Assembly (NCBI GenBank): GCA_030425045.1 | Contig: JAUHVL010000003.1 | Location: 1-64,000 of the forward strand | Direction: 5' to 3' | Source of the DNA: a bacterium | Lineage (GTDB): Bacteria > Bdellovibrionota > Bacteriovoracia > Bacteriovoracales > Bacteriovoracaceae | DNA length: 64,000 bases | Part shown: piece by piece, positions 1 through 64,000 of the stretch | Layout: every line of letters starts with the position of its first letter | Numbering within the stretch: position 1 is the first letter of the stretch | Program-made: the position numbers and the translations under genes | The notes under the pieces: generated by a model | Told to the model about the DNA's origin: nothing | Databases searched by the model: none | What the model saw: the letters and a program-made list of their open reading frames with translations, nothing else

Positions 1-789
1 ATAACCAAAATCGATAGTGAGTTTTGCTTTGTAGTTTGCCTGTTTGAACTCTCTTGCGGCCCACGCAGAGATCTTTAATATCGCCGGTCCACTCAATCCC
101 CAGTGAGTAATCAGTAAGTCACCCCTTTCTTTAAACTTTTTATGATCAACTTCAACTGTTAAATAAATATTTTTAAAACTCGTTCCGGCCATATCTTTTA
201 ATAGGGGATGTTTAATTTTAAAACTAAAAAGAGAAGGTGCTAAGGGAGTGATGGTATGGCCAAGTTTTTTTGCAAGTTCATAACCTGATTTGGAGCTACC
301 TGTGGCCATGAGGATACGATCAAAAGTTTGAACAGTATCATTAGCAAAAGTTAAATGAAATTTTTCATCTTCTTTTTTGATGTTAATGATTTTTCGCTGC
401 TGTAATTGAATATTGTTTTTCTTCGCTTCTTTTAAAAAACAATCGATGATGGTTTGAGAAGAGTTTGTACTGGGAAACATTCTGCCATCATTTTCTGCGA
501 TAATTTTCACTCCTCGTTTTTCAAACCATTCAACCGTATCTTGGGCTTGAAATTGGTGAAAAGGAGAAATGAGTTCTTTTTGTCCTCGAGGGTAGTTTTT
601 TATAAAATTTCTAACGTCAAACTCATGATGAGTAATATTACAACGACCGCCTCCAGAGATTTTTACTTTTCTAAGAAAGTTAGGGCTTTCTTCTAGAATC
701 GATACTCGATGACCAAGAGGAATATTTAGTGCGGCAAAGAAGCCTGAGGCTCCTCCTCCGATGATTGCGATATCGAGTTGTTTCGTCAT
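1..789 (-). CDS. NAD(P)/FAD-dependent oxidoreductase, HI0933/BaiN family (3' end cut by window)
   Basis: The minus strand is open from an ATG at 789 to the window edge, so the C-terminus is missing. The N-terminus reads as a Rossmann FAD-binding motif (IAIIGGGASG) followed about 30 residues later by KISGGGRCNITH, the signature of the HI0933/BaiN-like flavoprotein family. Later segments include an ATGSSKSG-type dinucleotide motif and GLSGPAILK, also typical of the family. These are soluble FAD proteins whose substrate is usually unknown. The gene is divergent from dapF, with 55 bases between the two start codons. The family call is firm; the reaction is not known. Confidence 0.85.
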   Translation of the reverse strand, partial: MTKQLDIAIIGGGASGFFAALNIPLGHRVSILEESPNFLRKVKISGGGRCNITHHEFDVRNFIKNYPRGQKELISPFHQFQAQDTVEWFEKRGVKIIAENDGRMFPSTNSSQTIIDCFLKEAKKNNIQLQQRKIINIKKEDEKFHLTFANDTVQTFDRILMATGSSKSGYELAKKLGHTITPLAPSLFSFKIKHPLLKDMAGTSFKNIYLTVEVDHKKFKERGDLLITHWGLSGPAILKISAWAAREFKQANYKAKLTIDFGY

Positions 790-844
790 AAGTGTTTATA
801 GACGAAAAAGTTTATTTTTTGTAGACTGCATTAAGGAGAAAAAC

Positions 845-1624
845 GTGGATTTTGTGCATTATTCAGCTACTGGAAATACCTTTTTAATTTTTGATGACCG
901 CAAATGTGAAGTCTCGATCGAAGATAAGTCAAAATGGGGTCTTATTGCTGAAAAATATAATGTCGATGGTCTTCTTTTTGTTCAAGAATCTGAGGAATTT
1001 GACTTTACAATGCGTTATTTAAATCGTGACGGTGGTGAAGTGGAAATGTGTGGAAATGGAGCTCGCGCTATTTGCACCTTTGTTTACGAAGAGCTCAACC
1101 TTCCTCTTTCAAATAATGCTTATCAGTTTAAAACATTTAATGGTCCATTGACTGGCTTAAAAACAGAGTCCGGATTTGCCATTAATATGGGAACGCCAAA
1201 AGACTTTAATATGCTTGAGGTTGGTGATTTGTTTGAAGGTAAAAAAAGCCTTTATGCTTATACGGGAGTTCCCCACGTGGTTTATGAGGTTGATGATGTC
1301 GAGAAAGTCGATCTCATCACTTGTGCTAGACCAATTCGTTATAATGAACGATTTGAAAACGGTACTAATATTAACTTTTATCACCTCGATAACGAAAAGA
1401 TCTTTATGCGTACTTATGAAAGAGGCGTTGAAAATGAAACTCTTTCTTGCGGAACGGGAACCGTTGCCGTTGCGATGGCAGTGTATAAATATCATCATTT
1501 GAAGTCTCCCATTCATATTAAAGCCCCAGGTGGACTTTTGACTGTTAGCTGGGATGGGGATTTTGAAGAACCAAAATTGGCAGGGCCTGTAGAGGTCCTT
1601 AAAAAAGGAAAACTCGATGCTTAG
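845..1624 (+). CDS. dapF: Diaminopimelate epimerase
   Basis: Converts LL- to meso-diaminopimelate, a PLP-independent step of lysine and peptidoglycan synthesis in the cytoplasm. The two catalytic cysteines are visible in their usual contexts: C69 in MCGNGARA and C202 in SCGTGT. The length of 259 residues is close to the family norm. I chose the GTG at 845, not the longer frame, because AAGGAG lies six bases upstream and the protein then starts DFVHYSATGN, matching the normal DapF N-terminus. Its stop overlaps the start of the next gene by 8 bases, suggesting an operon running to about 3754. Confidence 0.95.
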   Translation: MDFVHYSATGNTFLIFDDRKCEVSIEDKSKWGLIAEKYNVDGLLFVQESEEFDFTMRYLNRDGGEVEMCGNGARAICTFVYEELNLPLSNNAYQFKTFNGPLTGLKTESGFAINMGTPKDFNMLEVGDLFEGKKSLYAYTGVPHVVYEVDDVEKVDLITCARPIRYNERFENGTNINFYHLDNEKIFMRTYERGVENETLSCGTGTVAVAMAVYKYHHLKSPIHIKAPGGLLTVSWDGDFEEPKLAGPVEVLKKGKLDA

Positions 1625-2060
1625 GATAAATCTTTTTCTACTATTTCTACTAGTGAGTTGCTCTGGAACACCTCCAGAATTAGGTATAAAAGCTGGAAAG
1701 CTAGAAGTTTGTCCTGCATCTCCTAATTGTGTCGTCAGCTACAAAAATTCGCCAGACGATGAACATTTTGTTGATCCTTTCAAATATGTTGGCGATAAGC
1801 AAAATTCGTATGATAAAATTATTAAGATTTTAGGTGGTGAGAAAGGTTGTAAAGTTATCGCGAAAGAAGTTAATTATATTAGGGCCGAATTTACTTCGGC
1901 GATTTTTGGATTCGTTGATGATGTTGAGTTTCTTTTTCCTAGCGATCAAGATCAATTTATCCATGTACGTTCTAGCTCGAGAATTGGTCATTCTGATTTA
2001 GGCGTTAACCGAAAACGAGTTGAAATGATAAGGTTTAAGTATCATCAAAATGATTTCTAA
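1617..2060 (+). CDS. DUF1499 family lipoprotein
   Basis: A 147-residue protein with a short hydrophobic N-terminus ending in a lipobox-like LLVSC (C15), so it is probably a lipid-anchored envelope protein. The segment CPASPNCVVS near residue 32 is the hallmark of DUF1499, a family of unknown function. The C-terminal part (SRIGHSDLGVNRKRVE) also fits DUF1499. It overlaps dapF upstream and the next gene downstream (ATG at 2050), so translation is probably coupled. No enzymatic residues are apparent. Confidence 0.8.
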   Translation: MLRINLFLLFLLVSCSGTPPELGIKAGKLEVCPASPNCVVSYKNSPDDEHFVDPFKYVGDKQNSYDKIIKILGGEKGCKVIAKEVNYIRAEFTSAIFGFVDDVEFLFPSDQDQFIHVRSSSRIGHSDLGVNRKRVEMIRFKYHQNDF

Positions 2061-2448
2061 AATACTTCTTTTCTTTTTTCTACTTTCCTCTGTTGAAGCG
2101 AGACTTTTCTTTCAGGTTAGTATTGAAAATAAAAAAGGAATTGATTTAGGATTAATTTTAACGAGTGAACTTCATTCAATGGAAGAAGTGATTATTGGTA
2201 GACCACTTCTGCTAAGAATGAAAAATGGTGTAGCCATTGAAATGAAAGCTTATTGGTCTGAACCCAAAGAGGGAATGGGACCGAGCGAGCAGATAAGTAT
2301 TGAAGGAAAAATTATCGATAAAAAAGATAATATATTAAAAGACTTTTCAAAAGATCCTCTCGTAGCCCACCTTGGAAAAGAAACGAAGATCTCTCATGAA
2401 AAAGAAGATCAAAGAATAGAAATTAAAATAATCCCCAAACTGAAATAA
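2050..2448 (+). CDS. Secreted protein of unknown function
   Basis: A 132-residue protein beginning with a clear signal peptide (ISKILLFFFLLSSVEA, likely cut after residue 17). The mature part is charged and rich in beta-type sequence, and I recognise no domain. It overlaps the DUF1499 lipoprotein by 11 bases and is followed within 2 bases by tlyA, so it sits inside the dapF-tlyA operon. It may be a periplasmic partner of the lipoprotein, but that is only inferred from position. Confidence 0.65.
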   Translation: MISKILLFFFLLSSVEARLFFQVSIENKKGIDLGLILTSELHSMEEVIIGRPLLLRMKNGVAIEMKAYWSEPKEGMGPSEQISIEGKIIDKKDNILKDFSKDPLVAHLGKETKISHEKEDQRIEIKIIPKLK

Positions 2449-2450
2449 TT

Positions 2451-3209
2451 TTGAAAAAAAGAGCAGATCAACAATTGGTAGAACAAGGGCTGGTCGAAAC
2501 TCGATCTCGAGCGAGAGACCTTATCAAACGAGGTCTCGTTAAAAGCAATGGTTTCGTTGTAAAAAAACCTTCAGAACAAATAGCAGGCGATCAATTAGAA
2601 ATTAGTGAAGAAAGCTCATATGTCTCACGTGGTTATCTAAAGTTGAAAGGCATTTGCGAACAGATTGAGATTTCTTTTGTTGATAAGATCGTGGGTGATT
2701 TTGGAGCATCAACGGGAGGCTTTACTGAGTATGCTCTTGAGTGTGGTGCTCGAAAAGTTTATTGTGTCGATGTGGGGACAGATCAACTTCATCAAAAATT
2801 AAAAGATGATAGTCGCGTGATTGATCTTGCCAATACTAATATCAAAAACGGGGTAGAGCTTGAAACTAAAGTAGATATCGCTGTCATTGATTTATCATTT
2901 ATCTCTTTAAAACTCGTTTTAGAAAATATTGTTAAGAACCTTAAAATTGAGGGTGCAATTTTGGCCTTAATTAAACCACAGTTTGAAGTGGGAAAAGGTA
3001 ACCTTGATAAAAAAGGAATTGTTAAGAATCCTGAACTTTCGGCAACTATTTTAAAAGAAATGCTGCAAACGTTTAAGCAATTGGGGTTGTCTGTAAAATA
3101 CGCGGCAAAGTGTGATGTTATGGGAAAGATTGGTAACCAAGAATACTTTTTCTATGGTATACACCACGACCAAGCAAGTATTGATGAGAGAGAATTGGAG
3201 AAACTATGA
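2451..3209 (+). CDS. tlyA: TlyA-family 2'-O-methyltransferase (rRNA)
   Basis: Residues 1-60 form an S4 RNA-binding domain (VEQGLVETRSRARDLIKRG). The remainder is an FtsJ-like SAM methyltransferase: DFGASTGGFTEYALE near residue 83 is motif I, followed by DVGTDQL and LIKPQFEVG. The family 2'-O-methylates 16S and 23S rRNA cytidines; some members were formerly called hemolysin A. The length of 252 is typical. The start is TTG at 2451, immediately after the upstream stop and without a strong ribosome-binding site, so translational coupling is likely. It overlaps the LOG-family gene by four bases. Confidence 0.9.
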   Translation: MKKRADQQLVEQGLVETRSRARDLIKRGLVKSNGFVVKKPSEQIAGDQLEISEESSYVSRGYLKLKGICEQIEISFVDKIVGDFGASTGGFTEYALECGARKVYCVDVGTDQLHQKLKDDSRVIDLANTNIKNGVELETKVDIAVIDLSFISLKLVLENIVKNLKIEGAILALIKPQFEVGKGNLDKKGIVKNPELSATILKEMLQTFKQLGLSVKYAAKCDVMGKIGNQEYFFYGIHHDQASIDERELEKL

Positions 3210-3754
3210 AAAAGATCGCTGTTTTTTGTGGTGCTAGTAATGGAACAAAGCCTGAATACGTGGAGAAAGCCTGGAGACTAGGTGAAGAAATGGCATCGAG
3301 CAATATCGGGTTAGTTTACGGAGGCGCTAGTATTGGCGTGATGGGGGCCATTGCTGATGGATGTCTTGGAAAGGGCGGAAAAGTTTGGGGTGTAATTCCT
3401 GAATCTCTTCAAAAAATGGAAGTAGGACACCAGCATCTGACAGAACTAATTGTTGTAGACACAATGCATGAAAGAAAAAAGATTATGTACGATCTCTCTG
3501 ATGCCTTTTTTATCTTGCCTGGTGGAATGGGTACTTTGGATGAAATGTGTGAAATTTTAACCTGGGCCCAGCTAGGTTTCCACCATAAGCCAGTTTACCT
3601 CATCAATGATGGGCAGTTTTTTGATCACTTACAGGCCCATATGGAATATGCATCAAAAGAAGGCTTTATTTCTGAGACCCATTTGAAACTTTATAGGCTG
3701 ATGGAGGATGCAAAATCGGCCCTCGATCACTTTGTTAAAATCAGCAATCCGTAG
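3206..3754 (+). CDS. LOG family protein (putative nucleoside-5'-monophosphate phosphoribohydrolase)
   Basis: A 182-residue Rossmann-like protein with the diagnostic motif PGGMGTLDE near residue 106 and an N-terminal VFCGASNG segment, as in the LOG/TIGR00730 family. Characterised members release the free base from cytokinin or purine riboside 5'-monophosphates. The arginine and glutamate of the active site (MHERKK and GTLDE) are present. It overlaps tlyA by four bases and closes the operon. The family is certain; the physiological substrate is not. Confidence 0.9.
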   Translation: MKKIAVFCGASNGTKPEYVEKAWRLGEEMASSNIGLVYGGASIGVMGAIADGCLGKGGKVWGVIPESLQKMEVGHQHLTELIVVDTMHERKKIMYDLSDAFFILPGGMGTLDEMCEILTWAQLGFHHKPVYLINDGQFFDHLQAHMEYASKEGFISETHLKLYRLMEDAKSALDHFVKISNP

Positions 3755-3826
3755 ACAAAATTCTGACAATTACCTATACTGGATGAAATTTGTAAACACT
3801 TGTTTTTTATTGAGTTGGAGCTCTTC

Positions 3827-4315
3827 ATGGCCCGTCTGTTAATTTTCTTATTTTTTCTCGCCGGTTTGGCTTTCATTATGAATCTCAATCATGAGAAATC
3901 TGATAAACCACTAGCTAAACCAGAACGTTTTAATTTCGATAAAGCTAAAGAAGCTCACGAAAAAAAAGTTGCTGAGTTAGAAAAACTTAAAAATCCAAAA
4001 CCTGTTGAAAAGAAAGTTGAAGTTGTTGTTCAAAAAGGACCACTTGTAGAACTTGTAAGTGATGAGCTTAAGCGTGGGCATGACCTCTATGCAAAATGTA
4101 TTCTTTGTCATGGTAAGCGTGGTGAAGGAAAAAAATCTCAAAAAGCACCAGCAGTTGGTGGTCAATTTGAATGGTATCTAAAAACTCAAATCACAAATAT
4201 GCGTGATGGAGTTCGTATCAATAAAGTGATGAATCCATATGTGAGAAAATTGTCTGATCAAGACATTGCCGATCTTTCACTTTATATGTCTAAACTTCCC
4301 TACATGGGAAAATAA
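3827..4315 (+). CDS. Membrane-anchored monohaem cytochrome c
   Basis: A 162-residue protein with an N-terminal hydrophobic segment (residues 3-20), a Lys/Glu-rich linker (residues 25-72) and a class I cytochrome c domain with haem motif CILCH (C91, C94, H95) and a likely distal ligand in VMNPYVRKL. It probably works in periplasmic electron transfer, anchored in the inner membrane. A longer reading frame starts at a TTG at 3800, but GGAG six bases before the ATG at 3827 decides the start. It is followed by a gamma-carbonic anhydrase after two bases. Confidence 0.9.
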   Translation: MARLLIFLFFLAGLAFIMNLNHEKSDKPLAKPERFNFDKAKEAHEKKVAELEKLKNPKPVEKKVEVVVQKGPLVELVSDELKRGHDLYAKCILCHGKRGEGKKSQKAPAVGGQFEWYLKTQITNMRDGVRINKVMNPYVRKLSDQDIADLSLYMSKLPYMGK

Positions 4316-4317
4316 AG

Positions 4318-4845
4318 ATGCCCCTTTATGAATTTTCTGGGGTCTCACCTTCATTAGGAGAGAGTTGTTTTGTCGCACCCTCTGCTCAGGTGATTGGTAA
4401 AGTCAAACTTGGTGATCACGCTAACCTTTGGTTCAATGTGATTGCAAGGGGAGACATTAACGAAATTATTATTGGGGAAAATACCAATATTCAAGATCTC
4501 TCAATGCTTCACGTAGTAGAAGACCTCCCTTTGATCGTCGGTAAAAATGTTTCTGTTGGCCACAATGTAACGTTACATGCTTGCACGATAGGAGATTCTT
4601 GTTTGATCGGAATGGGGGCGATCGTCCTCGATGGCGCAGAGATTGGTGAAAACTCCGTGGTTGCGGCTGGCTCGGTTGTCCCTCCTGGAAAGAAGTTTCC
4701 TCCGGGCTCTATGATTATGGGATCTCCTGCAAAAGTGAAAAGAGAGCTCTCTGAAAATGAGCTTGAAAGTTATGGAAATCACTACAGGTCTTATATCCTC
4801 AATAAAAACCTTTTTCTCGATACAAATAACTTCAAAGAAACCTGA
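4318..4845 (+). CDS. Gamma-type carbonic anhydrase family protein
   Basis: A left-handed beta-helix protein of 175 residues built of hexapeptide repeats. The three zinc-ligand histidines of the gamma class are in place: H65 (SMLHV), H82 and H87 (GHNVTLHAC), with the usual five-residue spacing of the last two. ARGD near residue 43 and GSPAKVKR near residue 140 are also typical. The family interconverts CO2 and bicarbonate or acts as an inactive scaffold; activity cannot be judged here. It is co-directional with the cytochrome gene two bases upstream. Confidence 0.9.
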   Translation: MPLYEFSGVSPSLGESCFVAPSAQVIGKVKLGDHANLWFNVIARGDINEIIIGENTNIQDLSMLHVVEDLPLIVGKNVSVGHNVTLHACTIGDSCLIGMGAIVLDGAEIGENSVVAAGSVVPPGKKFPPGSMIMGSPAKVKRELSENELESYGNHYRSYILNKNLFLDTNNFKET

Positions 4846-4905
4846 TATCTATCATCTTTTGTGACTCTTATGCTCATTCAGTAATTCTGCTAGATTGGCG
4901 AAACT

Positions 4906-4927
4906 AGTTCTGTAGAAACATAGAACT
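4906..4927 (+). promoter_or_regulatory. Inverted repeat in the leader of the HPF gene
   Basis: AGTTCTGT and ATAGAACT are inverted around a 6-base loop, eight pairs counting one G-U. The repeat lies just before the AAGGAG that serves the ATG at 4943. It could be an operator or an RNA hairpin controlling the hibernation factor. Its function is a guess. Confidence 0.3.
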
Positions 4928-4942
4928 AAGGAGAGTTTCGCA

Positions 4943-5212
4943 ATGAATTTAGAGATTACGTTAAGACATATTGAACATACCCCAAGTATTGATGAAAAAA
5001 TTAAGCAAAAAATGGGGAGAATAGAGAGAAGACACCTCGGTGAAGATGCTCATGTTCACTGGACTTCTTGGCAGGAAAAAGATGAATTCGTGACGACTCT
5101 TTTGATTAAAGACAAAGGCCAAGAGTACTTCGCTAAAACAAAAGATGGCAATTTCTATAAGACTATGGATTTGGCCGTTGAAAAGATTGAAAACCAATTT
5201 GCTCATCGTTAA
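4943..5212 (+). CDS. Short ribosome hibernation-promoting factor (HPF/RaiA family)
   Basis: An 89-residue protein beginning MNLEITLRHIEHTPSIDEKI, the standard first strand and helix of the HPF/RaiA fold, and ending at the conserved AVEKIENQF helix. It lacks the C-terminal dimerisation domain of long HPF. Members bind the 30S subunit and silence or pair ribosomes in stationary phase. AAGGAG lies about eight bases before the ATG. A DksA-like gene follows 27 bases downstream, so both products of this pair probably deal with growth arrest. Confidence 0.85.
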   Translation: MNLEITLRHIEHTPSIDEKIKQKMGRIERRHLGEDAHVHWTSWQEKDEFVTTLLIKDKGQEYFAKTKDGNFYKTMDLAVEKIENQFAHR

Positions 5213-5239
5213 GAGCGTGATGATTTATAAGGATCAGTA

Positions 5240-5557
5240 ATGGAAACAAATGAAGTTCGTCAAAAACTAGAAAGAATGAAAATGGTACTCATTGATCGTA
5301 TTCAAAGAATAGAAAGCGATAAAAAAAGAGATGAGCCAATTCCTCAAGATTTTGCAGAGCAGGCTGTTGCTGTTGAAAATGATGAAGTCCTTGATGCTCT
5401 TGATGAAGTGGAGCTAAAAGAGCTAAAGCAAATTAATCTCGCGTTAGCAGCTCTAGATAATGGTACTTATGGAACATGTACTGAGTGTGACAATGGTATC
5501 GGCGATAAGAGACTAAGCGCTCTTCCTTTTGCTACCAAATGTATTAACTGTGTATAA
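5240..5557 (+). CDS. DksA/TraR-family zinc-finger protein
   Basis: A 105-residue protein with an N-terminal coiled coil (residues 3-75) and a C-terminal four-cysteine zinc finger (C80, C83, C101, C104; CTEC and CINC separated by 17 residues). It is shorter than DksA (about 150 residues) and closer in size to the TraR/YbiI-like group. Such proteins bind the RNA polymerase secondary channel. The acidic loop between the helices, here EPIPQDFAEQ, is similar to the family tip. It converges on the radical SAM gene at 5544 with a 14-base overlap. Confidence 0.85.
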   Translation: METNEVRQKLERMKMVLIDRIQRIESDKKRDEPIPQDFAEQAVAVENDEVLDALDEVELKELKQINLALAALDNGTYGTCTECDNGIGDKRLSALPFATKCINCV

Positions 5558-6641
5558 ACCTTTCAATTTCATGAATCTCGTTGAAGATCTCGATATTAAA
5601 ATTTAAATTATAATATTCGATTTCTTCAGCGATCTTTTTCATTTCTCGACAATGACTTTCTACTAAGTTTGTTTCTTTTAGATCAGAGATATGTTTTTTA
5701 CAGCCGTTACAGATTTGGAACATCGGGCAGGTGTAGCATTCATTTTTTAATGAATGAAGTTCGGCAGAATCTGCGAGAGGAGTAAAAAAATGATCACCAT
5801 AAACTTCTTGTTCATAATTAATTTCAAACTGTCGATCGTCTCCAAAGGCACCACAAGTATAATATTTTCCGTCGGGTTGAAGAACACGAATACCGCTATC
5901 GCAATCTCGATTTAGAGGACATACGGTTTGATCAATTCGCTCGAGTCTATTCACCATTTGGCGAGTATTCCATTCATAATCAGCCAGACCTTCTTTTATA
6001 ATGTCGAGGTAAACTCGATAAATTCTAGAGAGGGGCAGAGGGCTACCACAACTTCCACTTTTATTGGCATAGTTAAGTTTGCAATCAACACCAAGTTTTT
6101 TAGCTAGACGGACATTCTCTATGGAAGTTTCTAAATTATCATTTTCAATAACGGAGATAAAAGAAGGCCGATAGCCAATTTTCTCAAGCATAAGATCTGA
6201 TATTTTGATAAAGTCTTCTTCTGTAAAAATACGATCTTTGGTTATTCTTCTAGCCTCACCATATTGAAAAGATGTTGTGACATTCATCTTAGGATGAGAA
6301 AAAAGTTCGGTCCAAGGTTTGTCTTTCGCGTTGGTTTCCCATTCCCGCCAGAATTTCCAGAGATTAGTCGTTAATGAGATATTTGCATCATATTGATACT
6401 CTTCTAGGTGATGAATGATATCCCAATAAAACTTGGGAGGCATCATCTGAGGATCACCACCATTCACGATGATTGTTTGGGTGTTTGGAAACTTTTTCAA
6501 AAAGTCGAAAATATATTTGAGTTCAAGTTGATCACTTTTATTTTCGACAAGATAAGATGAGCTACAAAAAGTACAAGCAAAATTACATGACTCTGTTGGC
6601 TTAATGATAAGGTCTATTGGTCTATGATCAACTTTCATCAT
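5544..6641 (-). CDS. Radical SAM/SPASM protein
   Basis: A 365-residue enzyme with the radical SAM cluster motif C19-x3-C23-x2-C26 (SCNFACTFC), a GGDPQ motif near residue 61 and a cysteine-rich C-terminal SPASM-type region (CPLNRDCDSG, YTCGAFG, CYTCPMFQICNGCKK) expected to hold auxiliary Fe-S clusters. SPASM proteins commonly modify peptide or protein side chains. It is the last gene of a three-gene minus-strand unit; its start overlaps the stop of the preceding radical SAM by four bases. The substrate is unknown and no small precursor gene lies beside it. Confidence 0.9.
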   Translation of the reverse strand: MMKVDHRPIDLIIKPTESCNFACTFCSSSYLVENKSDQLELKYIFDFLKKFPNTQTIIVNGGDPQMMPPKFYWDIIHHLEEYQYDANISLTTNLWKFWREWETNAKDKPWTELFSHPKMNVTTSFQYGEARRITKDRIFTEEDFIKISDLMLEKIGYRPSFISVIENDNLETSIENVRLAKKLGVDCKLNYANKSGSCGSPLPLSRIYRVYLDIIKEGLADYEWNTRQMVNRLERIDQTVCPLNRDCDSGIRVLQPDGKYYTCGAFGDDRQFEINYEQEVYGDHFFTPLADSAELHSLKNECYTCPMFQICNGCKKHISDLKETNLVESHCREMKKIAEEIEYYNLNFNIEIFNEIHEIERFIHS

Positions 6642-7726
6642 GGACTTCCCTGTTGATAAGAAAGAAGTTTATACGTTTCAATATCTTTATTTCGAATCAT
6701 CTCCTGCCAGATTTTCTTGGGAGCAGGACAGTAAGACTGATTTTCATCCCACGCAAGTTGGTAACAATCACTATTACAATAGCTAAAAGCATCACATTGA
6801 TAGCAATCTTTTGGACGATCAAACTTCTCACAAGAAATTCGTTGCTCTCGAAGAGGAGAGTTAAAGTTGCTTTCGATTGGCCAATCGATATGTCCCCATG
6901 GCTTTTCTGTTGCCGTGTTGGGGCAGCCCGAAATTGAGCCTGAGGCATTAATGGTCAACAGGCTCTCTTCGCAGTTTCGACAACGATTTCCTATATGGTG
7001 TGTTTTTATAAATCCTTCAACAAGTTCAGCTAAAAACATGTTTCCGATCGTTTCATATGTTTTGTATTCAAGAGTTTGCTTAAACATTTGATACAGCCAC
7101 TCATCTTGCTCTCGATTACTCGGAATAATATTACTATTTTCTTTTGCATGACCATCAGATGTAATTCTTTCAAAAAGAATATGCTTAAAGCCAAGTTCTT
7201 TAGCATAGGTAATAACTTCAATAGGCTCTTTTTCTTGAATCAATTTTTTGGTGAGACAAACAATCATCGTCATATAATGATTATCTTCTTTGGTTAAAAT
7301 TTGAACATTCTTTTCCCAGAGCTCTTTTTGTTTATTGTGTGTGAAGCGAATATCGTAATCCCATGATGTGCCAAAACCATCGCGATAAAGCGCATGTTTT
7401 AGAAATCTTCTTTTTTCATCAGTTAGATTGAAGACGAGATTAGTTTGCATACCAAAAGTTGTGTTTTCAAAAATACCATTAAGACCTTCGTAGGCAGCAT
7501 AGAGATCTTTTAGTGGTGCCAGAAGAGGCTCACCGCCATGAAAAATATAGCGGATGTCTTTTATATGAGGAGCATAAGACTTTAGATTCTTAAAAAAAGT
7601 TATAGATTTATCTGGATTGAAAAATATCTTTTTTCCCTTACTCCCACTTGTAAAGCAATGATCACAATTGAGATTACATGTATCTGTTGTTTTTAAATAG
7701 ACATTGATACTAGATGCGAGCTTCAT
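6638..7726 (-). CDS. Radical SAM/SPASM protein, paralogue of the enzyme at 18056-19135
   Basis: The TDTCNLNCDHC motif near the N-terminus binds the catalytic 4Fe-4S cluster, followed by FHGGEPLLAP. The C-terminal third has SPASM cysteines (CRNCEESLL, GCPNTATE, CYQCDAFSYCNSDCYQL). The protein is strikingly like the 18056-19135 product across its length, for example LKTTDTC, FHGGEP and the cysteine pattern at the end. I chose the ATG at 7726 (362 aa) because it aligns with the paralogue's N-terminus; the frame is open to 7765. It overlaps both neighbours, so the three genes are co-translated. Confidence 0.9.
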   Translation of the reverse strand: MKLASSINVYLKTTDTCNLNCDHCFTSGSKGKKIFFNPDKSITFFKNLKSYAPHIKDIRYIFHGGEPLLAPLKDLYAAYEGLNGIFENTTFGMQTNLVFNLTDEKRRFLKHALYRDGFGTSWDYDIRFTHNKQKELWEKNVQILTKEDNHYMTMIVCLTKKLIQEKEPIEVITYAKELGFKHILFERITSDGHAKENSNIIPSNREQDEWLYQMFKQTLEYKTYETIGNMFLAELVEGFIKTHHIGNRCRNCEESLLTINASGSISGCPNTATEKPWGHIDWPIESNFNSPLREQRISCEKFDRPKDCYQCDAFSYCNSDCYQLAWDENQSYCPAPKKIWQEMIRNKDIETYKLLSYQQGSP

Positions 7727-8630
7727 GATACCAGTCCAATAATTTTTTAAAACCATTACAGTCACTTTCTAAAGAGGTGACTTCTCTATAATGCTCAGTC
7801 AGGCAATGACCCATGTACTGACATTGAGAACAATATTTATTCTCTTTAACTTTATTTTTTTCTTGTTTTGACCATGAGAGATAGTCTGAGAGGTTCTCTA
7901 GCTCCAGAAAAAACTCATGATCATCTAAATCAAACTCAAGGACACCGAAGTTACCACTTGGAGTAATATAGAGATGCTCGTCACTAAAAGCGGAGTAAAC
8001 TTTATTTAATGAAGCGTGAATTCGATCTTCATTCACAAATTGAAATCTTTTTTGGGTGGGAGACTCAATCCACTTTTTTACATAATGAGTAAAATCTAAG
8101 TTTGTGATCTCATGCTGATTAGATTGATTTGAGGAGTAAGGTTTTATTTCTACACTTTGTAGTCGGCTAAGAAGATTTAATCTTGCGATTTGATCTTCGA
8201 CATCCATTTTAAGTACTTTTTCAGAGGCGAGGATTAACAGTGAGAAATCTTTTTCAAGTAGGGCCATGTGTTTAAAAACTTTTTGTGCTTGCTCACGGGC
8301 CTCAAAGTCAAAAGAAACACTGAGATAAATTCTTTCATCCTGAATTATTTTTGGAAGCTTTGTTAAGTTGGTAATGAAATTAAAAGGAGGATGACTATAC
8401 TTTTCAAGAATAGAGAGAAGTTCGTTAAGATAGTCTTCTTCTAAAAGAAAAATTTCTCCACCATAAACATCGATATGGCCGATTTCATTGAATGTCTCTT
8501 TTACTTCTCGAAGCCGAGACTCGATTTTATCTAGAGTAAGTGTTTTTCGGTCAGACAATTGCGCCTCTGTGAGATAGCAGAAATCACAGCGAAGATTACA
8601 GAAATAGCTAGGGTTGAGACTTATATTCAC
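7710..8630 (-). CDS. Radical SAM protein, first gene of a three-gene unit
   Basis: A compact 306-residue radical SAM protein with C11-x3-C15-x2-C18 (FCNLRCDFC), VYGGEIFLLEED in the position of the GGEP motif and a short C-terminal cysteine cluster (CSQCQYMGHC and a later SDCNG), a reduced SPASM or twitch-like domain. It has no N-terminal extension. It starts 50 bases from the divergent gene at 8681 and overlaps the next radical SAM gene by 17 bases. It may work with the two following enzymes on one substrate; which one cannot be told from the sequence. Confidence 0.85.
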   Translation of the reverse strand: MNISLNPSYFCNLRCDFCYLTEAQLSDRKTLTLDKIESRLREVKETFNEIGHIDVYGGEIFLLEEDYLNELLSILEKYSHPPFNFITNLTKLPKIIQDERIYLSVSFDFEAREQAQKVFKHMALLEKDFSLLILASEKVLKMDVEDQIARLNLLSRLQSVEIKPYSSNQSNQHEITNLDFTHYVKKWIESPTQKRFQFVNEDRIHASLNKVYSAFSDEHLYITPSGNFGVLEFDLDDHEFFLELENLSDYLSWSKQEKNKVKENKYCSQCQYMGHCLTEHYREVTSLESDCNGFKKLLDWYHEARI

Positions 8631-8680
8631 TTATAATTGAGGCTAGCAAAATCTATTTATGATGTCTTTGAGGAGTTTTT

Positions 8681-9214
8681 GTGCGCAGCGTTTTTTTAAG
8701 TCTTGTCTTGTTCTTTGGTTTACTTGGCACTGTCTATGCTCAGGATGATCAAAATAATTTGAATGCCTCTCAAGTGAATAAGTTAGACTGGGATCAGTAT
8801 AAAGGTAAGGCGATTCTTTCGATGGTTTATAAAGATAAGTTTTTACGCGTTAAGATGCATACATCGTTTGAAAATGTTTTTGATTTTGACGAACTGCCTA
8901 GTAGTGGCAGTGCGTTGGGTACATGGAACTCCTATAAATCCAAATGGGAAAACTCTACCTCAATGTTGAGAACAACGCAGAGTAATTGTGACTTTTCTAA
9001 AGGTAAAAAAACAGTTGAGTCTCCTGCTCAGTCTGGATGGTTTCAGCTTTTGTCGATTACTAAGTGTGAGTCATCACCTAAAGGAATGAGAGTCTATATA
9101 GATTTCTTTGATGGTAATTCAAAAATTCGAGAGTTAGATGTTACGATCGAAATTGAGGGCTCACCAAAAAGGTTTGTTAATCTTGAAAATGGAAAGGGTG
9201 AAGTTGTACTTTAG
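8681..9214 (+). CDS. Secreted protein of unknown function
   Basis: Starts with GTG, supported by AGGAG five bases upstream. The 177-residue product has a clear signal peptide (RSVFLSLVLFFGLLGTVYA, cut before QDDQ). The mature part contains two cysteines (QSNCDF and ITKCES) that could form a disulfide, and a strand-rich C-terminus. I do not recognise a domain. The gene is divergent from the radical SAM trio and convergent with the Tat-signal protein at 9211, overlapping its end by four bases. Confidence 0.65.
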   Translation: MRSVFLSLVLFFGLLGTVYAQDDQNNLNASQVNKLDWDQYKGKAILSMVYKDKFLRVKMHTSFENVFDFDELPSSGSALGTWNSYKSKWENSTSMLRTTQSNCDFSKGKKTVESPAQSGWFQLLSITKCESSPKGMRVYIDFFDGNSKIRELDVTIEIEGSPKRFVNLENGKGEVVL

Positions 9215-9594
9215 GAAATTGCCCAGCCAGTATCACTACCAAAGAAAGTAATTTTAATATTTGCTAAGCTATCAAGTTCTAAGAAGTCATCGTATCCCTC
9301 AATACGATATTCCTCAGAGGATAAAATTGCAGGATTTTCAAGAGAGTCTTTATCAATAACAAGATAAAAGCAGTCACCTTCTTTTGGATTGAGAGGGGGA
9401 GAAATTTTATCATGCCCTTTTACAACGTAAACTTCATCTTTTTTAAGTTGATAAAAGGTATCGGATTTATGTTTATCATTTAGATTAGGTGTTGCACCTG
9501 ATACGTCTTCTTTTTTTAAAAATTGATTTAGGAAAGAGAATGGTGCCGTTGCCGCGAGCACTCCCAATATAAATTTTCTTCTTTGTAGTTTCAT
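9211..9594 (-). CDS. Small exported protein with twin-arginine signal
   Basis: A 127-residue protein starting MKLQRRKFILGVLAATAPF, a twin-arginine motif followed by a hydrophobic core, so export through Tat is likely. The mature part has one cysteine (GDCFYLV) and ends FFGSDTGWAIS; no cofactor motif is evident. It is divergent from the prepilin gene at 9628, with 33 bases between. Tat substrates are normally folded before export, which would suit a protein modified or assembled in the cytoplasm, but this is inference. Confidence 0.6.
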   Translation of the reverse strand: MKLQRRKFILGVLAATAPFSFLNQFLKKEDVSGATPNLNDKHKSDTFYQLKKDEVYVVKGHDKISPPLNPKEGDCFYLVIDKDSLENPAILSSEEYRIEGYDDFLELDSLANIKITFFGSDTGWAIS

Positions 9595-9627
9595 ATCTTA
9601 GAGTATAATACAGGTGAGGATAAAAAG

Positions 9628-10920
9628 ATGAAAAAAATTTCTTTTTTTAGAAAACAAGGTTTTTCTATTGTTGAGGTTATGGTTGCGGCTGGAATCATGG
9701 GCGTGGTAACCCTTGGTTTAAATAAGTTAACTGAAACTCAATTTAAAACTGTAAAAACAGTTGAGTCTTCAAGTGAGGTGACAAGTATCCTCACTCAAAT
9801 GAAAACAATCTTAGCAACCTCAGAATCTTGTGAAGCTACCTTTGTCACTAACCCCGCAAATAGTGGGAATCCCTACCGAATTAATCAAGGGGCTCTTTCA
9901 GATCCTATGGCCATCAGACAGCTTTCACCATCATCAGGTTCGATTGTTGATAAATTCATAGCAAACACGAATAAAAGTTTAGCCAGAAAATACGGTAATG
10001 GTGGAGTGAAAATTCTTTCATACTCATTATCAACATCAGATTCAGCAGTTGGAATTACTGCAGGGGACACTGTTGGTACAACACACCTTCTCGTTCGCTT
10101 TTACAGGGGAAAGGGAACACTTGGAAATGAAGAAATCGTTAAAAAGATTATTTTAAATGTGGAGAGAGTTTCTCCAACAAATAATAGAATCGCTACTTGT
10201 AGTACTTCAAGTGCTGGTGTTGGAGCTGCTCTAGCTTCTTGTTCTTCCTTAAGTGGAAACTATATTCAGGGTACTCCGGATGAATGTCACCTTCCCGATT
10301 ATCGAGACCTTACGGTCAATACGAATAATCTGCCAAACCGAGGTGTATCTGAATTATATATGAGGCAATTATTAATGATGGAGACATCGTATACAAGTCT
10401 GACTATTGGTGATGCCTCAACAGATACTGCTATTTTTGAATCGGCCGTTGAAATTAACGGCCCCACTTCTTTTAATGGGAACTTAACAATAACAGGTACA
10501 ACTACCTTTAGTGGCGGGATTGTTATTTCTGGTGATTTAGAATTAAGTTCGGATAAGAGACTTAAGAAAAATATTCGCCTCCAAGAAAGATTGATGGATA
10601 AGATTCGTTTGCTCGATCCTGTCGTATTTGATTGGAAAAAAGATAATCGAAAAAGTTACGGTTTTTTGGCCCAAGATGTAGCTAAACTTTTTCCAACGAT
10701 GGTCTCACGTCAAGAAGATACAGGTTTGTTGGCCATCAGGTATATCGAACTTATCTCGGTTGCTTTTCAAGGTGTTAAGGAGCTCGATAAAGAAATTGAA
10801 GAGCTGAAGAAAGAAGCTGTAGACTTAAAACAGGAAAACAATCATTTAAGAGAAGACCTAAGTAAAATGAAAGATATATTATGCAGCCATTTTAAGAATA
10901 AAGAGAGCTGTAATTTATAG
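9628..10920 (+). CDS. Prepilin-type protein with C-terminal S74 intramolecular chaperone domain
   Basis: Residues 1-40 are a prepilin leader and helix: G11 before FSIVEVMVAAGIMG with the conserved E16, so a PilD-type peptidase should cut and methylate it. Residues 40-250 are an unrecognised globular region with cysteines. Residues about 255-305 are a Gly/Thr/Ser-rich beta segment as in phage tail spikes. From about 308 comes SDKRLKKNIR and YGFLAQDVAKLFP, the peptidase S74 chaperone of tail fibres, followed by a coiled coil (385-425). The combination suggests a trimeric, pilus-mounted adhesin or fibre. The next gene follows 8 bases later and likely encodes a partner. Confidence 0.8.
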   Translation: MKKISFFRKQGFSIVEVMVAAGIMGVVTLGLNKLTETQFKTVKTVESSSEVTSILTQMKTILATSESCEATFVTNPANSGNPYRINQGALSDPMAIRQLSPSSGSIVDKFIANTNKSLARKYGNGGVKILSYSLSTSDSAVGITAGDTVGTTHLLVRFYRGKGTLGNEEIVKKIILNVERVSPTNNRIATCSTSSAGVGAALASCSSLSGNYIQGTPDECHLPDYRDLTVNTNNLPNRGVSELYMRQLLMMETSYTSLTIGDASTDTAIFESAVEINGPTSFNGNLTITGTTTFSGGIVISGDLELSSDKRLKKNIRLQERLMDKIRLLDPVVFDWKKDNRKSYGFLAQDVAKLFPTMVSRQEDTGLLAIRYIELISVAFQGVKELDKEIEELKKEAVDLKQENNHLREDLSKMKDILCSHFKNKESCNL

Positions 10921-10928
10921 GAGTATAG

Positions 10929-11528
10929 ATGGGTACGCTATCAAGTAGATTGACAAAAATTACTTTTGGAACAACTGGTTCAAGACCTTCACTTTCTAAG
11001 GTGACAATCAATAATACGACTGGTTCCGTTACAGGTCCTGTCCCAAGTAATGCTGCATCCGCAGAAGGAATTATGGTTGATGGCGACCTTATCGCAGATA
11101 GAGTTTGGAATGCAGTATGGAATGATCTGGCAGATTATCAACCTCTTAATGATGAGTTAGTTTTTGGAAAGTGTTATTACGATACCCTTGAGGGAGCTAG
11201 GTTATGTACGGAAAGATGTCAGAAGTCAGTCATTGGGATTGCCTCGGACTCTTTTGGCTTTGCTGTTGGAGTAAATGATTTTAGACAAGTACCTATTGCT
11301 ATCGCTGGTTGGGTACTAGCTTATGTTGATAAAGAATACGAGCCGGGAACACCTCTTACTAATAATGAGCAGGGAATACTGACAGAAATGACAAAAGAAG
11401 AAAAGAGTGAGTTCCCTGAAAGGATAGTAGGTATCTATAAAAGAAAAGAGTATCAAGAGAAGTGGGGGCCAGCTGAAGAGAGCATGGTCGAAGTCGATGG
11501 ACGTCACTGGGTTAAAGTTAAGTCTTAA
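10929..11528 (+). CDS. Tail-fibre-like/Peptidase_G2-like protein
   Basis: A 199-residue protein with a low-complexity Ser/Thr/Gly-rich N-terminus and a C-terminal domain of the type AIAGWVLAYVDKEYEPG, FPERIVGIYKR and VDGRHWVKV. This pattern resembles the end domain of Gram-positive phage tail or appendage proteins (Peptidase_G2-like). It has no signal peptide. TAGGAG lies just upstream of the ATG, and the gene follows the prepilin/S74 gene directly. I infer that the two form parts of one extracellular fibre; the similarity is from memory and should be tested by a profile search. Confidence 0.55.
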   Translation: MGTLSSRLTKITFGTTGSRPSLSKVTINNTTGSVTGPVPSNAASAEGIMVDGDLIADRVWNAVWNDLADYQPLNDELVFGKCYYDTLEGARLCTERCQKSVIGIASDSFGFAVGVNDFRQVPIAIAGWVLAYVDKEYEPGTPLTNNEQGILTEMTKEEKSEFPERIVGIYKRKEYQEKWGPAEESMVEVDGRHWVKVKS

Positions 11529-11958
11529 TCAAAAACTCTTTTTTAAAATAATCAACAGTTTTCAAAACACTTTTAGATTTGCTTTGTTCAAAATCAGTTA
11601 AGTTATTTTCTTTTAAATATGTAATAACGTTTTCATATAGTGAGCGCGTGTCTTCATTGAAAGGCTTAAAAAATTTATCGTTCCCATGGAGAAGGTCTGG
11701 GTCGGATAAGGCTTCTAAAAAAGAAACATCAAAATACTTTTCAAGTAAGAATGAATAAATAAGTGCGACCGCATAGGACTTTGCGGGAAAAGATAAAAGA
11801 TCATTATTTAATTCAGTAAAGTAAGAGTTGATTTTAGAAACTAGCTCTTGTTCGTTAAGTTCTTCTACAATGTAATTTAAGTCATGAATATCATCGTCAG
11901 GGATATTTGTTTTATGAAAAATTAATTGGTTTTTTTTATGTTCTTTCACAGCCCCCAA
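11518..11958 (-). CDS. Unknown protein downstream of a 2OG oxygenase
   Basis: A 146-residue, mostly helical acidic protein with no recognised domain, signal or cysteine motif. It overlaps the upstream oxygenase gene by 13 bases. The frame opens at a TTG at 11958, and a GTG at 11949 is also possible; neither has a convincing ribosome-binding site, so translational coupling is likely. Convergent overlap (11 bases) with the tail-fibre-like gene. It may be an accessory of the oxygenase, by position only. Confidence 0.55.
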   Translation of the reverse strand: MGAVKEHKKNQLIFHKTNIPDDDIHDLNYIVEELNEQELVSKINSYFTELNNDLLSFPAKSYAVALIYSFLLEKYFDVSFLEALSDPDLLHGNDKFFKPFNEDTRSLYENVITYLKENNLTDFEQSKSKSVLKTVDYFKKEFLIKT

Positions 11959-12488
11959 CCTTTGAGGTTGTATTTAAACTCTATGACTCTTCTTGTTTTA
12001 GGAGTGTTGTGAACTCGATGTTGAAATTGATGGAGCTGATTAAGCCAAACCAAACGATATTTTCTTGGGAAGATTGTTTTCGTTTCAAGTGGCCCCCTAA
12101 CTTCAAGCTGCCCGCCATCTTCACGATTTAAATCATTTAAATATAATAAAAAGTTACAATTGTGATGAGTCTTTGTCTTAAAGTCGTTGTGCCAGTTTTG
12201 GCTTGCTTGATCGCTACCGTCCCAAAAAAAATAGCCATTACTTTTAATATCCCCAAAAAAATGAGCTAAGATCGATTGCTCAATTTGTTGGTTAATATTA
12301 GCGAGGCAATTTTGTATGCTTTTAGAATAATGATCAAGGTTTAGATGATCTGCATTACGTGCATTGGGACAAGGGAAGTTAAGGTTTTCTAGATGCTCTA
12401 AGTCTTCAAAATATATATTGTCTAAATAACCCACACCAAAGATTGAGAAATTACTAAATAAGTCTTTTAATTCGGCTTCTGTAGGCAT
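11946..12488 (-). CDS. 2OG-Fe(II) oxygenase family protein
   Basis: A 180-residue double-stranded beta-helix protein with the iron facial triad WHNDF (HxD) and a later RVHN histidine, then TPKTRRVIEF, whose arginine would bind 2-oxoglutarate. GGQLEVRG sits on the expected strand. It resembles prolyl-4-hydroxylase-like dioxygenases and, closer, the protein at 15261-15773, which shares WDGxD, the HxD box and the final RR-V segment. Such enzymes hydroxylate amino acid side chains, in free or peptide form. Its presence among radical SAM genes suggests a second modification chemistry. Confidence 0.75.
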   Translation of the reverse strand: MPTEAELKDLFSNFSIFGVGYLDNIYFEDLEHLENLNFPCPNARNADHLNLDHYSKSIQNCLANINQQIEQSILAHFFGDIKSNGYFFWDGSDQASQNWHNDFKTKTHHNCNFLLYLNDLNREDGGQLEVRGPLETKTIFPRKYRLVWLNQLHQFQHRVHNTPKTRRVIEFKYNLKGWGL

Positions 12489-12557
12489 TGCTAGGCTTGT
12501 CTTTCCTCTTGTTTACTAATAGCATTATTGTACTTAATCCTCAATTTGAACAGCACT

Positions 12558-13574
12558 ATGAATGATTACAGCTTAATAGATAATAAAATCGCTAGCTATG
12601 CAGAAGTCGTCGTGTGCTTGTTTGACCATTGTAATCTCCAATGTGCTTTTTGTCCTCAAGATCATGACTCTCAAGTCGGAACAAGCCAGCAGGAAATATT
12701 AAGTAAGGTGCCAACAATATCTCACTGGATAAATAAAAACGAAAGGTCGAACTTTTTTAAAGTTCATATTATGGGTGGTGAGTTATTTCAGGACTACTGG
12801 ATTGAGAAAGGTTATCTCAATATTTATCGAGAGTTTATAGAACTGATTAGAGCTTCAACAGACCCAAAAAAAGATATCTGTTTTAACTTTGTTAGTAATC
12901 TTGTCTTTACTCGTTCTGAAGAGGTGTTGAGGTTTTTTGAATTGCCTTACACCATGCTGTCTATTTCTTATGACCCAAAAGGAAGATTCTCAGAAGGAAC
13001 AAAAAGTATCTTTTTAGAAAATGTTTCAAAGTTTGAAAACAAAATAGAGATGGTTTCAGTTGTTTTGACCGAGCAAAATATTAAAGCGATTCAGATGGGG
13101 GATTCGGTATTTGATCAATTATACAAAAAATACATTATTGACTTTGATCATTTATTACCATCGACCGAAAATGCTGAAAGGTTACTTCCACTAGAAAGTC
13201 AAAAACAAGAATTCCTTAAATATCTCATTGTTCAATATCCAAATTGTTTGAACGTCGCTCCCTTTGTTGAAGAAAAACCTCAACATAAAATGACATGCAC
13301 GAGAGGCAACTCATTAACAATTCTAAAGGATGGTACCATTCCTGAAGGATGCTCTGGTGCTTTATTTTTGAATGATTCCACTACTGAAGAGTTGAGCTCT
13401 CCCGAGATAGTGAGTGACTTTGTTTTTGAAAATGAATGTTTAACTTGTGAGTTCTATAAAAACTGTCCATTTCCGTGTTTTGTTAGTGAGCAATACAAAT
13501 CTAGTAAAAAAAATATAAAAGGCTGTTTATATAAAGATGTTTTTAAAATGGTGAGGGGGGCAAAGTCATGTTGA
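12558..13574 (+). CDS. Radical SAM protein with C-terminal cysteine cluster
   Basis: The radical SAM motif is C25-x3-C29-x2-C32 (HCNLQCAFC), with MGGELF in place of the GGE motif. The C-terminus carries a SPASM-like cluster (CTRGNSLTI, EGCSGA, CLTCEFYKNCPFPC). The ATG at 12558 gives 338 residues; a TTG at 12528 is an in-frame alternative. Its end overlaps the start of the cobalamin-type radical SAM by seven bases. It is probably a peptide- or protein-modifying enzyme, with unknown target. Confidence 0.85.
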   Translation: MNDYSLIDNKIASYAEVVVCLFDHCNLQCAFCPQDHDSQVGTSQQEILSKVPTISHWINKNERSNFFKVHIMGGELFQDYWIEKGYLNIYREFIELIRASTDPKKDICFNFVSNLVFTRSEEVLRFFELPYTMLSISYDPKGRFSEGTKSIFLENVSKFENKIEMVSVVLTEQNIKAIQMGDSVFDQLYKKYIIDFDHLLPSTENAERLLPLESQKQEFLKYLIVQYPNCLNVAPFVEEKPQHKMTCTRGNSLTILKDGTIPEGCSGALFLNDSTTEELSSPEIVSDFVFENECLTCEFYKNCPFPCFVSEQYKSSKKNIKGCLYKDVFKMVRGAKSC

Positions 13575-15280
13575 AAATAGCTTTTGTTAACCCTCCCCAC
13601 GCTGATTGGTCATTGGCCAACAATATGACTTATCTACAGATTCAAAGTCATTATCAAAGATTTGGCTCATACAAGGAACAGGTTGAGTGGATTCCCGCAC
13701 CCTATAGATGGAATTGTTACACCAGTTTTACAGAGGTTTATGCTGAAATCTGTGAAGCGGATATTTTTCTCATGAGCTCATATGTTTGGAATGCTGAAAT
13801 TTTAGATGAGTTCTCAGAATATATTAAAATGAGAGATCCTGAGAAAGTTCTTGTCATCGGTGGACCACATATTGGTACAAATGATGCTGATTTATTACAG
13901 AAAAGAAAAAGAATTTATGATTTTATTTGTCAACCAACCAAACCGGGAGAGGCTTTTGTAGAAGACCTTATTAACTCTTGGTTCGATAATCAGGGGGCAA
14001 TCGCTAGAGAAGATATTTCATGGGAGCTTAGCTCTTTTAAATCTAAAAAGTTTGTACTCGATCAAGATTATTCGGTTTATGAAGACCATTTTGATCATCT
14101 TAGCGAAGTACTGGCTTATGCACGAAAGCATAATCTCGAACCTTTTGTTGTGCTAGAAACAACAAGAGGGTGCCCTTATCGCTGTGTTTATTGTGAATGG
14201 GGTGGAGGAATAAATACAAGGATTCAAAAGAAAAATCTAGAGATCGTTAAAAGAGATATTCTTTCCTTGAAAAAAGCAGGCTTTAGGTCGGCTTATTTGA
14301 CTGATGCAAATTTCGGCGTTTTTAAAGAGAGAGATTTTGAAATCTATCAATTTGCTTGGGATAACCAGTTCTATTTGACAGATATTTCCACTGTGAAAAC
14401 ACCAAATCTTGAGTTGAGAAAAGAGCTAGTCGACTTTTGCTCTGAAGTTGTCGGCGAGGATCACGATACAGTTTATAAAGAAGAAAGAGGGACTGATATG
14501 TGGGGAAGGATGGAATACGTTTCTATAGTCCCCACTGTTTCAATACAAAGTATATCTGATACTGCTATGAAAATTGCAGAGAGAGTTGACTTAAAGTCTG
14601 CGGACAAAATCGCCTTAAGTGAATACCTCAACCAGGTCTGTGAGAAAAGGGGTTACCCAAAGCCGGCGCTAGAATTAATTCTAGCAATGCCTGGATCTAC
14701 GTTAGATGATTTTTATAATGAGATGGATGTTATTTGGAATTTTAAAGCCTGGTCTAGCTTTAGGCATGATTATATGTTTTTACCGGACTCAACATTAAAT
14801 TCAGAAACTTACAAAGAAAAGTATGGAATAGAAACAGTTAAAGTTTATTCCGATATTGTAGATGAAGATGGAATAGATAACTTCAATAGCCTCTATAGAA
14901 ATAAAGAAACACATTACGAAACGATTAGAAGTTGTTTTTCATTTTCTGAAGTTGAAATGCGTGAAATGTGGTTTATGAATAGCGCTTCAAACTATTTATT
15001 GAAAGATATTTACCCTGAGTTTACTAACTATTATAGGCCTCCAGAGTTTGCGAGAAAATGCTTTCGAGAGATAAGAAAGTTAACAGAGTACTCTGTAATT
15101 GATGAAGATATCAAAGATATTTTTAACCCTCTTACGCCTGCTCGTTCTATTCGAAGATTGGGAGGTACATTTAGGGTTGAGTTTATCGAGAGATTTCTTA
15201 AAAGGAATATTCTTCTTATAAAGGATGGTTTACTCAAAGATTGCTTGGTAGGAGATTATTGTGAAAACAGCTTTTTATGA
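13568..15280 (+). CDS. B12-binding-domain radical SAM protein
   Basis: Residues 1-160 look like a cobalamin-binding Rossmann domain (MLKIAFVNPP start, VLVIGGPHIG near residue 98), without an obvious DxHxxG lower-ligand motif, as is common in RiPP-modifying members. The radical SAM motif is C202-x3-C206-x2-C209 (GCPYRCVYC). The large C-terminal part (350-570) is not recognised. Such enzymes methylate unactivated carbons or rearrange side chains. It overlaps the radical SAM upstream and the oxygenase downstream (20 bases), so three enzymes are made from one message. Confidence 0.85.
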   Translation: MLKIAFVNPPHADWSLANNMTYLQIQSHYQRFGSYKEQVEWIPAPYRWNCYTSFTEVYAEICEADIFLMSSYVWNAEILDEFSEYIKMRDPEKVLVIGGPHIGTNDADLLQKRKRIYDFICQPTKPGEAFVEDLINSWFDNQGAIAREDISWELSSFKSKKFVLDQDYSVYEDHFDHLSEVLAYARKHNLEPFVVLETTRGCPYRCVYCEWGGGINTRIQKKNLEIVKRDILSLKKAGFRSAYLTDANFGVFKERDFEIYQFAWDNQFYLTDISTVKTPNLELRKELVDFCSEVVGEDHDTVYKEERGTDMWGRMEYVSIVPTVSIQSISDTAMKIAERVDLKSADKIALSEYLNQVCEKRGYPKPALELILAMPGSTLDDFYNEMDVIWNFKAWSSFRHDYMFLPDSTLNSETYKEKYGIETVKVYSDIVDEDGIDNFNSLYRNKETHYETIRSCFSFSEVEMREMWFMNSASNYLLKDIYPEFTNYYRPPEFARKCFREIRKLTEYSVIDEDIKDIFNPLTPARSIRRLGGTFRVEFIERFLKRNILLIKDGLLKDCLVGDYCENSFL

Positions 15281-15773
15281 TGATTTTTTTGAGAAAGGTT
15301 TTAAGAAGTTTAGCGAGCCTGATGCTTTGTCTCTTATCCGTATAGAGGAGTTTAAGCTCTTAAACGTGGAAGAGAGGACAAGAGACAATGGTATTAATGA
15401 TCTCTCTTCAACTTTAAATCAAAGACTGAGTGCTTTCTCTGTTTACTTGAAAAATAAATACATAGATCCCGTTTGGGAAAAATCAAAGTTTAATAAATAT
15501 CTCGTCTGGGACGGTGTTGATAGAGATAATCAGGGGTGGCACACAGATCTTTTTGAGGGTTATGACCTTTTTTTTCTCTATTACTTTGATGATACTTCTC
15601 CTCAAACTGGAGGAAGTATTAACTTTAAATGGAATCGTAATGAAACTCAGCAATTTTATCCAGAGGCAGGAGACTTGTTTCTGGTAAGTAATACAAGAGG
15701 CTTTTGGCACCGAGCTGAGTCGACTACGGTAACGAGGAGGGTTGCAAGTTTTGACTTCACTACAGCAGAGTAA
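15261..15773 (+). CDS. 2OG-Fe(II) oxygenase family protein (second copy)
   Basis: Starts with GTG after GGAG at seven bases. The 170-residue product has the HxD iron motif in GWHTDLF, the distal histidine in FWHRAES and an arginine in VTRRVASF that would hold 2-oxoglutarate. GGSINFKWN and AGDLFLVSN lie on the predicted core strands. It is homologous to the protein at 11946-12488. The start lies inside the end of the cobalamin radical SAM gene, so hydroxylation is probably coupled to that pathway. The substrate is unknown. Confidence 0.8.
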   Translation: MKTAFYDDFFEKGFKKFSEPDALSLIRIEEFKLLNVEERTRDNGINDLSSTLNQRLSAFSVYLKNKYIDPVWEKSKFNKYLVWDGVDRDNQGWHTDLFEGYDLFFLYYFDDTSPQTGGSINFKWNRNETQQFYPEAGDLFLVSNTRGFWHRAESTTVTRRVASFDFTTAE

Positions 15774-16074
15774 CGAAATTGAAAAATTAATGAATAAGAA
15801 AAGAGAAATTGGAGTTGAAAGAGATCTTTGTGCTGAACTCTATAATGTATGGATCTCAAAACTTCATGACCATGAGGACGATCCAGAAAAGTATGAACTT
15901 TATCTCAATTTAATAGCCAATATGGAACCATATGGAAATATGCTTAAAGAGCAAATTCGAGAATTAAATCGCCAAATATGTGAAATAGAGGGTGTGGAGT
16001 CGATTGCTGAAACTAAGTATGAAATGGAGTGTGTGTATAAGTATGGCTTCGATAGGCCCGAGCATTCTGAATAA
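15751..16074 (+). CDS. Small helical protein of unknown function
   Basis: A protein of about 107 residues predicted to be nearly all helix, probably a coiled coil (residues 5-85), rich in Glu and Lys, with cysteines in the last third (RQICEIEG and EMECVYK). The start is unsure: TTG at 15751 has a good GAGGAGG ten bases upstream, while the first ATG is at 15790 with a weak site. It overlaps the end of the oxygenase gene, implying coupling. It could be an adaptor or leader-binding component; nothing in the sequence proves this. Confidence 0.55.
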   Translation: MTSLQQSNEIEKLMNKKREIGVERDLCAELYNVWISKLHDHEDDPEKYELYLNLIANMEPYGNMLKEQIRELNRQICEIEGVESIAETKYEMECVYKYGFDRPEHSE

Positions 16075-17008
16075 TACTAAAGACAAAGCTAATCAAGCAT
16101 GAGTTCCCACTAGCGATCCCATTAATATATTCAAGTACTGGTAACTTACTATTTAAAACTAAGTCGATCATTGACGTTTCTTTTTCAAAGAGGGCAAGCG
16201 TCATCATAGAAAACGAATCATCAGCTGGAGGAAGAGTTTTGTCACTCTTTTCAAACTGTTTCACTAAGTTGTTTATCTTTAAAAAATACTCTGCTTGATA
16301 GTTCATCAAGACGTGTTTCTTTGACCTAGAAAATAGTTCATCGTCAGTTATCCAGTTGAGGTCATGGTTGTGAAATAAGATATGTTTTAAATTGTCTTCA
16401 ATATGGATTTCTTTATTAAAATGAAATTGATAAAAGTCAGATAAGAAAATGAAAATTTCATCCTTTAGAGTGAAAATTTTATCAAACCACTTCTCCCAAA
16501 CATAATTGATGAGTGTTCCTTCTAAAATATCGCTTTGAGGCTCTTTTAATAACAAAATCTCAAGAGGTACTTTTGATAAATTTAATTGAATTTCATAGTT
16601 GTTATTTATATTTATCTCCGTGAGGACTTTTGAAACATACTCTTCGTCATAGGAGATACCTCTCAGTTGACACTCTTTTATAAGAGGATCGATGAATTGA
16701 TTTAGGTTATTTACTTTAAAGAAATCACTCCAGCAGGAAAAAAATAGAAAGGGGAGGTAATACTTATCGGTATAGATAACCGTTTTCCCTCCTGATGTCT
16801 TAGATGCTTCGTCCCAAAAGAGGTGAAGATTACCTGAATACTGATTAAGCAAGAGACTTTGAAAGTTTTCAATTTCAAGAGATTGAAATGTAGAATTTAC
16901 ATCTGCATCCGGGTGTCTCTGCGTTTTTTCAACAGCAAAGAATGTTTTCCATTGGGGATTATAGTTTTCTATAGAGTCTAAGAATAAATTCTCGTAAAGA
17001 TGTATCAT
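16013..17008 (-). CDS. Unknown protein, paralogue of the 17011-17982 product
   Basis: A 331-residue soluble protein without recognised domains. It shares with its neighbour a short block of type FWDEAS or FWLDAK, then a strand, then FFSCWSDFFK or LFQFWKSIFK, which I take as evidence of duplication. Its ribosome-binding site AAGG lies in the last codons of the upstream gene and the start is five bases further on, so the pair is coupled. Its 3' end overlaps the convergent 107-aa gene by 62 bases. Function unknown. Confidence 0.6.
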   Translation of the reverse strand: MIHLYENLFLDSIENYNPQWKTFFAVEKTQRHPDADVNSTFQSLEIENFQSLLLNQYSGNLHLFWDEASKTSGGKTVIYTDKYYLPFLFFSCWSDFFKVNNLNQFIDPLIKECQLRGISYDEEYVSKVLTEININNNYEIQLNLSKVPLEILLLKEPQSDILEGTLINYVWEKWFDKIFTLKDEIFIFLSDFYQFHFNKEIHIEDNLKHILFHNHDLNWITDDELFSRSKKHVLMNYQAEYFLKINNLVKQFEKSDKTLPPADDSFSMMTLALFEKETSMIDLVLNSKLPVLEYINGIASGNSCLISFVFSIIQNARAYRSHTYTHTPFHT

Positions 17009-17010
17009 AG

Positions 17011-17982
17011 CTACCTTAGAATATAATGCTCTTTTAACTGATGGTTATTTTTCTTCAGATAATCTATTGCAAAGTAGGAACCACCAAGGCTTAAGATTTT
17101 TTTTGCTAGAGATATATGAAAATTTTTTTCCAATTCATCACTTAGAGATGTTTTTGAAATAACGTCAGCGTATTTTTCAATTTCTGCATGGTCCCTCATA
17201 TGTGTGGTCTTGTTTGAGATTATTTTCTCAGAGAGATTGAAATTATAGTTTAGGAAGAATTTCTTCACATAGCTTGCATTGCCATATTTAATTTTATTGT
17301 CAAAAATCCAAGAGACCTGGTTCTGCTCCTCTCTTGAGAGCTGATAATAATTTTGAAGAAGAGTCTCTCGAAGCTCTTGTAGTTTTCTAAACCAAACTTC
17401 TTCTTGCCTTTTTTTTATTTGATTTTGTAATTCTAACTTGTATTGAAAACTATTATTAACTAACCATGCTCCATAGAGGTATTCAATATTTAGTTCTTCA
17501 TAATCTAGAGGTGTTAAGTCGATTATATTGACTTCCTCAATAAGGGCTTTGACTTGTTTTTCATCGAGATTTGGAAATGGTTGCTCGAACTTCTCAAGTT
17601 GACCCATCTTGTCGAGATACTCAATTTGGATTTTAATCTCCCACCATTTCTGCATAAGTTTATAAAGCGTAAGAAAAAAAGCAGTATCGTGTGACTTAAA
17701 GATACTTTTCCAAAATTGAAAAAGTAATTTTGACAGTGTCTTGTTGTCGCAACAAAAAACAATACGCTCACCTTCTTTTGCATCGAGCCAGAATTTTGTT
17801 TCAGATCCTTGGTGGTTATCACAAATAAAAGCTTTCAAGGTGGTTGTCTCACCAACGTTTTTATCGATGAGTTTTGAAATGGGGTGAGGCATAATTTCTT
17901 GAGTTAAATAGGTTGCTTTTGGATACCTCAAAAAGCAGGAAATATAATCAATATAATAACGTCCAATAAGGTGATACATCAA
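17011..17982 (-). CDS. Unknown protein, first of a paralogous pair
   Basis: A 323-residue, largely helical soluble protein. The block ETKFWLDAKEGERIVFCC followed by LLFQFWKSIFK resembles the product of the next gene. No catalytic or metal motif is evident. The gene is divergent from the radical SAM gene at 18056, with about 70 bases between that must hold both promoters. Position suggests a role in the modification pathway, for instance as a scaffold or substrate carrier, but this is not shown by sequence. Confidence 0.6.
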   Translation of the reverse strand: MMYHLIGRYYIDYISCFLRYPKATYLTQEIMPHPISKLIDKNVGETTTLKAFICDNHQGSETKFWLDAKEGERIVFCCDNKTLSKLLFQFWKSIFKSHDTAFFLTLYKLMQKWWEIKIQIEYLDKMGQLEKFEQPFPNLDEKQVKALIEEVNIIDLTPLDYEELNIEYLYGAWLVNNSFQYKLELQNQIKKRQEEVWFRKLQELRETLLQNYYQLSREEQNQVSWIFDNKIKYGNASYVKKFFLNYNFNLSEKIISNKTTHMRDHAEIEKYADVISKTSLSDELEKNFHISLAKKILSLGGSYFAIDYLKKNNHQLKEHYILR

Positions 17983-18055
17983 AAAAGACCTTAATTATTT
18001 GGTGAGCTAGAGTTATGATTATTCCAGTAAATAAACTATTTTGAAACGGATTTTA

Positions 18056-19135
18056 ATGCTTACTGACGACCTGATCATTTATCTTAAGACCACAGATACC
18101 TGTCAGTTGAATTGTGCTCACTGCTATACTTACGGAAGTAATGCTGCCAAAGGTTTTTTTGATCCACAAAAAACAATTAACTTTTTAAAAAATATGAAAG
18201 AGGCAAGACCTCAGGTTTCTTCCGGAAGTATTACTTTTCATGGAGGAGAACCTTTTCTTTGCCCGACGAATCTAATGTTTGATGTTTGGAATGAAACAAA
18301 AGATTTATGGCCAAGTGTTTGGTGGTCGATTCAATCAAACCTTACCCTTGAATTAACTCAAGGTCGAAAAGACGTTCTTGATAGAATCTGCCAAAAAACT
18401 TGGGGAACTTCGTGGGATTATGGTATTCGCTGGGCCGATAAGAGATCTGAAGATCTTTGGCGAGATAATATCAAATCAATGGCCAGTGACGGTCATAATA
18501 TCACCAGCATTGTTTCTGTTTCTAAAAAGTTAATTGAACAGGTTGAGCCTATTGAAGTCATTGAGCAAATGGCAGAACTTGGAATCAAACATATAAATTT
18601 TGAAAGAATAACAAATAATGGAAATGCTCAGAGTTCACTTAATAATAATTTAATACCCGGTAATCGCGAGTTGGATCGTTGGTTTGCAAAAATGTGGGAT
18701 CAAAGTGTCGAGCATAAAACCTATCAGTATATTGATAACCTCTTTTTTGATTCAATTTTAACGTCGAAAGTCTACCAAACGTTTAGTGGTTGCCGATGTC
18801 GTAAATGTGAGCAAAAAGTCTTTACGTTAAATGCTAACGGTACCATTGGCGGTTGCCCTAATAGTGCTGTTGAAAACTCTTTTGCTAATATTGAAGACCC
18901 GATTGAGAAAATTCTCTTTAGTGAAGGAAGAATGTGTAATATTCAAACAGAATCAATCAGGCCCGATCCTTGTTATACTTGCGAAGTTTATGATTTGTGT
19001 AATGGTGATTGTCATCAACTCGGTTGGGATGGGGATATCTGTGCGGCACCAAAGTCAATGATGAAGTCAGTGATGGCTTGTAATGATATGAAGTTATTTA
19101 AATCGTTTTTGAACGGATTTCAAGGACAGGAGTAA
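18056..19135 (+). CDS. Radical SAM/SPASM maturase next to the CXXX-repeat precursor
   Basis: The catalytic cluster motif is C16-x3-C20-x2-C23 (TCQLNCAHC), followed by FHGGEPFLCP. The C-terminal SPASM region has CRCRKCEQK, GGCPNSAVEN and CYTCEVYDLCNGDCHQL, enough cysteines for two auxiliary Fe-S clusters. A TTG at 18041 is an alternative start; the ATG at 18056 aligns with the N-terminus of its paralogue at 6638-7726. The precursor gene follows after four bases, the layout seen in RiPP operons whose SPASM maturase forms thioether or other cross-links. This is the best candidate for the core-modifying enzyme. Confidence 0.9.
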   Translation: MLTDDLIIYLKTTDTCQLNCAHCYTYGSNAAKGFFDPQKTINFLKNMKEARPQVSSGSITFHGGEPFLCPTNLMFDVWNETKDLWPSVWWSIQSNLTLELTQGRKDVLDRICQKTWGTSWDYGIRWADKRSEDLWRDNIKSMASDGHNITSIVSVSKKLIEQVEPIEVIEQMAELGIKHINFERITNNGNAQSSLNNNLIPGNRELDRWFAKMWDQSVEHKTYQYIDNLFFDSILTSKVYQTFSGCRCRKCEQKVFTLNANGTIGGCPNSAVENSFANIEDPIEKILFSEGRMCNIQTESIRPDPCYTCEVYDLCNGDCHQLGWDGDICAAPKSMMKSVMACNDMKLFKSFLNGFQGQE

Positions 19136-19139
19136 AAAA

Positions 19140-19757
19140 ATGCCAGTAGGTGGACAAGTAACAAAAGATGACAAAATTAACGACTTTATTACTAACGTAA
19201 TAAACCCTGCAATTGCTAGGATTCAAAAAGATAAAGCTGACTTAGGTGTGGCGGCAAGTGCACCGACTCCTGTTGTAAACAAAACGGACCTTAGTGTTAA
19301 TCCTGGCACTTTTGGCTTTAATGGTACAAATCCAAGTGCTGTTAATACAAAAGGTGGAGAACTTACGGCAGCGGCCCTCGCGGATCTTTTTATCAGCTAC
19401 GCTCATAAATTAACTTCCATTAGACGCTCAACTCTTATTCATCACCTTATCCAAACGAACTCTAGTGGGCATTTAAGTTATACCACAACAAATGTTTGGA
19501 GTGCTCAAGTGACAGCATTGTCAGCAGAATATGCTCTTCCTCCAGCAACATTTAAAACAAGAGTTGAGGCAACTTCAAATCCTCTGACCGCTCTTCAGCC
19601 TGGGCAACCAGCATCACTTACAGCGATTGATGCACTTATCACAAAACTAAACTCCGTTCTCGCTACAAGATCAACAGAGGGAATTGGGACAATGACAGTC
19701 TACTCATGCCACAGTAGTTGTCACTCTTCTTGTCATGGTTCAAGAGGAAGGAGATAG
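19140..19757 (+). CDS. Candidate RiPP precursor with C-terminal CXXX repeats
   Basis: A 205-residue protein whose last 16 residues are a strikingly different tail: C190 H S S, C194 H S S, C198 H G S, then RGRR. These are the only cysteines in the protein. The preceding 189 residues are cysteine-free, Ala/Thr/Asn-rich and look like a long leader or carrier (segments GELTAAALADLFISYAHK and ALITKLNSVLATR). A threefold C-x-x-x repeat beside a SPASM enzyme matches the general scheme of CXXX-repeat radical SAM maturation systems known by protein-family models. The RGRR end could be trimmed. Modification is inferred, not seen. Confidence 0.7.
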   Translation: MPVGGQVTKDDKINDFITNVINPAIARIQKDKADLGVAASAPTPVVNKTDLSVNPGTFGFNGTNPSAVNTKGGELTAAALADLFISYAHKLTSIRRSTLIHHLIQTNSSGHLSYTTTNVWSAQVTALSAEYALPPATFKTRVEATSNPLTALQPGQPASLTAIDALITKLNSVLATRSTEGIGTMTVYSCHSSCHSSCHGSRGRR

Positions 19758-19759
19758 AA

Positions 19760-20482
19760 ATGGAAATTAGAGAAGTTACGGCTCCGCTTGAGATCGAGCA
19801 GATTAAAGAATTTATTGATAACAAGGAACTTGTTTATCTCGTAGATTATAAAAACTCAGAGTTACAAGGGATAAAACTTTTAACTTATTTATCTAACCTC
19901 GAACTTCCGGCTGAAATTCTTTTTGACGATTGTAGCTTTGATCAAAAAGAAGAGTTTTTTAAAGCTTATATGAACACCAGAAGTGTTTATCGAACAGAGT
20001 CTGTTCTCTTTAATATCGCTTCTTTGCTTCTACACTATCGTGATATTGATTGTGAAAAAATTTATCTTAATCAAATTTTCTCAGAAGAAGAGAAAAGTCG
20101 ATTTATTGAAAATAATAGAGAGACAATAGAGCAATGGGAAAAGTTCATAGAGAGTAGTAGTCTTTTTGCTCAAACATGTATTGATAGTTTGGTTGATGTT
20201 GAAAATATTAAAAAAGCTTTTGGTGAAATTAATGACCAAGAAGCGGTGGGCGCCAATGTTGTCAATATGTTTGGCTTACCTGCTTTTATGGATTTATTTT
20301 TTACAGCAGGCTATAAACATGAAATGAAGTATTATACGCCTCAGTTTGAAGAATATATGTTTAGAGGGAAAAATCTTTATAGCTTTTATGTTTGTGAAGA
20401 AAATACAGTTTTTAAAATGTTTCTTTTACATGTTAATGGCGAATTAGATCATAATCTTGATGCCAAAGTCATAACAGAATAA
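19760..20482 (+). CDS. Unknown protein translated from the precursor operon
   Basis: A 240-residue soluble acidic protein with no domain I recognise. The start is the ATG at 19760, preceded by GGAAGGAG, which lies inside the final codons of the precursor. It has four cysteines, not in clusters. It could be a leader-recognition, chaperone, peptidase or export partner for the precursor. An ABC-F ATPase gene follows after three bases, so the operon may extend further. Confidence 0.6.
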   Translation: MEIREVTAPLEIEQIKEFIDNKELVYLVDYKNSELQGIKLLTYLSNLELPAEILFDDCSFDQKEEFFKAYMNTRSVYRTESVLFNIASLLLHYRDIDCEKIYLNQIFSEEEKSRFIENNRETIEQWEKFIESSSLFAQTCIDSLVDVENIKKAFGEINDQEAVGANVVNMFGLPAFMDLFFTAGYKHEMKYYTPQFEEYMFRGKNLYSFYVCEENTVFKMFLLHVNGELDHNLDAKVITE

Positions 20483-20485
20483 AAA

Positions 20486-22222
20486 ATGATTCAACTTAAT
20501 AATCTTTCAAAAGGGTTTGGAGCACAAACCCTTTTTGAAAATGCTAATCTTGTGATTAACTCAAAAGAAAGGGTTGGTCTCGTCGGTCGTAACGGTAGTG
20601 GTAAATCTACCTTATTCAAAATTATTGCAGGATCTGAGCATAGCGATAGTGGTAATGTTTCAATCCCAAAAAATTATACCATCGGTGTTCTTAGTCAGCA
20701 TATAAAGTTTGAAAAAGAAAACTTATGGGATGAAGTCTCGAGGCTTTTAAAAAATGGCCCAGAGCTTGAAGGATATTTAGCGGAAAAAATTCTATTTGGT
20801 CTGGGTTTTACCGAAGAAGACTTGGTGAAAAATCCTGAAAGCTTTTCTGGAGGTTATCAAGTAAGAATTGAGTTGGCTAAGGTGCTTGTAACGGAGCCAA
20901 ATTTATTACTTTTAGATGAGCCAACGAACTATCTTGATATTATTTCACTTCGCTGGTTACAACGTTTTTTAACTCAGTATGATGGTGAAGTTATTTTGAT
21001 TTCTCACGATAGAGAATTTGTCGATAGTATTTGCACTCATATTATGGGAATTCATCGTGGAAATATTAGAAAAATAAAAGGTGTGACGACAAAATATTAT
21101 GAACAGATCTATCTTGATGAAGAGGTTTATGAACAAACCAGAGTGAATCAAGAGAAAAAAAAGAAAGAGTTGAAACTCTTTATTGATCGTTTTCGCGCTA
21201 AAGCGTCAAAGGCCACCCAGGCACAATCAAAGATAAAACAACTTGAGAAAATGGAAGACTTAGAGAAGTTAGATGATATAGCAAGTATGGGTTTTTCTTT
21301 TCACTATACAGACTGTCCGGGTAAGTACCCCTTAAGTGTTGTCGATTTAAGTTTTGGTTTTTCAGATGAAGACTTATTTTCAAATTTAAGTTTTGATGTG
21401 GGAAAAAAAGATAGAATCGGTATTATTGGTAAAAATGGTAAAGGTAAGTCCACCCTTTTGAATGTGATATCAGCTAATCTCAAGCAAAGGGAGGGGACTA
21501 TCAATTGGCATCCTCACGCTAAATTTGGTTACTTCGGCCAGACAAATATTGAACGTCTTCATAGTGATAATTCTATTGTTCAAGAGATCAATGCTGAGAA
21601 TGAGGCTTTATCTCAAACCGAAGCAAGAAGAATATGTGGTTCGATGATGTTTCCCGGAGAGTATGCTGATAAAAAAATTTCAGTTCTTTCCGGTGGTGAA
21701 AAAAGTCGAGTTATGCTTGGAAAAATTATTGCGAAGCCTGCTAATATCCTTTTTTTAGATGAGCCAACCAATCATTTGGATATGGAATCAATTGAAATTC
21801 TCTGTGATGAAATAGATAAGTTCCCTGGCGCTCTACTAATTGTTACTCACAGTGAGATGTTACTTAAGCGTTTGGTAAATAAATTAATTATTTTTAGAAG
21901 GGAGGGAGCTCAGTTTTTTCATGGAGGGTATGAAGACTTTCTCGAGAAAATTGGATGGGAAGAAGAAGATAAAGTTCCCAAAGTCAAAAAAAGTGTCGAG
22001 AAAAAAGTAGCCCCGAAAAAAGAGGTCAAGCAATCAAACAATATCAAGATTGAAGAAGTTGAAGCTGAGATCGTTAAATTAGAAGAATTACTGGAAAAAT
22101 ATAACGAACTGATGATTAAGAAAGCGGAAAATGGCGAAAATATTCATGAATTGTCCGTAACTGTTGAAAAAATCAATCAAAAAATTGAAGAAAAATTCCA
22201 AGAACTAGAGAAATTTCAGTAA
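20486..22222 (+). CDS. ABC-F family ATPase
   Basis: A 578-residue protein with two ABC ATPase domains and no membrane segment. Domain 1 has Walker A GRNGSGKST, signature SFSGGYQ and Walker B LLLLDEPTNYLD. Domain 2 has GKNGKGKST, VLSGGEKSR and ILFLDEPTNHLD. The linker near 225-250 and a C-terminal coiled coil (about 510-578) are typical of the Uup/EttA-like translation-associated branch. It probably acts on the ribosome. It begins three bases after the precursor-operon gene, so it could be co-transcribed without sharing its function. Confidence 0.9.
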   Translation: MIQLNNLSKGFGAQTLFENANLVINSKERVGLVGRNGSGKSTLFKIIAGSEHSDSGNVSIPKNYTIGVLSQHIKFEKENLWDEVSRLLKNGPELEGYLAEKILFGLGFTEEDLVKNPESFSGGYQVRIELAKVLVTEPNLLLLDEPTNYLDIISLRWLQRFLTQYDGEVILISHDREFVDSICTHIMGIHRGNIRKIKGVTTKYYEQIYLDEEVYEQTRVNQEKKKKELKLFIDRFRAKASKATQAQSKIKQLEKMEDLEKLDDIASMGFSFHYTDCPGKYPLSVVDLSFGFSDEDLFSNLSFDVGKKDRIGIIGKNGKGKSTLLNVISANLKQREGTINWHPHAKFGYFGQTNIERLHSDNSIVQEINAENEALSQTEARRICGSMMFPGEYADKKISVLSGGEKSRVMLGKIIAKPANILFLDEPTNHLDMESIEILCDEIDKFPGALLIVTHSEMLLKRLVNKLIIFRREGAQFFHGGYEDFLEKIGWEEEDKVPKVKKSVEKKVAPKKEVKQSNNIKIEEVEAEIVKLEELLEKYNELMIKKAENGENIHELSVTVEKINQKIEEKFQELEKFQ

Positions 22223-22224
22223 AT

Positions 22225-22234
22225 AGTATATACT
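22225..22234 (+). promoter_or_regulatory. Palindrome and possible -10 element before the NTase gene
   Basis: AGTATATACT is a perfect 10-base palindrome eight bases before the ATG at 22242. The part TATACT is a good -10 hexamer, and its distance would place the transcript start at or next to the ATG, giving a leaderless message. No clear -35 is visible. Autoregulation by the RHH partner is possible. Confidence 0.35.
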
Positions 22235-22241
22235 GGTATAT

Positions 22242-22700
22242 ATGAAACTTCTCGAGGTACTTAAAGTCTTAGATTCTAGAAAAATCCCCTATGCTCTTGT
22301 TGGTGGTCACGCCGTTGCACTTCATGGAGCAGTGAGAGGGACTGTTGATATAGACTTCATCATTAACTGGAGTTTGAAAAATTTAGAAAAGTTTGAAGAG
22401 GCTATGACGGATTTAGGTTTAAGTCCGAGGCATCCTATTTCTGCGAATGATGTCTATAACTTTAAAGATGAATATATTAAAAACAAGAATCTTATCGCTT
22501 GGAATTTTATCCACTCAGATAATCCTTTGTTTCAAATAGATCTCGTCATAACAACTGACTTGAAAAATAAATCAGTTAAAAAAATTAAAGTAGGTAGTAG
22601 AGATGTTCGTGTCCTATCAAAGAAAGACTTGATAGAAATGAAGAAAAAATCTGGTCGTGAACAAGACTTATCAGATGTTGAGGCATTAGAAAGTTTATGA
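22242..22700 (+). CDS. Nucleotidyltransferase-fold protein (AbiEii/DUF6036-like)
   Basis: A 152-residue protein with YALVGGHAVALHGAVRGTVD then DIDF, the G-G/S and D-x-D pattern of the minimal nucleotidyltransferase fold found in AbiEii-type toxins and related proteins. A third acidic residue is in FQIDLVI. The C-terminal helix (SKKDLIEMKKKSGREQD) fits the same group. It overlaps a small ribbon-helix-helix gene by four bases, as in toxin-antitoxin pairs. Function as a toxin is inferred. Confidence 0.75.
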   Translation: MKLLEVLKVLDSRKIPYALVGGHAVALHGAVRGTVDIDFIINWSLKNLEKFEEAMTDLGLSPRHPISANDVYNFKDEYIKNKNLIAWNFIHSDNPLFQIDLVITTDLKNKSVKKIKVGSRDVRVLSKKDLIEMKKKSGREQDLSDVEALESL

Positions 22701-22942
22701 AAAGGGCGATACAATATTTTTCAAAAGAACAGCTAGAAAACAGTGCAAAGCTTACTCCTAAACAGATAATAGAGTTTCTTGATGATTTTAGAATGCTGCA
22801 TACTCAAAACAGTCCTGTAAAGTCGAAGTTAATAAGTATCAAAGTTCCTGAGGATTTACTAAGAGCCTTTAAAAGAAAGTCAGAATTCGAAGATGTTCCT
22901 TATCAAACAATGATCAAAAAGCTTATGAAGCAATGGCTATAA
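22697..22942 (+). CDS. Small ribbon-helix-helix-like protein, possible antitoxin
   Basis: An 81-residue protein whose C-terminal half (ISIKVPEDLLRAFKRKSEFE and PYQTMIKKLMKQWL) has the strand-helix-helix pattern of CopG/BrnA-like DNA-binding antitoxins. The N-terminal part is charged. It overlaps the nucleotidyltransferase gene upstream. The order, nucleotidyltransferase first, is opposite to that of most antitoxin-first pairs. Confidence 0.65.
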   Translation: MKRAIQYFSKEQLENSAKLTPKQIIEFLDDFRMLHTQNSPVKSKLISIKVPEDLLRAFKRKSEFEDVPYQTMIKKLMKQWL

Positions 22943-22954
22943 AGCTCACTTTAG

Positions 22955-23080
22955 TTAAACGTATTTAATAAGTACAATGACACTTAAGGCAGGTAAGCCA
23001 ATCATGACACCAAAAATAAGTACGTCGATAAGACGCTCTTCTAAGGTGAATTTTTCTTTTTTCTTTTTAGTGGCAGACAT
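22955..23080 (-). CDS. 41-residue single-span membrane peptide at the end of the cco operon
   Basis: A short gene: ATG at 23080, stop at 22955. The product is MSATKKKKEK, a short amphipathic stretch, then one hydrophobic span (residues 18-39) ending KYV. The lysine-rich N-terminus should stay in the cytoplasm. Its start lies within the end of the SafE-like gene (14-base overlap), typical of a real co-translated gene. It may be a small subunit or assembly factor of the oxidase. Confidence 0.6.
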   Translation of the reverse strand: MSATKKKKEKFTLEERLIDVLIFGVMIGLPALSVIVLIKYV

Positions 23081-23756
23081 AAAGTACTCCATTAATAATT
23101 GTTCTAAAGTTGACAGCAAGTAAGCCTAGAGAAATGAGAGAGAGCCCTAGGGCCTTGGGGTATTTTTGCTGAAGTGGATTAATTATTTTTTGCAATAATG
23201 TTGGGGTCATAACTAATGAGGGGAGAGTTCCAAGCCAAAAAAAGAAAACTCCAAGACTCATAATAAAGATATTTTGGCTTATCATTAACGCTAGGATCAC
23301 CCCATAGAACATGCCGCAGGGAAGAAGGGGGGAGAGTAAACCGATGGCAAATGATCGAGGCCAGCCATTTTTGATCTTATAAGCACTCCCCCAGAAGTCT
23401 TGAGTGAAAGTGAGTATTTTTTGTGTTTTTATAAGTGACTTACCACGATAGATAGAGAGTCCCCAAGCAATAAAGACAGATGATAATAAAAGACTCATGA
23501 TAACTCTTGCTAGAGTCGCTTCAAGAAAAAGTTGAAATTGAAATCCAATAAGGCTTGCTACGAGTACCACGGCCATATAACCGAGTAGGCGGCCAGTCTG
23601 ATAGGGAACTTGTTGATGAGACTTTTGGCAGGTAGAAGTAACAAGTCCTCCACACATGCCCACACAGTGAAGAGAACTCATAATCCCTGTCATAAACAAG
23701 GTTCCCGCCAATAAAAACGGTGAAAGTTGTTGAAGATTATTCAAATGGTCCAACAA
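23067..23756 (-). CDS. Sulfite exporter TauE/SafE-like membrane protein of the cco operon
   Basis: A 229-residue polytopic protein of about six hydrophobic segments. GIMSSLHCVGMCGG near residue 25 and SPLLPCGMFYGV near residue 145 are the paired motifs of the SafE/UreH-like transmembrane family often found with cbb3 oxidase genes. In this context it is thought to help copper or electron delivery for oxidase assembly. It overlaps ccoG by 20 bases. Confidence 0.85.
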   Translation of the reverse strand: MLDHLNNLQQLSPFLLAGTLFMTGIMSSLHCVGMCGGLVTSTCQKSHQQVPYQTGRLLGYMAVVLVASLIGFQFQLFLEATLARVIMSLLLSSVFIAWGLSIYRGKSLIKTQKILTFTQDFWGSAYKIKNGWPRSFAIGLLSPLLPCGMFYGVILALMISQNIFIMSLGVFFFWLGTLPSLVMTPTLLQKIINPLQQKYPKALGLSLISLGLLAVNFRTIINGVLYVCH

Positions 23757-25122
23757 GCTTGACCTCTCGTTTCATGAGTAATTGTTCTTTATCGTAGTAA
23801 TTTAAAATAATTTGTTTTTCACCATCTTTTAAAATGCTTTGAGGAAAATTCAGATGCATAACTGTTTTGAACTCACCGGGGTTAACGATGAAAGGCATTT
23901 TTCTTGTTTTAATAACAACTTCAGGGATATTGGCCTTGATTGTAACAGCGTATGTCTTGTCCGTCTTGTTATCGAAGTTAACTCGATAGAGATTGTTCAC
24001 CGTGCTTTCATCAATAACGCGATAAGAGCTCTTGCCAAGCTTTACCATCCTCATATTGAGACTATTTTTTTGGCTTAGAACATATATAAAAACACCTGTG
24101 ATAACTAAAATAATAGTTAAGTATAAAGTAGATCGAAAACTAAATTTCTTAGGAGGTAAGTTTTCTAACTCGGCTTCAGATGTAAAACGAATGAGACCTT
24201 TTGGCTTGTGAACTTTTTCCATAATTTCATCACAAGCATCAATACATGCAGTACAGGCGATACACTCGAGTTGTGTACCGTTTCTAATGTCGATCCCCGT
24301 GGGACAGACTTTTACGCAGTGGTAACAGTTAATACAATCACCTTCTTGGTCTTTTGGTGTTTCTTTTGCTCTTCTTGGTTCTCCTCTGTTGTAATCATAA
24401 CCAACAATTTTTGAGTACTGGTCCATGATCACAGACTGCATACGTCCATAAGGACAAGCGATAATACAAAATTGTTCTCTAAACCAACCGAAATCAAAAA
24501 GGAAAACTCCTGTGATGACTAACATGGTGATAAAGAGACTCGGATGAGCAGCAGGTGATTGCATTGTTATCGCAAGGAGCTCATGAGTCCCGACAAAGTA
24601 ACCAAGGAGAGAGTGAGCGATATGTAGTGAAACAACTAAAAAGAGAAACCACTTTAATCCTCTTTTCCAAAGTTTATTAAAGTTCCAAGGAGCTTGATCG
24701 AGTTTCATTCTCTCTCTTGCTCTTCCTTCAATAAGTCTTTCGATCTGTCTGTAGAGTGGATCAATGAAGACTGTTTGAGGGCAAGCCCAACCACACCAAA
24801 CTCTTCCCCAAAGAGAAGTGATAAACCCTATACTAAAAACAAAGCCTAGTAATAGCAGTAATATCATGGGGGCATCGTGGGCATAAAAGAGATTTCCAAA
24901 GACGTGGAGCTCTCTGGCGGGGAGGTCAAGCCGTATGGCCTGCTCTCCATTAAAATAAATCCAAGGAAGAACCAAATAGATCAGGATTAAGACGATATAA
25001 ACAAATGTTCTTCGATCTTTCCAGATTCCTCGAACATCTTCAGGGTATAAATAAACCCTGTGGCCTTCCATATCTGTCGTGGCCAATTTATTTACGTCAT
25101 AATCCAGTCTATTTGAGCTCAT
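23737..25122 (-). CDS. ccoG: Cytochrome c oxidase accessory protein CcoG (FixG/RdxA)
   Basis: A 461-residue membrane protein with two 4Fe-4S ferredoxin motifs (CINCYHCVKVCP and CIACTACIDAC), preceded by transmembrane spans and conserved WCGWACPQTVF and CIIACPYGRMQS segments. The C-terminal 110 residues form an immunoglobulin-like periplasmic domain after a last membrane helix. CcoG reduces copper for cbb3 oxidase assembly. It follows ccoP after 15 bases and overlaps the SafE-like gene. Confidence 0.95.
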   Translation of the reverse strand: MSSNRLDYDVNKLATTDMEGHRVYLYPEDVRGIWKDRRTFVYIVLILIYLVLPWIYFNGEQAIRLDLPARELHVFGNLFYAHDAPMILLLLLGFVFSIGFITSLWGRVWCGWACPQTVFIDPLYRQIERLIEGRARERMKLDQAPWNFNKLWKRGLKWFLFLVVSLHIAHSLLGYFVGTHELLAITMQSPAAHPSLFITMLVITGVFLFDFGWFREQFCIIACPYGRMQSVIMDQYSKIVGYDYNRGEPRRAKETPKDQEGDCINCYHCVKVCPTGIDIRNGTQLECIACTACIDACDEIMEKVHKPKGLIRFTSEAELENLPPKKFSFRSTLYLTIILVITGVFIYVLSQKNSLNMRMVKLGKSSYRVIDESTVNNLYRVNFDNKTDKTYAVTIKANIPEVVIKTRKMPFIVNPGEFKTVMHLNFPQSILKDGEKQIILNYYDKEQLLMKREVKLVGPFE

Positions 25123-25137
25123 TATTTTTCCTAGTTA

Positions 25138-25737
25138 CTAAAGTTTTTCACCCTGAGGCTCTTTTCCTCCAGGTATATTAGTATCTTTTACACTAAGAAC
25201 GTAAGCAATGACTTGATACAGCTCATCCTTTGATAAAACGTCTCCCCAAGCGGGCATTCCATTATCTTCGTTACCGACAACAACAAACTTATAAACAGTC
25301 TCAGGAGATGTATCTTTGACATTTAACCAGTGTGAATCCGTTAAATTCGGTCCAATATCACCTTTACCACCTTCTTCGTGACAAGAAAGACAGTTTTCCT
25401 CATAGATGGCTAGTCCGTTGACCATTTGAGGATCACTATCTTTAAGTTTGTTATACGCAGTGATATCAAAGTTATTGGCATCCTTGGCATATTTCTCTCT
25501 AACCTCATTGATTTTAGACATCTTCATATTGAATTCGTCTCTCAATGTCGGTCCACCAGCTACCTGATAATAGTAGAAATAGAAGACACCAAAAATACTG
25601 GTTACAATAAAGATCATCGTCCACCAGTTTGGTAGCGGATAATCGAACTCCTCGATTCCGTCATAATTGTGATCTAAAAGAAGGGATTGTTCCTCTTCAT
25701 TTAAGATCACATTTTTAGGTTCATTATTTTCACTCAT
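25138..25737 (-). CDS. ccoP: cbb3 oxidase cytochrome c subunit CcoP, monohaem form
   Basis: A 199-residue protein starting with the CcoP-type HNYDGIEEFDYPLPNWW before a membrane helix (residues 38-57). Only one haem-binding motif is present, CLSCH near residue 116, with a GMPAWG methionine ligand near residue 161. Canonical proteobacterial CcoP has two haem domains and about 300 residues, so one domain is missing here. The frame is intact and overlaps ccoQ by eight bases, which argues for a natural short form. Confidence 0.9.
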   Translation of the reverse strand: MSENNEPKNVILNEEEQSLLLDHNYDGIEEFDYPLPNWWTMIFIVTSIFGVFYFYYYQVAGGPTLRDEFNMKMSKINEVREKYAKDANNFDITAYNKLKDSDPQMVNGLAIYEENCLSCHEEGGKGDIGPNLTDSHWLNVKDTSPETVYKFVVVGNEDNGMPAWGDVLSKDELYQVIAYVLSVKDTNIPGGKEPQGEKL

Positions 25738-25939
25738 GGCCTAATCCTTGTTTCATAATATTATTTGAATTAACTTTTTCACCTTCTTGAAATGGAATTC
25801 TACTAGCGTCATCAAAAAGCTCTTTATTGCTTCTTTTCATTGCCCAGTAGACATAAAAAGCAAACAAACTCATGAAGATAAAAAACCCTACCGCTGTTAA
25901 GTCGGTCCAAGGGAAATTACTTAAGACTTCACTTTTCAT
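25730..25939 (-). CDS. ccoQ: cbb3 oxidase subunit CcoQ/FixQ
   Basis: A 69-residue protein with one membrane span (WTDLTAVGFFIFMSLFAFYV) followed by YWAMKRSNKE, the usual CcoQ pattern. It stabilises the CcoNOP complex. It overlaps both ccoNO (11 bases) and ccoP (8 bases). The length and place in the operon are typical. Confidence 0.85.
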   Translation of the reverse strand: MKSEVLSNFPWTDLTAVGFFIFMSLFAFYVYWAMKRSNKELFDDASRIPFQEGEKVNSNNIMKQGLGHE

Positions 25940-28106
25940 ATGCCATCTCCTCTTCTAGTTTTTTACCATCAACACCAAGTCTTTGGAGGTAAGCAATCAA
26001 AGCAATAATTTCTTTATCTGCTTTTGATCCTTGCACTCCATCTTTTTTCAATCCTTCAAAGATTTGAGCAGCTTGTTGTTTTGCAATACTTTCAGCGTTG
26101 GCAATTTCATCATCACTATAAGGAGCACCTAAAGCATTAAGAACTTTTAGCTTCTTGCTTAGAACTCCATATGATGTTTTCTTTTTAAACAGCCATGGGT
26201 ATTCAGGCATAATTGATCCAGGTGATGTTGATCGTGGATCCATCATATGTCTGTAATGCCAAATGTCTGTATACTTACCACCAACTCTATGAAGATCTGG
26301 TCCAATTCTTCTTGAACCCCACTGGAATGGACGGTCGTAAACGTATTCTTTTGCCTCTGAAACTTTTCCATAACGAAGGGCCTCTGAAGGCATTGGTCTA
26401 ACCATTTGAGAGTGACAAGTATAACAACCTTCTCTTACGTAAATATCACGCCCTAAAACCTCTAGCGGAGAATAAGGTTTGATATGAGGACTTTTCTCAA
26501 CATACTGAGGTGAGAAAATTGTTGGAATCAATTCGATGGCCGTACCAACAAGAACAGCAACGAGAGCTAAAACAGAAAATAACATTGGTAGACCTTCGAG
26601 TTTTCTGTGAGCTCCACCGTGATTATCAACTGGAGTTGCGTTTAGTGCTGGGGCTTTATAAACAGGAGCAGGAACATTTTTAGGAGCTCCTTTGATTGTC
26701 ATATAAAGGTTATAAACCATTACAATAAATGCAATGAGTACTAAAAGGCCACCAAAGGCACGCACCCAGTACATGGGAATAATTTGGACAACTGTTTCAA
26801 CAAAGTTAGGGTACTTTAATCTTCCCGCTTCATCGATGGCCCTCCACATAAGTCCTTGAGTGATACCAGCAGTCCACATAGACATAATGTAAAGAAGAAG
26901 ACCGATTGTTGAAGTCCAAAACTGAAAGTTCGCGAGTTTGTCACTATAGAGTTTTGTATTCCAAAGTTTTGGAACCATATAGTACATAATCCCGGCCGTA
27001 AGCATATAGTTCCAACCGATTGTTCCTGAGTGAACGTGACCAACAATCCAATCTGTAAAGTGAGCAAGACCGTTTACAGATTTAATAGAAAGAAGTGGGC
27101 CTTCAAAAGTCGACATCCCATAAAAAGTAACGGCTGTCGCAAGGAACTTTAAAATTGGCTCACGACGAACACGATCCCAAGCACCTCTTAATGTAAGAAG
27201 TCCGTTGATCATACCACCCCAAGATGGTGCCCAAAGAGCAACTGAGAAAATCATCCCAAGAGTTTGAAGCCATTCTGGTAAGGCTGAGTAAAGTAAGTGG
27301 TGAGGACCCGCCCAGATATAAACGAAAATCAAAGACCAAAAGTGAATGATTGATAATCGGTATGAGTAAACAGGTCTATTGATTGCCTTAGGAATAAAAT
27401 AATACATTAAACCTAAATAAGGAGTGGTTAAGAAAAATGCCACCGCATTATGTCCATACCACCACTGTACAAGAGCATCTTGAATACCGGCAAACACAGA
27501 GTAAGACTTCATGGCTGATACTGGAATCTCAAGGTTGTTAATGAGGTACAAAACGGCAACTGTTAAAATCGTGGCAATATAAAACCAAACAGCAACATAA
27601 ATATGACGTTCTCTTCTTTTTACAAGTGTCATAAAAAAGTTGATGGCAAATGTTACCCAAATAACAACAACAGCAATATCGATTGGCCATTCTAGCTCTG
27701 CATATTCTTTACCTGTTGTGAAGCCAAGAGGTAGCGATATTGCAGCGGCGACAATAATAAGCTGCCATCCCCAGAAGTGGAGATTACTTAAAAAGTCACT
27801 GTAGAGACGTGTTTTAAGTAGTCTTTGCGTAGAGTAGTAAACACCAGCAAAAATAGCGTTACCAACAAAAGCAAAAATAGCTGCATTGGTGTGGAGAGGA
27901 CGAAGACGTCCAAACGTGGTCCAAGGCAGACCAAGGTTTAGCTTCCACGCGGCAAGTTCGAAAGCAATCCAAACTCCTAAAAGGAGAGCGACCACTCCGA
28001 AAATAACGGAAGCAATGATAAACTTCTTCACCACTTCATCATCATAAGAGAAGGTCTCCATAGATGTGGAAGAAGGCGAAGTTTCACTAACAGTAGTTTC
28101 ACTCAT
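25929..28106 (-). CDS. ccoNO: Fused cbb3 oxidase catalytic subunit and cytochrome c subunit CcoNO
   Basis: A 725-residue fusion. Residues 1-490 are CcoN, a polytopic haem-copper subunit with histidines in LRPLHTNAA, WYGHNAVAFF, GPHHLLYS and IVGHVHSG that serve the haems and copper. Residues about 525-725 are CcoO, with one haem c motif (GCYTCHSQM) and an MPEYPWLF segment holding the distal methionine. In many proteobacteria these are separate genes. It is the main subunit of a high-affinity terminal oxidase. It overlaps ccoS upstream and ccoQ downstream. Confidence 0.95.
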   Translation of the reverse strand: MSETTVSETSPSSTSMETFSYDDEVVKKFIIASVIFGVVALLLGVWIAFELAAWKLNLGLPWTTFGRLRPLHTNAAIFAFVGNAIFAGVYYSTQRLLKTRLYSDFLSNLHFWGWQLIIVAAAISLPLGFTTGKEYAELEWPIDIAVVVIWVTFAINFFMTLVKRRERHIYVAVWFYIATILTVAVLYLINNLEIPVSAMKSYSVFAGIQDALVQWWYGHNAVAFFLTTPYLGLMYYFIPKAINRPVYSYRLSIIHFWSLIFVYIWAGPHHLLYSALPEWLQTLGMIFSVALWAPSWGGMINGLLTLRGAWDRVRREPILKFLATAVTFYGMSTFEGPLLSIKSVNGLAHFTDWIVGHVHSGTIGWNYMLTAGIMYYMVPKLWNTKLYSDKLANFQFWTSTIGLLLYIMSMWTAGITQGLMWRAIDEAGRLKYPNFVETVVQIIPMYWVRAFGGLLVLIAFIVMVYNLYMTIKGAPKNVPAPVYKAPALNATPVDNHGGAHRKLEGLPMLFSVLALVAVLVGTAIELIPTIFSPQYVEKSPHIKPYSPLEVLGRDIYVREGCYTCHSQMVRPMPSEALRYGKVSEAKEYVYDRPFQWGSRRIGPDLHRVGGKYTDIWHYRHMMDPRSTSPGSIMPEYPWLFKKKTSYGVLSKKLKVLNALGAPYSDDEIANAESIAKQQAAQIFEGLKKDGVQGSKADKEIIALIAYLQRLGVDGKKLEEEMAYEK

Positions 28107-28303
28107 AATTCTTTCCTATTTTGTTTGAGGTTAATATCAACTGAATTTTCTTCTTGATTTATTTCTGTATCTTCTAAAAGAAGTCTCATGGAAGGAGTGT
28201 CGAGATCATCAAACTGGCCATTTTTTGTTGCCCAGATGAAAAAGTAAACGAAAACGGCACCCATACAAACGGCTACCGGAATCATAAAGTAGAGGATATT
28301 CAT
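28103..28303 (-). CDS. ccoS: cbb3 oxidase maturation protein CcoS
   Basis: A 66-residue protein with one N-terminal membrane helix (residues 2-27, YFMIPVAVCMGAVFVYFFIW) and the GQFDDLDTP segment characteristic of CcoS. It is needed for cofactor insertion into the oxidase. It overlaps ccoI and ccoNO by four bases each. Confidence 0.9.
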   Translation of the reverse strand: MNILYFMIPVAVCMGAVFVYFFIWATKNGQFDDLDTPSMRLLLEDTEINQEENSVDINLKQNRKEL

Positions 28304-30669
28304 CGCGATTCTCCCTTTGTTCCGTAGAAACTTATTGCTGTCACAATCAACGAGCTAATGGGCATGATGATAGCTGCCTGAAGAGGACCAATGAGCCCCA
28401 TTGTGGCCAGTGTCGCTCCAGCAAGATTATATAAAGTCGTAAAAATTAAAATTCCGTAAACAGTATGCAGTGTTCTTTTTCCAAGCTTAAGTAGATTATA
28501 AATTCCAGCCAAACCTGGGTTTGAAAAATAAACATCAGAAACTTTGAGTCCCACATCGATACTTCCTTGCACTGCGATTCCAACACTTGAAAGTTTTAGA
28601 GCTAATGTATCGTTAGCGCCATCACCGACCATGATTGATGAAGCATCTTTTTCTACGATCTCGGCTTTTTGTTCCGGATTAGATTCGGCATAAATATTTT
28701 TATGATCGATCTGAACAGAGTCAGCGACTTTTATCGCATTAGATTTCTTATCTCCTGTAAGCATAAAAATATTAAGCCCAAGGTTTCTCATCTTTTTAAT
28801 GAGGTTTTTAGAATCATCTCTTACTTTATCACTTAAAGTTATTTTGCTAACGAGTTGATTATTTTCAAAAAGACCTAATTGAACAAAATCAGAAGACGAT
28901 TCAATACCTGTAATATGGTAACGATTTTCACCAACTTGACCATAAACGCCTTTGCCTAGTATTTCTTTGTAATGTTCAAGTGAAATATTGTTTCGTTCAG
29001 TTTGTGAAAGCTCATTTCTAATGGCCTTAGCAAGTGGATGCTTAGAAAACTTTTCTAATTGGTAAATAACTTCATCGTGAGCGAGTTGAGCTTGAAGAGG
29101 TTGTAAATGCTCGATCTTCTCAACACTATATTTACCGTGGGTAATCGTTCCCGTTTTATCAAGGTAGAGATTTTTACAATGATTAATTTTTTCAACAACG
29201 GTTTCATCTTTTATGATGATACCTTCTTTTGCAGCACTAGCGATTGATCTCGTGAATGTAAGAGGAATAGCTAAACCAAGTGCACATGGGCAGGTAATGA
29301 TAATCAAAGAAAGTGTTCTCATCAATGCGATTTCTACACTTGCAGTAAAAGAAAAATACAAAAATAATATAGAAGCGAGAAGCAAAACGGAGACAAGAAA
29401 AACTCTAGAGAATTTGTCGGTGAGCCTAACTATCGGCGCTTGATCCTGATGAAGTCGTTCTATTTTTTCAAAAATCCGACCCATTCGTGTTTCTTCGTTT
29501 AACGCTTCAACTTTAATGATTAAAGGAGACTCAATATTTTCTGTACCGGCAAAAACCTTTGATCCCTTAAAAGCGGGGACTGTTCCAGACTCCCCCGTAA
29601 GAGCTGAAGTATTGAGGCTTGATTTTCCTTCAATTATTTCACCATCGACAGGAATCATTTCACCAGGCAGGACTTGGATATGATCTTGTTTTTGAAGATA
29701 CTTTTTATGAATACTAATAATATTTCCATTTTCTACTTTTTTGATATCTCCTCGATCAAAGAATTGACTAAGGCTTGCTACAGAAAGTCCGTTTTGTTGG
29801 ACTCTTCTTAATAGATAACGAGAAAATAAAATTAAAAAAGTAAGAGTCGTAATCGAGTCGAAATAATGAACGTCACTTCCTTTAAAAACATTAAAAGAGC
29901 TAATAAAAAACCCTAAAAGAATGGCCAAGCTTAGTGGTACATCAATATTGATATGTCGAGATTTTAAAGCAGCAAGAGATGAATGATAAAAAGGAAGCGC
30001 GGAGTACATCACAACAGGAAGAGAAAGAATCATACAAAAATAGCCAAAGTATTTAGCTAAAGTTCCGCTCGCTCCACCATAAAGAGATATGGCAAATAAC
30101 ATGATATTCATGGCACAAGCTGCGGCCACGCCTATCCTGATAAGTAATGTTCTTTCTTCTTTTTGTCTTAAGCTTTCAAGTTGATCTTCTTTAAAAATGG
30201 GATGAGGAAAATAACCCATTCGCACCAGCATATTGGCCACTTTTGAAAAGGATCCCTCACGATTGATTTTTACTTCAACAGTTGATTTTGAGAGGTTAAC
30301 TTTTGCATAGTCTGTTCCTAGCACAAGCTGAGGAAGTTTTTCAATTAGCCAAAGACAAGCAATACAGTGAATTCCCTCTAGATAAAAGAGCATCGTTTTA
30401 AAGCCATCTCTTTCTGGAATATAGTCACGGTGAATTTGTTCTGAATCGAGGTAGCTAAAGTTCTCATCTCTGAATTCGGGAATTTGCCAACCGGACTCAC
30501 CCGAAGTTTCTCTATACTGATAAAATTGCTCAAGATTATTTTGGCTTATAATATGAAAGACAGAAAGGCAGCCGGGACAACAGAACTCACGTCCATCCTC
30601 ATCTATAGACAGTACTTTGATATCTTGCTGACAGTGGCAGCAAATGGTTTTTTCAGTTACGGCAGCCAT
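28300..30669 (-). CDS. ccoI: Copper-translocating P-type ATPase CcoI/FixI
   Basis: A 789-residue P1B-type ATPase. Residues 9-37 form a cysteine-rich segment (CCHCQ and CCPGC); a heavy-metal-associated domain has GIHCIACLW; the membrane ion site is CPCALGLA; phosphorylation is at the aspartate of DKTGT; GDGAND closes the hinge. The N-terminal extension with CCPGC is typical of CcoI, which delivers copper to cbb3 oxidase. It is the first gene of the minus-strand cco operon. Confidence 0.95.
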   Translation of the reverse strand: MAAVTEKTICCHCQQDIKVLSIDEDGREFCCPGCLSVFHIISQNNLEQFYQYRETSGESGWQIPEFRDENFSYLDSEQIHRDYIPERDGFKTMLFYLEGIHCIACLWLIEKLPQLVLGTDYAKVNLSKSTVEVKINREGSFSKVANMLVRMGYFPHPIFKEDQLESLRQKEERTLLIRIGVAAACAMNIMLFAISLYGGASGTLAKYFGYFCMILSLPVVMYSALPFYHSSLAALKSRHINIDVPLSLAILLGFFISSFNVFKGSDVHYFDSITTLTFLILFSRYLLRRVQQNGLSVASLSQFFDRGDIKKVENGNIISIHKKYLQKQDHIQVLPGEMIPVDGEIIEGKSSLNTSALTGESGTVPAFKGSKVFAGTENIESPLIIKVEALNEETRMGRIFEKIERLHQDQAPIVRLTDKFSRVFLVSVLLLASILFLYFSFTASVEIALMRTLSLIIITCPCALGLAIPLTFTRSIASAAKEGIIIKDETVVEKINHCKNLYLDKTGTITHGKYSVEKIEHLQPLQAQLAHDEVIYQLEKFSKHPLAKAIRNELSQTERNNISLEHYKEILGKGVYGQVGENRYHITGIESSSDFVQLGLFENNQLVSKITLSDKVRDDSKNLIKKMRNLGLNIFMLTGDKKSNAIKVADSVQIDHKNIYAESNPEQKAEIVEKDASSIMVGDGANDTLALKLSSVGIAVQGSIDVGLKVSDVYFSNPGLAGIYNLLKLGKRTLHTVYGILIFTTLYNLAGATLATMGLIGPLQAAIIMPISSLIVTAISFYGTKGESR

Positions 30670-30702
30670 GTTCCTATATTCGGCGCATTAGGCAGTTTTT
30701 AA

Positions 30703-30718
30703 CATGACGGATGTCATG
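30703..30718. promoter_or_regulatory. Perfect palindrome CATGAC-N4-GTCATG upstream of ccoI
   Basis: CATGACGGATGTCATG is a perfect 6-4-6 inverted repeat 34 bases upstream of ccoI. Spacing and symmetry match the sites of CRP/FNR-family regulators, although the half site differs from the FNR consensus TTGAT. cbb3 operons are commonly controlled by oxygen-sensing members of that family. It also lies in the leader region of the divergent thiL. Confidence 0.45.
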
Positions 30719-30815
30719 CTTTAACTTAAGATTTGCCACCTAACTTCTGGATATTAAAGAAATTAAGTTGAGCTATTATTCGTCGTTTCACAGCTAACGT
30801 ACTATGATTAGGTTG

Positions 30816-31784
30816 ATGGAAAATAAGTCAGAATTTGCCCTTATTAAAACAATAAAAGAAAGCTTCTCAGAAATAGTGAAAAGTGATGTCGTACTTGGCA
30901 TTGGAGATGATTGCAGTGTGATCAATTGGGATCAGCAGCATTATCTTATTACCTCCACCGATATGCTGATTGAAGATATTCACTTTATTAAAAAACAAAT
31001 AACTGCTGAGCAACTAGGATGGAAATCACTTGCTGTTAGTTATAGCGATCTGGCAGCGATGGGGGGAGGTGAGCCCGTTTCAGTTTATTTATCGCTTGGA
31101 CTACCCGATCTCGAAGACGAAATATTTATTGATAGATTTTTTAAAGGAATGAAAGAATGTCTTCTCGCCTATGGGGGAAGTCTTCTTGGTGGTGATACTG
31201 TTCGTTCTGAAAAAATCGTGATCAACATTCTTACTCAGGGAAAAATTAAAAAATCAAAACTTAAAACCAGATCAAAAGCTCAAGATGGAGATATTGTTTG
31301 TGTTACTCGAGAGTTGGGAAACAGTGAAGTTGGTTTAAATATTATTTTGGAGATGACTTCCTCAAATGAAGAAGATTTTTATAAAGAGTCTCACCATAAA
31401 CCGATGCCTCAAATAGAAGAGGCAAATTGGTTATCTCAATTTGATGCTGTCCACGCAATGATTGATATTTCAGATGGCCTAGCTTCAGACTTAGCTCATA
31501 TTTGTGATGCTTCAAATAAGTCAGCAACCATTAATCTTTCAAAAATTCCTATAAGAGAAAGAGAAGAAAACTTATTAGCTAAAAGAAGTTTTTGTGAAGA
31601 TTACTCACTTTTATTCACTATCGATGCTCATCAATTCGATATTATTTCTAAGAATTTTCATAAAAAATTCGGAGCCTCTCTAATCCCGATTGGTAAGATT
31701 GAAAAAGAGAGAACTGGAGAGAAAATCAAAACGGTGGGGACATCATCTTTTCAGCTAATTAAAGGCTTTAACCACTTCAATTAG
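30816..31784 (+). CDS. thiL: Thiamine-monophosphate kinase
   Basis: Phosphorylates thiamine monophosphate to the diphosphate, the last step of cofactor synthesis. The N-terminus SEFALIKTIKE, then VLGIGDDCSV, then STDMLIEDIHF, are the ThiL ATP/metal-binding segments, followed by GGDTVRS near residue 125 and DISDGLASDL. The frame is open to an ATG at 30804, but the ATG at 30816 (322 aa) fits the family N-terminus. No ribosome-binding site is clear for either. Its product would use thiamin taken up by the riboswitch-controlled receptor at 47622. Confidence 0.92.
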   Translation: MENKSEFALIKTIKESFSEIVKSDVVLGIGDDCSVINWDQQHYLITSTDMLIEDIHFIKKQITAEQLGWKSLAVSYSDLAAMGGGEPVSVYLSLGLPDLEDEIFIDRFFKGMKECLLAYGGSLLGGDTVRSEKIVINILTQGKIKKSKLKTRSKAQDGDIVCVTRELGNSEVGLNIILEMTSSNEEDFYKESHHKPMPQIEEANWLSQFDAVHAMIDISDGLASDLAHICDASNKSATINLSKIPIREREENLLAKRSFCEDYSLLFTIDAHQFDIISKNFHKKFGASLIPIGKIEKERTGEKIKTVGTSSFQLIKGFNHFN

Positions 31785-31888
31785 TTTGTTTTAATGCAGC
31801 GCTTGTTTTGAACCTATGAGGCGTGATCTTTGCAGCGCTTTCAAGTAGAATTCTCTTCTCATAATAGACACTTACTTAAGGAGTAAAG

Positions 31889-33277
31889 ATGTTATTAGAA
31901 CAAGAAAAAGCTTCAGCTGTCATTGATGAAGCGATCGCTCAAGGAGCTGACTTCTGCGATATTTATGTTGAAAAAATGAATTTTCAAAATTTGAAAATAC
32001 TTCATTCCGATGTTGAAGAGATTGATACAGGTATTGATTTTGGTTTAGGTATTCGTTTACTTTATGGAACAAAAGTTCTCTACGGGTATACCAATAGAAC
32101 AGATATTGAAGAGTTAAAAAGAATTGTGAGAACTTTATCTGCTCTCGATCGAAAAGAACCTCATTTAATATCTAAAAGTTTTGAAGATTTATCGATTAAA
32201 TCAATTCACCCTGCAGTTAATGGCCTTGATCATGCCGTACCTATGGAAGAGAAAATTAATTTCTTAATGCAAATTGATAAACATGCGAGAAGTTTAGACA
32301 GTAGAATTTCTCAAGTGAATGCAACCTCTATCGAGTGGTTTAAGCAAGTTGAAATTTTTAATTCAGAAGGATTACACGCTACAGATAATAGAAATTACAC
32401 AAGAATCGCCAATATGGTGATTGCTCAAGATGGCGGAGAGCAGGCCAGTGCGTTTGAAGGTCCTGGTGGTTTAAGTGGTTGGGAAGTGACAAATCGAATT
32501 AACCCAAAAGAGTTGGCCGAAAATGTAACGAGACAAGTTCTTACAAAATTAGGAGCGGACCCATGTCCTGCTGGAAAAATGCCCGTTATTTTAGATAATG
32601 GTTTTGGGGGAGTTATTTTCCATGAGGCTTGTGGACATTTGCTTGAAACAACTTCTGTTCAGAAAAAAGCATCTGTTTTTTGGGACAAGATGGATACTAT
32701 GATTGCGAATCCTGTCGTGAGTGCTGTTGATGACGGTACTATGCCTAATCAATGGGGCTCTATTAATATTGATGATGAAGGAATGCCAACACAAAAAACT
32801 CAGCTTATTAAAGATGGAAAATTAACAAACTTTCTCGTTGATAAAGTTGGAAATTTAAAAACAGGTCATCCTCGCTCAGGTTCCGGAAGAAAACAAAATT
32901 ATAAATTTGCTCCGGCTTCTAGAATGAGAAATACATTTATTGAACCGGGGGATAGCTCTCTCGATGAAATGATTGGCTCGGTTGATAGAGGTATCTACTG
33001 TAAAAAAATGGGGGGAGGCTCTGTGAGTCCTGGTACGGGAGAGTTTAACTTTGCCGCTCAAGAAACGTACCTAATTGAAAACGGAAAAATTTCGAAGCCA
33101 TTAAAGTCTGCAACACTTATTGGAACGGGACCAGAAGTTCTCCAAAAAATCAGTATGGTTGGTAAAAACTTTGACCTTGCTCCTGGAATGTGTGGTTCAG
33201 TTTCCGGAGCTGTTCCTACAACCGTCGGACAGCCTGCTTTAAAAATTGATGAGATTCTCGTAGGGGGACAAGAATGA
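31889..33277 (+). CDS. tldD: Metalloprotease TldD
   Basis: A 462-residue protein with the HEACGH (HExxxH) zinc motif near residue 248 and a third ligand region in MGGGSVSPGTGEFNF. TldD with TldE forms a heterodimeric peptidase that trims unfolded peptides and matures some RiPPs such as microcin B17, and also degrades CcdA. AAGGAG lies before the ATG. It overlaps tldE by four bases. Confidence 0.93.
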   Translation: MLLEQEKASAVIDEAIAQGADFCDIYVEKMNFQNLKILHSDVEEIDTGIDFGLGIRLLYGTKVLYGYTNRTDIEELKRIVRTLSALDRKEPHLISKSFEDLSIKSIHPAVNGLDHAVPMEEKINFLMQIDKHARSLDSRISQVNATSIEWFKQVEIFNSEGLHATDNRNYTRIANMVIAQDGGEQASAFEGPGGLSGWEVTNRINPKELAENVTRQVLTKLGADPCPAGKMPVILDNGFGGVIFHEACGHLLETTSVQKKASVFWDKMDTMIANPVVSAVDDGTMPNQWGSINIDDEGMPTQKTQLIKDGKLTNFLVDKVGNLKTGHPRSGSGRKQNYKFAPASRMRNTFIEPGDSSLDEMIGSVDRGIYCKKMGGGSVSPGTGEFNFAAQETYLIENGKISKPLKSATLIGTGPEVLQKISMVGKNFDLAPGMCGSVSGAVPTTVGQPALKIDEILVGGQE

Positions 33278-34626
33278 ATACAGATCAAGTACAAGAACTA
33301 TTAGAAAATACTCTTACGAAAGCAAAAACATTAGGTGCTGAAAGTGCAGAAGTTCTTTTCAATAGAGGAGAAAGTTTTTCTGTTTCAACAGAATCTAAAA
33401 ATATAAGCCAATATAAAGTTTCCTCAGCTCAAACCTTAGGTGTGCGAATCAAAAAAGGAAAAAAAATTGGTACTTGTTCTAGTGAATCAATTGATCAAGA
33501 CGCCATTGATATTATGCTTAAACAAGCATTAGAGAATTCGAATTTTTCTAAAGAGTCCGAGTTTGAGGATATCGTGGCACCAAAATCAAATATCTTTGAT
33601 GCTACTGATTCAAATGATTACAAGCCAGATGAGACTGATCCTCAGAAAAAAGTTGATTATGCTCTCGCTATGGAAAGAGAAATTTTAGAAGCTGATCAAA
33701 GAGTTCAAAACGCTCCCTATAACACTTATTCAGATGGTGTTAGTGAATATTGGGTGGCCAACACAAATGGTGTCATGTCTTTTGCAAAAACATCCAATAA
33801 TAGTTTACTGACGTCTTCGCTGATGGCCGAGGAAGGTAAACAACAGGCAATGTTTTATCACTATCAAGTTGGGCGTACATTTTCTGATCTAAATAGAGAA
33901 GAGCTTGTAAAAGAGACAGTAAAACATACGTCAAATTTTCTTGAAGGAAAATCGATCAGTACTGGAAAGTACGATATCGTTTTTTCAATTGATATTCTCT
34001 CAGATGTCTTTGGTTGCTTTAGTAATCTCTTCTCAGGAAGAAGAGCAGTCATGGGGTTAAATCCTTGGCGAGATAAAATTGAAAACACACTCGCCTTTAG
34101 CGAGCTAACAATTAAGGACAACCCTAACTATACTGGCGCGTTTGGAAATGGTGCCTTTGATAGCGAGGGGTACCCCACAAGTGAAATAACTTTGATGGAA
34201 AATGGTGTGCTTAAAAGTTTTCTTCAAAACTCTTCGACAGCAAAAGAGCTGGGAATGAAGCATACTGCTAATGCTTCGAGATCACCCAGGTCAGCTCTAA
34301 GTGTTGGTGGTAGTAACACTATCATTGAGCCGGGGAAACAAACGGATCACGATATTCAAACAGGTGAGTATGTTCATATTGTCGATATGCAAGGGCTACA
34401 TTCAGGAACAGATAGCATGAGTGGTGATTTTTCTTTTGGTGCCACAGGTTATCTTATGAAAGATGGCGAAATGCAAAGCGTTGTGAGAGGCGTTACAGTA
34501 TCTGGTAACTTCTTTGATGCGCTGAGGAATATAAAAGGGCTTTCCAACCAAGTTGAAGCGAATAGGGGAAGGACATTTTTTGCTCCAAAAATAAAATTTT
34601 CTGACCTCACGATTGCAGGAGCCTGA
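33274..34626 (+). CDS. tldE: TldE/PmbA subunit
   Basis: A 450-residue homologue of TldD without the HExxxH motif, as expected for TldE/PmbA. The TldE-like end GDFSFGATGYLMKDGE and TVSGNFFD are present. It pairs with TldD to form the active protease. The four-base overlap supports equal synthesis. Because TldD/E matures peptide natural products, it could serve the radical SAM locus at 5544-20482, but the pair is also widespread as housekeeping. Confidence 0.92.
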   Translation: MNTDQVQELLENTLTKAKTLGAESAEVLFNRGESFSVSTESKNISQYKVSSAQTLGVRIKKGKKIGTCSSESIDQDAIDIMLKQALENSNFSKESEFEDIVAPKSNIFDATDSNDYKPDETDPQKKVDYALAMEREILEADQRVQNAPYNTYSDGVSEYWVANTNGVMSFAKTSNNSLLTSSLMAEEGKQQAMFYHYQVGRTFSDLNREELVKETVKHTSNFLEGKSISTGKYDIVFSIDILSDVFGCFSNLFSGRRAVMGLNPWRDKIENTLAFSELTIKDNPNYTGAFGNGAFDSEGYPTSEITLMENGVLKSFLQNSSTAKELGMKHTANASRSPRSALSVGGSNTIIEPGKQTDHDIQTGEYVHIVDMQGLHSGTDSMSGDFSFGATGYLMKDGEMQSVVRGVTVSGNFFDALRNIKGLSNQVEANRGRTFFAPKIKFSDLTIAGA

Positions 34627-34683
34627 AAACCTAGTCATTGCTGGAGTGATGTGTTACAAAAAATGTGATTAAGGAGTTTATAA

Positions 34684-34968
34684 ATGAAAAAGGCAATCTT
34701 GGTACTTTCAGTATTTATTTCACAATTAGCTTTTGCTTATATCAGTGATTACGAAATTGTTATGCAAACTAATCAGTTTATGAACTCCAATTGCTCAGAT
34801 TTTAATACATCAAACGCTATGAATAAGGACCTTACTGAGGATAATTATCTTGTCGTTTACCCAAAGGGTTGGGCGAAAGTTGGTATTAACCACCGCCCAC
34901 CTCACGATGACTCAGGTAAAACCACTGGTGAAGCTGATGTCGTTGTGATCAATTATAGCTGTCGTTAA
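34684..34968 (+). CDS. Small secreted protein of unknown function
   Basis: A 94-residue protein with a signal peptide (KKAILVLSVFISQLAFA, cut near residue 18). The mature part has two cysteines (NSNCSDF and the final SCR) that could pair. No domain recognised. AAGGAG occurs 8 bases before the ATG. The gene stands alone between tldE and the response-regulator remnant. Confidence 0.6.
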   Translation: MKKAILVLSVFISQLAFAYISDYEIVMQTNQFMNSNCSDFNTSNAMNKDLTEDNYLVVYPKGWAKVGINHRPPHDDSGKTTGEADVVVINYSCR

Positions 34969-34971
34969 TTT

Positions 34972-35381
34972 CTAATAAGAAAGTATTTTTTCAAGAAGAG
35001 CATTAAAGTCATCTGACTTAAAGGGTTTAACAAGTACGTCTTTTACACCGATGTCGAGGCCTCAAGTAAGTTTGATTTGGTTAGAGCGCCCGAGACAAGC
35101 ATAACTCTTGTTCCGCATTCATTAATTCTTCTCTGTGCAGATTTTAGAAACTCGATTCCATTTCTTTTGGGCATATTGATATCAACGATCAGAGCGTGAA
35201 ACTCCATATTGTTAAATTTTTGAGCTGCCATGACACCATCTGTTGCCTCGATAATATTGGGGACAATGCCTTTTGCTGTACACCAGTCTCGAATATTTTC
35301 CTCATAAATCATACGAAGATCTTCTTCGTCCTCGATAATCATAAAATTCATTTTGTCTTTTCTATTCGCGATTGTGGTCAT
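34972..35381 (-). pseudogene. Single-domain response regulator interrupted by a frameshift
   Basis: The first 107 codons encode a CheY-like receiver: acidic pair in IIEDEED, phosphoacceptor aspartate in LIVDINMPKRNG, and the conserved serine in MLVSGAL. The frame then ends at a TAA at 35043. Shifting frame by one base near 35055 restores DIGVKDVLVKPFKSDDFNAL ending at a TAG at 34972, including the conserved VKP lysine. So one base is missing relative to an intact gene. Start could be at 35381 or a later Met. It may be a true inactivation, a sequencing error or programmed shifting. Confidence 0.85.
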
Positions 35382-35469
35382 AGCCCTATCCAGAATTGTA
35401 TTATAAATAGATTCTTAGATTAAACAAATAGTCTTTTATAAATGACTGATACTATTGGGTGCTAAAAGT

Positions 35470-36051
35470 ATGAATATCGAACAATCTTTTCAATTTGTCT
35501 TAGACATTGATCAATTAAAGGCAGTTGAGCGACAAACACTCAATATCGATGGAAAAAGAAGAGAGAACACTGCCGAGCATTCCTGGTCACTCGCTATGGC
35601 GGTGATGGCTTTTAAAAAGTGCGCTAAACCTGAAGTTGATATTAATCGCTGTCTAAAACTCGCCCTTACTCATGACTTGGTTGAAATTCATGCAGGTGAT
35701 ACTTTTGCCTACGATACCGATGGGCTAGAGGATAAAAAAAATCGAGAGATTGAAGCGGCAAAAAAGCTATTTCGTTACGAGAGTTCAGATGATTTGGTTG
35801 AGTTTCATCAGTATTGGTTAGAGTATGAAGACTGTGAAACACCTGAATCAATTTACGTAAATGCGCTTGATCGTTTGCTTCCCATCTTTTTTAATACAAA
35901 AACAAACGGTCATTCGTGGCAAAAGCATGGGGTCACCTCTCAAATGGTGATTGAGAGAAATAAAATAATTCAACAAGCATCTGAAGAGCTTTGGCAGTAT
36001 ACTTTAAAACTTGTAGCGGATGCAGTAGAACAAGGTATCTTGGCCAGATAA
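35470..36051 (+). CDS. HD-domain hydrolase (YfbR-like nucleotidase family)
   Basis: A 193-residue protein with H and HD motifs ENTAEHSWSLA and THDLVEIHAGD, then a later NALDRLLP aspartate: the HD phosphohydrolase set. Similar proteins are annotated as YfbR-like 5'-nucleotidases acting on deoxynucleoside monophosphates. The frame is open to a TTG at 35455, but the ATG at 35470 gives the natural N-terminus MNIEQSFQFVLDID. It lies 15 bases before metG, in the same direction. Confidence 0.85.
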   Translation: MNIEQSFQFVLDIDQLKAVERQTLNIDGKRRENTAEHSWSLAMAVMAFKKCAKPEVDINRCLKLALTHDLVEIHAGDTFAYDTDGLEDKKNREIEAAKKLFRYESSDDLVEFHQYWLEYEDCETPESIYVNALDRLLPIFFNTKTNGHSWQKHGVTSQMVIERNKIIQQASEELWQYTLKLVADAVEQGILAR

Positions 36052-36066
36052 GAATGAGAGAATAAT

Positions 36067-37554
36067 ATGAGTGATAAAACGTTTTATATTACAACAGCAA
36101 TTGATTATCCAAACGGAAAACCTCATATGGGTCATGCTTATGAGAAGGTGGTCACGGATTGCTATGCTCGTTGGTATGAGTTTTTAGGAAGAGACACCTA
36201 TTTTTTAACGGGTACAGATGAGAACGGCCAAAAACTTATGGAGTCAGCGAAGACTGCTGGAAAAGAAACGCTTGAATTTGTCGATGAAAATGTCGCCGTA
36301 TTTAGAAAGTTTTGTGATGACTTAAAAATTCGTCACGATGATTTTATTAGAACAACTGAAAAAAGACATCAAGATGTCTCCAAAGATATTTGGAAAAAAC
36401 TTGAAGCAAATGAAGATTTATATTTCGGGAAATACTCTGGCCTTTATTGCTTGAGCTGTGAAAACTTTTATACAGAGTTGCAAGCTCCTGAGGGAGTCTG
36501 TCCGCACCACAATATTCCACTGGAATTAAAAGAAGAAGATGGTTTCTTTTTTAGATTAAGTAAATATCAAGACTGGATTTTAAATCATATTAAAACGAAT
36601 CCAGAATTTATTGTTCCCAAGTCTTCACGAAGTGAAATTGTTTCGAGATTAGAAAAAGAAGAAATTCGTGATGTAGCCTTTAGCCGTCCTAATCAGGGTT
36701 GGGGAATTCCTGTTCCCGGTAAGGAAGACGACTTCGTCATGTATACCTGGTGTGATGCTTTAGTGAATTATTATTCGGCTCTCGTTTCAAATAATCTTCA
36801 GGATAAATATTGGCCTGCAGATGTTCATGTCATAGGAAAAGATATTGTCTGGTTTCACTGTGTGATTTGGCCATGTATGCTTCATGCTGCAGGTATTCCA
36901 CTACCAAAACAAGTTTATGTTCATGGAATGATTCTCGCTGCCGATGGAAAAAAGATGTCGAAGTCTTTAGGTAATGTTATCGATCCTTATTCGATGCTTG
37001 ATAAGTATCCACTGGACTCTTTTAAATATTATCTTTTAAGAGGTATCCCTGCTCAGTCAGACGGTGCTTTCTCTGAACAAGAGTTGATCGACAAACATAA
37101 TAATGAACTTGGTAACGATTTTGGAAACTTGATTATGAGAGTTGTGAAATTGTCGCTAAAAAATATACCACCAGAAATTTCTGGTACTGGTGTGACTCAA
37201 GACCTTTCATTTGAGGATTGTTTTACCAAGATGAAAGAGCATATGGAAAAACGTGAACACAATAAAGCATTGGATGTTTTATGGGAATCCGTAAATAGAG
37301 TGAACCAGTACGTAAATGAGAAAGAGCCTTGGAAGTTAAAAACAGATCCCGAGGCGTTGACTCCCGTCATTTACAATTGTGTTTTTGGTATCCAGTCTTT
37401 GGCCTTACTCTTAGAACCATTTTTGCCAGAGACTGCGAAAAAAACAGTTAGTTATTTGGGGTCGAGTTCAGAGAGCTTTAATGACTTAAAGTTTGGGGAG
37501 ACCCATTATAAGTTAGAGACTCCCGAGGCCTTATTTCCTAAAATAGAAAGTTAA
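36067..37554 (+). CDS. metG: Methionyl-tRNA synthetase
   Basis: A 495-residue class I synthetase. The HIGH-type motif is HMGHAYEK near residue 20 and the KMSKS loop is KKMSKSLGN near residue 297. A zinc-knuckle-like set occurs in YCLSCENFY and GVCPHH. The C-terminal helix bundle binds the anticodon. It lacks the extra C-terminal tRNA-binding domain present in longer MetRS, a normal variant. No other MetRS is seen in the window. Confidence 0.96.
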   Translation: MSDKTFYITTAIDYPNGKPHMGHAYEKVVTDCYARWYEFLGRDTYFLTGTDENGQKLMESAKTAGKETLEFVDENVAVFRKFCDDLKIRHDDFIRTTEKRHQDVSKDIWKKLEANEDLYFGKYSGLYCLSCENFYTELQAPEGVCPHHNIPLELKEEDGFFFRLSKYQDWILNHIKTNPEFIVPKSSRSEIVSRLEKEEIRDVAFSRPNQGWGIPVPGKEDDFVMYTWCDALVNYYSALVSNNLQDKYWPADVHVIGKDIVWFHCVIWPCMLHAAGIPLPKQVYVHGMILAADGKKMSKSLGNVIDPYSMLDKYPLDSFKYYLLRGIPAQSDGAFSEQELIDKHNNELGNDFGNLIMRVVKLSLKNIPPEISGTGVTQDLSFEDCFTKMKEHMEKREHNKALDVLWESVNRVNQYVNEKEPWKLKTDPEALTPVIYNCVFGIQSLALLLEPFLPETAKKTVSYLGSSSESFNDLKFGETHYKLETPEALFPKIES

Positions 37555-37627
37555 GTGTTAAAAAGATTTGGACTTGAATGTTCTTCATCCATATTTGAAC
37601 TTTAATCATTCCAGCATAATCTCTCAA

Positions 37628-37808
37628 AAAACATCCATGTTTTTTGATACCTAGAATGCTCCCATACTGGTCGCACCCACTACGTGGGCGAGTTCTAAGT
37701 ATCCACAAGTCATTAAGCGACGTTAGAAATTAATAGATGACCAATACTTGCCCGAAGGGTCGGGTCAGGGATGACCCGATATTGGTTATCGTAAAACACG
37801 GATGTTTT
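37628..37808. repeat. Inverted-repeat-bounded intergenic element (MITE- or RNA-like)
   Basis: This fills most of the 329-base gap between metG and the acyl-CoA ligase gene. Its ends are inverted copies: 37628-37651 (AAAACATCCATGTTTT then a GATACC end) and 37784-37808 (AAAACACGGATGTTTT preceded by GGTTATCG), matching at most of about 25 positions. Internal hairpins occur at 37676-37688 (CCCAC/GTGGG) and 37761-37778 (CGGGTCA/TGACCCG), the latter nested in CCAATA/TATTGG. No ORF is inside. It may be a miniature element or a structured RNA; no second copy was noticed in the window. Confidence 0.5.
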
Positions 37809-37883
37809 GGTTAAGATTTCGAAAGTATTCATAATTACTTCAATAATAAAAATCGAAATAAGAACAATTAAGTAAATCCGTTA

Positions 37884-39551
37884 CTAAGCGTTATCTCTTA
37901 AATCTTTTCTGAGAATTTTTCCTACGTTTGATTTAGGAAGATCTGCTCTAAACTCGTAATGACGAGGAATTTTATAGCCAGTGAGTTCTTCTCGACAGAA
38001 TGACTTAATTTCATCTTCTGTGAGAGTATCATCTTTTTTCACGATAAATGCTTTGACTGCTTCACCAGACTTATCATCAGGTACACCTACCACGGCTGCT
38101 TCAAAAACTTTTGGGTGAGTAACAAGAACTTCTTCGACTTCATTAGGGAAGACATTAAAACCAGAGACGAGGATCATATCTTTTTTACGATCGACAATTT
38201 GGAAATATCCCTCTTCATCCATATAGCCAATATCCCCAGTTCTGAAGTAGCCATCAGAGGTCATACACTTAGCTGTTTCTTCTGGACGTTGCCAGTAGCC
38301 CTGCATGACTTGTGGACCTTTAATACAGATTTCACCAACATCACCAGTGTTTAAATCATTACCTTCGTCATCTTTAATCGTACAAATTGTCGATGAAATA
38401 GGAACACCTATTTTTCCGTTATAATCCTGCTGATTAAGAGGATTAATACAAGCCGCAGGTGATGTTTCTGTTAACCCATAAGCTTCAATAAGTGGTTTCT
38501 TTGTCACTTCTTTCCATCTTTCGGCGACTGCTTTTTGAACGGCCATTCCACCACCAAGTGTGAGCTTCAAGGCAGAGAAGTCGATGTTATGAAATTCTTC
38601 GTTGTCGAGTAAAGCATTAAAAAGAGTGTTCACTCCGGTAAATGCAGTAAATTTAAAATTCTTCAACTCTTTTACAAAGCCCGGTATATCACGTGGGTTT
38701 GTGATGAGAACATTGAGTGCACCAATAGATGAGAAGATAAAGAGATTCGCAGTCAATGAGAAGATATGATAAAGGGGCAGCGGAGTTATAATAATTTCAG
38801 AAGCATCTTTATCAATCTGCTTATCAATCCATTCTCCAGCTTGAAGAATATTGGCGACAATATTTCCATGAGTAAGGATAGCACCTTTAGAAACACCCGT
38901 TGTTCCTCCGGTATACTGTAAAAAAGCGATATCTTCATGATTCAATTCGACAGGTTTGTATTGATCAGGATTGGCATTGAAAAGTTCGCTCTTGAATGAT
39001 TTGGCGATACCAATATTCCAGGCGGGAACCATTTTTTTAACATTTCTAATAACAAAATTAACGAGCAGGTTTTTTGGAAAATTTAAGAAGTCTCCAATGG
39101 CCGTAACCATAACATGTTCGATATTCGTATTCGGTAAGGCCTCTTGTAAAATTGAAGCAGAGTTTTCAAAGATTATAATTGCTTTTGCATTTGAATCTTT
39201 AAGTTGATGCTCTAATTCTCTTTGAGTGTAAAGAGGATTGACGTTGACTGCAACCATGCCGGCCCTAAGAATACCAAAAAGAGCGATCGGATATTGAAGA
39301 ATATTTGGCATCATCAGCGCAACACGATCACCTTTTTGTAAATTAAGATTATTTTGTAAGTGGCTCGCAAACTTTCTACTTAGAAGATCCATCTCTTCGT
39401 AAGTAAATGTTTTCCCCATACAATAAAAGGCATCGTGATCAGGAAACTTCTTAAAAGATTCCTCGATAACTTCGACAATTGACTTGTACTTATTAAGATC
39501 AATCTCATGGGGCACGCCCTGCTCATAATGCTTAAACCACGGGTGATTCAC
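37884..39551 (-). CDS. fadD: Long-chain fatty acid-CoA ligase
   Basis: A 555-residue ANL-family enzyme. The P-loop-like motif YTGGTTGVSKGA is near residue 213, EAYGLTETSP near 355, and the GYFRTGDIGYMDEEG hinge near 435; the catalytic lysine lies in SNVGKILRKDLR at the end. It activates long-chain fatty acids to CoA esters through an adenylate, in the cytoplasm or at the membrane. The gene is monocistronic here, with a 242-base upstream gap. Confidence 0.93.
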   Translation of the reverse strand: MNHPWFKHYEQGVPHEIDLNKYKSIVEVIEESFKKFPDHDAFYCMGKTFTYEEMDLLSRKFASHLQNNLNLQKGDRVALMMPNILQYPIALFGILRAGMVAVNVNPLYTQRELEHQLKDSNAKAIIIFENSASILQEALPNTNIEHVMVTAIGDFLNFPKNLLVNFVIRNVKKMVPAWNIGIAKSFKSELFNANPDQYKPVELNHEDIAFLQYTGGTTGVSKGAILTHGNIVANILQAGEWIDKQIDKDASEIIITPLPLYHIFSLTANLFIFSSIGALNVLITNPRDIPGFVKELKNFKFTAFTGVNTLFNALLDNEEFHNIDFSALKLTLGGGMAVQKAVAERWKEVTKKPLIEAYGLTETSPAACINPLNQQDYNGKIGVPISSTICTIKDDEGNDLNTGDVGEICIKGPQVMQGYWQRPEETAKCMTSDGYFRTGDIGYMDEEGYFQIVDRKKDMILVSGFNVFPNEVEEVLVTHPKVFEAAVVGVPDDKSGEAVKAFIVKKDDTLTEDEIKSFCREELTGYKIPRHYEFRADLPKSNVGKILRKDLRDNA

Positions 39552-39746
39552 GTTCTATCCTTTATTTTTTTTCTAAAATATAGTGCCCCTATTAAGGTAC
39601 GTCCACACTTTTGGGACCCTATGAGTCAAGAAAACATAAAATCTAAATTAATTTGAGTAAAAAACTTTAGCTTTCAGTTGATCGTTATGTTAGGTTATTC
39701 TTCACATTTGTCGAGTTACAAGACTTATATAAAATACACACACTCT

Positions 39747-39768
39747 AAGCCTGCAGAATTGCAGGCTT
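39747..39768. other. Perfect 9-bp hairpin in the 39552-39793 gap
   Basis: AAGCCTGCA and TGCAGGCTT are separated by GAAT. No T-run follows on either strand, so it is not a standard terminator. It sits 26 bases before the next ATG and may be an operator or an mRNA leader structure. The rest of this gap shows nothing else I can support. Confidence 0.4.
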
Positions 39769-39793
39769 AATACTTTCTGGGCATAATATTTAT

Positions 39794-39988
39794 ATGAATG
39801 ACAAAAAGCAAAAAGAAAAAGTCGAGCAAGAAGAATGGCCAAGAGACTTTGAAGATATTGCTGTGTGTTGCCAAACTGGCTGTCCCGATTGCCCTTGGGG
39901 CTTCAATGAAAAGTTCGATCCAGATGTTCCTATAGAGCTTCAGTTGTCTGATGAGACAGAAGAAGACTCAGAAGTTGATGAAGACTGA
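39794..39988 (+). CDS. Small cysteine-rich protein (CCxxGCxxCPW type)
   Basis: A 64-residue protein with CCQTGCPDCPWGF at its centre and an acidic C-terminus. The four-cysteine cluster resembles short oxidoreductase-like or DUF5522-like proteins of unknown role, which probably bind a metal. ATG at 39794. It precedes the glycan locus by 73 bases but is probably independent of it. Confidence 0.65.
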   Translation: MNDKKQKEKVEQEEWPRDFEDIAVCCQTGCPDCPWGFNEKFDPDVPIELQLSDETEEDSEVDED

Positions 39989-40061
39989 CGAAGTACTTTC
40001 GTCGACAAAATGCTATTATCTCTAGTAAAAAAGTATTCTTACCTGGAAAGGAAGGGGTTTA

Positions 40062-40529
40062 ATGGAAATCAATATTGATGGAATTGAAACAAAGAAACTT
40101 GTCACACATTCTGATGGGAGAGGTTTTTTTCGAGAAATTATTCGGGTAAGCGATCCAATTTTTAAAGAAGGCTTTGGTCAATGGAGTCATAGTTTAATGT
40201 TTAATGGTGTGACGAAAGCGTGGCATATGCATCAAATACAAACAGAGTGGTTTTATGTGGCCACAGGTGTGATGAGAATTGGATTAGTTGATATGCGAGA
40301 GGATTCAAAAACGTATAAAAATACGATGGACTTCTACATGGGAGACCTGCAAGAATCACAAATTGTTCGCATTCCTCCAGGCGTCGCTCATGGTGTTCAA
40401 ACGATTCAAGGACCCGTTAATTTATTCTATCTTGCAAGTGAAGAATATAACCCGAAAGATGAATATCGAATTGCTTTTGATGATCCTTCTATTGATTTCG
40501 ACTGGCTAGCGGGGCCACCTATTAAATGA
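40062..40529 (+). CDS. RmlC-like cupin (dTDP-4-dehydrorhamnose 3,5-epimerase family)
   Basis: A 155-residue cupin with DGRGFFREI near the N-terminus, HMHQIQTEWFYV with paired histidines, and RIPPGVAHGVQT, features of RmlC-type sugar epimerases. AAGGAAGGGG lies before the ATG. It is the first gene of a four-gene plus-strand glycan unit and overlaps the next by four bases. The precise sugar substrate is unknown; some cupins in these loci are isomerases rather than 3,5-epimerases. Confidence 0.8.
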   Translation: MEINIDGIETKKLVTHSDGRGFFREIIRVSDPIFKEGFGQWSHSLMFNGVTKAWHMHQIQTEWFYVATGVMRIGLVDMREDSKTYKNTMDFYMGDLQESQIVRIPPGVAHGVQTIQGPVNLFYLASEEYNPKDEYRIAFDDPSIDFDWLAGPPIK

Positions 40530-41491
40530 AAAGATTTGAAAATAAAAATGTTATTGTGACAGGTGCTTCCGGTTATATCGGAACAAAACTTGTCCATGCA
40601 TTAAAAGAAGAAGGAGCGAAAGTTTGGGGGATGAGTAGCAAAGGAGGAGATCACTTTGAGCATATTCCTGTAGATTGGTCTAATTTCTTTTTTGATGAAG
40701 CACATATGCCAGATCACATTGACTATGTTTTTTCGTTAGCAGCTCAAACAAGTGCATACAAAGCGAATGAAAATCCTATTGAAGATTACGATCATTCAGT
40801 TAAGCCACTATTAAATTTGCTTGAGTATTTAAAAGAAAAAAAACAGAAACCACATATTGTCTTGGCCAGTAGTTCAACGATACATGGTATTCCCAACGAA
40901 ATCCCAGTCAATGAAGGTCATCACCCTGCACCTGTTACCATTTATGATCTACACAAATATTTTTCAGAGCTTTATTTATTTCACTACATTGATGAAGGAA
41001 TTGTCACAGGTCATGCTTTAAGACTTTGTAATATATATGGCCCGGGAGTTGAAAGTAGCTCTAAGGACAGAGGGATCATTCACTTTATGGCCGGCAAAGC
41101 ATTTCGAGGAGAAGAACTACCTGTCTATGGCAACGGTGAAGAAATAAGAGATTATCTTTATATAGACGATTTAATTGAAGCAATGCTTGTGGGTGCATTT
41201 AATAAAGAGAAAACGAATGGTCTTTATTTTGTTATGGGATCTGGAACAGGTTATAAATTAAAAGATGCTTTCAATACAGTAATTGATTTAGCTAAAGAAA
41301 TTAATCCAAAAACAAATTCGATTTTAAAACATGTTGATCCTCCTCAAGGGTTGTCTCCTATAGAGAAAAGAAACTTTGTTGCCGATACAAAGCTCTTTAC
41401 CGCTCTTACAGGCTGGACACCAAAAGTAAGTTTCGAAGAAGGAATAAAAGCTTACCTTCATACTCTAAATGATAATGAGGGAGAGTCATGA
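40526..41491 (+). CDS. NAD-dependent sugar epimerase/dehydratase (extended SDR)
   Basis: A 321-residue extended SDR with TGASGYIGTKL at the N-terminus, an ASSSTIHG serine segment near residue 113 and the catalytic YDLHK (YxxxK) near residue 142. The product changes a nucleotide-sugar. Overlaps of four bases on both sides link it to the cupin and the next SDR. Confidence 0.85.
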   Translation: MKRFENKNVIVTGASGYIGTKLVHALKEEGAKVWGMSSKGGDHFEHIPVDWSNFFFDEAHMPDHIDYVFSLAAQTSAYKANENPIEDYDHSVKPLLNLLEYLKEKKQKPHIVLASSSTIHGIPNEIPVNEGHHPAPVTIYDLHKYFSELYLFHYIDEGIVTGHALRLCNIYGPGVESSSKDRGIIHFMAGKAFRGEELPVYGNGEEIRDYLYIDDLIEAMLVGAFNKEKTNGLYFVMGSGTGYKLKDAFNTVIDLAKEINPKTNSILKHVDPPQGLSPIEKRNFVADTKLFTALTGWTPKVSFEEGIKAYLHTLNDNEGES

Positions 41492-42429
41492 AAATTTTAG
41501 TGACAGGCGCTCTCGGTCATATTGGTTCCGCATTCATTCGTTATTTACCAGGTGTAATGCCTGATGCTGAAATCATGATGCTCGATAATATGCTAGTCCA
41601 AAGATATTGCTCTTTAATGAATTTACCTGATGAAGGGAAATATCAATTTTATGAAAAAGATATTTTAAAAGACGATATAACTGAATATATAAAGAAATCT
41701 GATGTCGTGGTTCACCTTGCTGCGATAACAGATGCCGCTAGTAGTTTTGAAAAACAAAAAGAGGTAGAAGCAGTCAATCTCGAGGCTACAAAGCTGATAG
41801 CAAATTGCTGTAAAGAAAATAAGACAAAATTAATTTTTCTATCGACAACGAGTGTTTACGGAACACAAAAAGAAGAAGTTGATGAGAATTGCTCAGAAGA
41901 AGATCTCTCACCACAAAGTCCATACGCAAAAGCAAAGTATGACTCTGAAATCTATTTAAAGAACCTTGATGGCCTTGAGTTTGTTACACTTCGCTTTGGA
42001 ACAATTTTTGGAACATCTGTGGGAATGAGGTTTCATACCGCAGTGAATAAATTTTGCTGGCAGGCTTGTATGGGAATTCCACTATCTGTATGGAAAACAG
42101 CATTAGATCAGCACCGTCCATATTTAGATCTTCAAGACGGGGTAAGAGCGCTTGTTTTTGTTTTAGAGAAAAATATTTTTGATCGAGAAATTTATAACGT
42201 ATTGACCTTGAATGCTACAGTTCGGGACATTGTTGATAATATTAAAAAATACAGGCCTAATACCGAAGTTGATCTTGTGGATGCTAAAATCATGAATCAG
42301 TTAAGTTATTATGTTAAGTTCGATAAATTTCAAAATCTTGGGTTTGAGTTTAAAGGAAATTTAGACCAAGCTATTAAAGAAACAACTGCTTTGTTCAGTT
42401 CGATTAACAATAGAGGAAATGATGCTTAA
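41488..42429 (+). CDS. NAD-dependent sugar epimerase/dehydratase (extended SDR)
   Basis: A 313-residue extended SDR with TGALGHIGSAF, STTSVYGT near residue 128 and catalytic SPYAKAKYD (YxxxK). Residues QHRPYLDLQD bind the nucleotide-sugar, as in UDP-glucose epimerase relatives. The start overlaps the previous stop. Substrate unknown. Confidence 0.85.
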   Translation: MKILVTGALGHIGSAFIRYLPGVMPDAEIMMLDNMLVQRYCSLMNLPDEGKYQFYEKDILKDDITEYIKKSDVVVHLAAITDAASSFEKQKEVEAVNLEATKLIANCCKENKTKLIFLSTTSVYGTQKEEVDENCSEEDLSPQSPYAKAKYDSEIYLKNLDGLEFVTLRFGTIFGTSVGMRFHTAVNKFCWQACMGIPLSVWKTALDQHRPYLDLQDGVRALVFVLEKNIFDREIYNVLTLNATVRDIVDNIKKYRPNTEVDLVDAKIMNQLSYYVKFDKFQNLGFEFKGNLDQAIKETTALFSSINNRGNDA

Positions 42430-43024
42430 ATTAAACGTTGGATGTGCAAGTCGCCCACTAGAGGGGTACGTCAATATAGATATGGATACAACTGAAGATT
42501 TAAAGAAACGTTATCCTCATCTTGATATTCCTGATATTCCCATTTATCAATATGACATTTTTGATTTGCCATATAAAGACGGAGAAGTTGATGAAATAAG
42601 AGCAGATGCTTTTATTGAGCACCTTTCTTTTAAAGAAGAACCAAAGTTTTTCTATGAAGTAGCAAGAGTCTTAAAACCAGGTGGACTCTTTCGTTGGTGT
42701 GTTCCGGACTTTGAAGATGCAGTAAAATTATGGCTTGAAGCTAAAGATGATTGGAAAGATTTTTACCGTGACGATGATGAAGCGGTAAAATCTCAACACT
42801 GGTTTGGAACTTATACTTATAATACGGATAATCGCTGGGGCTACTTGATGGCCATGTTATTTGGAAGCCAAAACGGCGAAGGCCAATACCACAGAAATGC
42901 TTATACTGAAGGTAAGGTCAGAGCGATGATGTCCAAGCTAGGTTTTGAAGTAACAAAACTAGAACGGTTTAAATGGAAAGAGGATCGGGACCTTATGATT
43001 GATATCGAGGCTAAAAAGATCTAA
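42419..43024 (+). CDS. SAM-dependent methyltransferase of the glycan unit
   Basis: A 201-residue class I methyltransferase with LNVGCASRPLEGYVNID as motif I, FIEHLSF near residue 62, and ARVLKPGGLFRW. Such small methyltransferases in glycan loci often act on sugars. It overlaps the SDR gene by 11 bases; two in-frame ATGs (42419 and 42422) are possible. It ends the plus-strand unit and converges on the secreted protein at 43021. Confidence 0.8.
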   Translation: MMLKLNVGCASRPLEGYVNIDMDTTEDLKKRYPHLDIPDIPIYQYDIFDLPYKDGEVDEIRADAFIEHLSFKEEPKFFYEVARVLKPGGLFRWCVPDFEDAVKLWLEAKDDWKDFYRDDDEAVKSQHWFGTYTYNTDNRWGYLMAMLFGSQNGEGQYHRNAYTEGKVRAMMSKLGFEVTKLERFKWKEDRDLMIDIEAKKI

Positions 43025-43443
43025 TCAATGTATTTACAAGCGTAAACGGTAAGACTTCCGTCATGACGCTCCATTAATACTTCCTCTTCTTCTTGGGCGA
43101 CTAAAAGATTTGATACATTATTATCCATAATGAATCTAAAAAATCTCATCTCTTTTTTAAACTCGCGAGCGACTTCAAAAACATCATCAAAATCTCTTTT
43201 GGATCTTTGTTTAGAAACGCGTAATATTTCTAGATTTTCAATGGGATCAAAACTAGAAATTCTTGCTTCATTTTCCATTGAAATCGTACTGATCTGATAT
43301 TGACCACGTTTAAAGCCAATAAAGTACATGTCAAATTGATCAGCAGAATGAGCATCGTATTTTCGCGAGCATGACATACGAAACTCGTCACCAAAGCACG
43401 TACTTGAAAAAGTTATTAAAACAAAAATTAGCAGTTTTTTCAT
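43021..43443 (-). CDS. Secreted protein of unknown function
   Basis: A 140-residue protein from the ATG at 43443, which gives a proper signal peptide (KKLLIFVLITFSSTCFG). The longer frame to 43470 would put nine extra residues before it. The mature chain has two cysteines (RMSCSRK and YACKYID) suitable for a disulfide. No domain recognised. It overlaps the end of the methyltransferase gene by four bases. Confidence 0.6.
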   Translation of the reverse strand: MKKLLIFVLITFSSTCFGDEFRMSCSRKYDAHSADQFDMYFIGFKRGQYQISTISMENEARISSFDPIENLEILRVSKQRSKRDFDDVFEVAREFKKEMRFFRFIMDNNVSNLLVAQEEEEVLMERHDGSLTVYACKYID

Positions 43444-43534
43444 AAAGGTCTCAAATAAGTATTTTTGCAACCTTATAGAATGAATTATAAAAAAAAGAAA
43501 GTGTGATACGTACTTTTTATAGGTATTGGTTTAA

Positions 43535-44521
43535 TTAATGAAGTATGACTCTCGATCCACCGAAATCAAACTTTACAGGAACCCAAACTTTCAACTGGGG
43601 GAGTGAGTCTTTGATTTTTTGGTGATATTCAGGAGGTGCCCAAAACATGAAGAAACCACCACCACCTGCACCTAAAAGGCGACCTCCAGTCGCTCCATTT
43701 CTAATAGCAGTAGAGTAAATTTCATCTATTTCAGGGTTCGTTATGGAGTCTGAAAGCGTTCTCTTTATTTCCCAGGTATCGTGGGAAAGTTTACCAAGTT
43801 TTGCAAGATCACCTTCCTCAGTGAGAAGTGTTAGTGACTCTTTTGCGATATCATAAATTTCAGACATCTTATTCTCAATGGATCCTTTTTCTATATTTTC
43901 AATTTGTTTTGCCGCTACTTCTGTTGAAAAACGAGTTAGTCCTGTAAAGGCTAAAAGTAAGTTCGACTCAAGATGATTAATATACTCTGGAGAGATGATA
44001 AGAGGGTCGACTGAGTAGTTCTTTCCTGGGCCCATTTGCAGTATTTGTATTCCACCATAAGACGCGAGTATTTGATCTTGGATACCGACGTTTTCTTTAG
44101 CAACTTCTTGCTCAACGTAAATGGCTTCTTTTGCTAGGTTTTCTTTGCTTATGGTTCGGTTTTTTAGAGCGTGAAATGCTTTGAGCATACCAACGGTGAA
44201 GCTTGAACTTGAGCCAATTCCTGATCTTGCGGGTAAATCGGCATCATGATGGATTTCAACTCCGTCATCTATATTGAGAAACTCCATACAGCTGCGTACA
44301 CCACGATGGTTAATCTCTTTATTGTCATTTACATTCTCTTGTTTTGAGTAAACAAGTCTTGTCTTATGATCAAAAAAAGGTGGTAGGTATCTTACTGAAA
44401 TATAAGTGTAGTATGAAATTGCCGAAGAGATAACAAGACCTCCATTTTTCTCATACCAACTGTTAAGGTCTGTTCCGCCGCCAAAAAATGATAATCGAAA
44501 TGGAGTTTTTGTAATGATCAT
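43535..44521 (-). CDS. hddA: GHMP-family sugar kinase, D-glycero-alpha-D-manno-heptose 7-phosphate kinase-like
   Basis: A 328-residue GHMP kinase with TPFRLSFFGGGTDL near the N-terminus, the ATP loop LPARSGIGSSSSFT near residue 95 and GATGGRLLGAGGGGFF near the end. This set is typical of HddA, which phosphorylates D-glycero-D-manno-heptose 7-phosphate at C1 for GDP-heptose synthesis; the related fucose kinase is an alternative. It is the last gene of the minus-strand unit 46829-43535. The matching guanylyltransferase lies at 46935. Confidence 0.82.
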   Translation of the reverse strand: MIITKTPFRLSFFGGGTDLNSWYEKNGGLVISSAISYYTYISVRYLPPFFDHKTRLVYSKQENVNDNKEINHRGVRSCMEFLNIDDGVEIHHDADLPARSGIGSSSSFTVGMLKAFHALKNRTISKENLAKEAIYVEQEVAKENVGIQDQILASYGGIQILQMGPGKNYSVDPLIISPEYINHLESNLLLAFTGLTRFSTEVAAKQIENIEKGSIENKMSEIYDIAKESLTLLTEEGDLAKLGKLSHDTWEIKRTLSDSITNPEIDEIYSTAIRNGATGGRLLGAGGGGFFMFWAPPEYHQKIKDSLPQLKVWVPVKFDFGGSRVILH

Positions 44522-44530
44522 TTTTAATTC

Positions 44531-45463
44531 CTATATTTTGTCTTCATCACTTGTTTTTAACATAGAATAGTGTTTTATCAACTCTTTAATGCCTTGCTTT
44601 AATGTGACTGTGGTTTTAAAGCCGGCTTCTCTTAGCTTTGATGAGTCGATCATATAGTTTCTTTTATCGGGGTCATGGCCATCACTTTTCTCGTCAAATT
44701 TAAAATCTGGGATCTGGTTTTGAATTAAAGAGCATAATTCTTTTTTCGTTAAATGACAGTTTTGAAGACCGACATTGAATACATCACCTTTCAATTTAGC
44801 ATAATGTTCAATTGCATGAATAATTGCTCTTGAAGCATCCATGACATGAAGAAAGTTTCTTTTAAAATGTGACTCATAAGTGGTTAGGTATTTCTCAAAA
44901 TAAGCAATATAAACGAAATTATTAACAAGTAGCTCAGTTCTTAATCTAGGAGATACTCCAAAAAGTGTTGAAAACCTTAGCGAAATAGCTTCAGTATTTT
45001 TTAATAAGCAGTCTTCTGCTTCAGCTTTAGATTTAGCGTAGAGAGATGAGGGGGTAGGTAGTGTTTGCTCGTCAGTAAGACTACCTTCTTTTGTGGGTCC
45101 ATAAATACTCGTCGTAGATGGAAAAATAAGAAGTTGTTCTTTTGACTTTTGTTTTGCCAAACGAATAATCGAATCTCGATTAATTTGTTCTGCACTTTTG
45201 GGATCTTTATCACATTTGAAAGCACCAACGATACCAGCTAGGGGTATTAATATATCATTTTCTCTTATAAGAGGTTTCATGATGTCATCATCTCGAACAT
45301 CACCTTCAATTAAGGAAAAATTCTCATCAGATATCGTACTGAGCATACTGTTTGAATGGTAATGATAATTATCTAAAGCTGTTACCTTAAAGTTTTGTTG
45401 TAATAAGAGTGGTACTAAGGATGTTCCAATATATCCTTCTGCTCCCGTAACCAATACCTTCAT
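44531..45463 (-). CDS. NAD-dependent sugar epimerase/dehydratase (extended SDR)
   Basis: A 310-residue extended SDR: TGAEGYIGTSLV, PSTTSIYGPT near residue 115, SLYAKSKAE (YxxxK) near 138 and RNFLHVMDASRA. It probably modifies a nucleotide-activated sugar of the same surface polymer. It lies 13 bases after the flippase gene and 9 before the kinase gene. A third SDR in 6 kb suggests several sugars. Confidence 0.85.
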   Translation of the reverse strand: MKVLVTGAEGYIGTSLVPLLLQQNFKVTALDNYHYHSNSMLSTISDENFSLIEGDVRDDDIMKPLIRENDILIPLAGIVGAFKCDKDPKSAEQINRDSIIRLAKQKSKEQLLIFPSTTSIYGPTKEGSLTDEQTLPTPSSLYAKSKAEAEDCLLKNTEAISLRFSTLFGVSPRLRTELLVNNFVYIAYFEKYLTTYESHFKRNFLHVMDASRAIIHAIEHYAKLKGDVFNVGLQNCHLTKKELCSLIQNQIPDFKFDEKSDGHDPDKRNYMIDSSKLREAGFKTTVTLKQGIKELIKHYSMLKTSDEDKI

Positions 45464-45476
45464 GATAAACCTGCCC

Positions 45477-46829
45477 TTAGGCGTTTCTTAATTCTTGTTT
45501 TTTATTTGGGAGTGAGTGCAGATATTTTATTGGATAAAAAATCGAACTCAGTTGAATAGAGAATATTTCACGTGATTCTTTAGAGTGAAGGTTGATAAAG
45601 AAATAGGCAGTAGCACGAGATATCAATGTTGCATAAGCAGCACCAAGGACCCCATAAGTTGGAATGAGGATTAAGCACAAGGTGATATTACAAAGAGCAC
45701 CAACGGCCAGTCGCTTAAACCTTAACTTTAGTAAATTATTGGCCACATCCCAAGGTTCTTGAGCAAACCCCCAGGCGACAAAGACAAACGACCAGATATG
45801 AATGGAAAGAATCGCTGCCGTATTTTCATATCTTTCTTTAAATATAATATCGACCCAGAAATCTGATGTTACCGAGATAAATAAACTAATAACGATAGAG
45901 AAGTAGAAAAAGCCAGAATAGATTTTTCTTAAAAGTTCGTAGTACTTCTCTTTGTCTTTCACAAAATAGCTTTGTACTGGAGAAAATAGAGAGATCATAA
46001 TGCTTGCTGGAATAAAGTACCAAATCTCTGATAGACGAACGGCTGCGGCATACTGACCGACGGCCTCCATTCCAATCATATTGCCAAGAAAGAGATGATC
46101 AATTTTGAAGAAGACTACTGAGCAACAAGTTGAGGCAAAGATAGGAAAGCTTTTCTTTGTGATAAGAAGAGCTTCCTTTTTATCAAAGTGAAGTTTTAAA
46201 GGAATGTTTCCTCTTCTAAAAATAATTAATTGTAAACAAGCATAAATCAAAAACTCTAAAGCATAACTAAAAGCAAAGAATATGAGCGGTGCTGAGAGAG
46301 AGATCGCTGTTAGGTTGATGACAGAAATGATGACAAAAGAAATTGTTTTTGAATATGTATTATATTTAGAGTTGAGCTGAGAGTTATTGAAAACCTCAAT
46401 CGACTCGATACTTCTAAAGAAAAGACTCGAACTGATAATAATTAATAAAATATAATTGAGTTGATTTAAAAATAAATGAGAAAAGGCGATGACCAAGACG
46501 AATAAAGCTAGAGATGTAAAAATTCTCAAAATGGTAAAGGTTGAGATCAGATTTTCAGAGGGAGAGTCTTCCTGACCGATAATAAATTTTTGCTTGAAAA
46601 CATGATCAGTGCCAAGACTCCAAAGTGGAGTAAGAAAATAAAGTAAGCTTAGACAGTAAGAAAGAATCCCAAAGTCGCTTGCACCTAGATGTCTTGCAAT
46701 GGCAGCGAAAACGACAAAGTTCAAAATCATGCGAAATATTTTTTCAAAAAATATCCATGAAGTATTTGAAATCAGTTTTTTTACGCTGTAATTTATAAGG
46801 CACTCTTTGCTAATATCAATAGTCGTCAA
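45477..46829 (-). CDS. Wzx-type polysaccharide flippase (MATE/PST family)
   Basis: A 450-residue protein with about twelve to fourteen hydrophobic segments and the family pattern GASDFGILSYCLSL near residue 50. Such proteins flip lipid-linked repeat units across the inner membrane. It is the first gene of the minus-strand sugar unit and is divergent from the guanylyltransferase at 46935. Confidence 0.85.
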   Translation of the reverse strand: MTTIDISKECLINYSVKKLISNTSWIFFEKIFRMILNFVVFAAIARHLGASDFGILSYCLSLLYFLTPLWSLGTDHVFKQKFIIGQEDSPSENLISTFTILRIFTSLALFVLVIAFSHLFLNQLNYILLIIISSSLFFRSIESIEVFNNSQLNSKYNTYSKTISFVIISVINLTAISLSAPLIFFAFSYALEFLIYACLQLIIFRRGNIPLKLHFDKKEALLITKKSFPIFASTCCSVVFFKIDHLFLGNMIGMEAVGQYAAAVRLSEIWYFIPASIMISLFSPVQSYFVKDKEKYYELLRKIYSGFFYFSIVISLFISVTSDFWVDIIFKERYENTAAILSIHIWSFVFVAWGFAQEPWDVANNLLKLRFKRLAVGALCNITLCLILIPTYGVLGAAYATLISRATAYFFINLHSKESREIFSIQLSSIFYPIKYLHSLPNKKQELRNA

Positions 46830-46934
46830 TGATATGACAAATCTGTTTGTCTTGGAAGTTATACTTTGGTTTGGTAGGGGATAAAGTGATACATTGATGA
46901 TTTCAATACTCTTTGTTTCTTGGAGGTATATCTG

Positions 46935-47627
46935 TTGGAAAATATTGAGGTTTTGATTTTAGTGGGAGGAAAAGGAGCTCGTTTGCAGAGCGTCGTTAGC
47001 GACGTGCCAAAACCTATGGCCCCTATCGGAGATCGGCCCTTTTTAGACTATCTCATAGAAAATTTAGAAAATCAGGGGCTTTGCAATATCTCTCTACTAT
47101 CCGGATATAAGGCAGAGTTGATTGCGGATCATTTCAAAGCCAAAAAAAATGTGAAGGTCATTGTTGAGGATAAGCCGCTTGGAACAGGTGGTGCCATTAT
47201 TAACGCTTTAAAAGAAGTTGAAGGTGAAAGAATACTTGTTCTTAATGGTGATACTTTTTTTCATGGTGCACTCACTCCTCTATTAACCACATATCATAAA
47301 GATCGATTTCTTATGGGGCTCACCTTGGTTGAAGACGTTTCTCGCTATGGAGAAGTTTTTCTTAATGAAAGTAATCAAGTTGAAAAGATGAAAGAAAAGC
47401 AGGAGAGTTCTTCTTCAGGGCTTATCAATTTGGGGATGTATTTATTTAATAAAGAAGTATTGAGTTCATTCTCAACCTTAGAAAAGTCCTCTCTGGAAAC
47501 TGAAATTTTGCCTAAGCTGATTGCAAGCGGGCATGTTTTTGGTCAAGCCTTAAAGGGAGACTTTATCGATATTGGTATCCCTAGTGATTATCAAAAATCT
47601 CAAGAGTTAATTCCTCGTTGGTTATAA
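46935..47627 (+). CDS. hddC: Sugar-1-phosphate nucleotidyltransferase (HddC-like)
   Basis: A 230-residue protein with LILVGGKGARLQS at the start, PKPMAPIGDRPFLDY, LGTGGAI and VLNGDTF, typical of sugar-phosphate nucleotidyltransferases; with the heptose kinase it is probably the guanylyltransferase HddC. The TTG at 46935 is chosen because GGAGG lies nine bases upstream; the longer frame from a TTG at 46920 would overlap that site. It overlaps the end of the convergent receptor gene by six bases. Confidence 0.8.
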   Translation: MENIEVLILVGGKGARLQSVVSDVPKPMAPIGDRPFLDYLIENLENQGLCNISLLSGYKAELIADHFKAKKNVKVIVEDKPLGTGGAIINALKEVEGERILVLNGDTFFHGALTPLLTTYHKDRFLMGLTLVEDVSRYGEVFLNESNQVEKMKEKQESSSSGLINLGMYLFNKEVLSSFSTLEKSSLETEILPKLIASGHVFGQALKGDFIDIGIPSDYQKSQELIPRWL

Positions 47628-49568
47628 ATTCATATCGAGACTTAAGCCAATAGTGCGAGGTCTTCCAAGTTGCGTATAAAGCTCACTGTCAAAATTTGGA
47701 GGATTGTTTCCAAAGAAAAAACCTCTTGTTTGGTAAGTTTTGTCGAGCAAGTTATTTATAAAACCACCAAGCTTGATATCTCCAAATCTTACTGACGCCT
47801 TCAAGTCAAGCAGTGAGTATCCAGAAGCTCTTTGATCATGTGAGTTTGAAAAATAAAAATTATCTTGCTGATAAAATTTAAGAGAAAGAGCGCTTCTCTT
47901 CGAGATGTTTATCGTCGGGGCTAAAACGAGTTGATATTCAGGTGAGTGAGGGAGCTCTCTCTTTTCAAGGTTTTGTTCACTAAAAGAGTAATCATTATAG
48001 GATGTTTTTAAAAAGCTAATAGAGCTCTCCCACGTTAGCCATTTCTTTACAAAAAACTTGTTTGTGATTTCTGCTCCATAGTGAGTTGCTGACTTTGAGT
48101 TATCATTATAATAACTAAAGGTACTTGGATCATTAGGGTCTGCTTGAAATGATGTTTTTACTTGCGGGTTATTTCTTAAAGTATAAAAAAGTGCGATTTT
48201 GTTGTCGCTCAAATGATTTTTTAAATGGAGTCCTGTTTCAACAGTGCTGACTCTTTCTTTTGTATAACGACTCCTACTTTCTGGAATAATACTTTGCATA
48301 TTAATTCCACCTGGAATCTCGGCCGATTTTATATTTGTGAAAAGTGAATTGTAATTAAGCGAGAGCTCTGCGTTTAAAAGTTCTTCAGAAAAATTTTGAG
48401 AGGAATTTTGATTGCTCATGGCTAAGTCATGTCTTTGAATACCAGCACCAGCTTTGAGAGAAGCTTTTTCTCCTAAAAAAAAGACTCTGCTGGTGTTTAA
48501 AGAGAGGTTTTGCTCTCTAATTATAGATTGGATATTGCTCCTTTCAGCCTCATCACTAAACCCTCTTTCAATATGAGATTCTTTAGACTGAGTATATCGT
48601 AATTCAAATCTGGTGTTAGCGAATTCGTAGATATCATAGATTGAGTAACGTTCTTTTTGAGTAATAAACTCCATAAAGTAGTTGTAAGGCGAATTAAACC
48701 CTTCAACGTTTAACCACTGGGGATCATTACCCCAATCTTCGTCATAAGAGTATACGGTGTGGGCCTTCATAAATTCGATATAAAGATTATTTTTATTATT
48801 TGAATTTAAACTCAGTTGATGTACTTGCATATTAAGATCGTCCTGCCCCGGATGATCACTTGTCATCGTCGTTGAGTTGTCTTGAGCAAAAGCATCGTAG
48901 CCATTGTTTAATCGATTATAATGAAAATTATATTTCAAATTTTGGTTATAGAGTTTAGGTGTCGTAAAACTTGTTCTTAAGTAAAATTCATCGCGATTGT
49001 TTGTATCGTCTCTATCTAAAAAAGTATTTTGATAAAAGCCATCCTCTTTGATTCTAATAGCACTAAAGCTTGGTTTAAGGAAAGTTTTGGAAGAGGATTT
49101 ATATGCAACTTTTTGAGATTGGTAATCAAAACTAGATGATTTAATTTGAGTTTTTAAGGCATATTGATTTTTTGATTCTGTTGATTGAGAACTAAAGGTT
49201 GCTCCTCCTGCTCCTCTAAGTGATGGCCCGTAATTAATATCTGTTTTATTAAAGCCATAGAGTTCAAACGCTTGAGGGTAGTGAGAGTAATCAACTTCAT
49301 CGAGATAAAATTGATTGTAACGTCTTAAAAGGGGGGAAAAACTTTCCCTCTGACCAAGGCCTCTCACTTGGAGAAACTTTGTTTTATTTGATCCTTTACT
49401 CGTTGAAATATTGGGAAGAGTAAAAAGCCCTTCCTCTGAACTAAATTCAGTAGGAAGTTCAGTATTATTGATACTTTCCATTGGTAAATAAGAATCTTTT
49501 ACAAGGATTGTTTCACTGGTTTGAGTACTAAAAGAAATAAATAGAAAAATGAGAAAAGTGACAAACAT
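47622..49568 (-). CDS. TonB-dependent outer-membrane receptor under TPP riboswitch control
   Basis: A 648-residue protein with a signal peptide (residues 1-18), a plug domain (about 30-125; LQVRGLGQRESFSP and the DEVDYSHYPQ loop) and a long beta-barrel ending in an aromatic-poor NL terminus. The barrel has the GYSLLDLKASVRFG and NNLLDKTYQ strand motifs common in TonB receptors. The upstream riboswitch points to thiamin or a thiamin precursor as the cargo. No TonB gene is seen in the window. Confidence 0.88.
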   Translation of the reverse strand: MFVTFLIFLFISFSTQTSETILVKDSYLPMESINNTELPTEFSSEEGLFTLPNISTSKGSNKTKFLQVRGLGQRESFSPLLRRYNQFYLDEVDYSHYPQAFELYGFNKTDINYGPSLRGAGGATFSSQSTESKNQYALKTQIKSSSFDYQSQKVAYKSSSKTFLKPSFSAIRIKEDGFYQNTFLDRDDTNNRDEFYLRTSFTTPKLYNQNLKYNFHYNRLNNGYDAFAQDNSTTMTSDHPGQDDLNMQVHQLSLNSNNKNNLYIEFMKAHTVYSYDEDWGNDPQWLNVEGFNSPYNYFMEFITQKERYSIYDIYEFANTRFELRYTQSKESHIERGFSDEAERSNIQSIIREQNLSLNTSRVFFLGEKASLKAGAGIQRHDLAMSNQNSSQNFSEELLNAELSLNYNSLFTNIKSAEIPGGINMQSIIPESRSRYTKERVSTVETGLHLKNHLSDNKIALFYTLRNNPQVKTSFQADPNDPSTFSYYNDNSKSATHYGAEITNKFFVKKWLTWESSISFLKTSYNDYSFSEQNLEKRELPHSPEYQLVLAPTINISKRSALSLKFYQQDNFYFSNSHDQRASGYSLLDLKASVRFGDIKLGGFINNLLDKTYQTRGFFFGNNPPNFDSELYTQLGRPRTIGLSLDMNL

Positions 49569-49578
49569 TTGAGGCTCC

Positions 49579-49667
49579 TATTCCTACGTCGGTTCTAACC
49601 GCTTCAGGTTCAAAGGGTTTTTGCTAAGCAAATCTCAGTTTCGCGTACGAAACACCCCTAAGGATTT
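49579..49667 (-). promoter_or_regulatory. TPP (THI-box) riboswitch
   Basis: On the minus strand this reads CTTAGGGGTG, then CTGAGA, then ACCCTTTGAACCTGA, GGTTAGAACCGACGTAGG: the conserved blocks of the thiamin pyrophosphate riboswitch in the right order and spacing, including the helix pair around GGTTAGAACC. It lies 10 bases before the receptor start codon, so control is probably through ribosome access. It supports repression of the receptor by thiamin pyrophosphate. Confidence 0.93.
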
Positions 49668-49763
49668 TCATCAACATATTCATTACACAATTTATTGGCA
49701 AGAATTTTTTTTCAAGTGATTGTCTAAGATTGAGGTATAATAAGATTGATGAGATATAAATTC

Positions 49764-50330
49764 ATGAATTCAAAAGGTTTTTCAATGATTGAAGTGATGG
49801 CCGTTGTTGCGATCATTGGAATCCTGTCTGTTATAGCTGTGCCAACTTATAAGAAGCATAAAGCGAGAAGTAGAAGAACAGAAGCGAAGATTCTCTTGTC
49901 AGGAGCCTACATGGCGCAAGCAGGACTTATGCAAGTGTATAATCATTATGGAACATGCTTAAGTGATGCAAACTTTCTTATTGATAACGTACAAAATAGA
50001 AACTACGCCGTAGGTTTCGCTGCAGAAAATCCAACTGCAAACGCTCTTATCACGGGGTCAGGTGGAACTTGTAATGCAGGAAACTTTCAATTTGATGCCT
50101 CTAATAATTTAAGCGGACAAATGATGACTGCAACAGGTTTGGCTTCTGTTAATACATCGGGAGCAGATGCTGGTTCCGGAATTTCTACTCCTGGTGTGAA
50201 TAATACGGGAGAAGCATTTGTCGTCGGGGCCATTGGTTATATTTATACGGGAAATCTAACAATCCCCACTGCTAGCCAATGGGCCATCAATCATGAAAAA
50301 CAATTGATTGAAATTAATGTTGGTTATTAA
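49764..50330 (+). CDS. Type IV pilin-like protein
   Basis: A 188-residue product from the ATG at 49764 with a short leader MNSKG cut before FSMIEVMAVVAIIGILSVIA, and the conserved Glu at mature position 5. The Ala-rich helix continues as pilins do. The mature protein has two cysteines (GTCLSD and GGTCNAG) that can form the usual C-terminal disulfide loop. An ATG at 49749 is an alternative start. It converges on the next gene and overlaps its end by four bases. Confidence 0.85.
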   Translation: MNSKGFSMIEVMAVVAIIGILSVIAVPTYKKHKARSRRTEAKILLSGAYMAQAGLMQVYNHYGTCLSDANFLIDNVQNRNYAVGFAAENPTANALITGSGGTCNAGNFQFDASNNLSGQMMTATGLASVNTSGADAGSGISTPGVNNTGEAFVVGAIGYIYTGNLTIPTASQWAINHEKQLIEINVGY

Positions 50331-51898
50331 GGTTCAAAATCAAGATGATCAATGAGAAACCCCCAAAGATCTACATCGGGAGCATGTCTCGTTCCGAGCT
50401 TTGATCTTGTGTCAGTAAGACCATAGCCCATGTACTGATCATATGTTCTTTCAATTTGATTTCTTAAACCTTGTTCAGCATCGTACCATGCGAGTTTATT
50501 GCTATTATCCTTACAACTAGAACGCTCACTTCCTCGAGCACCCCATCTCAGTTCAATACAATGGTAAGGGTCGAAGCTTAAATCAAATAATCTTTCGGTG
50601 AGTTGGTGAAAGCTAATTGTTTTCATCACACCATTTGATCTTTTATAAGAAAACTGACATTGAGAACTTTGATTGAGGTCTTCGTATTTTTCGAGGAGAG
50701 AGGCTGCGAGAAAGCATGTTCTATTTCCGCTTCTACAGTAGCGAGAGTAGCGGCTATTGGTAGGTGTGTAGACAATTCTTTGATCTTGGTTTTCATACCC
50801 TTCTATAAAACGTTTAATTTCATTTTTTAATTCTACGAATCCTGTTTTTAGTCGAGCATCTCTTGAAGGAGTCGAGTAGCTTTCCCATTCTCCATGAGTT
50901 CCATAAATATTAGCTGGTAGTTTGTTAGGATGAGACTTTCGATGAATTCCTTTTTTGATAGCGGCTTCAACAGAACGAACTCTGTCATGTGTATTATCAC
51001 ACAATTCTATAATTAAGTTATTCATCTCGTTGACGGGGTTATATTTTAAATTCCCCTTTGAGAGAGATGATCGAATATAATCATAATAATCTACATTTCT
51101 TCCCGAAACTTGAAAGTAACGATTATACATTTCATCTGAAAAGTCTTTTAGCTTGTAAGTTTCTTGATAACTTAACTCTGGTCTCCAGTTTCTAAAACCT
51201 GCTCCATGCTCGGGACGGCTTCTTGCGAACTTCTTTCCAAAAGTAATATAGGTGATTGATTGATCGGGGTGAGCATCCATCATACGCACACGACCATCGT
51301 CTTCTACTTTGTAAACAATAGCAGCATGCCCAGAAGCATCGTACAGAACAGTACCTGGCTTTATTGTTTCTCTAGAAAAGCGAACGGGATAAAAGTCTGA
51401 AATATAGTCAAAGTGAGTTCTGTACATGGCCGTTGAAACATAGTTTGCAATTCGCCTTATTTCAGCAGGTCCATTGTAGGTGTTGCCATAACTCAATGTT
51501 CGTCTACCAGCAGGTTTATTGCCATACTTTGTATAACGAATGTCTTTAGATGATGTGTTTTTTGGACCGGGAACAACATAGTCGACATAGTCAAAAGGAA
51601 GACCTTCCATCCATGCGAAGAAGGCCCTTAGGGCGAAGGGAAGGTCAGCACAGTCAGAAGGATAGCGAGTATTTTTTGGTGTTTTATTATAATAAAAAGG
51701 GTTAGATTTTTTATTTGTTAAGCAGCGTTGTAAACTTCCACATTTGGTTTCACCCATAATTGAAATAAACTCTGAGAACTTCTGTTCGTGAGCGTTAGTC
51801 CATTTTCGGTGCTTAACTACCCAGTTATGTGACTGAGCTTGTAAACTTGATGTAATAATTGAGAAACAAAACAAAAAGAATGTTAAGTGCATCGGCAT
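50327..51898 (-). CDS. Secreted cysteine-peptidase-like protein (NlpC/P60-type fold suspected)
   Basis: A 523-residue protein with a signal peptide (residues 1-21, ending LQA). Residues 78-90 (SDCADLPFALRAF) followed by SGHAAIVYKVEDDGRVRMMD near 190 show the Cys-then-His arrangement of NlpC/P60 or papain-like amidases. The remaining 300 residues have several cysteines and no recognised domain. It may act on peptidoglycan or a peptide. The fold is inferred from short motifs. Confidence 0.55.
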   Translation of the reverse strand: MPMHLTFFLFCFSIITSSLQAQSHNWVVKHRKWTNAHEQKFSEFISIMGETKCGSLQRCLTNKKSNPFYYNKTPKNTRYPSDCADLPFALRAFFAWMEGLPFDYVDYVVPGPKNTSSKDIRYTKYGNKPAGRRTLSYGNTYNGPAEIRRIANYVSTAMYRTHFDYISDFYPVRFSRETIKPGTVLYDASGHAAIVYKVEDDGRVRMMDAHPDQSITYITFGKKFARSRPEHGAGFRNWRPELSYQETYKLKDFSDEMYNRYFQVSGRNVDYYDYIRSSLSKGNLKYNPVNEMNNLIIELCDNTHDRVRSVEAAIKKGIHRKSHPNKLPANIYGTHGEWESYSTPSRDARLKTGFVELKNEIKRFIEGYENQDQRIVYTPTNSRYSRYCRSGNRTCFLAASLLEKYEDLNQSSQCQFSYKRSNGVMKTISFHQLTERLFDLSFDPYHCIELRWGARGSERSSCKDNSNKLAWYDAEQGLRNQIERTYDQYMGYGLTDTRSKLGTRHAPDVDLWGFLIDHLDFEP

Positions 51899-52102
51899 AG
51901 GGGTTCCGTGTTAAAGTTTATGGAGCTTCAATAACAAGGCTGATTCACTTTTGAATGCAGCGGTGCATATTTGTAAACAGGTTTTCTCATTGCTTGGCAG
52001 TATGAGAGATCGGTTTTGGTAACTAAGATTTCAAAATTACATTAAAAAAGTTTAAAATAAAATTTTTAAAAGTGTGGCAAAAAATTTTAAGAAGGACATC
52101 AA

Positions 52103-52954
52103 ATGATTAAGGTTGAAGCATTTTTTGATAAGGCAACGTTCACTCTTTCTTATATTGTTTCATCTGGAAAAGATGCGGTCGTTATCGATCCTGTTTGGGA
52201 TTATGATCAAAACTCATCTCGTTTAACGAGTCACTCTGTTGATCTTTTAACAAACTACTTACAAGAAAATAATTTGGAGCTTCATTATATTTTAGAAACC
52301 CATGCCCACGCGGACCATATTTCTGGTGCACAAGTCTTAAAAAGTAAATTTCCTAAGGCGAAGGTTGCTATCGGTGAGCAGATTAAAATTGTTCAAAAGA
52401 GATTTAGCTCACTTTATGGATTTAGCTCTTTTAAAGCTGATGGCCATCAATTTGATATCTTATTAAATGAGAAAGAGGACTTAACTGCTGGTGGGTTATC
52501 GATAAAAACAATTTCAACTCCAGGTCACACACCCGCATGTTGTAGCTTTTTAATTGGTGAAAACCTATTTACGGGTGACGCTCTTTTTATGCCTGATTTT
52601 GGAACTGGCAGATGTGATTTTCCTGATGGCAGTGCAGAGGATTTATACGATTCTGTGGCCAATAAAATTTATAAACTAGACCCCTCGGTTACAACTTATA
52701 CTGGTCACGATTATATGCCAGGGGGGCGTAAGTTGCGTTTTTCTTGTTCAATTAAAGAGCAAAGAGAGACGAATATTCATCTGAAAGAAAATACATCAAA
52801 AGAAGAATATGTTTCATTTCGAACTGGTCGCGACGCTAATTTGTCGGAACCAAAATTGCTGTTACCAAGTTTACAGATTAATATTAACGCGGGAAAACTT
52901 CCGACTCCTGAAGCAAATGGTCAATCTTATTTAAAAATACCTATACGTAGCTAA
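52103..52954 (+). CDS. Metallo-beta-lactamase fold protein, persulfide dioxygenase-like (ETHE1/Blh type)
   Basis: A 283-residue MBL hydrolase with HAHADH near residue 73, TPGHTPAC near 138 and TGDALFMPDFGTGRCDFP, and YTGHDY near 205. The DFGTGRCDFP segment is a hallmark of persulfide dioxygenase relatives, which bind one iron and oxidise glutathione persulfide. Other MBL roles cannot be excluded. AAGGAC occurs before the ATG. The gene stands alone. Confidence 0.8.
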   Translation: MIKVEAFFDKATFTLSYIVSSGKDAVVIDPVWDYDQNSSRLTSHSVDLLTNYLQENNLELHYILETHAHADHISGAQVLKSKFPKAKVAIGEQIKIVQKRFSSLYGFSSFKADGHQFDILLNEKEDLTAGGLSIKTISTPGHTPACCSFLIGENLFTGDALFMPDFGTGRCDFPDGSAEDLYDSVANKIYKLDPSVTTYTGHDYMPGGRKLRFSCSIKEQRETNIHLKENTSKEEYVSFRTGRDANLSEPKLLLPSLQININAGKLPTPEANGQSYLKIPIRS

Positions 52955-53076
52955 CTTTTAAAAATCCACGCTAGAAGAATTATCTAGATTACTGAATTTA
53001 TTGAAAAAATAAATTTTAAATCCCTATGCATCTTTTTTAGTTGTAATATAATACCTTGTAATGCTAGGTATATTGT

Positions 53077-53418
53077 ATGGCTATGAATTATAAAAATTGG
53101 GCAACGCAAATTAAAAAGGGTTATTTGGAGCTCTGTGTTCTTTCATTAATTGAGCAACATGACAAATTGTATGGGTTCCAATTAATTAAACTATTAGAAG
53201 AGTTGGGAATCTCAATGAAAGAGGGAACGCTCTATCCTCTGATGAATAGAATGACCACTGATAAAGTTTTGATAGCGAAGTGGGAAACTAAAGAAATAAA
53301 AGGTCATCCTCGTAAATTTTATTCGCTATCAAAGTCCGGAACAAAGCTACTTCAAGAAATGAAAATGGAATATCAAAGTATGGTTGAGAATTATTTAAAA
53401 ATAGGAGAAGGGAAATGA
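53077..53418 (+). CDS. PadR-family transcriptional regulator
   Basis: A 113-residue winged-helix regulator: GYLELCVLSLIEQ, LYGFQLIKLLEELG, KEGTLYPLMNRM and RKFYSLSKSGTKLL are the PadR motifs. It overlaps the downstream membrane gene by four bases, as in PadR/DUF1700 operons, and probably represses its own operon. The ATG at 53077 is followed by another at 53083. Confidence 0.9.
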   Translation: MAMNYKNWATQIKKGYLELCVLSLIEQHDKLYGFQLIKLLEELGISMKEGTLYPLMNRMTTDKVLIAKWETKEIKGHPRKFYSLSKSGTKLLQEMKMEYQSMVENYLKIGEGK

Positions 53419-54329
53419 ATGATCATCAATTAGAGTCTTATTTGGCAAGGCTGGATAAATCTCTTGGGCCGATTGCGATCAGTGAGAAGGCAGATATTAT
53501 CACTGAGATAAAAAGTCATGTGATGGAAGCACTGGAGAATGATGAGTCTACAAATATGAATGAAGTTCTTGCTTCATTGGGCGAGCCAGAGCAAGTGGCC
53601 AATCGTTATTTAATGGAAAGAGGTTTAAAGCCTAATCGTCCGGCAAAGCATCCTATTGTTAAGTGGATTACAATTGGCTTTCTTGGAACTTTTGGAATCT
53701 CAGCTTTTGTTTTTCTCATTCTCATTTGGAAATTTTCACCCCTTGTCAAAGTCGACGAGGAAAAAGGACAGGTGCAAATTCTCGGGGGATTAATTGATGT
53801 AAATGAAAAGCAGGGGAAAGTTAAAATAGGTAAAGACTTTGAACTCAATGTTCAAGAGAATGAATTTTCTGGCCAGCAAGATACCAAGACCAATGGAATA
53901 GAACTTGTTAAAATTGATTTCTCTAATGGGAAAGTTCGCGTTGAGCCGAGTTTAAATGAAGAAGTCATTTATAAGTGTAAGGTTGTCGGAAAATTTAATA
54001 GTACGGGTCCCGTCGTTTCTGAAAAAATGTTGAATTTTGAGATGTCTAAAACCACAGCTGCTAAATGTAAAATAGAGTTGCCTGAACGTGTTTCTCTACA
54101 GATTGAGGGAACAAATGGTGATGTCGAAATTAAGAACGTGAAGTCTGATATAAATGTAAATCTGATGAATGGAAAAATTAAATTTAGTCCTGATGGTAAG
54201 AGCTTTTATAAATACAATTCTTCGGTATTAAATGGTAAGACCGATGAGTTTGTGAGCTCTGATAGTGAAGAGGCATATAAAATTAACTTTAATATTGTTA
54301 ACGGTAAAATAAATAAAATTAAGGGGTAG
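53415..54329 (+). CDS. HAAS-domain membrane protein with DUF4097-like periplasmic part
   Basis: A 304-residue protein. Residues 1-75 form the HAAS domain found beside PadR genes (LESYLARLDKSLGP to VANRYLMERG). A membrane helix spans about 82-108. The rest is a strand-rich domain with repeated INGK or NGK turns, resembling DUF4097. The PadR-HAAS pairing suggests a sensing or regulatory unit in the envelope. It is followed by a DUF4097-like protein after two bases. Confidence 0.75.
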   Translation: MNDHQLESYLARLDKSLGPIAISEKADIITEIKSHVMEALENDESTNMNEVLASLGEPEQVANRYLMERGLKPNRPAKHPIVKWITIGFLGTFGISAFVFLILIWKFSPLVKVDEEKGQVQILGGLIDVNEKQGKVKIGKDFELNVQENEFSGQQDTKTNGIELVKIDFSNGKVRVEPSLNEEVIYKCKVVGKFNSTGPVVSEKMLNFEMSKTTAAKCKIELPERVSLQIEGTNGDVEIKNVKSDINVNLMNGKIKFSPDGKSFYKYNSSVLNGKTDEFVSSDSEEAYKINFNIVNGKINKIKG

Positions 54330-54331
54330 AG

Positions 54332-55087
54332 ATGAAATTATTATTACTGACTTTTTTAATACTCAATGTAAACGCGAAAGAAGAAACGTTAAGGTTTCCT
54401 TTTTCTGACTCTGGTAAATTTGAGTTAGTGAATGGCTCTGGTGATATCGGTATTGTTAAAGGTGAAGGCAAAGAAATTGTTGTCGCCTATAAAATGAAAG
54501 ATCGTGATGGAAACTGTAAGGTAAAAAGTGAAGTGAGGGCCAAAACTTTCCTTAAAATAGAAACGAAGGGGAACAATTGTCATGTTATCTATGCTGTTTC
54601 TGTTCCCCAAAATGTAAACCTTGATATTAAAGCAGGTTCTGGAGATCTTTCTGCTAAAGATATTAATGGAGATATTGTTTTTAAAACCGGGAGAGGAAAT
54701 ATTCAGGTTCTTGGTGATGCAAAATCTTTCGAGGGAAGAACAGGTAGCGGAGATATGAAGTTTGTCGGAGTTACAAACTCAGTAAACTTTAGATCAGGTA
54801 GTGGAGACTTAAATTTTGAAGGCTTTGCTAGAGATTTTAAAGTTAAAACAGGAAGTGGAGATATGCGCTTTTTGATGGAAAAAAAGAAGATGGGTAATAT
54901 TTCTTTAGATGCAAGTTCTGGTAGTGGAGATGTTGAATTATACATGCCAGAGGGAACAACGTTTAAGAATGTTGACTTCAAATCAGGTTGGGGAAAAGTG
55001 AAGGGTGAGTTCACCAAAAGTGAGCAGTCTGAAATTGAAATCAACGTTAGAACTGGCTCTGGAAACCTTTACTTCAAAAAAATCTAA
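54332..55087 (+). CDS. DUF4097-like secreted beta-solenoid protein
   Basis: A 251-residue protein with a signal peptide (residues 1-15) and a strand-rich body carrying repeated GSGD/GSGN turns (NGSGD, AGSGD, TGSGD, SGSGD, KTGSGD, SSGSGD, RTGSGN), the ladder typical of DUF4097 beta-solenoids. It is probably periplasmic or surface exposed. The repeats give the coding DNA a quasi-periodic look. It ends the PadR operon. Confidence 0.75.
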   Translation: MKLLLLTFLILNVNAKEETLRFPFSDSGKFELVNGSGDIGIVKGEGKEIVVAYKMKDRDGNCKVKSEVRAKTFLKIETKGNNCHVIYAVSVPQNVNLDIKAGSGDLSAKDINGDIVFKTGRGNIQVLGDAKSFEGRTGSGDMKFVGVTNSVNFRSGSGDLNFEGFARDFKVKTGSGDMRFLMEKKKMGNISLDASSGSGDVELYMPEGTTFKNVDFKSGWGKVKGEFTKSEQSEIEINVRTGSGNLYFKKI

Positions 55088-55172
55088 TCTTGTTTTTATG
55101 ATTTAAAGCATGCTGTCTTTCTTATTTCCTTTGTGATATATCGCGATGAAGAGGAAAAGAGAGACAGTATTT

Positions 55173-57500
55173 ATGCTCATACCATTTGAAAGCGTAACAA
55201 ATTCAGACGTTTATCTTGGAGGAAAGGCCCAAACTTTAGGCCTTTTAATCCAAAAGGGCTTTAGGGTTCCTCCTGGAGTTATCCTTACTTCTCCTGAAGG
55301 GCTAGATAAGTGCTGGAGCGATCTTATGGATTGGTGGGATAAGCAAGGGAATTGTCCCGTTGCTGTAAGAAGCTCTGCAGCTGGAGAAGACTCAAAAGAG
55401 TTTAGTTTTGCTGGTCAAAATACAACTTATCTTAATGTTCAAACAGAAGAGATGCTTTACCAAAGTATTGAGTCATGTTTTCAATCAATTTATAAAAAAA
55501 ATGCCGTTGCTTATAAAGAACATTTAACAAACCACAAAGATAATGAAGGAATGAATGTTGTTGTTCAAGTAATGGTAGAACCTCAGTATTCAGGAGTCTT
55601 TTTTAGTCAGGACCCTCGAGAAAAAATGGATGGCTGGCTTCTTGAAGCGATAGAAGGCCTTGGTGAGGACCTTGTATCGGGAAAAAAGACACCAGAGAAA
55701 TATTTCCAAGATAAAGCGGAAAAAAATAAGCTACTTTCTCAAAAACAAGTTGATGAAGTTGTCAAAATTGGAAAAGAAGTTGCGGAAAGTTTGGACTATG
55801 AAGTTGATATGGAGTGGTCCATTGATTTCAAAGGAAGGCTTTTTGTTTTACAGGCAAGACCAATTACAACCAAGTTTAATCAGCCCTCACGAGGAAAATC
55901 AATAGATGAGGAGTTAAATCATCTTCGTAAAAATTATGATGTCGATACGGTTTGGGATGGCCAAACTTTTTCTGAATGGACAGGTCATGCAGCACCTTTA
56001 ACATTTAGCATTTGGGAGAGAGCATTTTCGCCGGGTGGAGCTTTTGGTGAAGCATTGAAAACACTTGGTTATATGAGTTTTGTTGATAAATCTTTTTCTC
56101 CTCATCAGTCGATTCTTGATAGTGTTTTTGGACACGCCTATATAAACCTTGAAAAACTAGGTCCACTGTTTTTTGGTCCTATTCCCTACGAAATCGTCAC
56201 ATATCCGAGAGTTCATTTAAAATTTAATTGGAAAAAGATAACTCTTATTTCAATTCTTAGAACTCCTTTGTCTTTATGGAAAATGTTAAAAGTAGCTTGG
56301 AAAATGAGCACCAACAGAAATGCTTGGATTCAAAAGGGAAGAAAAGAGCTGACTGACTTTAAACAAAAATTAGCAAGGCCAAATACGCCAAATATGTATT
56401 CAAAGTGGGAAGACGATAAGCTACTTAAAAGATTTAAAGATGAATGTAAGGTCTTTTCGGATGATGTTTTACAATGGCCTTTTATTTTAATCTTTTTAAT
56501 TGAATCGACACTAAGTTCTCTGACTGCAATTTTGAAAGGAGTTTTGGGAGAAGCAAAAGCAAAAGAGAAAATTAAATTATGGATGAGTGTGGGGCTCAAC
56601 ACCACGACCATGGAGATGAATCGCTATTATAAAAAAGTATGTGCTAGACCAGAGTTGAGACCTTTCTTTATGGCCCGTTATGGCCATAGAGGAACAGGTG
56701 AACTTGATCTCACTATTCCAAGATGGATTGAGAAAAAAGATAGTACTTTTTATGATGCTACGGAAGAAGAATATAAAACTTATAAAGAAAAGCTGGAAAA
56801 AAGTCATAATAGTGTAGAAGATGATATTGAGGGAATGGAGACGTTTAAGCGTTCGATTATCTTACAAGAGTGGCGTTTATTAAAAAAAATGTTGGAGCTC
56901 CGAGAGCGTTGGAAAATGGAGCTTTTGAGACCTTATGCTCATATTCGTTTTATAGCTCTAGAACTTGGTAAGAGAATGGAGTTAGGAGAAGATATTTTCT
57001 GGTTAAGTGTTGATGAGGTTTTACAAATTGAAAACTGTCGTCCGAATGAAAAAACGAAAGCGCTTATAGAGTCGAGAAAAAAGAAATACGATGCGTTTGA
57101 TAAAATTAGGTTGCCACAAATAATTACGCTAAATGAAATTGATAATATTTTTAGTAATAAGTTGAGTACTGATACGGTCTTTGAGGGAGAGGCACTATCC
57201 TCAGGAATCGTGAAAGGAAAGGCGATGATCGTAAAAGAAATTTCAAAAGTCGATTTAGCTGCGGTTGACGAGGATACGATACTTGTTGCTGAAGCAACTG
57301 ATCCAGGCTGGACTCCTTTGTTTACAAAAGTGAAAGGGATTGTCGTTGAAAAGGGCGGAGTCTTATCTCATTGTGCGATTGTGGCAAGAGAGATGAAGGT
57401 TCCTGCAGTTAGTGGAATAGATCAATGTCACAATAGATTCAAAGATGGTGACGTTCTTTGGGTGGATGGAGAGAATGGACGAGTTAGTAAATTATCATGA
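55173..57500 (+). CDS. PEP-dikinase-fold phosphotransferase (rifampin phosphotransferase-like)
   Basis: A 775-residue protein from the ATG at 55173 (the frame is open to 55146). The N-terminal ATP-grasp domain reads GGKAQTLG, PVAVRSSAAGED and VVVQVMVEPQYSGVFFSQDP. A helical central domain of about 380 residues follows, then the phosphohistidine domain KGGVLSHCAIVAREMKVPAV near residue 730. Order and length match rifampin phosphotransferase (ATP domain, drug-binding domain, swivelling His domain) and PEP-synthase relatives. The natural substrate is unknown. Its end overlaps the next gene. Confidence 0.8.
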   Translation: MLIPFESVTNSDVYLGGKAQTLGLLIQKGFRVPPGVILTSPEGLDKCWSDLMDWWDKQGNCPVAVRSSAAGEDSKEFSFAGQNTTYLNVQTEEMLYQSIESCFQSIYKKNAVAYKEHLTNHKDNEGMNVVVQVMVEPQYSGVFFSQDPREKMDGWLLEAIEGLGEDLVSGKKTPEKYFQDKAEKNKLLSQKQVDEVVKIGKEVAESLDYEVDMEWSIDFKGRLFVLQARPITTKFNQPSRGKSIDEELNHLRKNYDVDTVWDGQTFSEWTGHAAPLTFSIWERAFSPGGAFGEALKTLGYMSFVDKSFSPHQSILDSVFGHAYINLEKLGPLFFGPIPYEIVTYPRVHLKFNWKKITLISILRTPLSLWKMLKVAWKMSTNRNAWIQKGRKELTDFKQKLARPNTPNMYSKWEDDKLLKRFKDECKVFSDDVLQWPFILIFLIESTLSSLTAILKGVLGEAKAKEKIKLWMSVGLNTTTMEMNRYYKKVCARPELRPFFMARYGHRGTGELDLTIPRWIEKKDSTFYDATEEEYKTYKEKLEKSHNSVEDDIEGMETFKRSIILQEWRLLKKMLELRERWKMELLRPYAHIRFIALELGKRMELGEDIFWLSVDEVLQIENCRPNEKTKALIESRKKKYDAFDKIRLPQIITLNEIDNIFSNKLSTDTVFEGEALSSGIVKGKAMIVKEISKVDLAAVDEDTILVAEATDPGWTPLFTKVKGIVVEKGGVLSHCAIVAREMKVPAVSGIDQCHNRFKDGDVLWVDGENGRVSKLS

Positions 57501-58911
57501 AATTCACGCATTAATTGTACCGACTGTACTGATTCCGTTGACGATGATTAGTGTGGTCATCAGCGTAGTTGCTACTTTTATAGCCGGTCTTTTTGGGATT
57601 AAGTTAAAAGCAGAAGGTCCTAAAAGAATGTTGGAGCTTCTTTTAAAGCCGAGAATCATCATTACTGCCGTTTTATTAAATGGTGCCTTTATTGGTGGGG
57701 TGTGGCTTTATCAATATATCGATAATGCTCCTACTTTTATGTTTAATATCAATCGCATTAACAAAAAGCTCATCACACCATCCGATCAAACCTATCCAAA
57801 TAATGTTGCAACAAAAAATAATTTTAAATCTTCACATAAGTACAGCGGGGTTGAGTTTAAAGAGGCCATGATTTCTAAAATTGAAGGAGGGGCTTTTGGT
57901 CATGCAACACTCGCAGGGAATTCTCTTTTTGTTGGTACATCTAAGGGTTATGTTTTCGAAATAAAAAGAAGGACTTTGGAAGTCGTTAGAAAATTCTATA
58001 TCGGAAAGTATGTAAGTGCGGGAACCATTGTTTGGAATAATAATGTTATTTTTGGTGAAGGCGTTCACGCAACTCACCATGCAAGAATTTATTCTTTCGA
58101 TTTGAAGTCGGGAAAGCTGAGAAAGACTTTTTCTACAAAAGGTCATACCGAAGTCCAGCCTGTAGTCGGAAAATATCAAAATCAAGAACTTCTTTTTTTT
58201 ACAGCGGGAGCTGATGGCCTTTACGCCGTTAAGCCAGATACTAAAGAAGAGGTATGGCATAAAAATGATGGACATGTTGATAGCTCAGTTGTTTACCAAG
58301 GAAATAGAGTATTTATCGGCACTGGTAGAGATAAAGAAAATACAAAAAAGTATCGAGCTTATGCCGTTGCTTACGATTTCTTAACTGGAGAACATCTTTG
58401 GAAAAGAGAGCTACCTGCTTCAAGTTGGATGCAACCAGCTTTATTTAAAGATGAGGTTTGTTTTGTGTACGGTGAAGTCTATTTTAAATCAGAGCTCGGA
58501 GGTGTTCAGTGTTTTTATCAAAACAATGGTATTCCTTCACAGTCGTATCGTAACCTAGGACCTGTTGTTAGTATTCCGATGGTTGTCGATTTTATGATTT
58601 ACTATGCTGACAGCAATGGATCTGTCTGTGGCATCGATACTTTACAAAAACGCGTAAGCTGGTGCTTTAAAGTTAAAGATAATAAAGGCGTTTCCTACTC
58701 TGGGGTGACCTATGATCCCTACCGAGATGTCTTATTATATCCATCTAAGAACGATGGACTTTATGTCATCAACCGCTATGACGGAAGTATTATCCAGCAC
58801 TATAATCCAAAAAATTGGGGTAGAAATTACGCTAATTTAACAGTTGGTGAAGAGGGTTGGTATACCGTGAATATGGCCGGATTAGTACGTTTTATATCGG
58901 CGACCAAGTAG
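57475..58911 (+). CDS. Membrane-anchored PQQ-type beta-propeller protein
   Basis: A 478-residue protein from an ATG at 57475 inside the previous gene. Two hydrophobic segments lie near the N-terminus (about 12-45 and 62-90), and the rest is a propeller with repeats such as SLFVGTSKGYVFEI, LLFFTAGADGLYAV and FIGTGRDKEN, like PQQ_2/WD-type blades. It probably faces the periplasm. The overlap with the dikinase-like gene means the pair is co-translated, an unusual pairing. Confidence 0.7.
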   Translation: MDELVNYHEIHALIVPTVLIPLTMISVVISVVATFIAGLFGIKLKAEGPKRMLELLLKPRIIITAVLLNGAFIGGVWLYQYIDNAPTFMFNINRINKKLITPSDQTYPNNVATKNNFKSSHKYSGVEFKEAMISKIEGGAFGHATLAGNSLFVGTSKGYVFEIKRRTLEVVRKFYIGKYVSAGTIVWNNNVIFGEGVHATHHARIYSFDLKSGKLRKTFSTKGHTEVQPVVGKYQNQELLFFTAGADGLYAVKPDTKEEVWHKNDGHVDSSVVYQGNRVFIGTGRDKENTKKYRAYAVAYDFLTGEHLWKRELPASSWMQPALFKDEVCFVYGEVYFKSELGGVQCFYQNNGIPSQSYRNLGPVVSIPMVVDFMIYYADSNGSVCGIDTLQKRVSWCFKVKDNKGVSYSGVTYDPYRDVLLYPSKNDGLYVINRYDGSIIQHYNPKNWGRNYANLTVGEEGWYTVNMAGLVRFISATK

Positions 58912-59478
58912 TTTCGTATTTAAGAGAAAGTAACTTACTCCCATCATGAGACCTAAAAGATGCATTGATAATGAAAACCAATCAGTAGGTCCAATTATTA
59001 AGTTTATACTGATGATTGTTAAGGCAATGGCAAAAAAATAATACTTCTTAGTAATCATTGAATACAACGAAAATAATCCGTAACAGACCAGACTAACTCC
59101 CAAAAAAAGATGGTCACCACTTATGAAAAGTGATGTGAGCATTAAGGGAATACTTTGAGTTATGACGATAAAGAAAATAAATTCTAATTTAACTAAATAT
59201 TTTTCAGTAGCAAAAGATATTAAACTAAAAAATAAAATATTGAGTAAAAAGTGTGAAAGATTTTGGTGAGTAAAAATACTAGTTAAGAGATTTAGGCCAT
59301 AAAGTCGGACAGGTTCTGAGGTATTAAAAGCTAATTTAGAGATTAAGCCAGAATCAAGATTTGTTCCAAAGAGGGAATAGTCTGAGTCAAATTGACAGAA
59401 AATAAAAACAACTAAATTGATAAGTATTAAAGCTATACTTATCAAATAAGGTTTAAATCTTTTGTCTGTAAAAATCAT
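58882..59478 (-). CDS. Rhomboid-family intramembrane serine protease
   Basis: A 198-residue protein with about six membrane segments. The catalytic serine is in LGVSLVCYG (GxS) near residue 129 and the histidine in SLSMHLLGLM near 180. The FTHQNLSHFLLN segment supplies the conserved HN-type residue pair. The longer frame to 59517 would add 13 residues before Met. It overlaps the end of the propeller gene by 30 bases on the other strand. Confidence 0.82.
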   Translation of the reverse strand: MIFTDKRFKPYLISIALILINLVVFIFCQFDSDYSLFGTNLDSGLISKLAFNTSEPVRLYGLNLLTSIFTHQNLSHFLLNILFFSLISFATEKYLVKLEFIFFIVITQSIPLMLTSLFISGDHLFLGVSLVCYGLFSLYSMITKKYYFFAIALTIISINLIIGPTDWFSLSMHLLGLMMGVSYFLLNTKLLGRRYKTY

Positions 59479-59617
59479 ATAAAGTCTCGATTTTTCAAGA
59501 AGATAGTACACTATCATAGCATATGAGAGAAATGAGGATTAGAAAAAAGGCTGATTAAAGTCATATAAACTCTTCCTATTGATTGAGAGAATTAAGTCAA
59601 CAGATCAAGGAGAGAAA

Positions 59618-60040
59618 ATGACTGTAAAAGTAATTGATATTATGAGTAAAAAACAACCATTATTTGCCACAGTGAAACAAAATATTGGTCACGTAAGAAC
59701 AATTTTTATGAATAACAAGGTTAGTATTTTACCTGTTATCGATGCTGATGAATATGTTGTAGGTGTTATTTCTCATCGCGATTTAATTGATCAAACAAAT
59801 GATGAGCTTAGAGTCGACACCATTATGACAGCAAAAGTTTACACGATTCCTTCATATGAAAATGTAGATATCGCAGCAAGGATTATGAAGAAACAAAAAA
59901 TACATCACTTGATCGTAACTCACGAGAAAAAACTTGTTGGAGTTGTGAGTAGTTTTGACTTACTTACCCTTGTTGAAAATAAAAGGTTTGTAGAGAAAAA
60001 CCCAAGTACGCCTAAGAAAGCTAAGGGTGCTCACGTATAA
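59618..60040 (+). CDS. Tandem CBS-domain protein
   Basis: A 140-residue protein made of two CBS motifs: IMSKKQPLFATVKQN to GVISHRDLIDQ, then IMTAKVYTIPSY to LVGVVSSFDLLTL. Such proteins sense adenine nucleotides. The ATG at 59618 has AAGGAG five bases upstream and gives a standard N-terminus. The tail is basic. A terminator follows 14 bases after the stop. Confidence 0.88.
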   Translation: MTVKVIDIMSKKQPLFATVKQNIGHVRTIFMNNKVSILPVIDADEYVVGVISHRDLIDQTNDELRVDTIMTAKVYTIPSYENVDIAARIMKKQKIHHLIVTHEKKLVGVVSSFDLLTLVENKRFVEKNPSTPKKAKGAHV

Positions 60041-60054
60041 AGTAATTCTAAAAA

Positions 60055-60079
60055 CCGCCTTTCATGGCGGTTTTTTTTT
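60055..60079 (+). terminator. Rho-independent terminator after the CBS gene
   Basis: CCGCC, six-base loop TTTCAT, GGCGG, then nine T. The A-run before it gives a shorter U-run on the other strand, so it may also end transcription from the convergent esterase gene. Confidence 0.9.
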
Positions 60080-60085
60080 ATTCTT

Positions 60086-61078
60086 TTAATTAATTAATGA
60101 AAATTCAGGATCTATAATTTTTTCAAGAATTTTGTTAACAACTTGAATTTGTAAACCGTACCTATTGCCGAAATGCACACCTGTATATCCCCACCAGTCC
60201 CAACACCCATGAGGGTTTCCGAGCATGACATTTTTTACTGTTTGCGGATAAAGAATAATGATGTCATTTGATTCTGCCCATTGATTGAAACCAGCATATT
60301 TTACAAAGGTGTCTCCGATAGTACTTGCAGACATTTCACAACCATGAAAGCTGATATGTAAACTACATGGTTCACCTTCTTGGCACTTCGTTGGAATATA
60401 GGCAAACCCTTCATTCCCTAGCGATAATGAACTTAGTAATACGTTAAATGAAGAGAATGGTTGCTGGCTAAACGTCACTAAGTTCTTAGCTATAGCTTTA
60501 GTTTTTTTATTTTTAAGATCATAAAATGTATCAAGAATATGTTTTGCACCATCATAGTTGCAAGCATTGATAAATGGAGAAGCCTGCTTCGTATCACAAG
60601 GATTACCGTAGTTCTCCGTTGGAAAAGCGTGACCTATATTTAAGTTATCGACTATTTTTATATTCTCTTCTTTTACTCCTAGTCCTGTATAAAATTCAGA
60701 GTTTGATTTGGTGATGGCAGGTACTACAGTTTGATCATTTTTTCCTGCGAGTAAAAAAACATGATCATCTTCAATATTTTGATTAGATGCAATTAGATTT
60801 GATAGTGATAAATATTGGGTATATCTAACAAGGTCTTCAGTATTAACTGCGCCCATACCTTCCATGCAATTGTAGAGGGCCTTGGTAATACTAAAGTAAG
60901 AGCAGTAGTAAGGTCCGCCCGCAATTAAGGCGACACCGTTTACTTTATCTGAGTGGGACAGATGAAATTGAGCTGCAAAATGAGCTCCTGAGGAAATCCC
61001 TGAAACCGAAATTGAGCCTGGTTTTATTTCATAAGCAAGCGATGAAGTAATAAATAATAAGAGAAGGTATTTAATCAT
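60086..61078 (-). CDS. PHB depolymerase-like secreted esterase
   Basis: A 330-residue protein with a signal peptide (residues 1-15, ending SLAYE). The alpha/beta-hydrolase nucleophile is in VSGISSGAHFA (GxSxG) near residue 28; SFHGCEMS and CWDWWGYTG near the end match the poly(3-hydroxybutyrate) depolymerase family. It may degrade PHB or a related ester, outside the cell. The family also contains feruloyl and other esterases. Confidence 0.82.
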   Translation of the reverse strand: MIKYLLLLFITSSLAYEIKPGSISVSGISSGAHFAAQFHLSHSDKVNGVALIAGGPYYCSYFSITKALYNCMEGMGAVNTEDLVRYTQYLSLSNLIASNQNIEDDHVFLLAGKNDQTVVPAITKSNSEFYTGLGVKEENIKIVDNLNIGHAFPTENYGNPCDTKQASPFINACNYDGAKHILDTFYDLKNKKTKAIAKNLVTFSQQPFSSFNVLLSSLSLGNEGFAYIPTKCQEGEPCSLHISFHGCEMSASTIGDTFVKYAGFNQWAESNDIIILYPQTVKNVMLGNPHGCWDWWGYTGVHFGNRYGLQIQVVNKILEKIIDPEFSLIN

Positions 61079-61098
61079 CCCTCAATTTTTTCTTAGTT

Positions 61099-61224
61099 TT
61101 ACTCTTCTTTCAATTCTTTCTTTTTAGGATTTTTTTCTTTATTTTTCTCTTTCTCGATTGCTTCAAGAAATGACTCTATCTTGCTGATATTATTGATAAA
61201 TATTGAAGCATTTAAAATAATCAT
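61099..61224 (-). CDS. Possible 41-residue peptide
   Basis: An ATG at 61224, preceded by GAGGTGGT, opens a 41-residue frame ending at 61099. The N-terminal half is amphipathic (NASIFINNISKIESFLEA) and the rest is lysine/glutamate rich. The start codon lies within the long palindrome at 61216-61255. No homology is recognised; it could be spurious. Confidence 0.4.
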   Translation of the reverse strand: MIILNASIFINNISKIESFLEAIEKEKNKEKNPKKKELKEE

Positions 61225-61255
61225 ACCACCTCATTTATGAGTATGGTATGATTAT
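61216..61255. repeat. Long inverted repeat overlapping a small ORF start
   Basis: ATAATCATACCA and TGGTATGATTAT are inverted about an inner CTCAT/ATGAG pair, making an almost continuous 40-base palindrome. It may be an operator or a hairpin in the leader of the 41-residue ORF. Confidence 0.5.
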
Positions 61256-61260
61256 GTATA

Positions 61261-61286
61261 CAAAAGTTTGAATAGTCAAACTTTTG
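61261..61286 (-). terminator. Hairpin at the end of the BamD-like gene
   Basis: CAAAAGTTTGA and TCAAACTTTTG are perfect inverted repeats of 11 bases around ATAG. It lies four bases after the stop of the minus-strand gene ending at 61291. It is AT-rich with no T-run, so its strength as a terminator is uncertain. Confidence 0.5.
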
Positions 61287-61290
61287 TGAA

Positions 61291-62247
61291 TTATAGAAAT
61301 TCTTGCCTAACCTTTTGAGTCCATGGGGAGGAGGAGTACTCAACGACAAGTATATCTATAATTTGATCTAATTTTGTATTCCAGTTTTCCTGGTAAAGAA
61401 AATCAAATGTTTCATCGATGGGAGAATTGCTTCTACCTTCAGTCATCGCATCTATTTTCTTAATGATAACGGCCATAAGATAAAGGCTTTCTTCAACAGC
61501 TTTACTCTCTTGGTAGTTTGCTAGAATTTGTGCAAGTCTAGTATAAATCGACCAGTAGTTCTCTGCACCGATTCTGTTCTTACTATTTTCCATAATTTTA
61601 AATGAGCTTTTAGCTGAACAAAGTAATTTTCTTCCGTTGAGGTCTTTTAAGTGCTTTTTTGCTTTTTCAACTTCTTGTGCATGAACACTTTCAGGATATC
61701 TTTTTAAAAAGTCATTTGTACTCATGAACCCTTCTTCTAAAAGAGTAAAGCGTTCTCCTGAAATGGGATCTTCGTAATATCCTAATGTATTAAAACATCC
61801 GTTTCTTTTTTCATCTCTTTTCGCTTGTTCATCAATGTGCTTCCAGTATGAAGAAACTTGCATATAATCGACACTTTCTTTATGTCCTCTTTCTTTTCTA
61901 AAGTTTTTAATTTGCCATTGAAGTTCGAGAAAAAAGTTACCTTTGTAGAGGGCCTTGATAGTTTGCTCATGACCTTGATTGTCCATATAGTATTTAGGCA
62001 TTACTAAGTAGAAGTGCCACCAAAGTTGTGCTTGTCTACAATAGTCACCTTTTTTTTGTGCTTTATTTAATTGCTTCATCCAATACTGATCAGAGAAGTC
62101 TTTGTCGTATTTACGTTCTTTAATTGCTTCTGAATCACAATTGGGAAGATTTTTTGGTCCACCTGCTGCAGCTTCAAGAAGTTTACCAACGAAGGCTTGG
62201 TTATTTAGACTTATTGTGATGATTAGTAGTGTGATTAGTTGTTTCAT
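61291..62247 (-). CDS. Secreted helical protein, BamD/TPR-like
   Basis: A 318-residue protein with a signal peptide (MKQLITLLIITISLNNQAF). The start at 62247 is favoured because GAGACG lies before it; the frame extends to 62259. The mature chain is helical with segments such as FLKRYPESVHAQEVEKAKKH that resemble tetratricopeptide repeats of BamD-type proteins, but no lipobox is present. Function unknown. Confidence 0.55.
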   Translation of the reverse strand: MKQLITLLIITISLNNQAFVGKLLEAAAGGPKNLPNCDSEAIKERKYDKDFSDQYWMKQLNKAQKKGDYCRQAQLWWHFYLVMPKYYMDNQGHEQTIKALYKGNFFLELQWQIKNFRKERGHKESVDYMQVSSYWKHIDEQAKRDEKRNGCFNTLGYYEDPISGERFTLLEEGFMSTNDFLKRYPESVHAQEVEKAKKHLKDLNGRKLLCSAKSSFKIMENSKNRIGAENYWSIYTRLAQILANYQESKAVEESLYLMAVIIKKIDAMTEGRSNSPIDETFDFLYQENWNTKLDQIIDILVVEYSSSPWTQKVRQEFL

Positions 62248-62282
62248 TTTTCGTCTCATGTATATGTTATGTCGTTTAAAAA

Positions 62283-62310
62283 TATAAAGCGCCCCCTTGT
62301 CGGGGGCGCC
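62283..62310 (-). terminator. Rho-independent terminator after the porin gene
   Basis: On the minus strand GGCGCCCCC, loop GACAA, GGGGGCGC, then TTTATATTTTT. The GC-rich stem and following T-rich run fit a strong terminator 17 bases past the porin stop. Confidence 0.93.
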
Positions 62311-62326
62311 TCATTAGTAAGATTTA

Positions 62327-63316
62327 TTAAATCTTACGAGCTGTTGCTGAAGGAGCTTTAACTTTAAGTACAACACCTAAAGAAGCATCACCTTCGTTGT
62401 CTCCGGATAGAACGTATGTCCCTTGAGGACCTACAGTTACACCATTAGCGATTTCTGTTTCGTAAGAAACACTTAGTTCAGATAAAGAATCTTCAATCCA
62501 AGTGTACTCAACAGCAACTACACCATGACCAGCATCGTAAGCTGCACCAGCATGGAATGCAAAGTCTGTGTCAGCTAAACTGTCATTGTCGATAAACCCT
62601 ACACCTTCAACATATGCAGTCCAATCACCATTAGTATAGATCATACCTAAAGCAGCAGTTTGCTCTCTATCAGATCCACCATCCTCATTCATGTATGAAG
62701 CAGTAAATTCGATGTTTTCAGTTAAGTCACCTTTTACTCTGATTGAAACATTGTTCATTTCACCAATTTCTAGGTCACCAGCTCCGTTTTCAAAAACAGA
62801 AGCTTCAATAGAATTAATCATTCCAAAGAAGTTAGCTGGAAGTTGAACAGTGATACCCATAACTTCGTCTTTTCTTGTAGCTTCGGCCATTCTTTCGTTC
62901 GCTCCACGATTAGTCATCGCAAGTTTTGAAAAGTTTTGTCCAAAAGCCATTTCGTGCTTACCTAAGATAAAGGCAACAGGTGAACCGTTAACCATTTTAA
63001 CTTCGATGTAAGCTTCACGAATCATTTCTTCAAGATCAACGTCTTGTAGGTCAACAAACTCGCTGTTTTCAGCAAGAAGTTGTCTTAATTCAGCAGTAAT
63101 AACGGCTCTAACAGTGTCTGAAATTTGAGCGTCAAGAGTTAAAGAAGCTCTTGCAGAAAGGCTAGCATTGTCTGACCAGTTACTATCTAAAGATGTACCT
63201 GAACGAACTTCTGCTTCAGCGCTTACGCTTAAGAAGTCAGTGTTAAAAGCAAAGCTTGTGTTACTTGAGGCCAATACAGCAGTGAAGGCCAAAGATGTTA
63301 ATAAAGTGTGTTTCAT
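62327..63316 (-). CDS. Outer-membrane porin-like protein (major OMP type)
   Basis: A 329-residue protein from the ATG at 63316, which gives a signal peptide (MKHTLLTSLAFTAVLASSNT to SFA) and has AAGGAG seven bases upstream; the longer frame to 63427 is unlikely. The mature chain is a run of amphipathic strands, acidic, with glycine turns, ending in a strand. It resembles LbtU-type or major porins of this group. A strong terminator and isolated position suggest high expression. Confidence 0.75.
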   Translation of the reverse strand: MKHTLLTSLAFTAVLASSNTSFAFNTDFLSVSAEAEVRSGTSLDSNWSDNASLSARASLTLDAQISDTVRAVITAELRQLLAENSEFVDLQDVDLEEMIREAYIEVKMVNGSPVAFILGKHEMAFGQNFSKLAMTNRGANERMAEATRKDEVMGITVQLPANFFGMINSIEASVFENGAGDLEIGEMNNVSIRVKGDLTENIEFTASYMNEDGGSDREQTAALGMIYTNGDWTAYVEGVGFIDNDSLADTDFAFHAGAAYDAGHGVVAVEYTWIEDSLSELSVSYETEIANGVTVGPQGTYVLSGDNEGDASLGVVLKVKAPSATARKI

Positions 63317-63624
63317 GTTTTCGTCTCCTTGTTTTGTAAAACGTTGTGAGTGTGTATCTCCCGGGTAAGAATTCCACTCATCAATCGTTAGTGAGGCGAA
63401 TATGCGCCTGTAAGATTCATCTGACAATCAAGTGTAATTTTTTCAAAAAATAGGCTTAAGTAGTTGAAAACTCGAATGCGCGAAACGTCATCCTATTGTT
63501 TTTATTGGAGAGGAATTTCCTAACAAAACCTTGATAGTAGCGTTATGACTCCAGTAAGAAATTGAGATTTGAGTAACTAGCTAATTTAATTAAACAACAA
63601 AACGATAACCTCCGATGAGAGACT
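63317..63624. other. 308-base gap between divergent genes
   Basis: No ORF or hairpin worth naming is visible. It must contain the promoters of the porin (minus) and the partial gene at 63625 (plus). A clear -35/-10 pair could not be assigned on either strand. Confidence 0.6.
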
Positions 63625-64000
63625 ATGGATCAGTATACAACCATAGCTGGACACCTCGCTTATTCACTTATTTTTGTTTCTTTTTTGATGAGAAGTATAT
63701 TGGCCATTAGGGTTTTTGCCATCACAGCTTCATTCGCTTCTATTTATTATAATTATCATGTCAATGTTGATCCACTTTGGGTTCCCATACAGTGGAATAT
63801 TGTTTTTACGGCGATAAATATTTTTCATATTGGATTAATAATTTGGGAGAAGAGATCTGTTCGCTTAACAGGTCATCATAAAGAAATTCATGCGAAGTTT
63901 TTTAATGACCTAAATCCAGGTGAGTACTTAAAGCTAGCTAACATGGGACACTTAAGAACAAGTGATCATGAAGAAGTATTAATACATGAAAAAACTGAAA
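63625..64000 (+). CDS. Popeye-like/cyclic-nucleotide-binding membrane protein (3' end cut by window)
   Basis: An open frame from the ATG at 63625 to the window end (125 codons seen). Three hydrophobic segments (about residues 8-24, 28-44 and 54-75) precede a soluble part. YSLIFVSFLMRSILAIR and PLWVPIQWNIVFTAINIFH are close to the membrane part of Popeye-domain proteins, which carry a cyclic-nucleotide-binding-like fold after it. The C-terminal domain is outside the window, so the call is provisional. Confidence 0.6.
   Translation, partial: MDQYTTIAGHLAYSLIFVSFLMRSILAIRVFAITASFASIYYNYHVNVDPLWVPIQWNIVFTAINIFHIGLIIWEKRSVRLTGHHKEIHAKFFNDLNPGEYLKLANMGHLRTSDHEEVLIHEKTE

Follow-up and report, generated by a model that had tools for sequence, protein, structure and literature searches.

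The locus at positions 5544-20482 of the window, which is the whole 64,000-nt stretch analysed (contig JAUHVL010000003.1 of assembly GCA_030425045.1, Bacteriovoracaceae, Bdellovibrionota), raises the question of whether its many radical SAM (rSAM) genes form one system and, if so, what that system modifies. Six rSAM enzymes, two 2OG-Fe(II) oxygenases and one precursor are all present, and the genes of the locus are listed below.

5544-6641, minus strand: rS1, radical SAM/SPASM-type enzyme (profile search; CxxxCxxC and 8 conserved later Cys)
6638-7765, minus strand: rS2, radical SAM/SPASM-type enzyme, paralogue of rS6
7710-8630, minus strand: rS3, radical SAM enzyme with four C-terminal Cys
8681-9214, plus strand: secreted-looking protein of unknown role, with a signal peptide and a homologue in one other cluster (L070)
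9211-9594, minus strand: small protein with a twin-arginine-type N-terminus, kept beside the pilin/fibre pair in several relatives
9628-10920, plus strand: fibre-like protein (type IV prepilin N-methylation motif, Peptidase_S74 intramolecular chaperone, coiled coil)
10929-11528, plus strand: the fibre protein's companion, with ~60% identity across genera
11518-11958, minus strand: conserved unknown protein u_11518 (phrog_20737), which comes after rS3 in phage modules
11946-12488, minus strand: 2OG-Fe(II) oxygenase 1 (PF13640, HxD...H)
12528-13574, plus strand: rS4, radical SAM enzyme with a SPASM-like C-terminus containing 7 Cys
13568-15280, plus strand: rS5, B12-type radical SAM enzyme, probable C-methyltransferase (nearest KedN5, CysS, TokK)
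15261-15773, plus strand: 2OG-Fe(II) oxygenase 2 (PF13640, HxD...H)
15742-16074, plus strand: small conserved protein, found after oxygenase 2 in phages too (~57% identity)
16013-17008, minus strand: unknown protein of the same family as 17011, with phage counterparts between u_19718 and rS4 or rS1
17011-17982, minus strand: unknown protein, family shared with 16013
18041-19135, plus strand: rS6, radical SAM/SPASM-type enzyme, directly upstream of the precursor
19140-19757, plus strand: precursor (putative substrate), a folded domain of ~190 residues and an exposed C-terminus YSCHSSCHSSCHGSRGRR
19718-20482, plus strand: conserved unknown protein u_19718 (phrog_20767), which follows the precursor directly in nearly all bacterial and phage modules

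The initial annotation, made from the sequence alone, had counted six rSAM genes in 15 kb, and profile search confirms all six, with CxxxCxxC intact in every one. The five C-terminal cysteine clusters that it described also held, one of them being smaller: at SPASM-like positions, at least seven later Cys are found in each of rS1, rS2, rS4 and rS6 as compared to only four in rS3. Scores against the SPASM domain model (TIGR04085) range from 25.5 to 27.6 bits (cut-off 27), with a formal pass for rS6 only. Its claim of a B12-type N-terminal domain held for rS5, on a weak PF02310 match, and its two 2OG-Fe(II) oxygenases, candidate precursor and surface-fibre-like proteins (prepilin motif and Peptidase_S74) were upheld as well. 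It had missed the paralogy of rS2 and rS6 (~41% identity) and the module membership of the unknown proteins at 11518, 15742, 16013, 17011 and 19718, and it could not show carriage by phages, the link to tail fibres or the almost invariant CHxS...RGRR end of the precursor. The proteins at 8681-9214 and 9211-9594 may possibly belong to the module, although the membership of both is uncertain.

The density of these genes had been read as a sign of a multi-step protein or peptide modification pathway, and the distribution data show that it is not due to chance. Among 129 Bacteriovoracaceae-type (Bdellovibrionota) genomes, rS1 and rS3 are found in the same 13 genomes, with identical presence throughout (Fisher p = 4e-18), and synteny is seen in both bacteria and phages, with a fixed rSAM order in the latter. 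The initial annotation had named a lack of co-occurrence as grounds for refutation, and it withstood this check. Distribution was followed with rS1, for which alignment worked; a single-protein scan of genome contigs with rS6 gave no matches.

Phages have the module too: it is found in six cultured jumbo phages (Atu_ph07, Phosso, FLC6, FLC8, S13 and DT01) and in hundreds of IMG/VR contigs, in a conserved gene order and commonly adjoining tail-fibre genes. The jumbo phage modules share enzymes, precursor tail and neighbours with the window and have fibre or virion structural genes adjacent; they differ from it in being phage-borne and in that the fibre is a phage tail fibre. Of the module's enzymes, rS1 is the best conserved (48-51% identity to the cultured jumbo phage versions). 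Of 37 complete rS1-seeded viral loci, all 37 contain rS2, 36 contain u_19718, 35 contain the precursor fold or motif, and rS4, rS3 and u_11518 are found in 31 each, mostly in one order. The phage counterpart of rS2 lies directly upstream of the precursor gene, and rS5 is optional in phages. A fibre domain is found beside the module in 25 of these 37 loci (not all), and genes neighbouring phage modules match tail-fibre PHROGs. The window has the same rS2, CHxS precursor and u_19718 together with rS4, rS1, rS3 and u_11518, in a rearranged order. Gene set, conservation and order show that the locus is one conserved system.

Published phage annotations list these genes individually, as radical SAM, cupin, 2OG and hypothetical proteins, of accessory or unknown function or with a guessed role in DNA repair, and a metabolic or DNA-related role for the radical SAM genes was put forward in the papers on the DT01 and IBB_35 genomes (PMC8541153, PMC3322345). 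On this view, the enzymes could be metabolic or DNA helpers (repair, anti-restriction DNA methylation, host metabolism) that only incidentally lie next to the CHxS protein. We consider this very unlikely: the precursor adjoins rS2 in nearly every complete locus and has a tail that hardly varies, the enzymes are of SPASM type (known SPASM members act mostly on proteins or peptides), and the bacterial copy contains no replication or DNA genes.

The tail of the precursor has the consensus C-H-x-S-C-H-x-S-R-G-R-R in 119 non-redundant homologues, and H and R-x-R-R are invariant within the last seven positions, with all synonymous codons in use for the invariant residues. The Cys, as compared to the invariant His, is sometimes replaced (e.g. 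the L027 tail, CHSSHSSHSSHSS). In the AF2 model the precursor forms a confident domain (pLDDT 84, pTM 0.80), and the residues after 190 are of low confidence and without secondary structure; the tail is predicted by this model to be exposed. A fold search with the precursor matched phage proteins only, and no credible match came from PDB fold searches, either with the precursor or with u_19718. A reading of u_19718 as a degenerate radical SAM protein, based on weak SuiB matches (Z 2.5-2.9), was not supported by profile comparison. Searching for the tail motif returned at least 120 viral stretches as compared to 2 for a composition-matched control motif of equal information content. A tblastn search of phages with the precursor found nothing, though phages do carry it, as seen from motif, synteny and fold. 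Fusions between precursor and fibre were sought and none was found. In a variant phage clade, the precursor ends in CHGSI without RGRR, and rS3, rS4 and u_11518 are missing. This link between RGRR and rS3/rS4 rests on what appears to be a single evolutionary event, and where individual tail residues were correlated with the optional enzymes, kinship confounded all associations found.

None of the enzymes, and none of the precursors tested, reaches an NCBIfam equivalog cut-off, which supports the claim of the initial annotation that the locus matches no described system. HxsABCD (His-Xaa-Ser) is similar in having two or more rSAM enzymes and a protein with H-x-S repeats, which the L027 tail resembles, but HxsA (16 bits, cut-off 121.65) and HxsC (34.1 bits, cut-off 267.9) both remain below cut-off, HxsB and HxsD are not among the listed profile matches of the locus proteins, and membership is ruled out because no model cut-off is met. 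Other candidates failed likewise: CXXX-repeat and FibroRumin targets (TIGR04117 and TIGR04135; 13.7 of 50 and 15.9 of 45 bits for the L229 precursor), the TIGR04115 maturase (28.8 of 350 bits for rS6), and a viperin (pVip) role in defence (viperin model at most 31 of 180 bits; PADLOC pVip at most 34 bits). PapB, DynA, DarE, CteB and the anaerobic sulfatase maturases share CxxxCxxC and SPASM-type Cys with the module, and the solved structures that match rS2 and rS6 over their full length are sulfatase maturases. The module differs from the rSAM/SPASM RiPP maturases in that all matches are far under the equivalog cut-offs, its substrate is a folded protein and each locus contains four to six rSAM enzymes. 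rS5 has the domain plan of the methylcobalamin enzymes KedN5, CysS and TokK, B12 radical SAM methyltransferases that are its nearest matches, but scores 84.5 bits against a cut-off of 700 and has different partner genes. It is likely that no described family covers the module, and that in phages it has apparently gone unrecognised as a protein-modification system; we found no report of the tail motif or of a fibre-linked rSAM system in the open-licence PMC literature searched (no preprints).

A conventional RiPP pathway would have the modified CHxS segment cleaved off to yield a small, free peptide with bioactivity as an antimicrobial, a metallophore or a signal, the phage product being similarly diffusible. 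Two general criteria of rSAM RiPPs are met (CxxxCxxC with auxiliary-cluster (SPASM) cysteines, and an adjacent, genetically encoded precursor with a conserved Cys-containing C-terminal core), the combination of rSAM/SPASM, B12-rSAM and oxygenase is typical of RiPPs, the C-terminal core is short and repeat-rich, and some tails are weakly similar to the rSAM target families HxsA, FibroRumin and CXXX-repeat. The further criterion of short leader, protease and exporter is not met in the cluster: the precursor body is a folded domain of ~190 residues and no short leader, and no protease or transporter/exporter gene was recognised among the cluster genes. In addition, phage versions lie within tail-fibre gene blocks, and the precursor homologue gp170 of Atu_ph07 (CDS 170; C-terminal peptide ...CHSSCHASCHNSR) is the first gene of the published virion-protein cluster (CDS 170-215; PMC6102473). 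We infer the presence of gp170 in the virion from this stated cluster boundary; its own detection is unconfirmed. A released peptide is unlikely on this evidence.

The multi-step protein or peptide modification that had been proposed is strongly supported by genomics and is the likely function of the module, with no modification observed. The explanation that we favour as likely is that the tail of a fibre-associated protein is remodelled by enzymes acting in sequence, giving a product used for attachment; the gene set with its conservation and order, the near-invariant tail, the exposure of the tail in the predicted structure and the adjoining tail-fibre genes are shown, and the modification, its chemistry and adhesion are inferred. 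In this model the locus is a phage-type modification cassette carried on the bacterial chromosome. Its enzymes rS6, rS2, rS1, rS3 and rS4 would work one after another on CHxSCHxSCHxSRGRR, the exposed C-terminal stretch of a single folded protein of ~200 residues (19140-19757), with assistance from the methyltransferase-like B12 radical SAM enzyme and from one or two 2OG oxygenases. Enzyme action on this tail is itself an inference, as is the assignment of CHxS units to rS1/rS2 and of an action on, or need for, the RGRR end to rS3/rS4. The chemistry may include Cys thioether or other SPASM-type cross-links, C-methylation, and hydroxylation of His, Arg or Asn. The substrate's fibre partner would be the adjoining tail fibre in phages and the pilin/S74 pair (9628-11528) in the bacterium, and the product a tip or cap associated with the fibre, made on the ribosome and chemically remodelled, most likely for attachment of phage to host or predator to prey.

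Alternatively, the fibre tip could bind metal (Fe or Zn), with the rSAM and 2OG enzymes mainly installing or tuning the metal site and not making cross-links. T4 fibre tips and the tail needles of phages, which coordinate iron through His, would be comparable. The regular Cys-His spacing, the invariance of His as compared to Cys (L027) and the possibility that oxygenases hydroxylate ligand side chains favour this reading. We find it improbable, as metal sites of fibre tips are not known to need dedicated maturases, and four to six rSAM enzymes exceed what a metal site would account for.

For the bacterium, which is of predatory type, the remodelling model relies on the pilin/S74 pair. The 9628 protein matches PF13884 (E 1.3e-12) and contains SDKRLK at residue 308, and it thereby shares the S74 domain with its SDxxxK motif with the mosaic adhesive trimer (MAT) fibres of Bdellovibrio, which are used in prey recognition (PMC10769870). 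MAT proteins have a conserved beta-rich domain of ~130 residues after a signal peptide, whereas a type IV prepilin start is seen in the 9628 protein; neither radical SAM enzymes nor post-translational modification are mentioned in the MAT paper. The companion protein (10929) is found in 11 of the 13 module-bearing genomes and in 4 of the 116 others. Its occurrence in these four genomes without the module counts against the remodelling model. No signal peptide is evident in either the bacterial precursor or the 10929 protein, and the window's genome lacks the phage sheath (PF04984); a role at the bacterial surface would therefore require an unknown export route. Since there is no sheath gene and the locus is flanked by housekeeping genes, it is likely not contractile-prophage-like or tailocin-like. 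It could still be no more than what an integrated phage left behind, decaying or selfish, given its close kinship with phage modules and its sporadic distribution (13 of 129 family genomes). This is very unlikely: besides the flanks and the missing sheath, all reading frames of the locus are intact and the catalytic motifs are retained, copies from several genera are syntenic, with the pilin/S74 pair included, and the window's rS1 falls in a supported bacteria-only clade.

Phage radical SAM genes had been called highly unusual and ascribed to DNA repair or metabolism; those of hundreds of viral contigs are now linked to one CHxS...RGRR substrate near tail fibres. Atu_ph07, S13, FLC6, FLC8, DT01 and Phosso are cultured, tractable test cases, and virion proteomes already available, in which tryptic peptides that carry modifications would have been overlooked, can be searched for the defined peptide motif. 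If the remodelling model is true, phage attachment organs would carry enzymatically built chemistry, host range would have a biochemical layer invisible in the fibre sequence, and predatory bacteria would use the same trick. A bolder reading, which we can neither favour nor dismiss, is that phages and predatory bacteria share a hitherto unrecognised class of protein modification, in which a cascade of as many as six radical SAM enzymes together with several oxygenases builds a covalently remodelled, non-canonical tip on a fibre-associated protein. In that case, receptor and prey recognition would depend on post-translational chemistry and not on amino-acid sequence alone.

The six radical SAM (rSAM) genes of the window (G000:C66:1-64000; source genome 3.97 Mb) all lie within 5544-20482, together with three genes of unknown function named by their starts (u_11518, u_17011 and u_19718), a presumed substrate and a fibre gene with its companion:

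5544-6641, minus strand, rS1, rSAM enzyme
6638-7765, minus strand, rS2, rSAM enzyme
7710-8630, minus strand, rS3, rSAM enzyme
9628-10920, plus strand, S74 fibre gene (prepilin motif and Peptidase_S74)
10929-11528, plus strand, companion of the fibre gene
12528-13574, plus strand, rS4, rSAM enzyme
13568-15280, plus strand, rS5, rSAM enzyme
18041-19135, plus strand, rS6, rSAM enzyme
19140-19757, plus strand, precursor (presumed substrate)

CxxxCxxC is intact in all six enzymes, and the five that are not B12-type all match a single phage family, phrog_1802. Later cysteines are SPASM-like in rS1, rS2, rS4 and rS6 (rS3 has four later cysteines); rS2 and rS6 are paralogues (about 41%), and rS5 is a B12-type enzyme nearest to KedN5, CysS and TokK. 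Both 2OG-Fe(II) oxygenases of the locus (PF13640) keep HxD...H. The flanking ORFs, which we take to be dapF-like, rRNA methyltransferase-like, DksA-like, ABC-F-type ATPase and cbb3 oxidase genes, read as ordinary chromosome (the identity of DksA was confirmed). Just outside the module, at 22242-22942, a nucleotidyltransferase-like ORF matching DUF6036/DUF2204 precedes a short ORF; the two resemble a nucleotidyltransferase toxin-antitoxin pair. The same genome contains a second dense rSAM patch of about 16 genes (G000:C34, about 146-193 kb of the contig; L001-L003), with several twitch-domain enzymes above the NF033640 cut-off and a KedN5-like B12 enzyme (L002:5935-7686); it is unrelated to this module, save for 27% identity to rS5.

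The initial annotation had regarded most of the genes as linked, with conserved co-occurrence to be checked, and this held for rS1 (E <= 1e-30) and rS3 (E < 1e-60), which are found in the identical 13 of 129 same-family genomes (Fisher p = 4e-18; the test ignores kinship, and carriers are spread over several genera). The companion is found in 11 of the 13 genomes with the module vs 4 of the 116 others (p = 4e-11). Named relatives are MAGs of Halobacteriovoraceae, Bacteriovoracaceae and Bdellovibrionaceae; most of their clusters include u_11518 and u_19718 as well as a cupin or 2OG gene, some clusters (several) adjoin the S74 fibre gene and companion, and the closest relative (G061/L054) has all of the window's enzymes. 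The genes at 5544-20482 are thus one module, not six chance neighbours.

Using tblastn, homologues of rS1, rS2, rS3 and rS6 were found in the same seven records, which belong to six different cultured jumbo phages (Atu_ph07, Phosso, FLC6, FLC8, S13 (SURPRISE13) and DT01). The order in the four examined is cupin - rS2 - precursor - u_19718 - rS4 - rS1 - rS3 - u_11518, each cassette lying downstream of virion or tail-fibre genes; some add oxygenases and extra rSAM genes, and u_11518 is displaced in Atu_ph07. The cupin matches JmjC_2, which is consistent with a 2OG hydroxylase. IMG/VR contains 349 stretches with rS1 relatives. Among 37 complete viral loci, rS2 is found in 37, u_19718 in 36, the precursor in 35 (30 with RxRR), rS4, rS3 and u_11518 in 31 each, a fibre domain in 25, the cupin in 24 and rS5 in 17; the adjacent fibres that were examined match tail-fibre PHROGs. 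Module contigs also occur in prokaryotic bins (L206, L208 and L209 in Rhodobacteraceae Water_Bin34, L207 in Euryarchaeota SP339, L210 in Rickettsiales MED606); those with a row in the rS1 tree cluster with phages, and all are likely misbinned phage contigs.

In a quick rS1 tree the window falls within a supported bacteria-only clade of six, and other bacterial copies are placed among phage copies, so there has probably been more than one transfer between phages and Bdellovibrionota, in a direction that remains unresolved (only a quick search was made, and several rows are long-branched).

The precursor ends in ...YSCHSSCHSSCHGSRGRR, and relatives from other genera end in VCHSSCHSSCHGSRGRR, YCHSNHCSHSNHGSRGRR, VCHSACHDNCHSSRGRR, YCHGNFPPPCHGSRGRR, CHTNVPTPPPCHASRGRR and WCHSSHSSHSSHSSRGRR. 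Counts over the last twelve residues of 119 non-redundant bacterial and viral precursors are C112 H111 x S105 C116 H119 x S109 R119 G107 R119 R119, which gives Cys-His-x-Ser (CHxS) units followed by RGRR. Every synonymous codon is in use in this near-invariant tail, and therefore selection acts at the protein level. Part of the set was recruited by the motif itself, with the R-x-R-[RK] end part of the filter; the same tail is found in rS1-seeded loci, which were found without the motif. A 44-bit DNA pattern of the tail hits at least 120 viral stretches (in frame at 79 of 80 loci examined), vs 2 for a control of equal information with Cys and His codons swapped. Repeat number is variable, since a phage precursor (L229:7391-7945) has five CHxS-type repeats (CHCSCHSSCHSSCHSSCHSSRARR). 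Another type of precursor, about 130 aa long (L206, L208, L279, L075, L086 and similar), is encoded as tandem pairs directly 3' of the fibre gene and ends in CHxSCHxSCHxSRGRR as well. The L220 phage module has u_19718 upstream of the precursor and a tail with an extra CDH/CHCS stretch.

AlphaFold2 predicts a confident precursor domain (pLDDT 84.4, pTM 0.80); beyond the last strand, the CHxS tail is modelled with low confidence and has no secondary structure. The fold has no credible match among PDB structures; phage proteins match with probability 1.00, including a 296-residue Atu_ph07 protein. Three proteins of Myoviridae sp. ctijX18 (BFVD A0A8S5USJ7, A0A8S5USJ8, A0A8S5USV2; 504-660 aa) share the fold (probability 0.99-1.00) and are possibly fibre-length versions of the precursor. 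Atu_ph07 has 131 virion proteins, most in CDS 31-76, 170-215 and 284-329 (PMC6102473). In this phage the CHxS precursor is encoded by gene 170, that paper and the sequence record agree on CDS 215 as the major capsid protein, and GenBank and RefSeq alike list 714 features, so a virion block starts at the precursor. The presence of gp170 itself in the virion is inferred from this published boundary, not from a per-protein list.

One phage clade (L238 and relatives) has no RGRR on its precursor, which ends in CHSSCHSSCHGSI or a similar sequence. The clade's module is missing rS3, rS4 and u_11518; still present are rS2, u_19718, two u_17011-type genes, rS1 and rS5, along with two oxygenase-like genes. 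Among 42 loci >= 15 kb, rS3/rS4 accompany 37/37 RxRR precursors and 0/5 of those lacking RxRR. This association is only a hint, because it probably reflects one evolutionary event; rS1/rS2 might be paired with the CHxS units and rS3/rS4 with the RGRR end.

None of the enzymes or precursors tested met NCBIfam equivalog cut-offs. Membership in the HxS, CXXX-repeat and viperin groups was tested and the criteria were not met. Published phage papers give the module genes as accessory, one guesses DNA repair for the rSAM genes, and another calls the occurrence of eight rSAM genes within a structural cluster highly unusual (PMC12390700). The module appears new relative to the literature we searched, which excluded preprints and included few subscription papers.

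The gene set, its order, the near-invariant tail, its exposure in the model and the fibre neighbourhood are shown; the chemistry is inferred. In this reading the tail would be presented to rS2/rS6 and rS1 by the folded domain of the precursor together with u_19718, the CHxS units would be linked or altered by SPASM-type chemistry, the oxygenases would hydroxylate and rS5, where present, would methylate; the RGRR end may be acted on, or needed, by rS3/rS4. How the bacterial precursor would reach the surface is unexplained, as it has no evident signal peptide and the window's genome has no phage sheath. The mature protein would work with the fibre, in phages the tail fibre; the bacterial neighbour is the S74 protein of prepilin type, and Bdellovibrio recognises its prey with S74 fibres (PMC10769870). 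We infer that the module's enzymes very likely modify the CHxS...RGRR tail, and that the product may, as plausibly as not, be an attachment tip.

Follow-up and report, generated by a model that had tools for sequence, protein, structure and literature searches.

A phage-type radical SAM cassette and its candidate substrate, a protein with a conserved (CHxS)3-RGRR tail, in a bacterium of the Bacteriovoracaceae

C-terminal repeats encoded beside radical SAM (rSAM) enzymes have been described in several settings. In CXXX-repeat maturation (TIGR04115) a SPASM rSAM adjoins a protein with a Cys at each fourth C-terminal residue, and in the His-Xaa-Ser system HxsABCD (TIGR03976-03979) C-terminal H-x-S repeats occur together with several rSAMs. 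Proteusins (e.g., polytheonamide) have a long N-terminal part and bring together rSAM, B12-rSAM and 2OG-Fe oxygenase enzymes. Sets of several rSAM genes have also been reported in phages: in Campylobacter phages CP220 and CPt10, where they were termed "highly unusual" (PMC2853527), in Aeromonas phage 332-Vera, within a structural gene cluster (PMC12390700), and in FLC6 (PMC8066314), S13 (PMC11898562), pPa_SNUABM_DT01 (PMC8541153) and a marine T4-like genome (PMC5332604). The roles offered have been guesses, DNA repair for pPa_SNUABM_DT01 (PMC8541153) and likewise host metabolism in papers since 2010; no substrate of such clusters was named in the available parts of the literature found, a search to which preprints and most subscription journals were external.

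We analyzed a 64,000-nucleotide stretch (the window) of contig JAUHVL010000003.1, from a Bacteriovoracaceae genome (GCA_030425045.1). An ORF of 205 codons with an ATG start had the C-terminal end SCHSSCHSSCHGSRGRR, the final residues before the stop codon being TVYSCHSSCHSSCHGSRGRR. Its only cysteines, residues 190, 194 and 198, each precede a His and lie at every fourth position in the last 16 residues, exactly as an earlier sequence-only reading had described them. That reading also placed a SPASM rSAM gene four bases upstream, and the adjoining ORF (18041/18056-19135) indeed stops there; its product, rSAM-B, has CxxxCxxC and the SPASM Cys pattern of a maturase (TIGR04085, 27.7 bits; cut-off, 27). 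The repeat protein, called here the CHxS protein, had no Pfam or NCBIfam match, and PHROGs matched its last 19 residues only (family 35144, E 5e-6). Both genes lie in an island at about 5.5-20.5 kb that holds six rSAM genes, two 2OG-Fe(II) oxygenase genes, several ORFans, a prepilin gene (9628) and the 10929 gene (Table 1). The flanks of the island are housekeeping genes, and its G+C content is 35.4% versus 36.3% for the rest of the window. Just past the island, at 22242-22942, a gene for a DUF6036 nucleotidyltransferase-like protein is followed by one for an antitoxin-like protein of the CopG/BrnA type; the two may be a toxin-antitoxin pair.

Table 1 Features of the island, with positions in the window.
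Feature	Position	Strand	Remarks
rSAM-D, 365 aa, SPASM-like	5544..6641	-	PHROG 1802 (E 1e-46)
rSAM-B2, second SPASM rSAM	6638..7717	-	41% identical to rSAM-B
rSAM-C, 306 aa	7710..8630	-	phage family PHROG 1802
127-aa protein, twin-Arg-like N-terminus	9211..9594	-	
Prepilin (N_methyl N-terminus, type IV) with Peptidase_S74 tail-fibre chaperone	9628..10920	+	
199-aa tail-fibre-like protein	10929..11528	+	co-occurs with the pilin
146-aa ORFan	11518..11958	-	common to viral clusters, 49/204 loci
2OG-Fe(II) oxygenase	11946..12488	-	
rSAM-E, 348 aa	12528..13574	+	PHROG 1802
B12-binding-domain rSAM, KedN5-like (C-methyltransferase-like)	13568..15280	+	in viral loci too
2OG-Fe(II) oxygenase	15261..15773	+	
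95-aa cassette protein	15787..16074	+	homologues in 6 viral loci
331-aa ORFan adjoining 17011	16013..17008	-	position matches the G035 cluster
323-aa ORFan	17011..17982	-	~350-370-aa cassette family, phages too (L249, L181, L197)
rSAM-B, SPASM radical SAM, near-obligate CHxS partner	18056..19135	+	TTG start at 18041 also possible
CHxS-tail protein, predicted substrate	19140..19757	+	205 aa; predicted folded body 9-190 and flexible tail CHSSCHSSCHGSRGRR
(CHxS)3-RGRR tail	19707..19754	+	codons 190-205
240-aa partner	19760..20482	+	PHROG 20767 (E 3e-54)

The tail proved to be widespread and nearly unchanging. The pattern (CHx[S/N])3-R-x-R-R directly before the stop codon was present in at least 167 distinct proteins, encoded on phage contigs nearly throughout, and a scan of viral contigs by the motif alone returned at least 120 stretches. 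Among the proteins listed, C-H-x-x-C-H-x-x-C-H-x-x-R-x-R-R was invariant at the exact C-terminus; the fourth residue of the repeats was mostly Ser or Asn, with Ser in 152, 129 and 148 of the 167, and position -3 was Gly in 148. Of 11,912 ORFs in the loci, 236 contained CHxxCHxxCH, in every case with the repeat run at the C-terminus. Residue shuffles of CHxS proteins never yielded the tail (0/20,000), which together with this conservation argues that it did not arise by chance. As judged from the alignments, the C-terminus of these proteins is under extreme constraint, its repeat unit is better written CHx[S/N] than CXXX, and the signature includes R-G-R-R; the sequence-only reading, which spoke of CXXX repeats, had overlooked both the Ser/Asn preference and the R-G-R-R. 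It had also anticipated homologues with a conserved C-terminal CHxx and a varying number of repeats. The homologues exist, but the number is nearly fixed at three and forms with two, four or five repeats are rare. One freshwater clade has CHSNCHGSCHGS followed by I or L in place of RGRR. A five-repeat form, CHCSCHSSCHSSCHSSCHSSRARR, is encoded on a 356-kb viral contig (L084:11102-11659). In an Oligoflexia MAG (L019:11081-11395) the tail has degenerated to CNSNFICHSNCYTPPPKSRSRR and the rSAM cluster is kept, a natural variant that could reveal which tail residues matter. A second form of the system consists of a tandem pair of ~127-aa CHxS proteins (L025:4484-5244, L026:4388-5205, L157:2523-3286 and others); in these loci the enzyme is farther off, rSAM-B lying several kb away or beyond the fetched stretch.

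A scan of viral contigs with the CHxS protein as query gave no matches because its body is too divergent, and the enzyme alignment was used instead. This returned 340 viral relatives, of which 80 were kept, and most of the kept loci encoded a protein ending in CHxxCHxxCHxxRxRR directly after the enzyme; in genomes, about 15 close loci were found, mainly in Bdellovibrionota MAGs. Loci that keep the enzyme and lack the repeat were what the sequence-only reading had set as evidence against itself. Among the 58 viral loci that were picked by the enzyme alone, free of motif bias, and had at least 1.6 kb of room downstream, the CHxS protein was encoded within 1.6 kb downstream in 57 and at 2.2 kb in the remaining one. 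In the rSAM-B tree the labels virus and bacterium change at least six times on well-supported branches, a record in sequence of repeated gene exchange between viruses and bacteria, and the enzyme of the window pairs with that of a relative (G035) within a mixed clade. The bacterial island has the look of a relative of the viral cassette that settled long ago.

The viral setting of the pair, which the sequence-only reading had overlooked along with the five further rSAMs of the window, is a cassette in the neighborhood of tail genes. Six isolated jumbo phages carry the enzyme (Atu_ph07, Phosso, SURPRISE13, FLC6, FLC8 and pPa_SNUABM_DT01), and in the four records examined (Atu_ph07, Phosso, SURPRISE13 and DT01) a gene ending in the motif is directly 3' of it. 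FLC6, S13 and DT01, reported earlier for their rSAM sets, carry the very enzyme cassette of the CHxS system. In phages the cassette comprises a cupin, rSAM-B, the CHxS protein, the ORFan found at 19760 in the window, more rSAMs and 2OG-Fe oxygenases, and it adjoins tail-fibre and baseplate genes; in pPa_SNUABM_DT01 central spike and tail genes are upstream. When the neighbors of 157 viral CHxS proteins were clustered, rSAMs were present in 117 loci and the 19760 family, directly downstream, in 116. A tail-fibre-like protein was encoded in 78 loci, and a cupin and a ~370-aa ORFan in 77 each; 2OG-Fe oxygenases accounted for 43 and 40 loci, a virion-type protein with DUF4815 for 39, a virion protein of PHROG 473 for 37 and a B12 rSAM for 18. 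No protease or exporter was recognized among the conserved neighbors scanned. Homologues of the 19760 protein occurred in 156 of 204 viral loci, usually immediately 3' of the CHxS gene; its fold was confidently predicted and had no clear match in the PDB (best VIA-align Z 4.6 over 55 residues). The enzymes, this partner and the CHxS C-terminus correspond to PHROG 1802 (rSAM), 20767 and 35144, respectively, the last two with no function recorded in PHROGs. Other products of the island with homologues in viral loci are those of 5544, 6638, 7710, 11518, 11946, 12528, 13568, 15261 and 15787. Homologues of 10929 were found in bacterial loci only, and the 9628 pilin matched viral proteins solely via S74-bearing tail fibres. 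CP220 was considered as a further case and dropped, no CHxS tail being found in the 150 of 177 kb checked; its region 70690-77721 (FN667788) has five rSAM genes and an amidinotransferase gene without a CHxS tail. Going by this case, as far as it was checked, the CHxS system does not explain all phage multi-rSAM clusters.

In Atu_ph07 the gene order is tail fibre (PHROG 19602, E 8e-21), cupin, rSAM-B, CHxS protein and 19760 family. By CDS count the CHxS gene is CDS 170, a numbering that agrees with the published one for gp132 (tail sheath) and gp181/182 (baseplate) (PMC6102473). Particle proteins of this phage identified by ESI-MS/MS are reported to cluster in CDS 31-76, 170-215 and 284-329 (PMC6102473). 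The CHxS gene therefore opens the virion-protein block CDS 170-215, which the major capsid protein closes, and its position at the published block boundary suggests that gp170 (AUZ94952.1) is in the virion.

The sequence-only reading took everything before the repeats for an unusually long leader, a view that the structure predictions did not bear out. AlphaFold2, run with 76 homologues, confidently modelled residues 9-190 as an alpha/beta body (mean pLDDT 85, pTM 0.80); the tail, starting at about residue 191, was predicted to be flexible (pLDDT near 57). The bodies of the motif proteins are very divergent and fall into at least 10 sequence groups; no sequence link was seen between the bodies of the window protein and of Atu_ph07 gp170, and the predicted fold is shared by both and by other members of the family. 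No Foldseek match to the PDB had an E below 0.3, and VIA-align 2 reached no more than Z 2.2. In a viral structure library, significant matches were confined to family members (Atu_ph07 gp170, E 3e-5) and to three long proteins of Myoviridae sp. ctijX18 (BFVD A0A8S5USJ7, A0A8S5USJ8 and A0A8S5USV2; 504-660 aa; Foldseek E 4e-4 to 1e-3). As modelled, the protein combines a fast-changing folded body and an invariant tail; in this it differs from a RiPP leader and resembles a structural protein that displays a tag.

Among 59 relatives searched, the only clear homologue of the CHxS protein was that of G035, 49% identical overall with the last 16 residues identical, and nearly the whole cluster was present there. 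When 129 genomes of the class were searched for the pattern, one case was added, G006, with the ending CHSSHSSHSSHSSRGRR. In its CHSSHSSHSSHSS form the H and S are kept with one Cys only, so that H-x-S and R-G-R-R persist despite the loss of two cysteines. The 9628 pilin-S74 gene was found alongside the island in four other bacterial loci, and several Bdellovibrionota genera have it together with 10929 and the island. Three relatives without the CHxS system (G010, G012 and G029) have a 10929 homologue beside a different multi-rSAM cluster that encodes another Cys-rich-tailed protein, with endings CICNTDCACNAVCTCHNDCGCHY, CICNSDCNCNAVCNCHNNCGCHY and CVCNSDCGCNQVCGCHNDCGCNYG. A twin-Arg protein resembling the 9211 product is also encoded beside the 10929 homologues there, and G029 carries the pilin-S74 gene as well. 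Judging by these clusters, a fibre module appears to be accompanied by either of two tailored tail proteins. Tails of a second, unrelated Cys-rich family (CxCNxDCxCNxVCxCHNDCGC) were observed at L308:5806-6315(-), L309:11365-11928(+) and L310:9386-9838(-), within multi-rSAM clusters adjoining 10929 homologues; some of their rSAMs match PHROG 27238 (E 7e-96) and 21308 (E 2e-48), and these clusters are possibly another tail-tailoring cassette.

We propose, with a probability of about 0.6, that the CHxS protein is the substrate of a phage-type multi-enzyme rSAM cassette and that the modified protein is built into an attachment structure. The folded body of ~180 residues would present the flexible (CHxS)3-RGRR tail, and rSAM-B would recognize the CHx[S/N] units and make a covalent change at each, with the H-x-S part as the recognition element, to judge from the G006 form. 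Further changes may come from the remaining rSAMs, the B12 rSAM among them, and from the cupin and 2OG-Fe oxygenases; going by the enzyme classes, the likely products would be Cys- or His-centred cross-links, possibly with epimerized, methylated or hydroxylated residues. In phages the full-length protein, body retained, would then become part of the virion's tail fibre or tail tip. In this bacterium it may instead join the prepilin-S74 and 10929 proteins in a surface fibre, both being likely partners in view of the position of 10929 beside the other rSAM/Cys-rich-tail clusters in G010, G012 and G029; a role of such attachment in predation would be a guess. Several observations count against our proposal: the genome of the window has no contractile-sheath gene and no DUF4815 gene, which means that bacterium and virus must put the protein to different uses, the bacterial CHxS proteins have no evident signal peptide for reaching the surface, the profile similarity of 10929 to a phage tail-fibre C-terminus is weak (hhalign P 0.006), and PHROGs labels some of the neighboring virion proteins "head and packaging", not tail.

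The cassette could alternatively make a classical RiPP: cleavage of a ~190-residue leader would set free a small modified CHxS peptide, to act as an antimicrobial, toxin or signal. In its short C-terminal repeat core, attended by a SPASM enzyme, a B12 rSAM and 2OG oxygenases, the cassette resembles RiPP clusters such as those of proteusins; however, the body is predicted to be folded and sits among tail genes, the conserved neighbors offer no recognizable protease or exporter, a secreted peptide would be of little benefit to lytic phages and the Atu_ph07 gene opens a virion-protein block, so we regard a released peptide as unlikely. Metal ions are known at phage spike tips, and a Cys-His array could chelate Zn, Fe or Cu at the tip of a fibre or spike with no covalent change, the rSAMs acting elsewhere (on a sugar, a lipid or another protein). 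The near-obligate coupling of the tail to one SPASM enzyme and the G006 form, whose single Cys is easier to reconcile with recognition of H-x-S than with a fixed metal site, make such a metal-binding tail decidedly improbable.

That the island is a functionless remnant of an integrated phage might be thought from the mainly viral distribution of the cassette and the grouping of rSAM-B with viral sequences. We rejected a prophage, as phage structural and integration genes are absent from the flanks and sheath and DUF4815 genes from the genome; the housekeeping flanks, the window-like G+C content, the intact state of all frames, the identity of the G035 tail at 49% overall identity and the co-inheritance of pilin-S74 and 10929 in several genera leave a remnant very little probability. 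Membership in the CXXX-repeat or His-Xaa-Ser rSAM-RiPP families was likewise rejected and appears to us hardly credible. In its favor are the CXXX spacing, the target pattern of CXXX systems being present as three conserved C-terminal CHxS repeats, and the H-x-S repeats, the G006 CHSSHSSHSSHSS form reaching E 0.008 against HxsA. Scores were nonetheless far under the cut-offs: the window enzyme had 28.9 bits versus 350 for TIGR04115, the HxsC score was 34.1 versus 267.9, and in G006 the HxsB score was 18.0 versus 370; the HxsA precursor model gave 16.1 versus 121.65 bits for the G006 form and no match for the window protein, no HxsD homologue was seen, and no NCBIfam precursor model matched any CHxS precursor convincingly. 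The CXXX-maturation layout put forward in the sequence-only reading thus survives as a near-obligate repeat/SPASM pair (57/58 loci) and fails as a family assignment, which the cut-offs largely refute; shared chemistry is possible.

Returning to the proposed modified attachment protein, the clusters probably act on the tip of such a protein, viral or, here, bacterial. We give even odds to a broader view, in which tailed phages of many lineages, jumbo phages included, rebuild the tip of their tail fibres by rSAM/2OG-Fe clusters, Bdellovibrionota reuse the cassette for their own surface fibres, and at least one other, unrelated Cys-rich-tail/rSAM cassette occupies the same slot in relatives. If this is true, a component of virions would for the first time be known to undergo modification by radical SAM enzymes; amino-acid chemistry made by radicals at virion attachment tips would add a new kind to the modifications of viral proteins, and the enzymes would supply new peptide chemistry for a short invariant C-terminal tag. 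The CHxS protein is a concrete candidate substrate for phage rSAM clusters, and the question is open to mass spectrometry on cultured phages (Atu_ph07, Phosso, FLC6, SURPRISE13 and pPa_SNUABM_DT01).

Compared with the described systems, the CHxS cassette shares with CXXX-repeat maturation the SPASM rSAM next to a protein with regularly spaced C-terminal cysteines, but differs from it in the CHx[S/N] unit, the R-x-R-R end, the approximately fixed number of three repeats, the folded body, the five further rSAMs and the phage tail context. It resembles HxsABCD in its C-terminal H-x-S repeats and several rSAMs, whereas here a Cys precedes each His, the HxsB and HxsC cut-offs are far off and HxsD was not seen. 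A long N-terminal part and the combination of rSAM, B12-rSAM and 2OG-Fe oxygenase recall the proteusins; the nitrile-hydratase-like leader of proteusins had no Pfam or NCBIfam match in the window protein, and in contrast to the long and variable proteusin core the CHxS tail is short, invariant and phage-borne.
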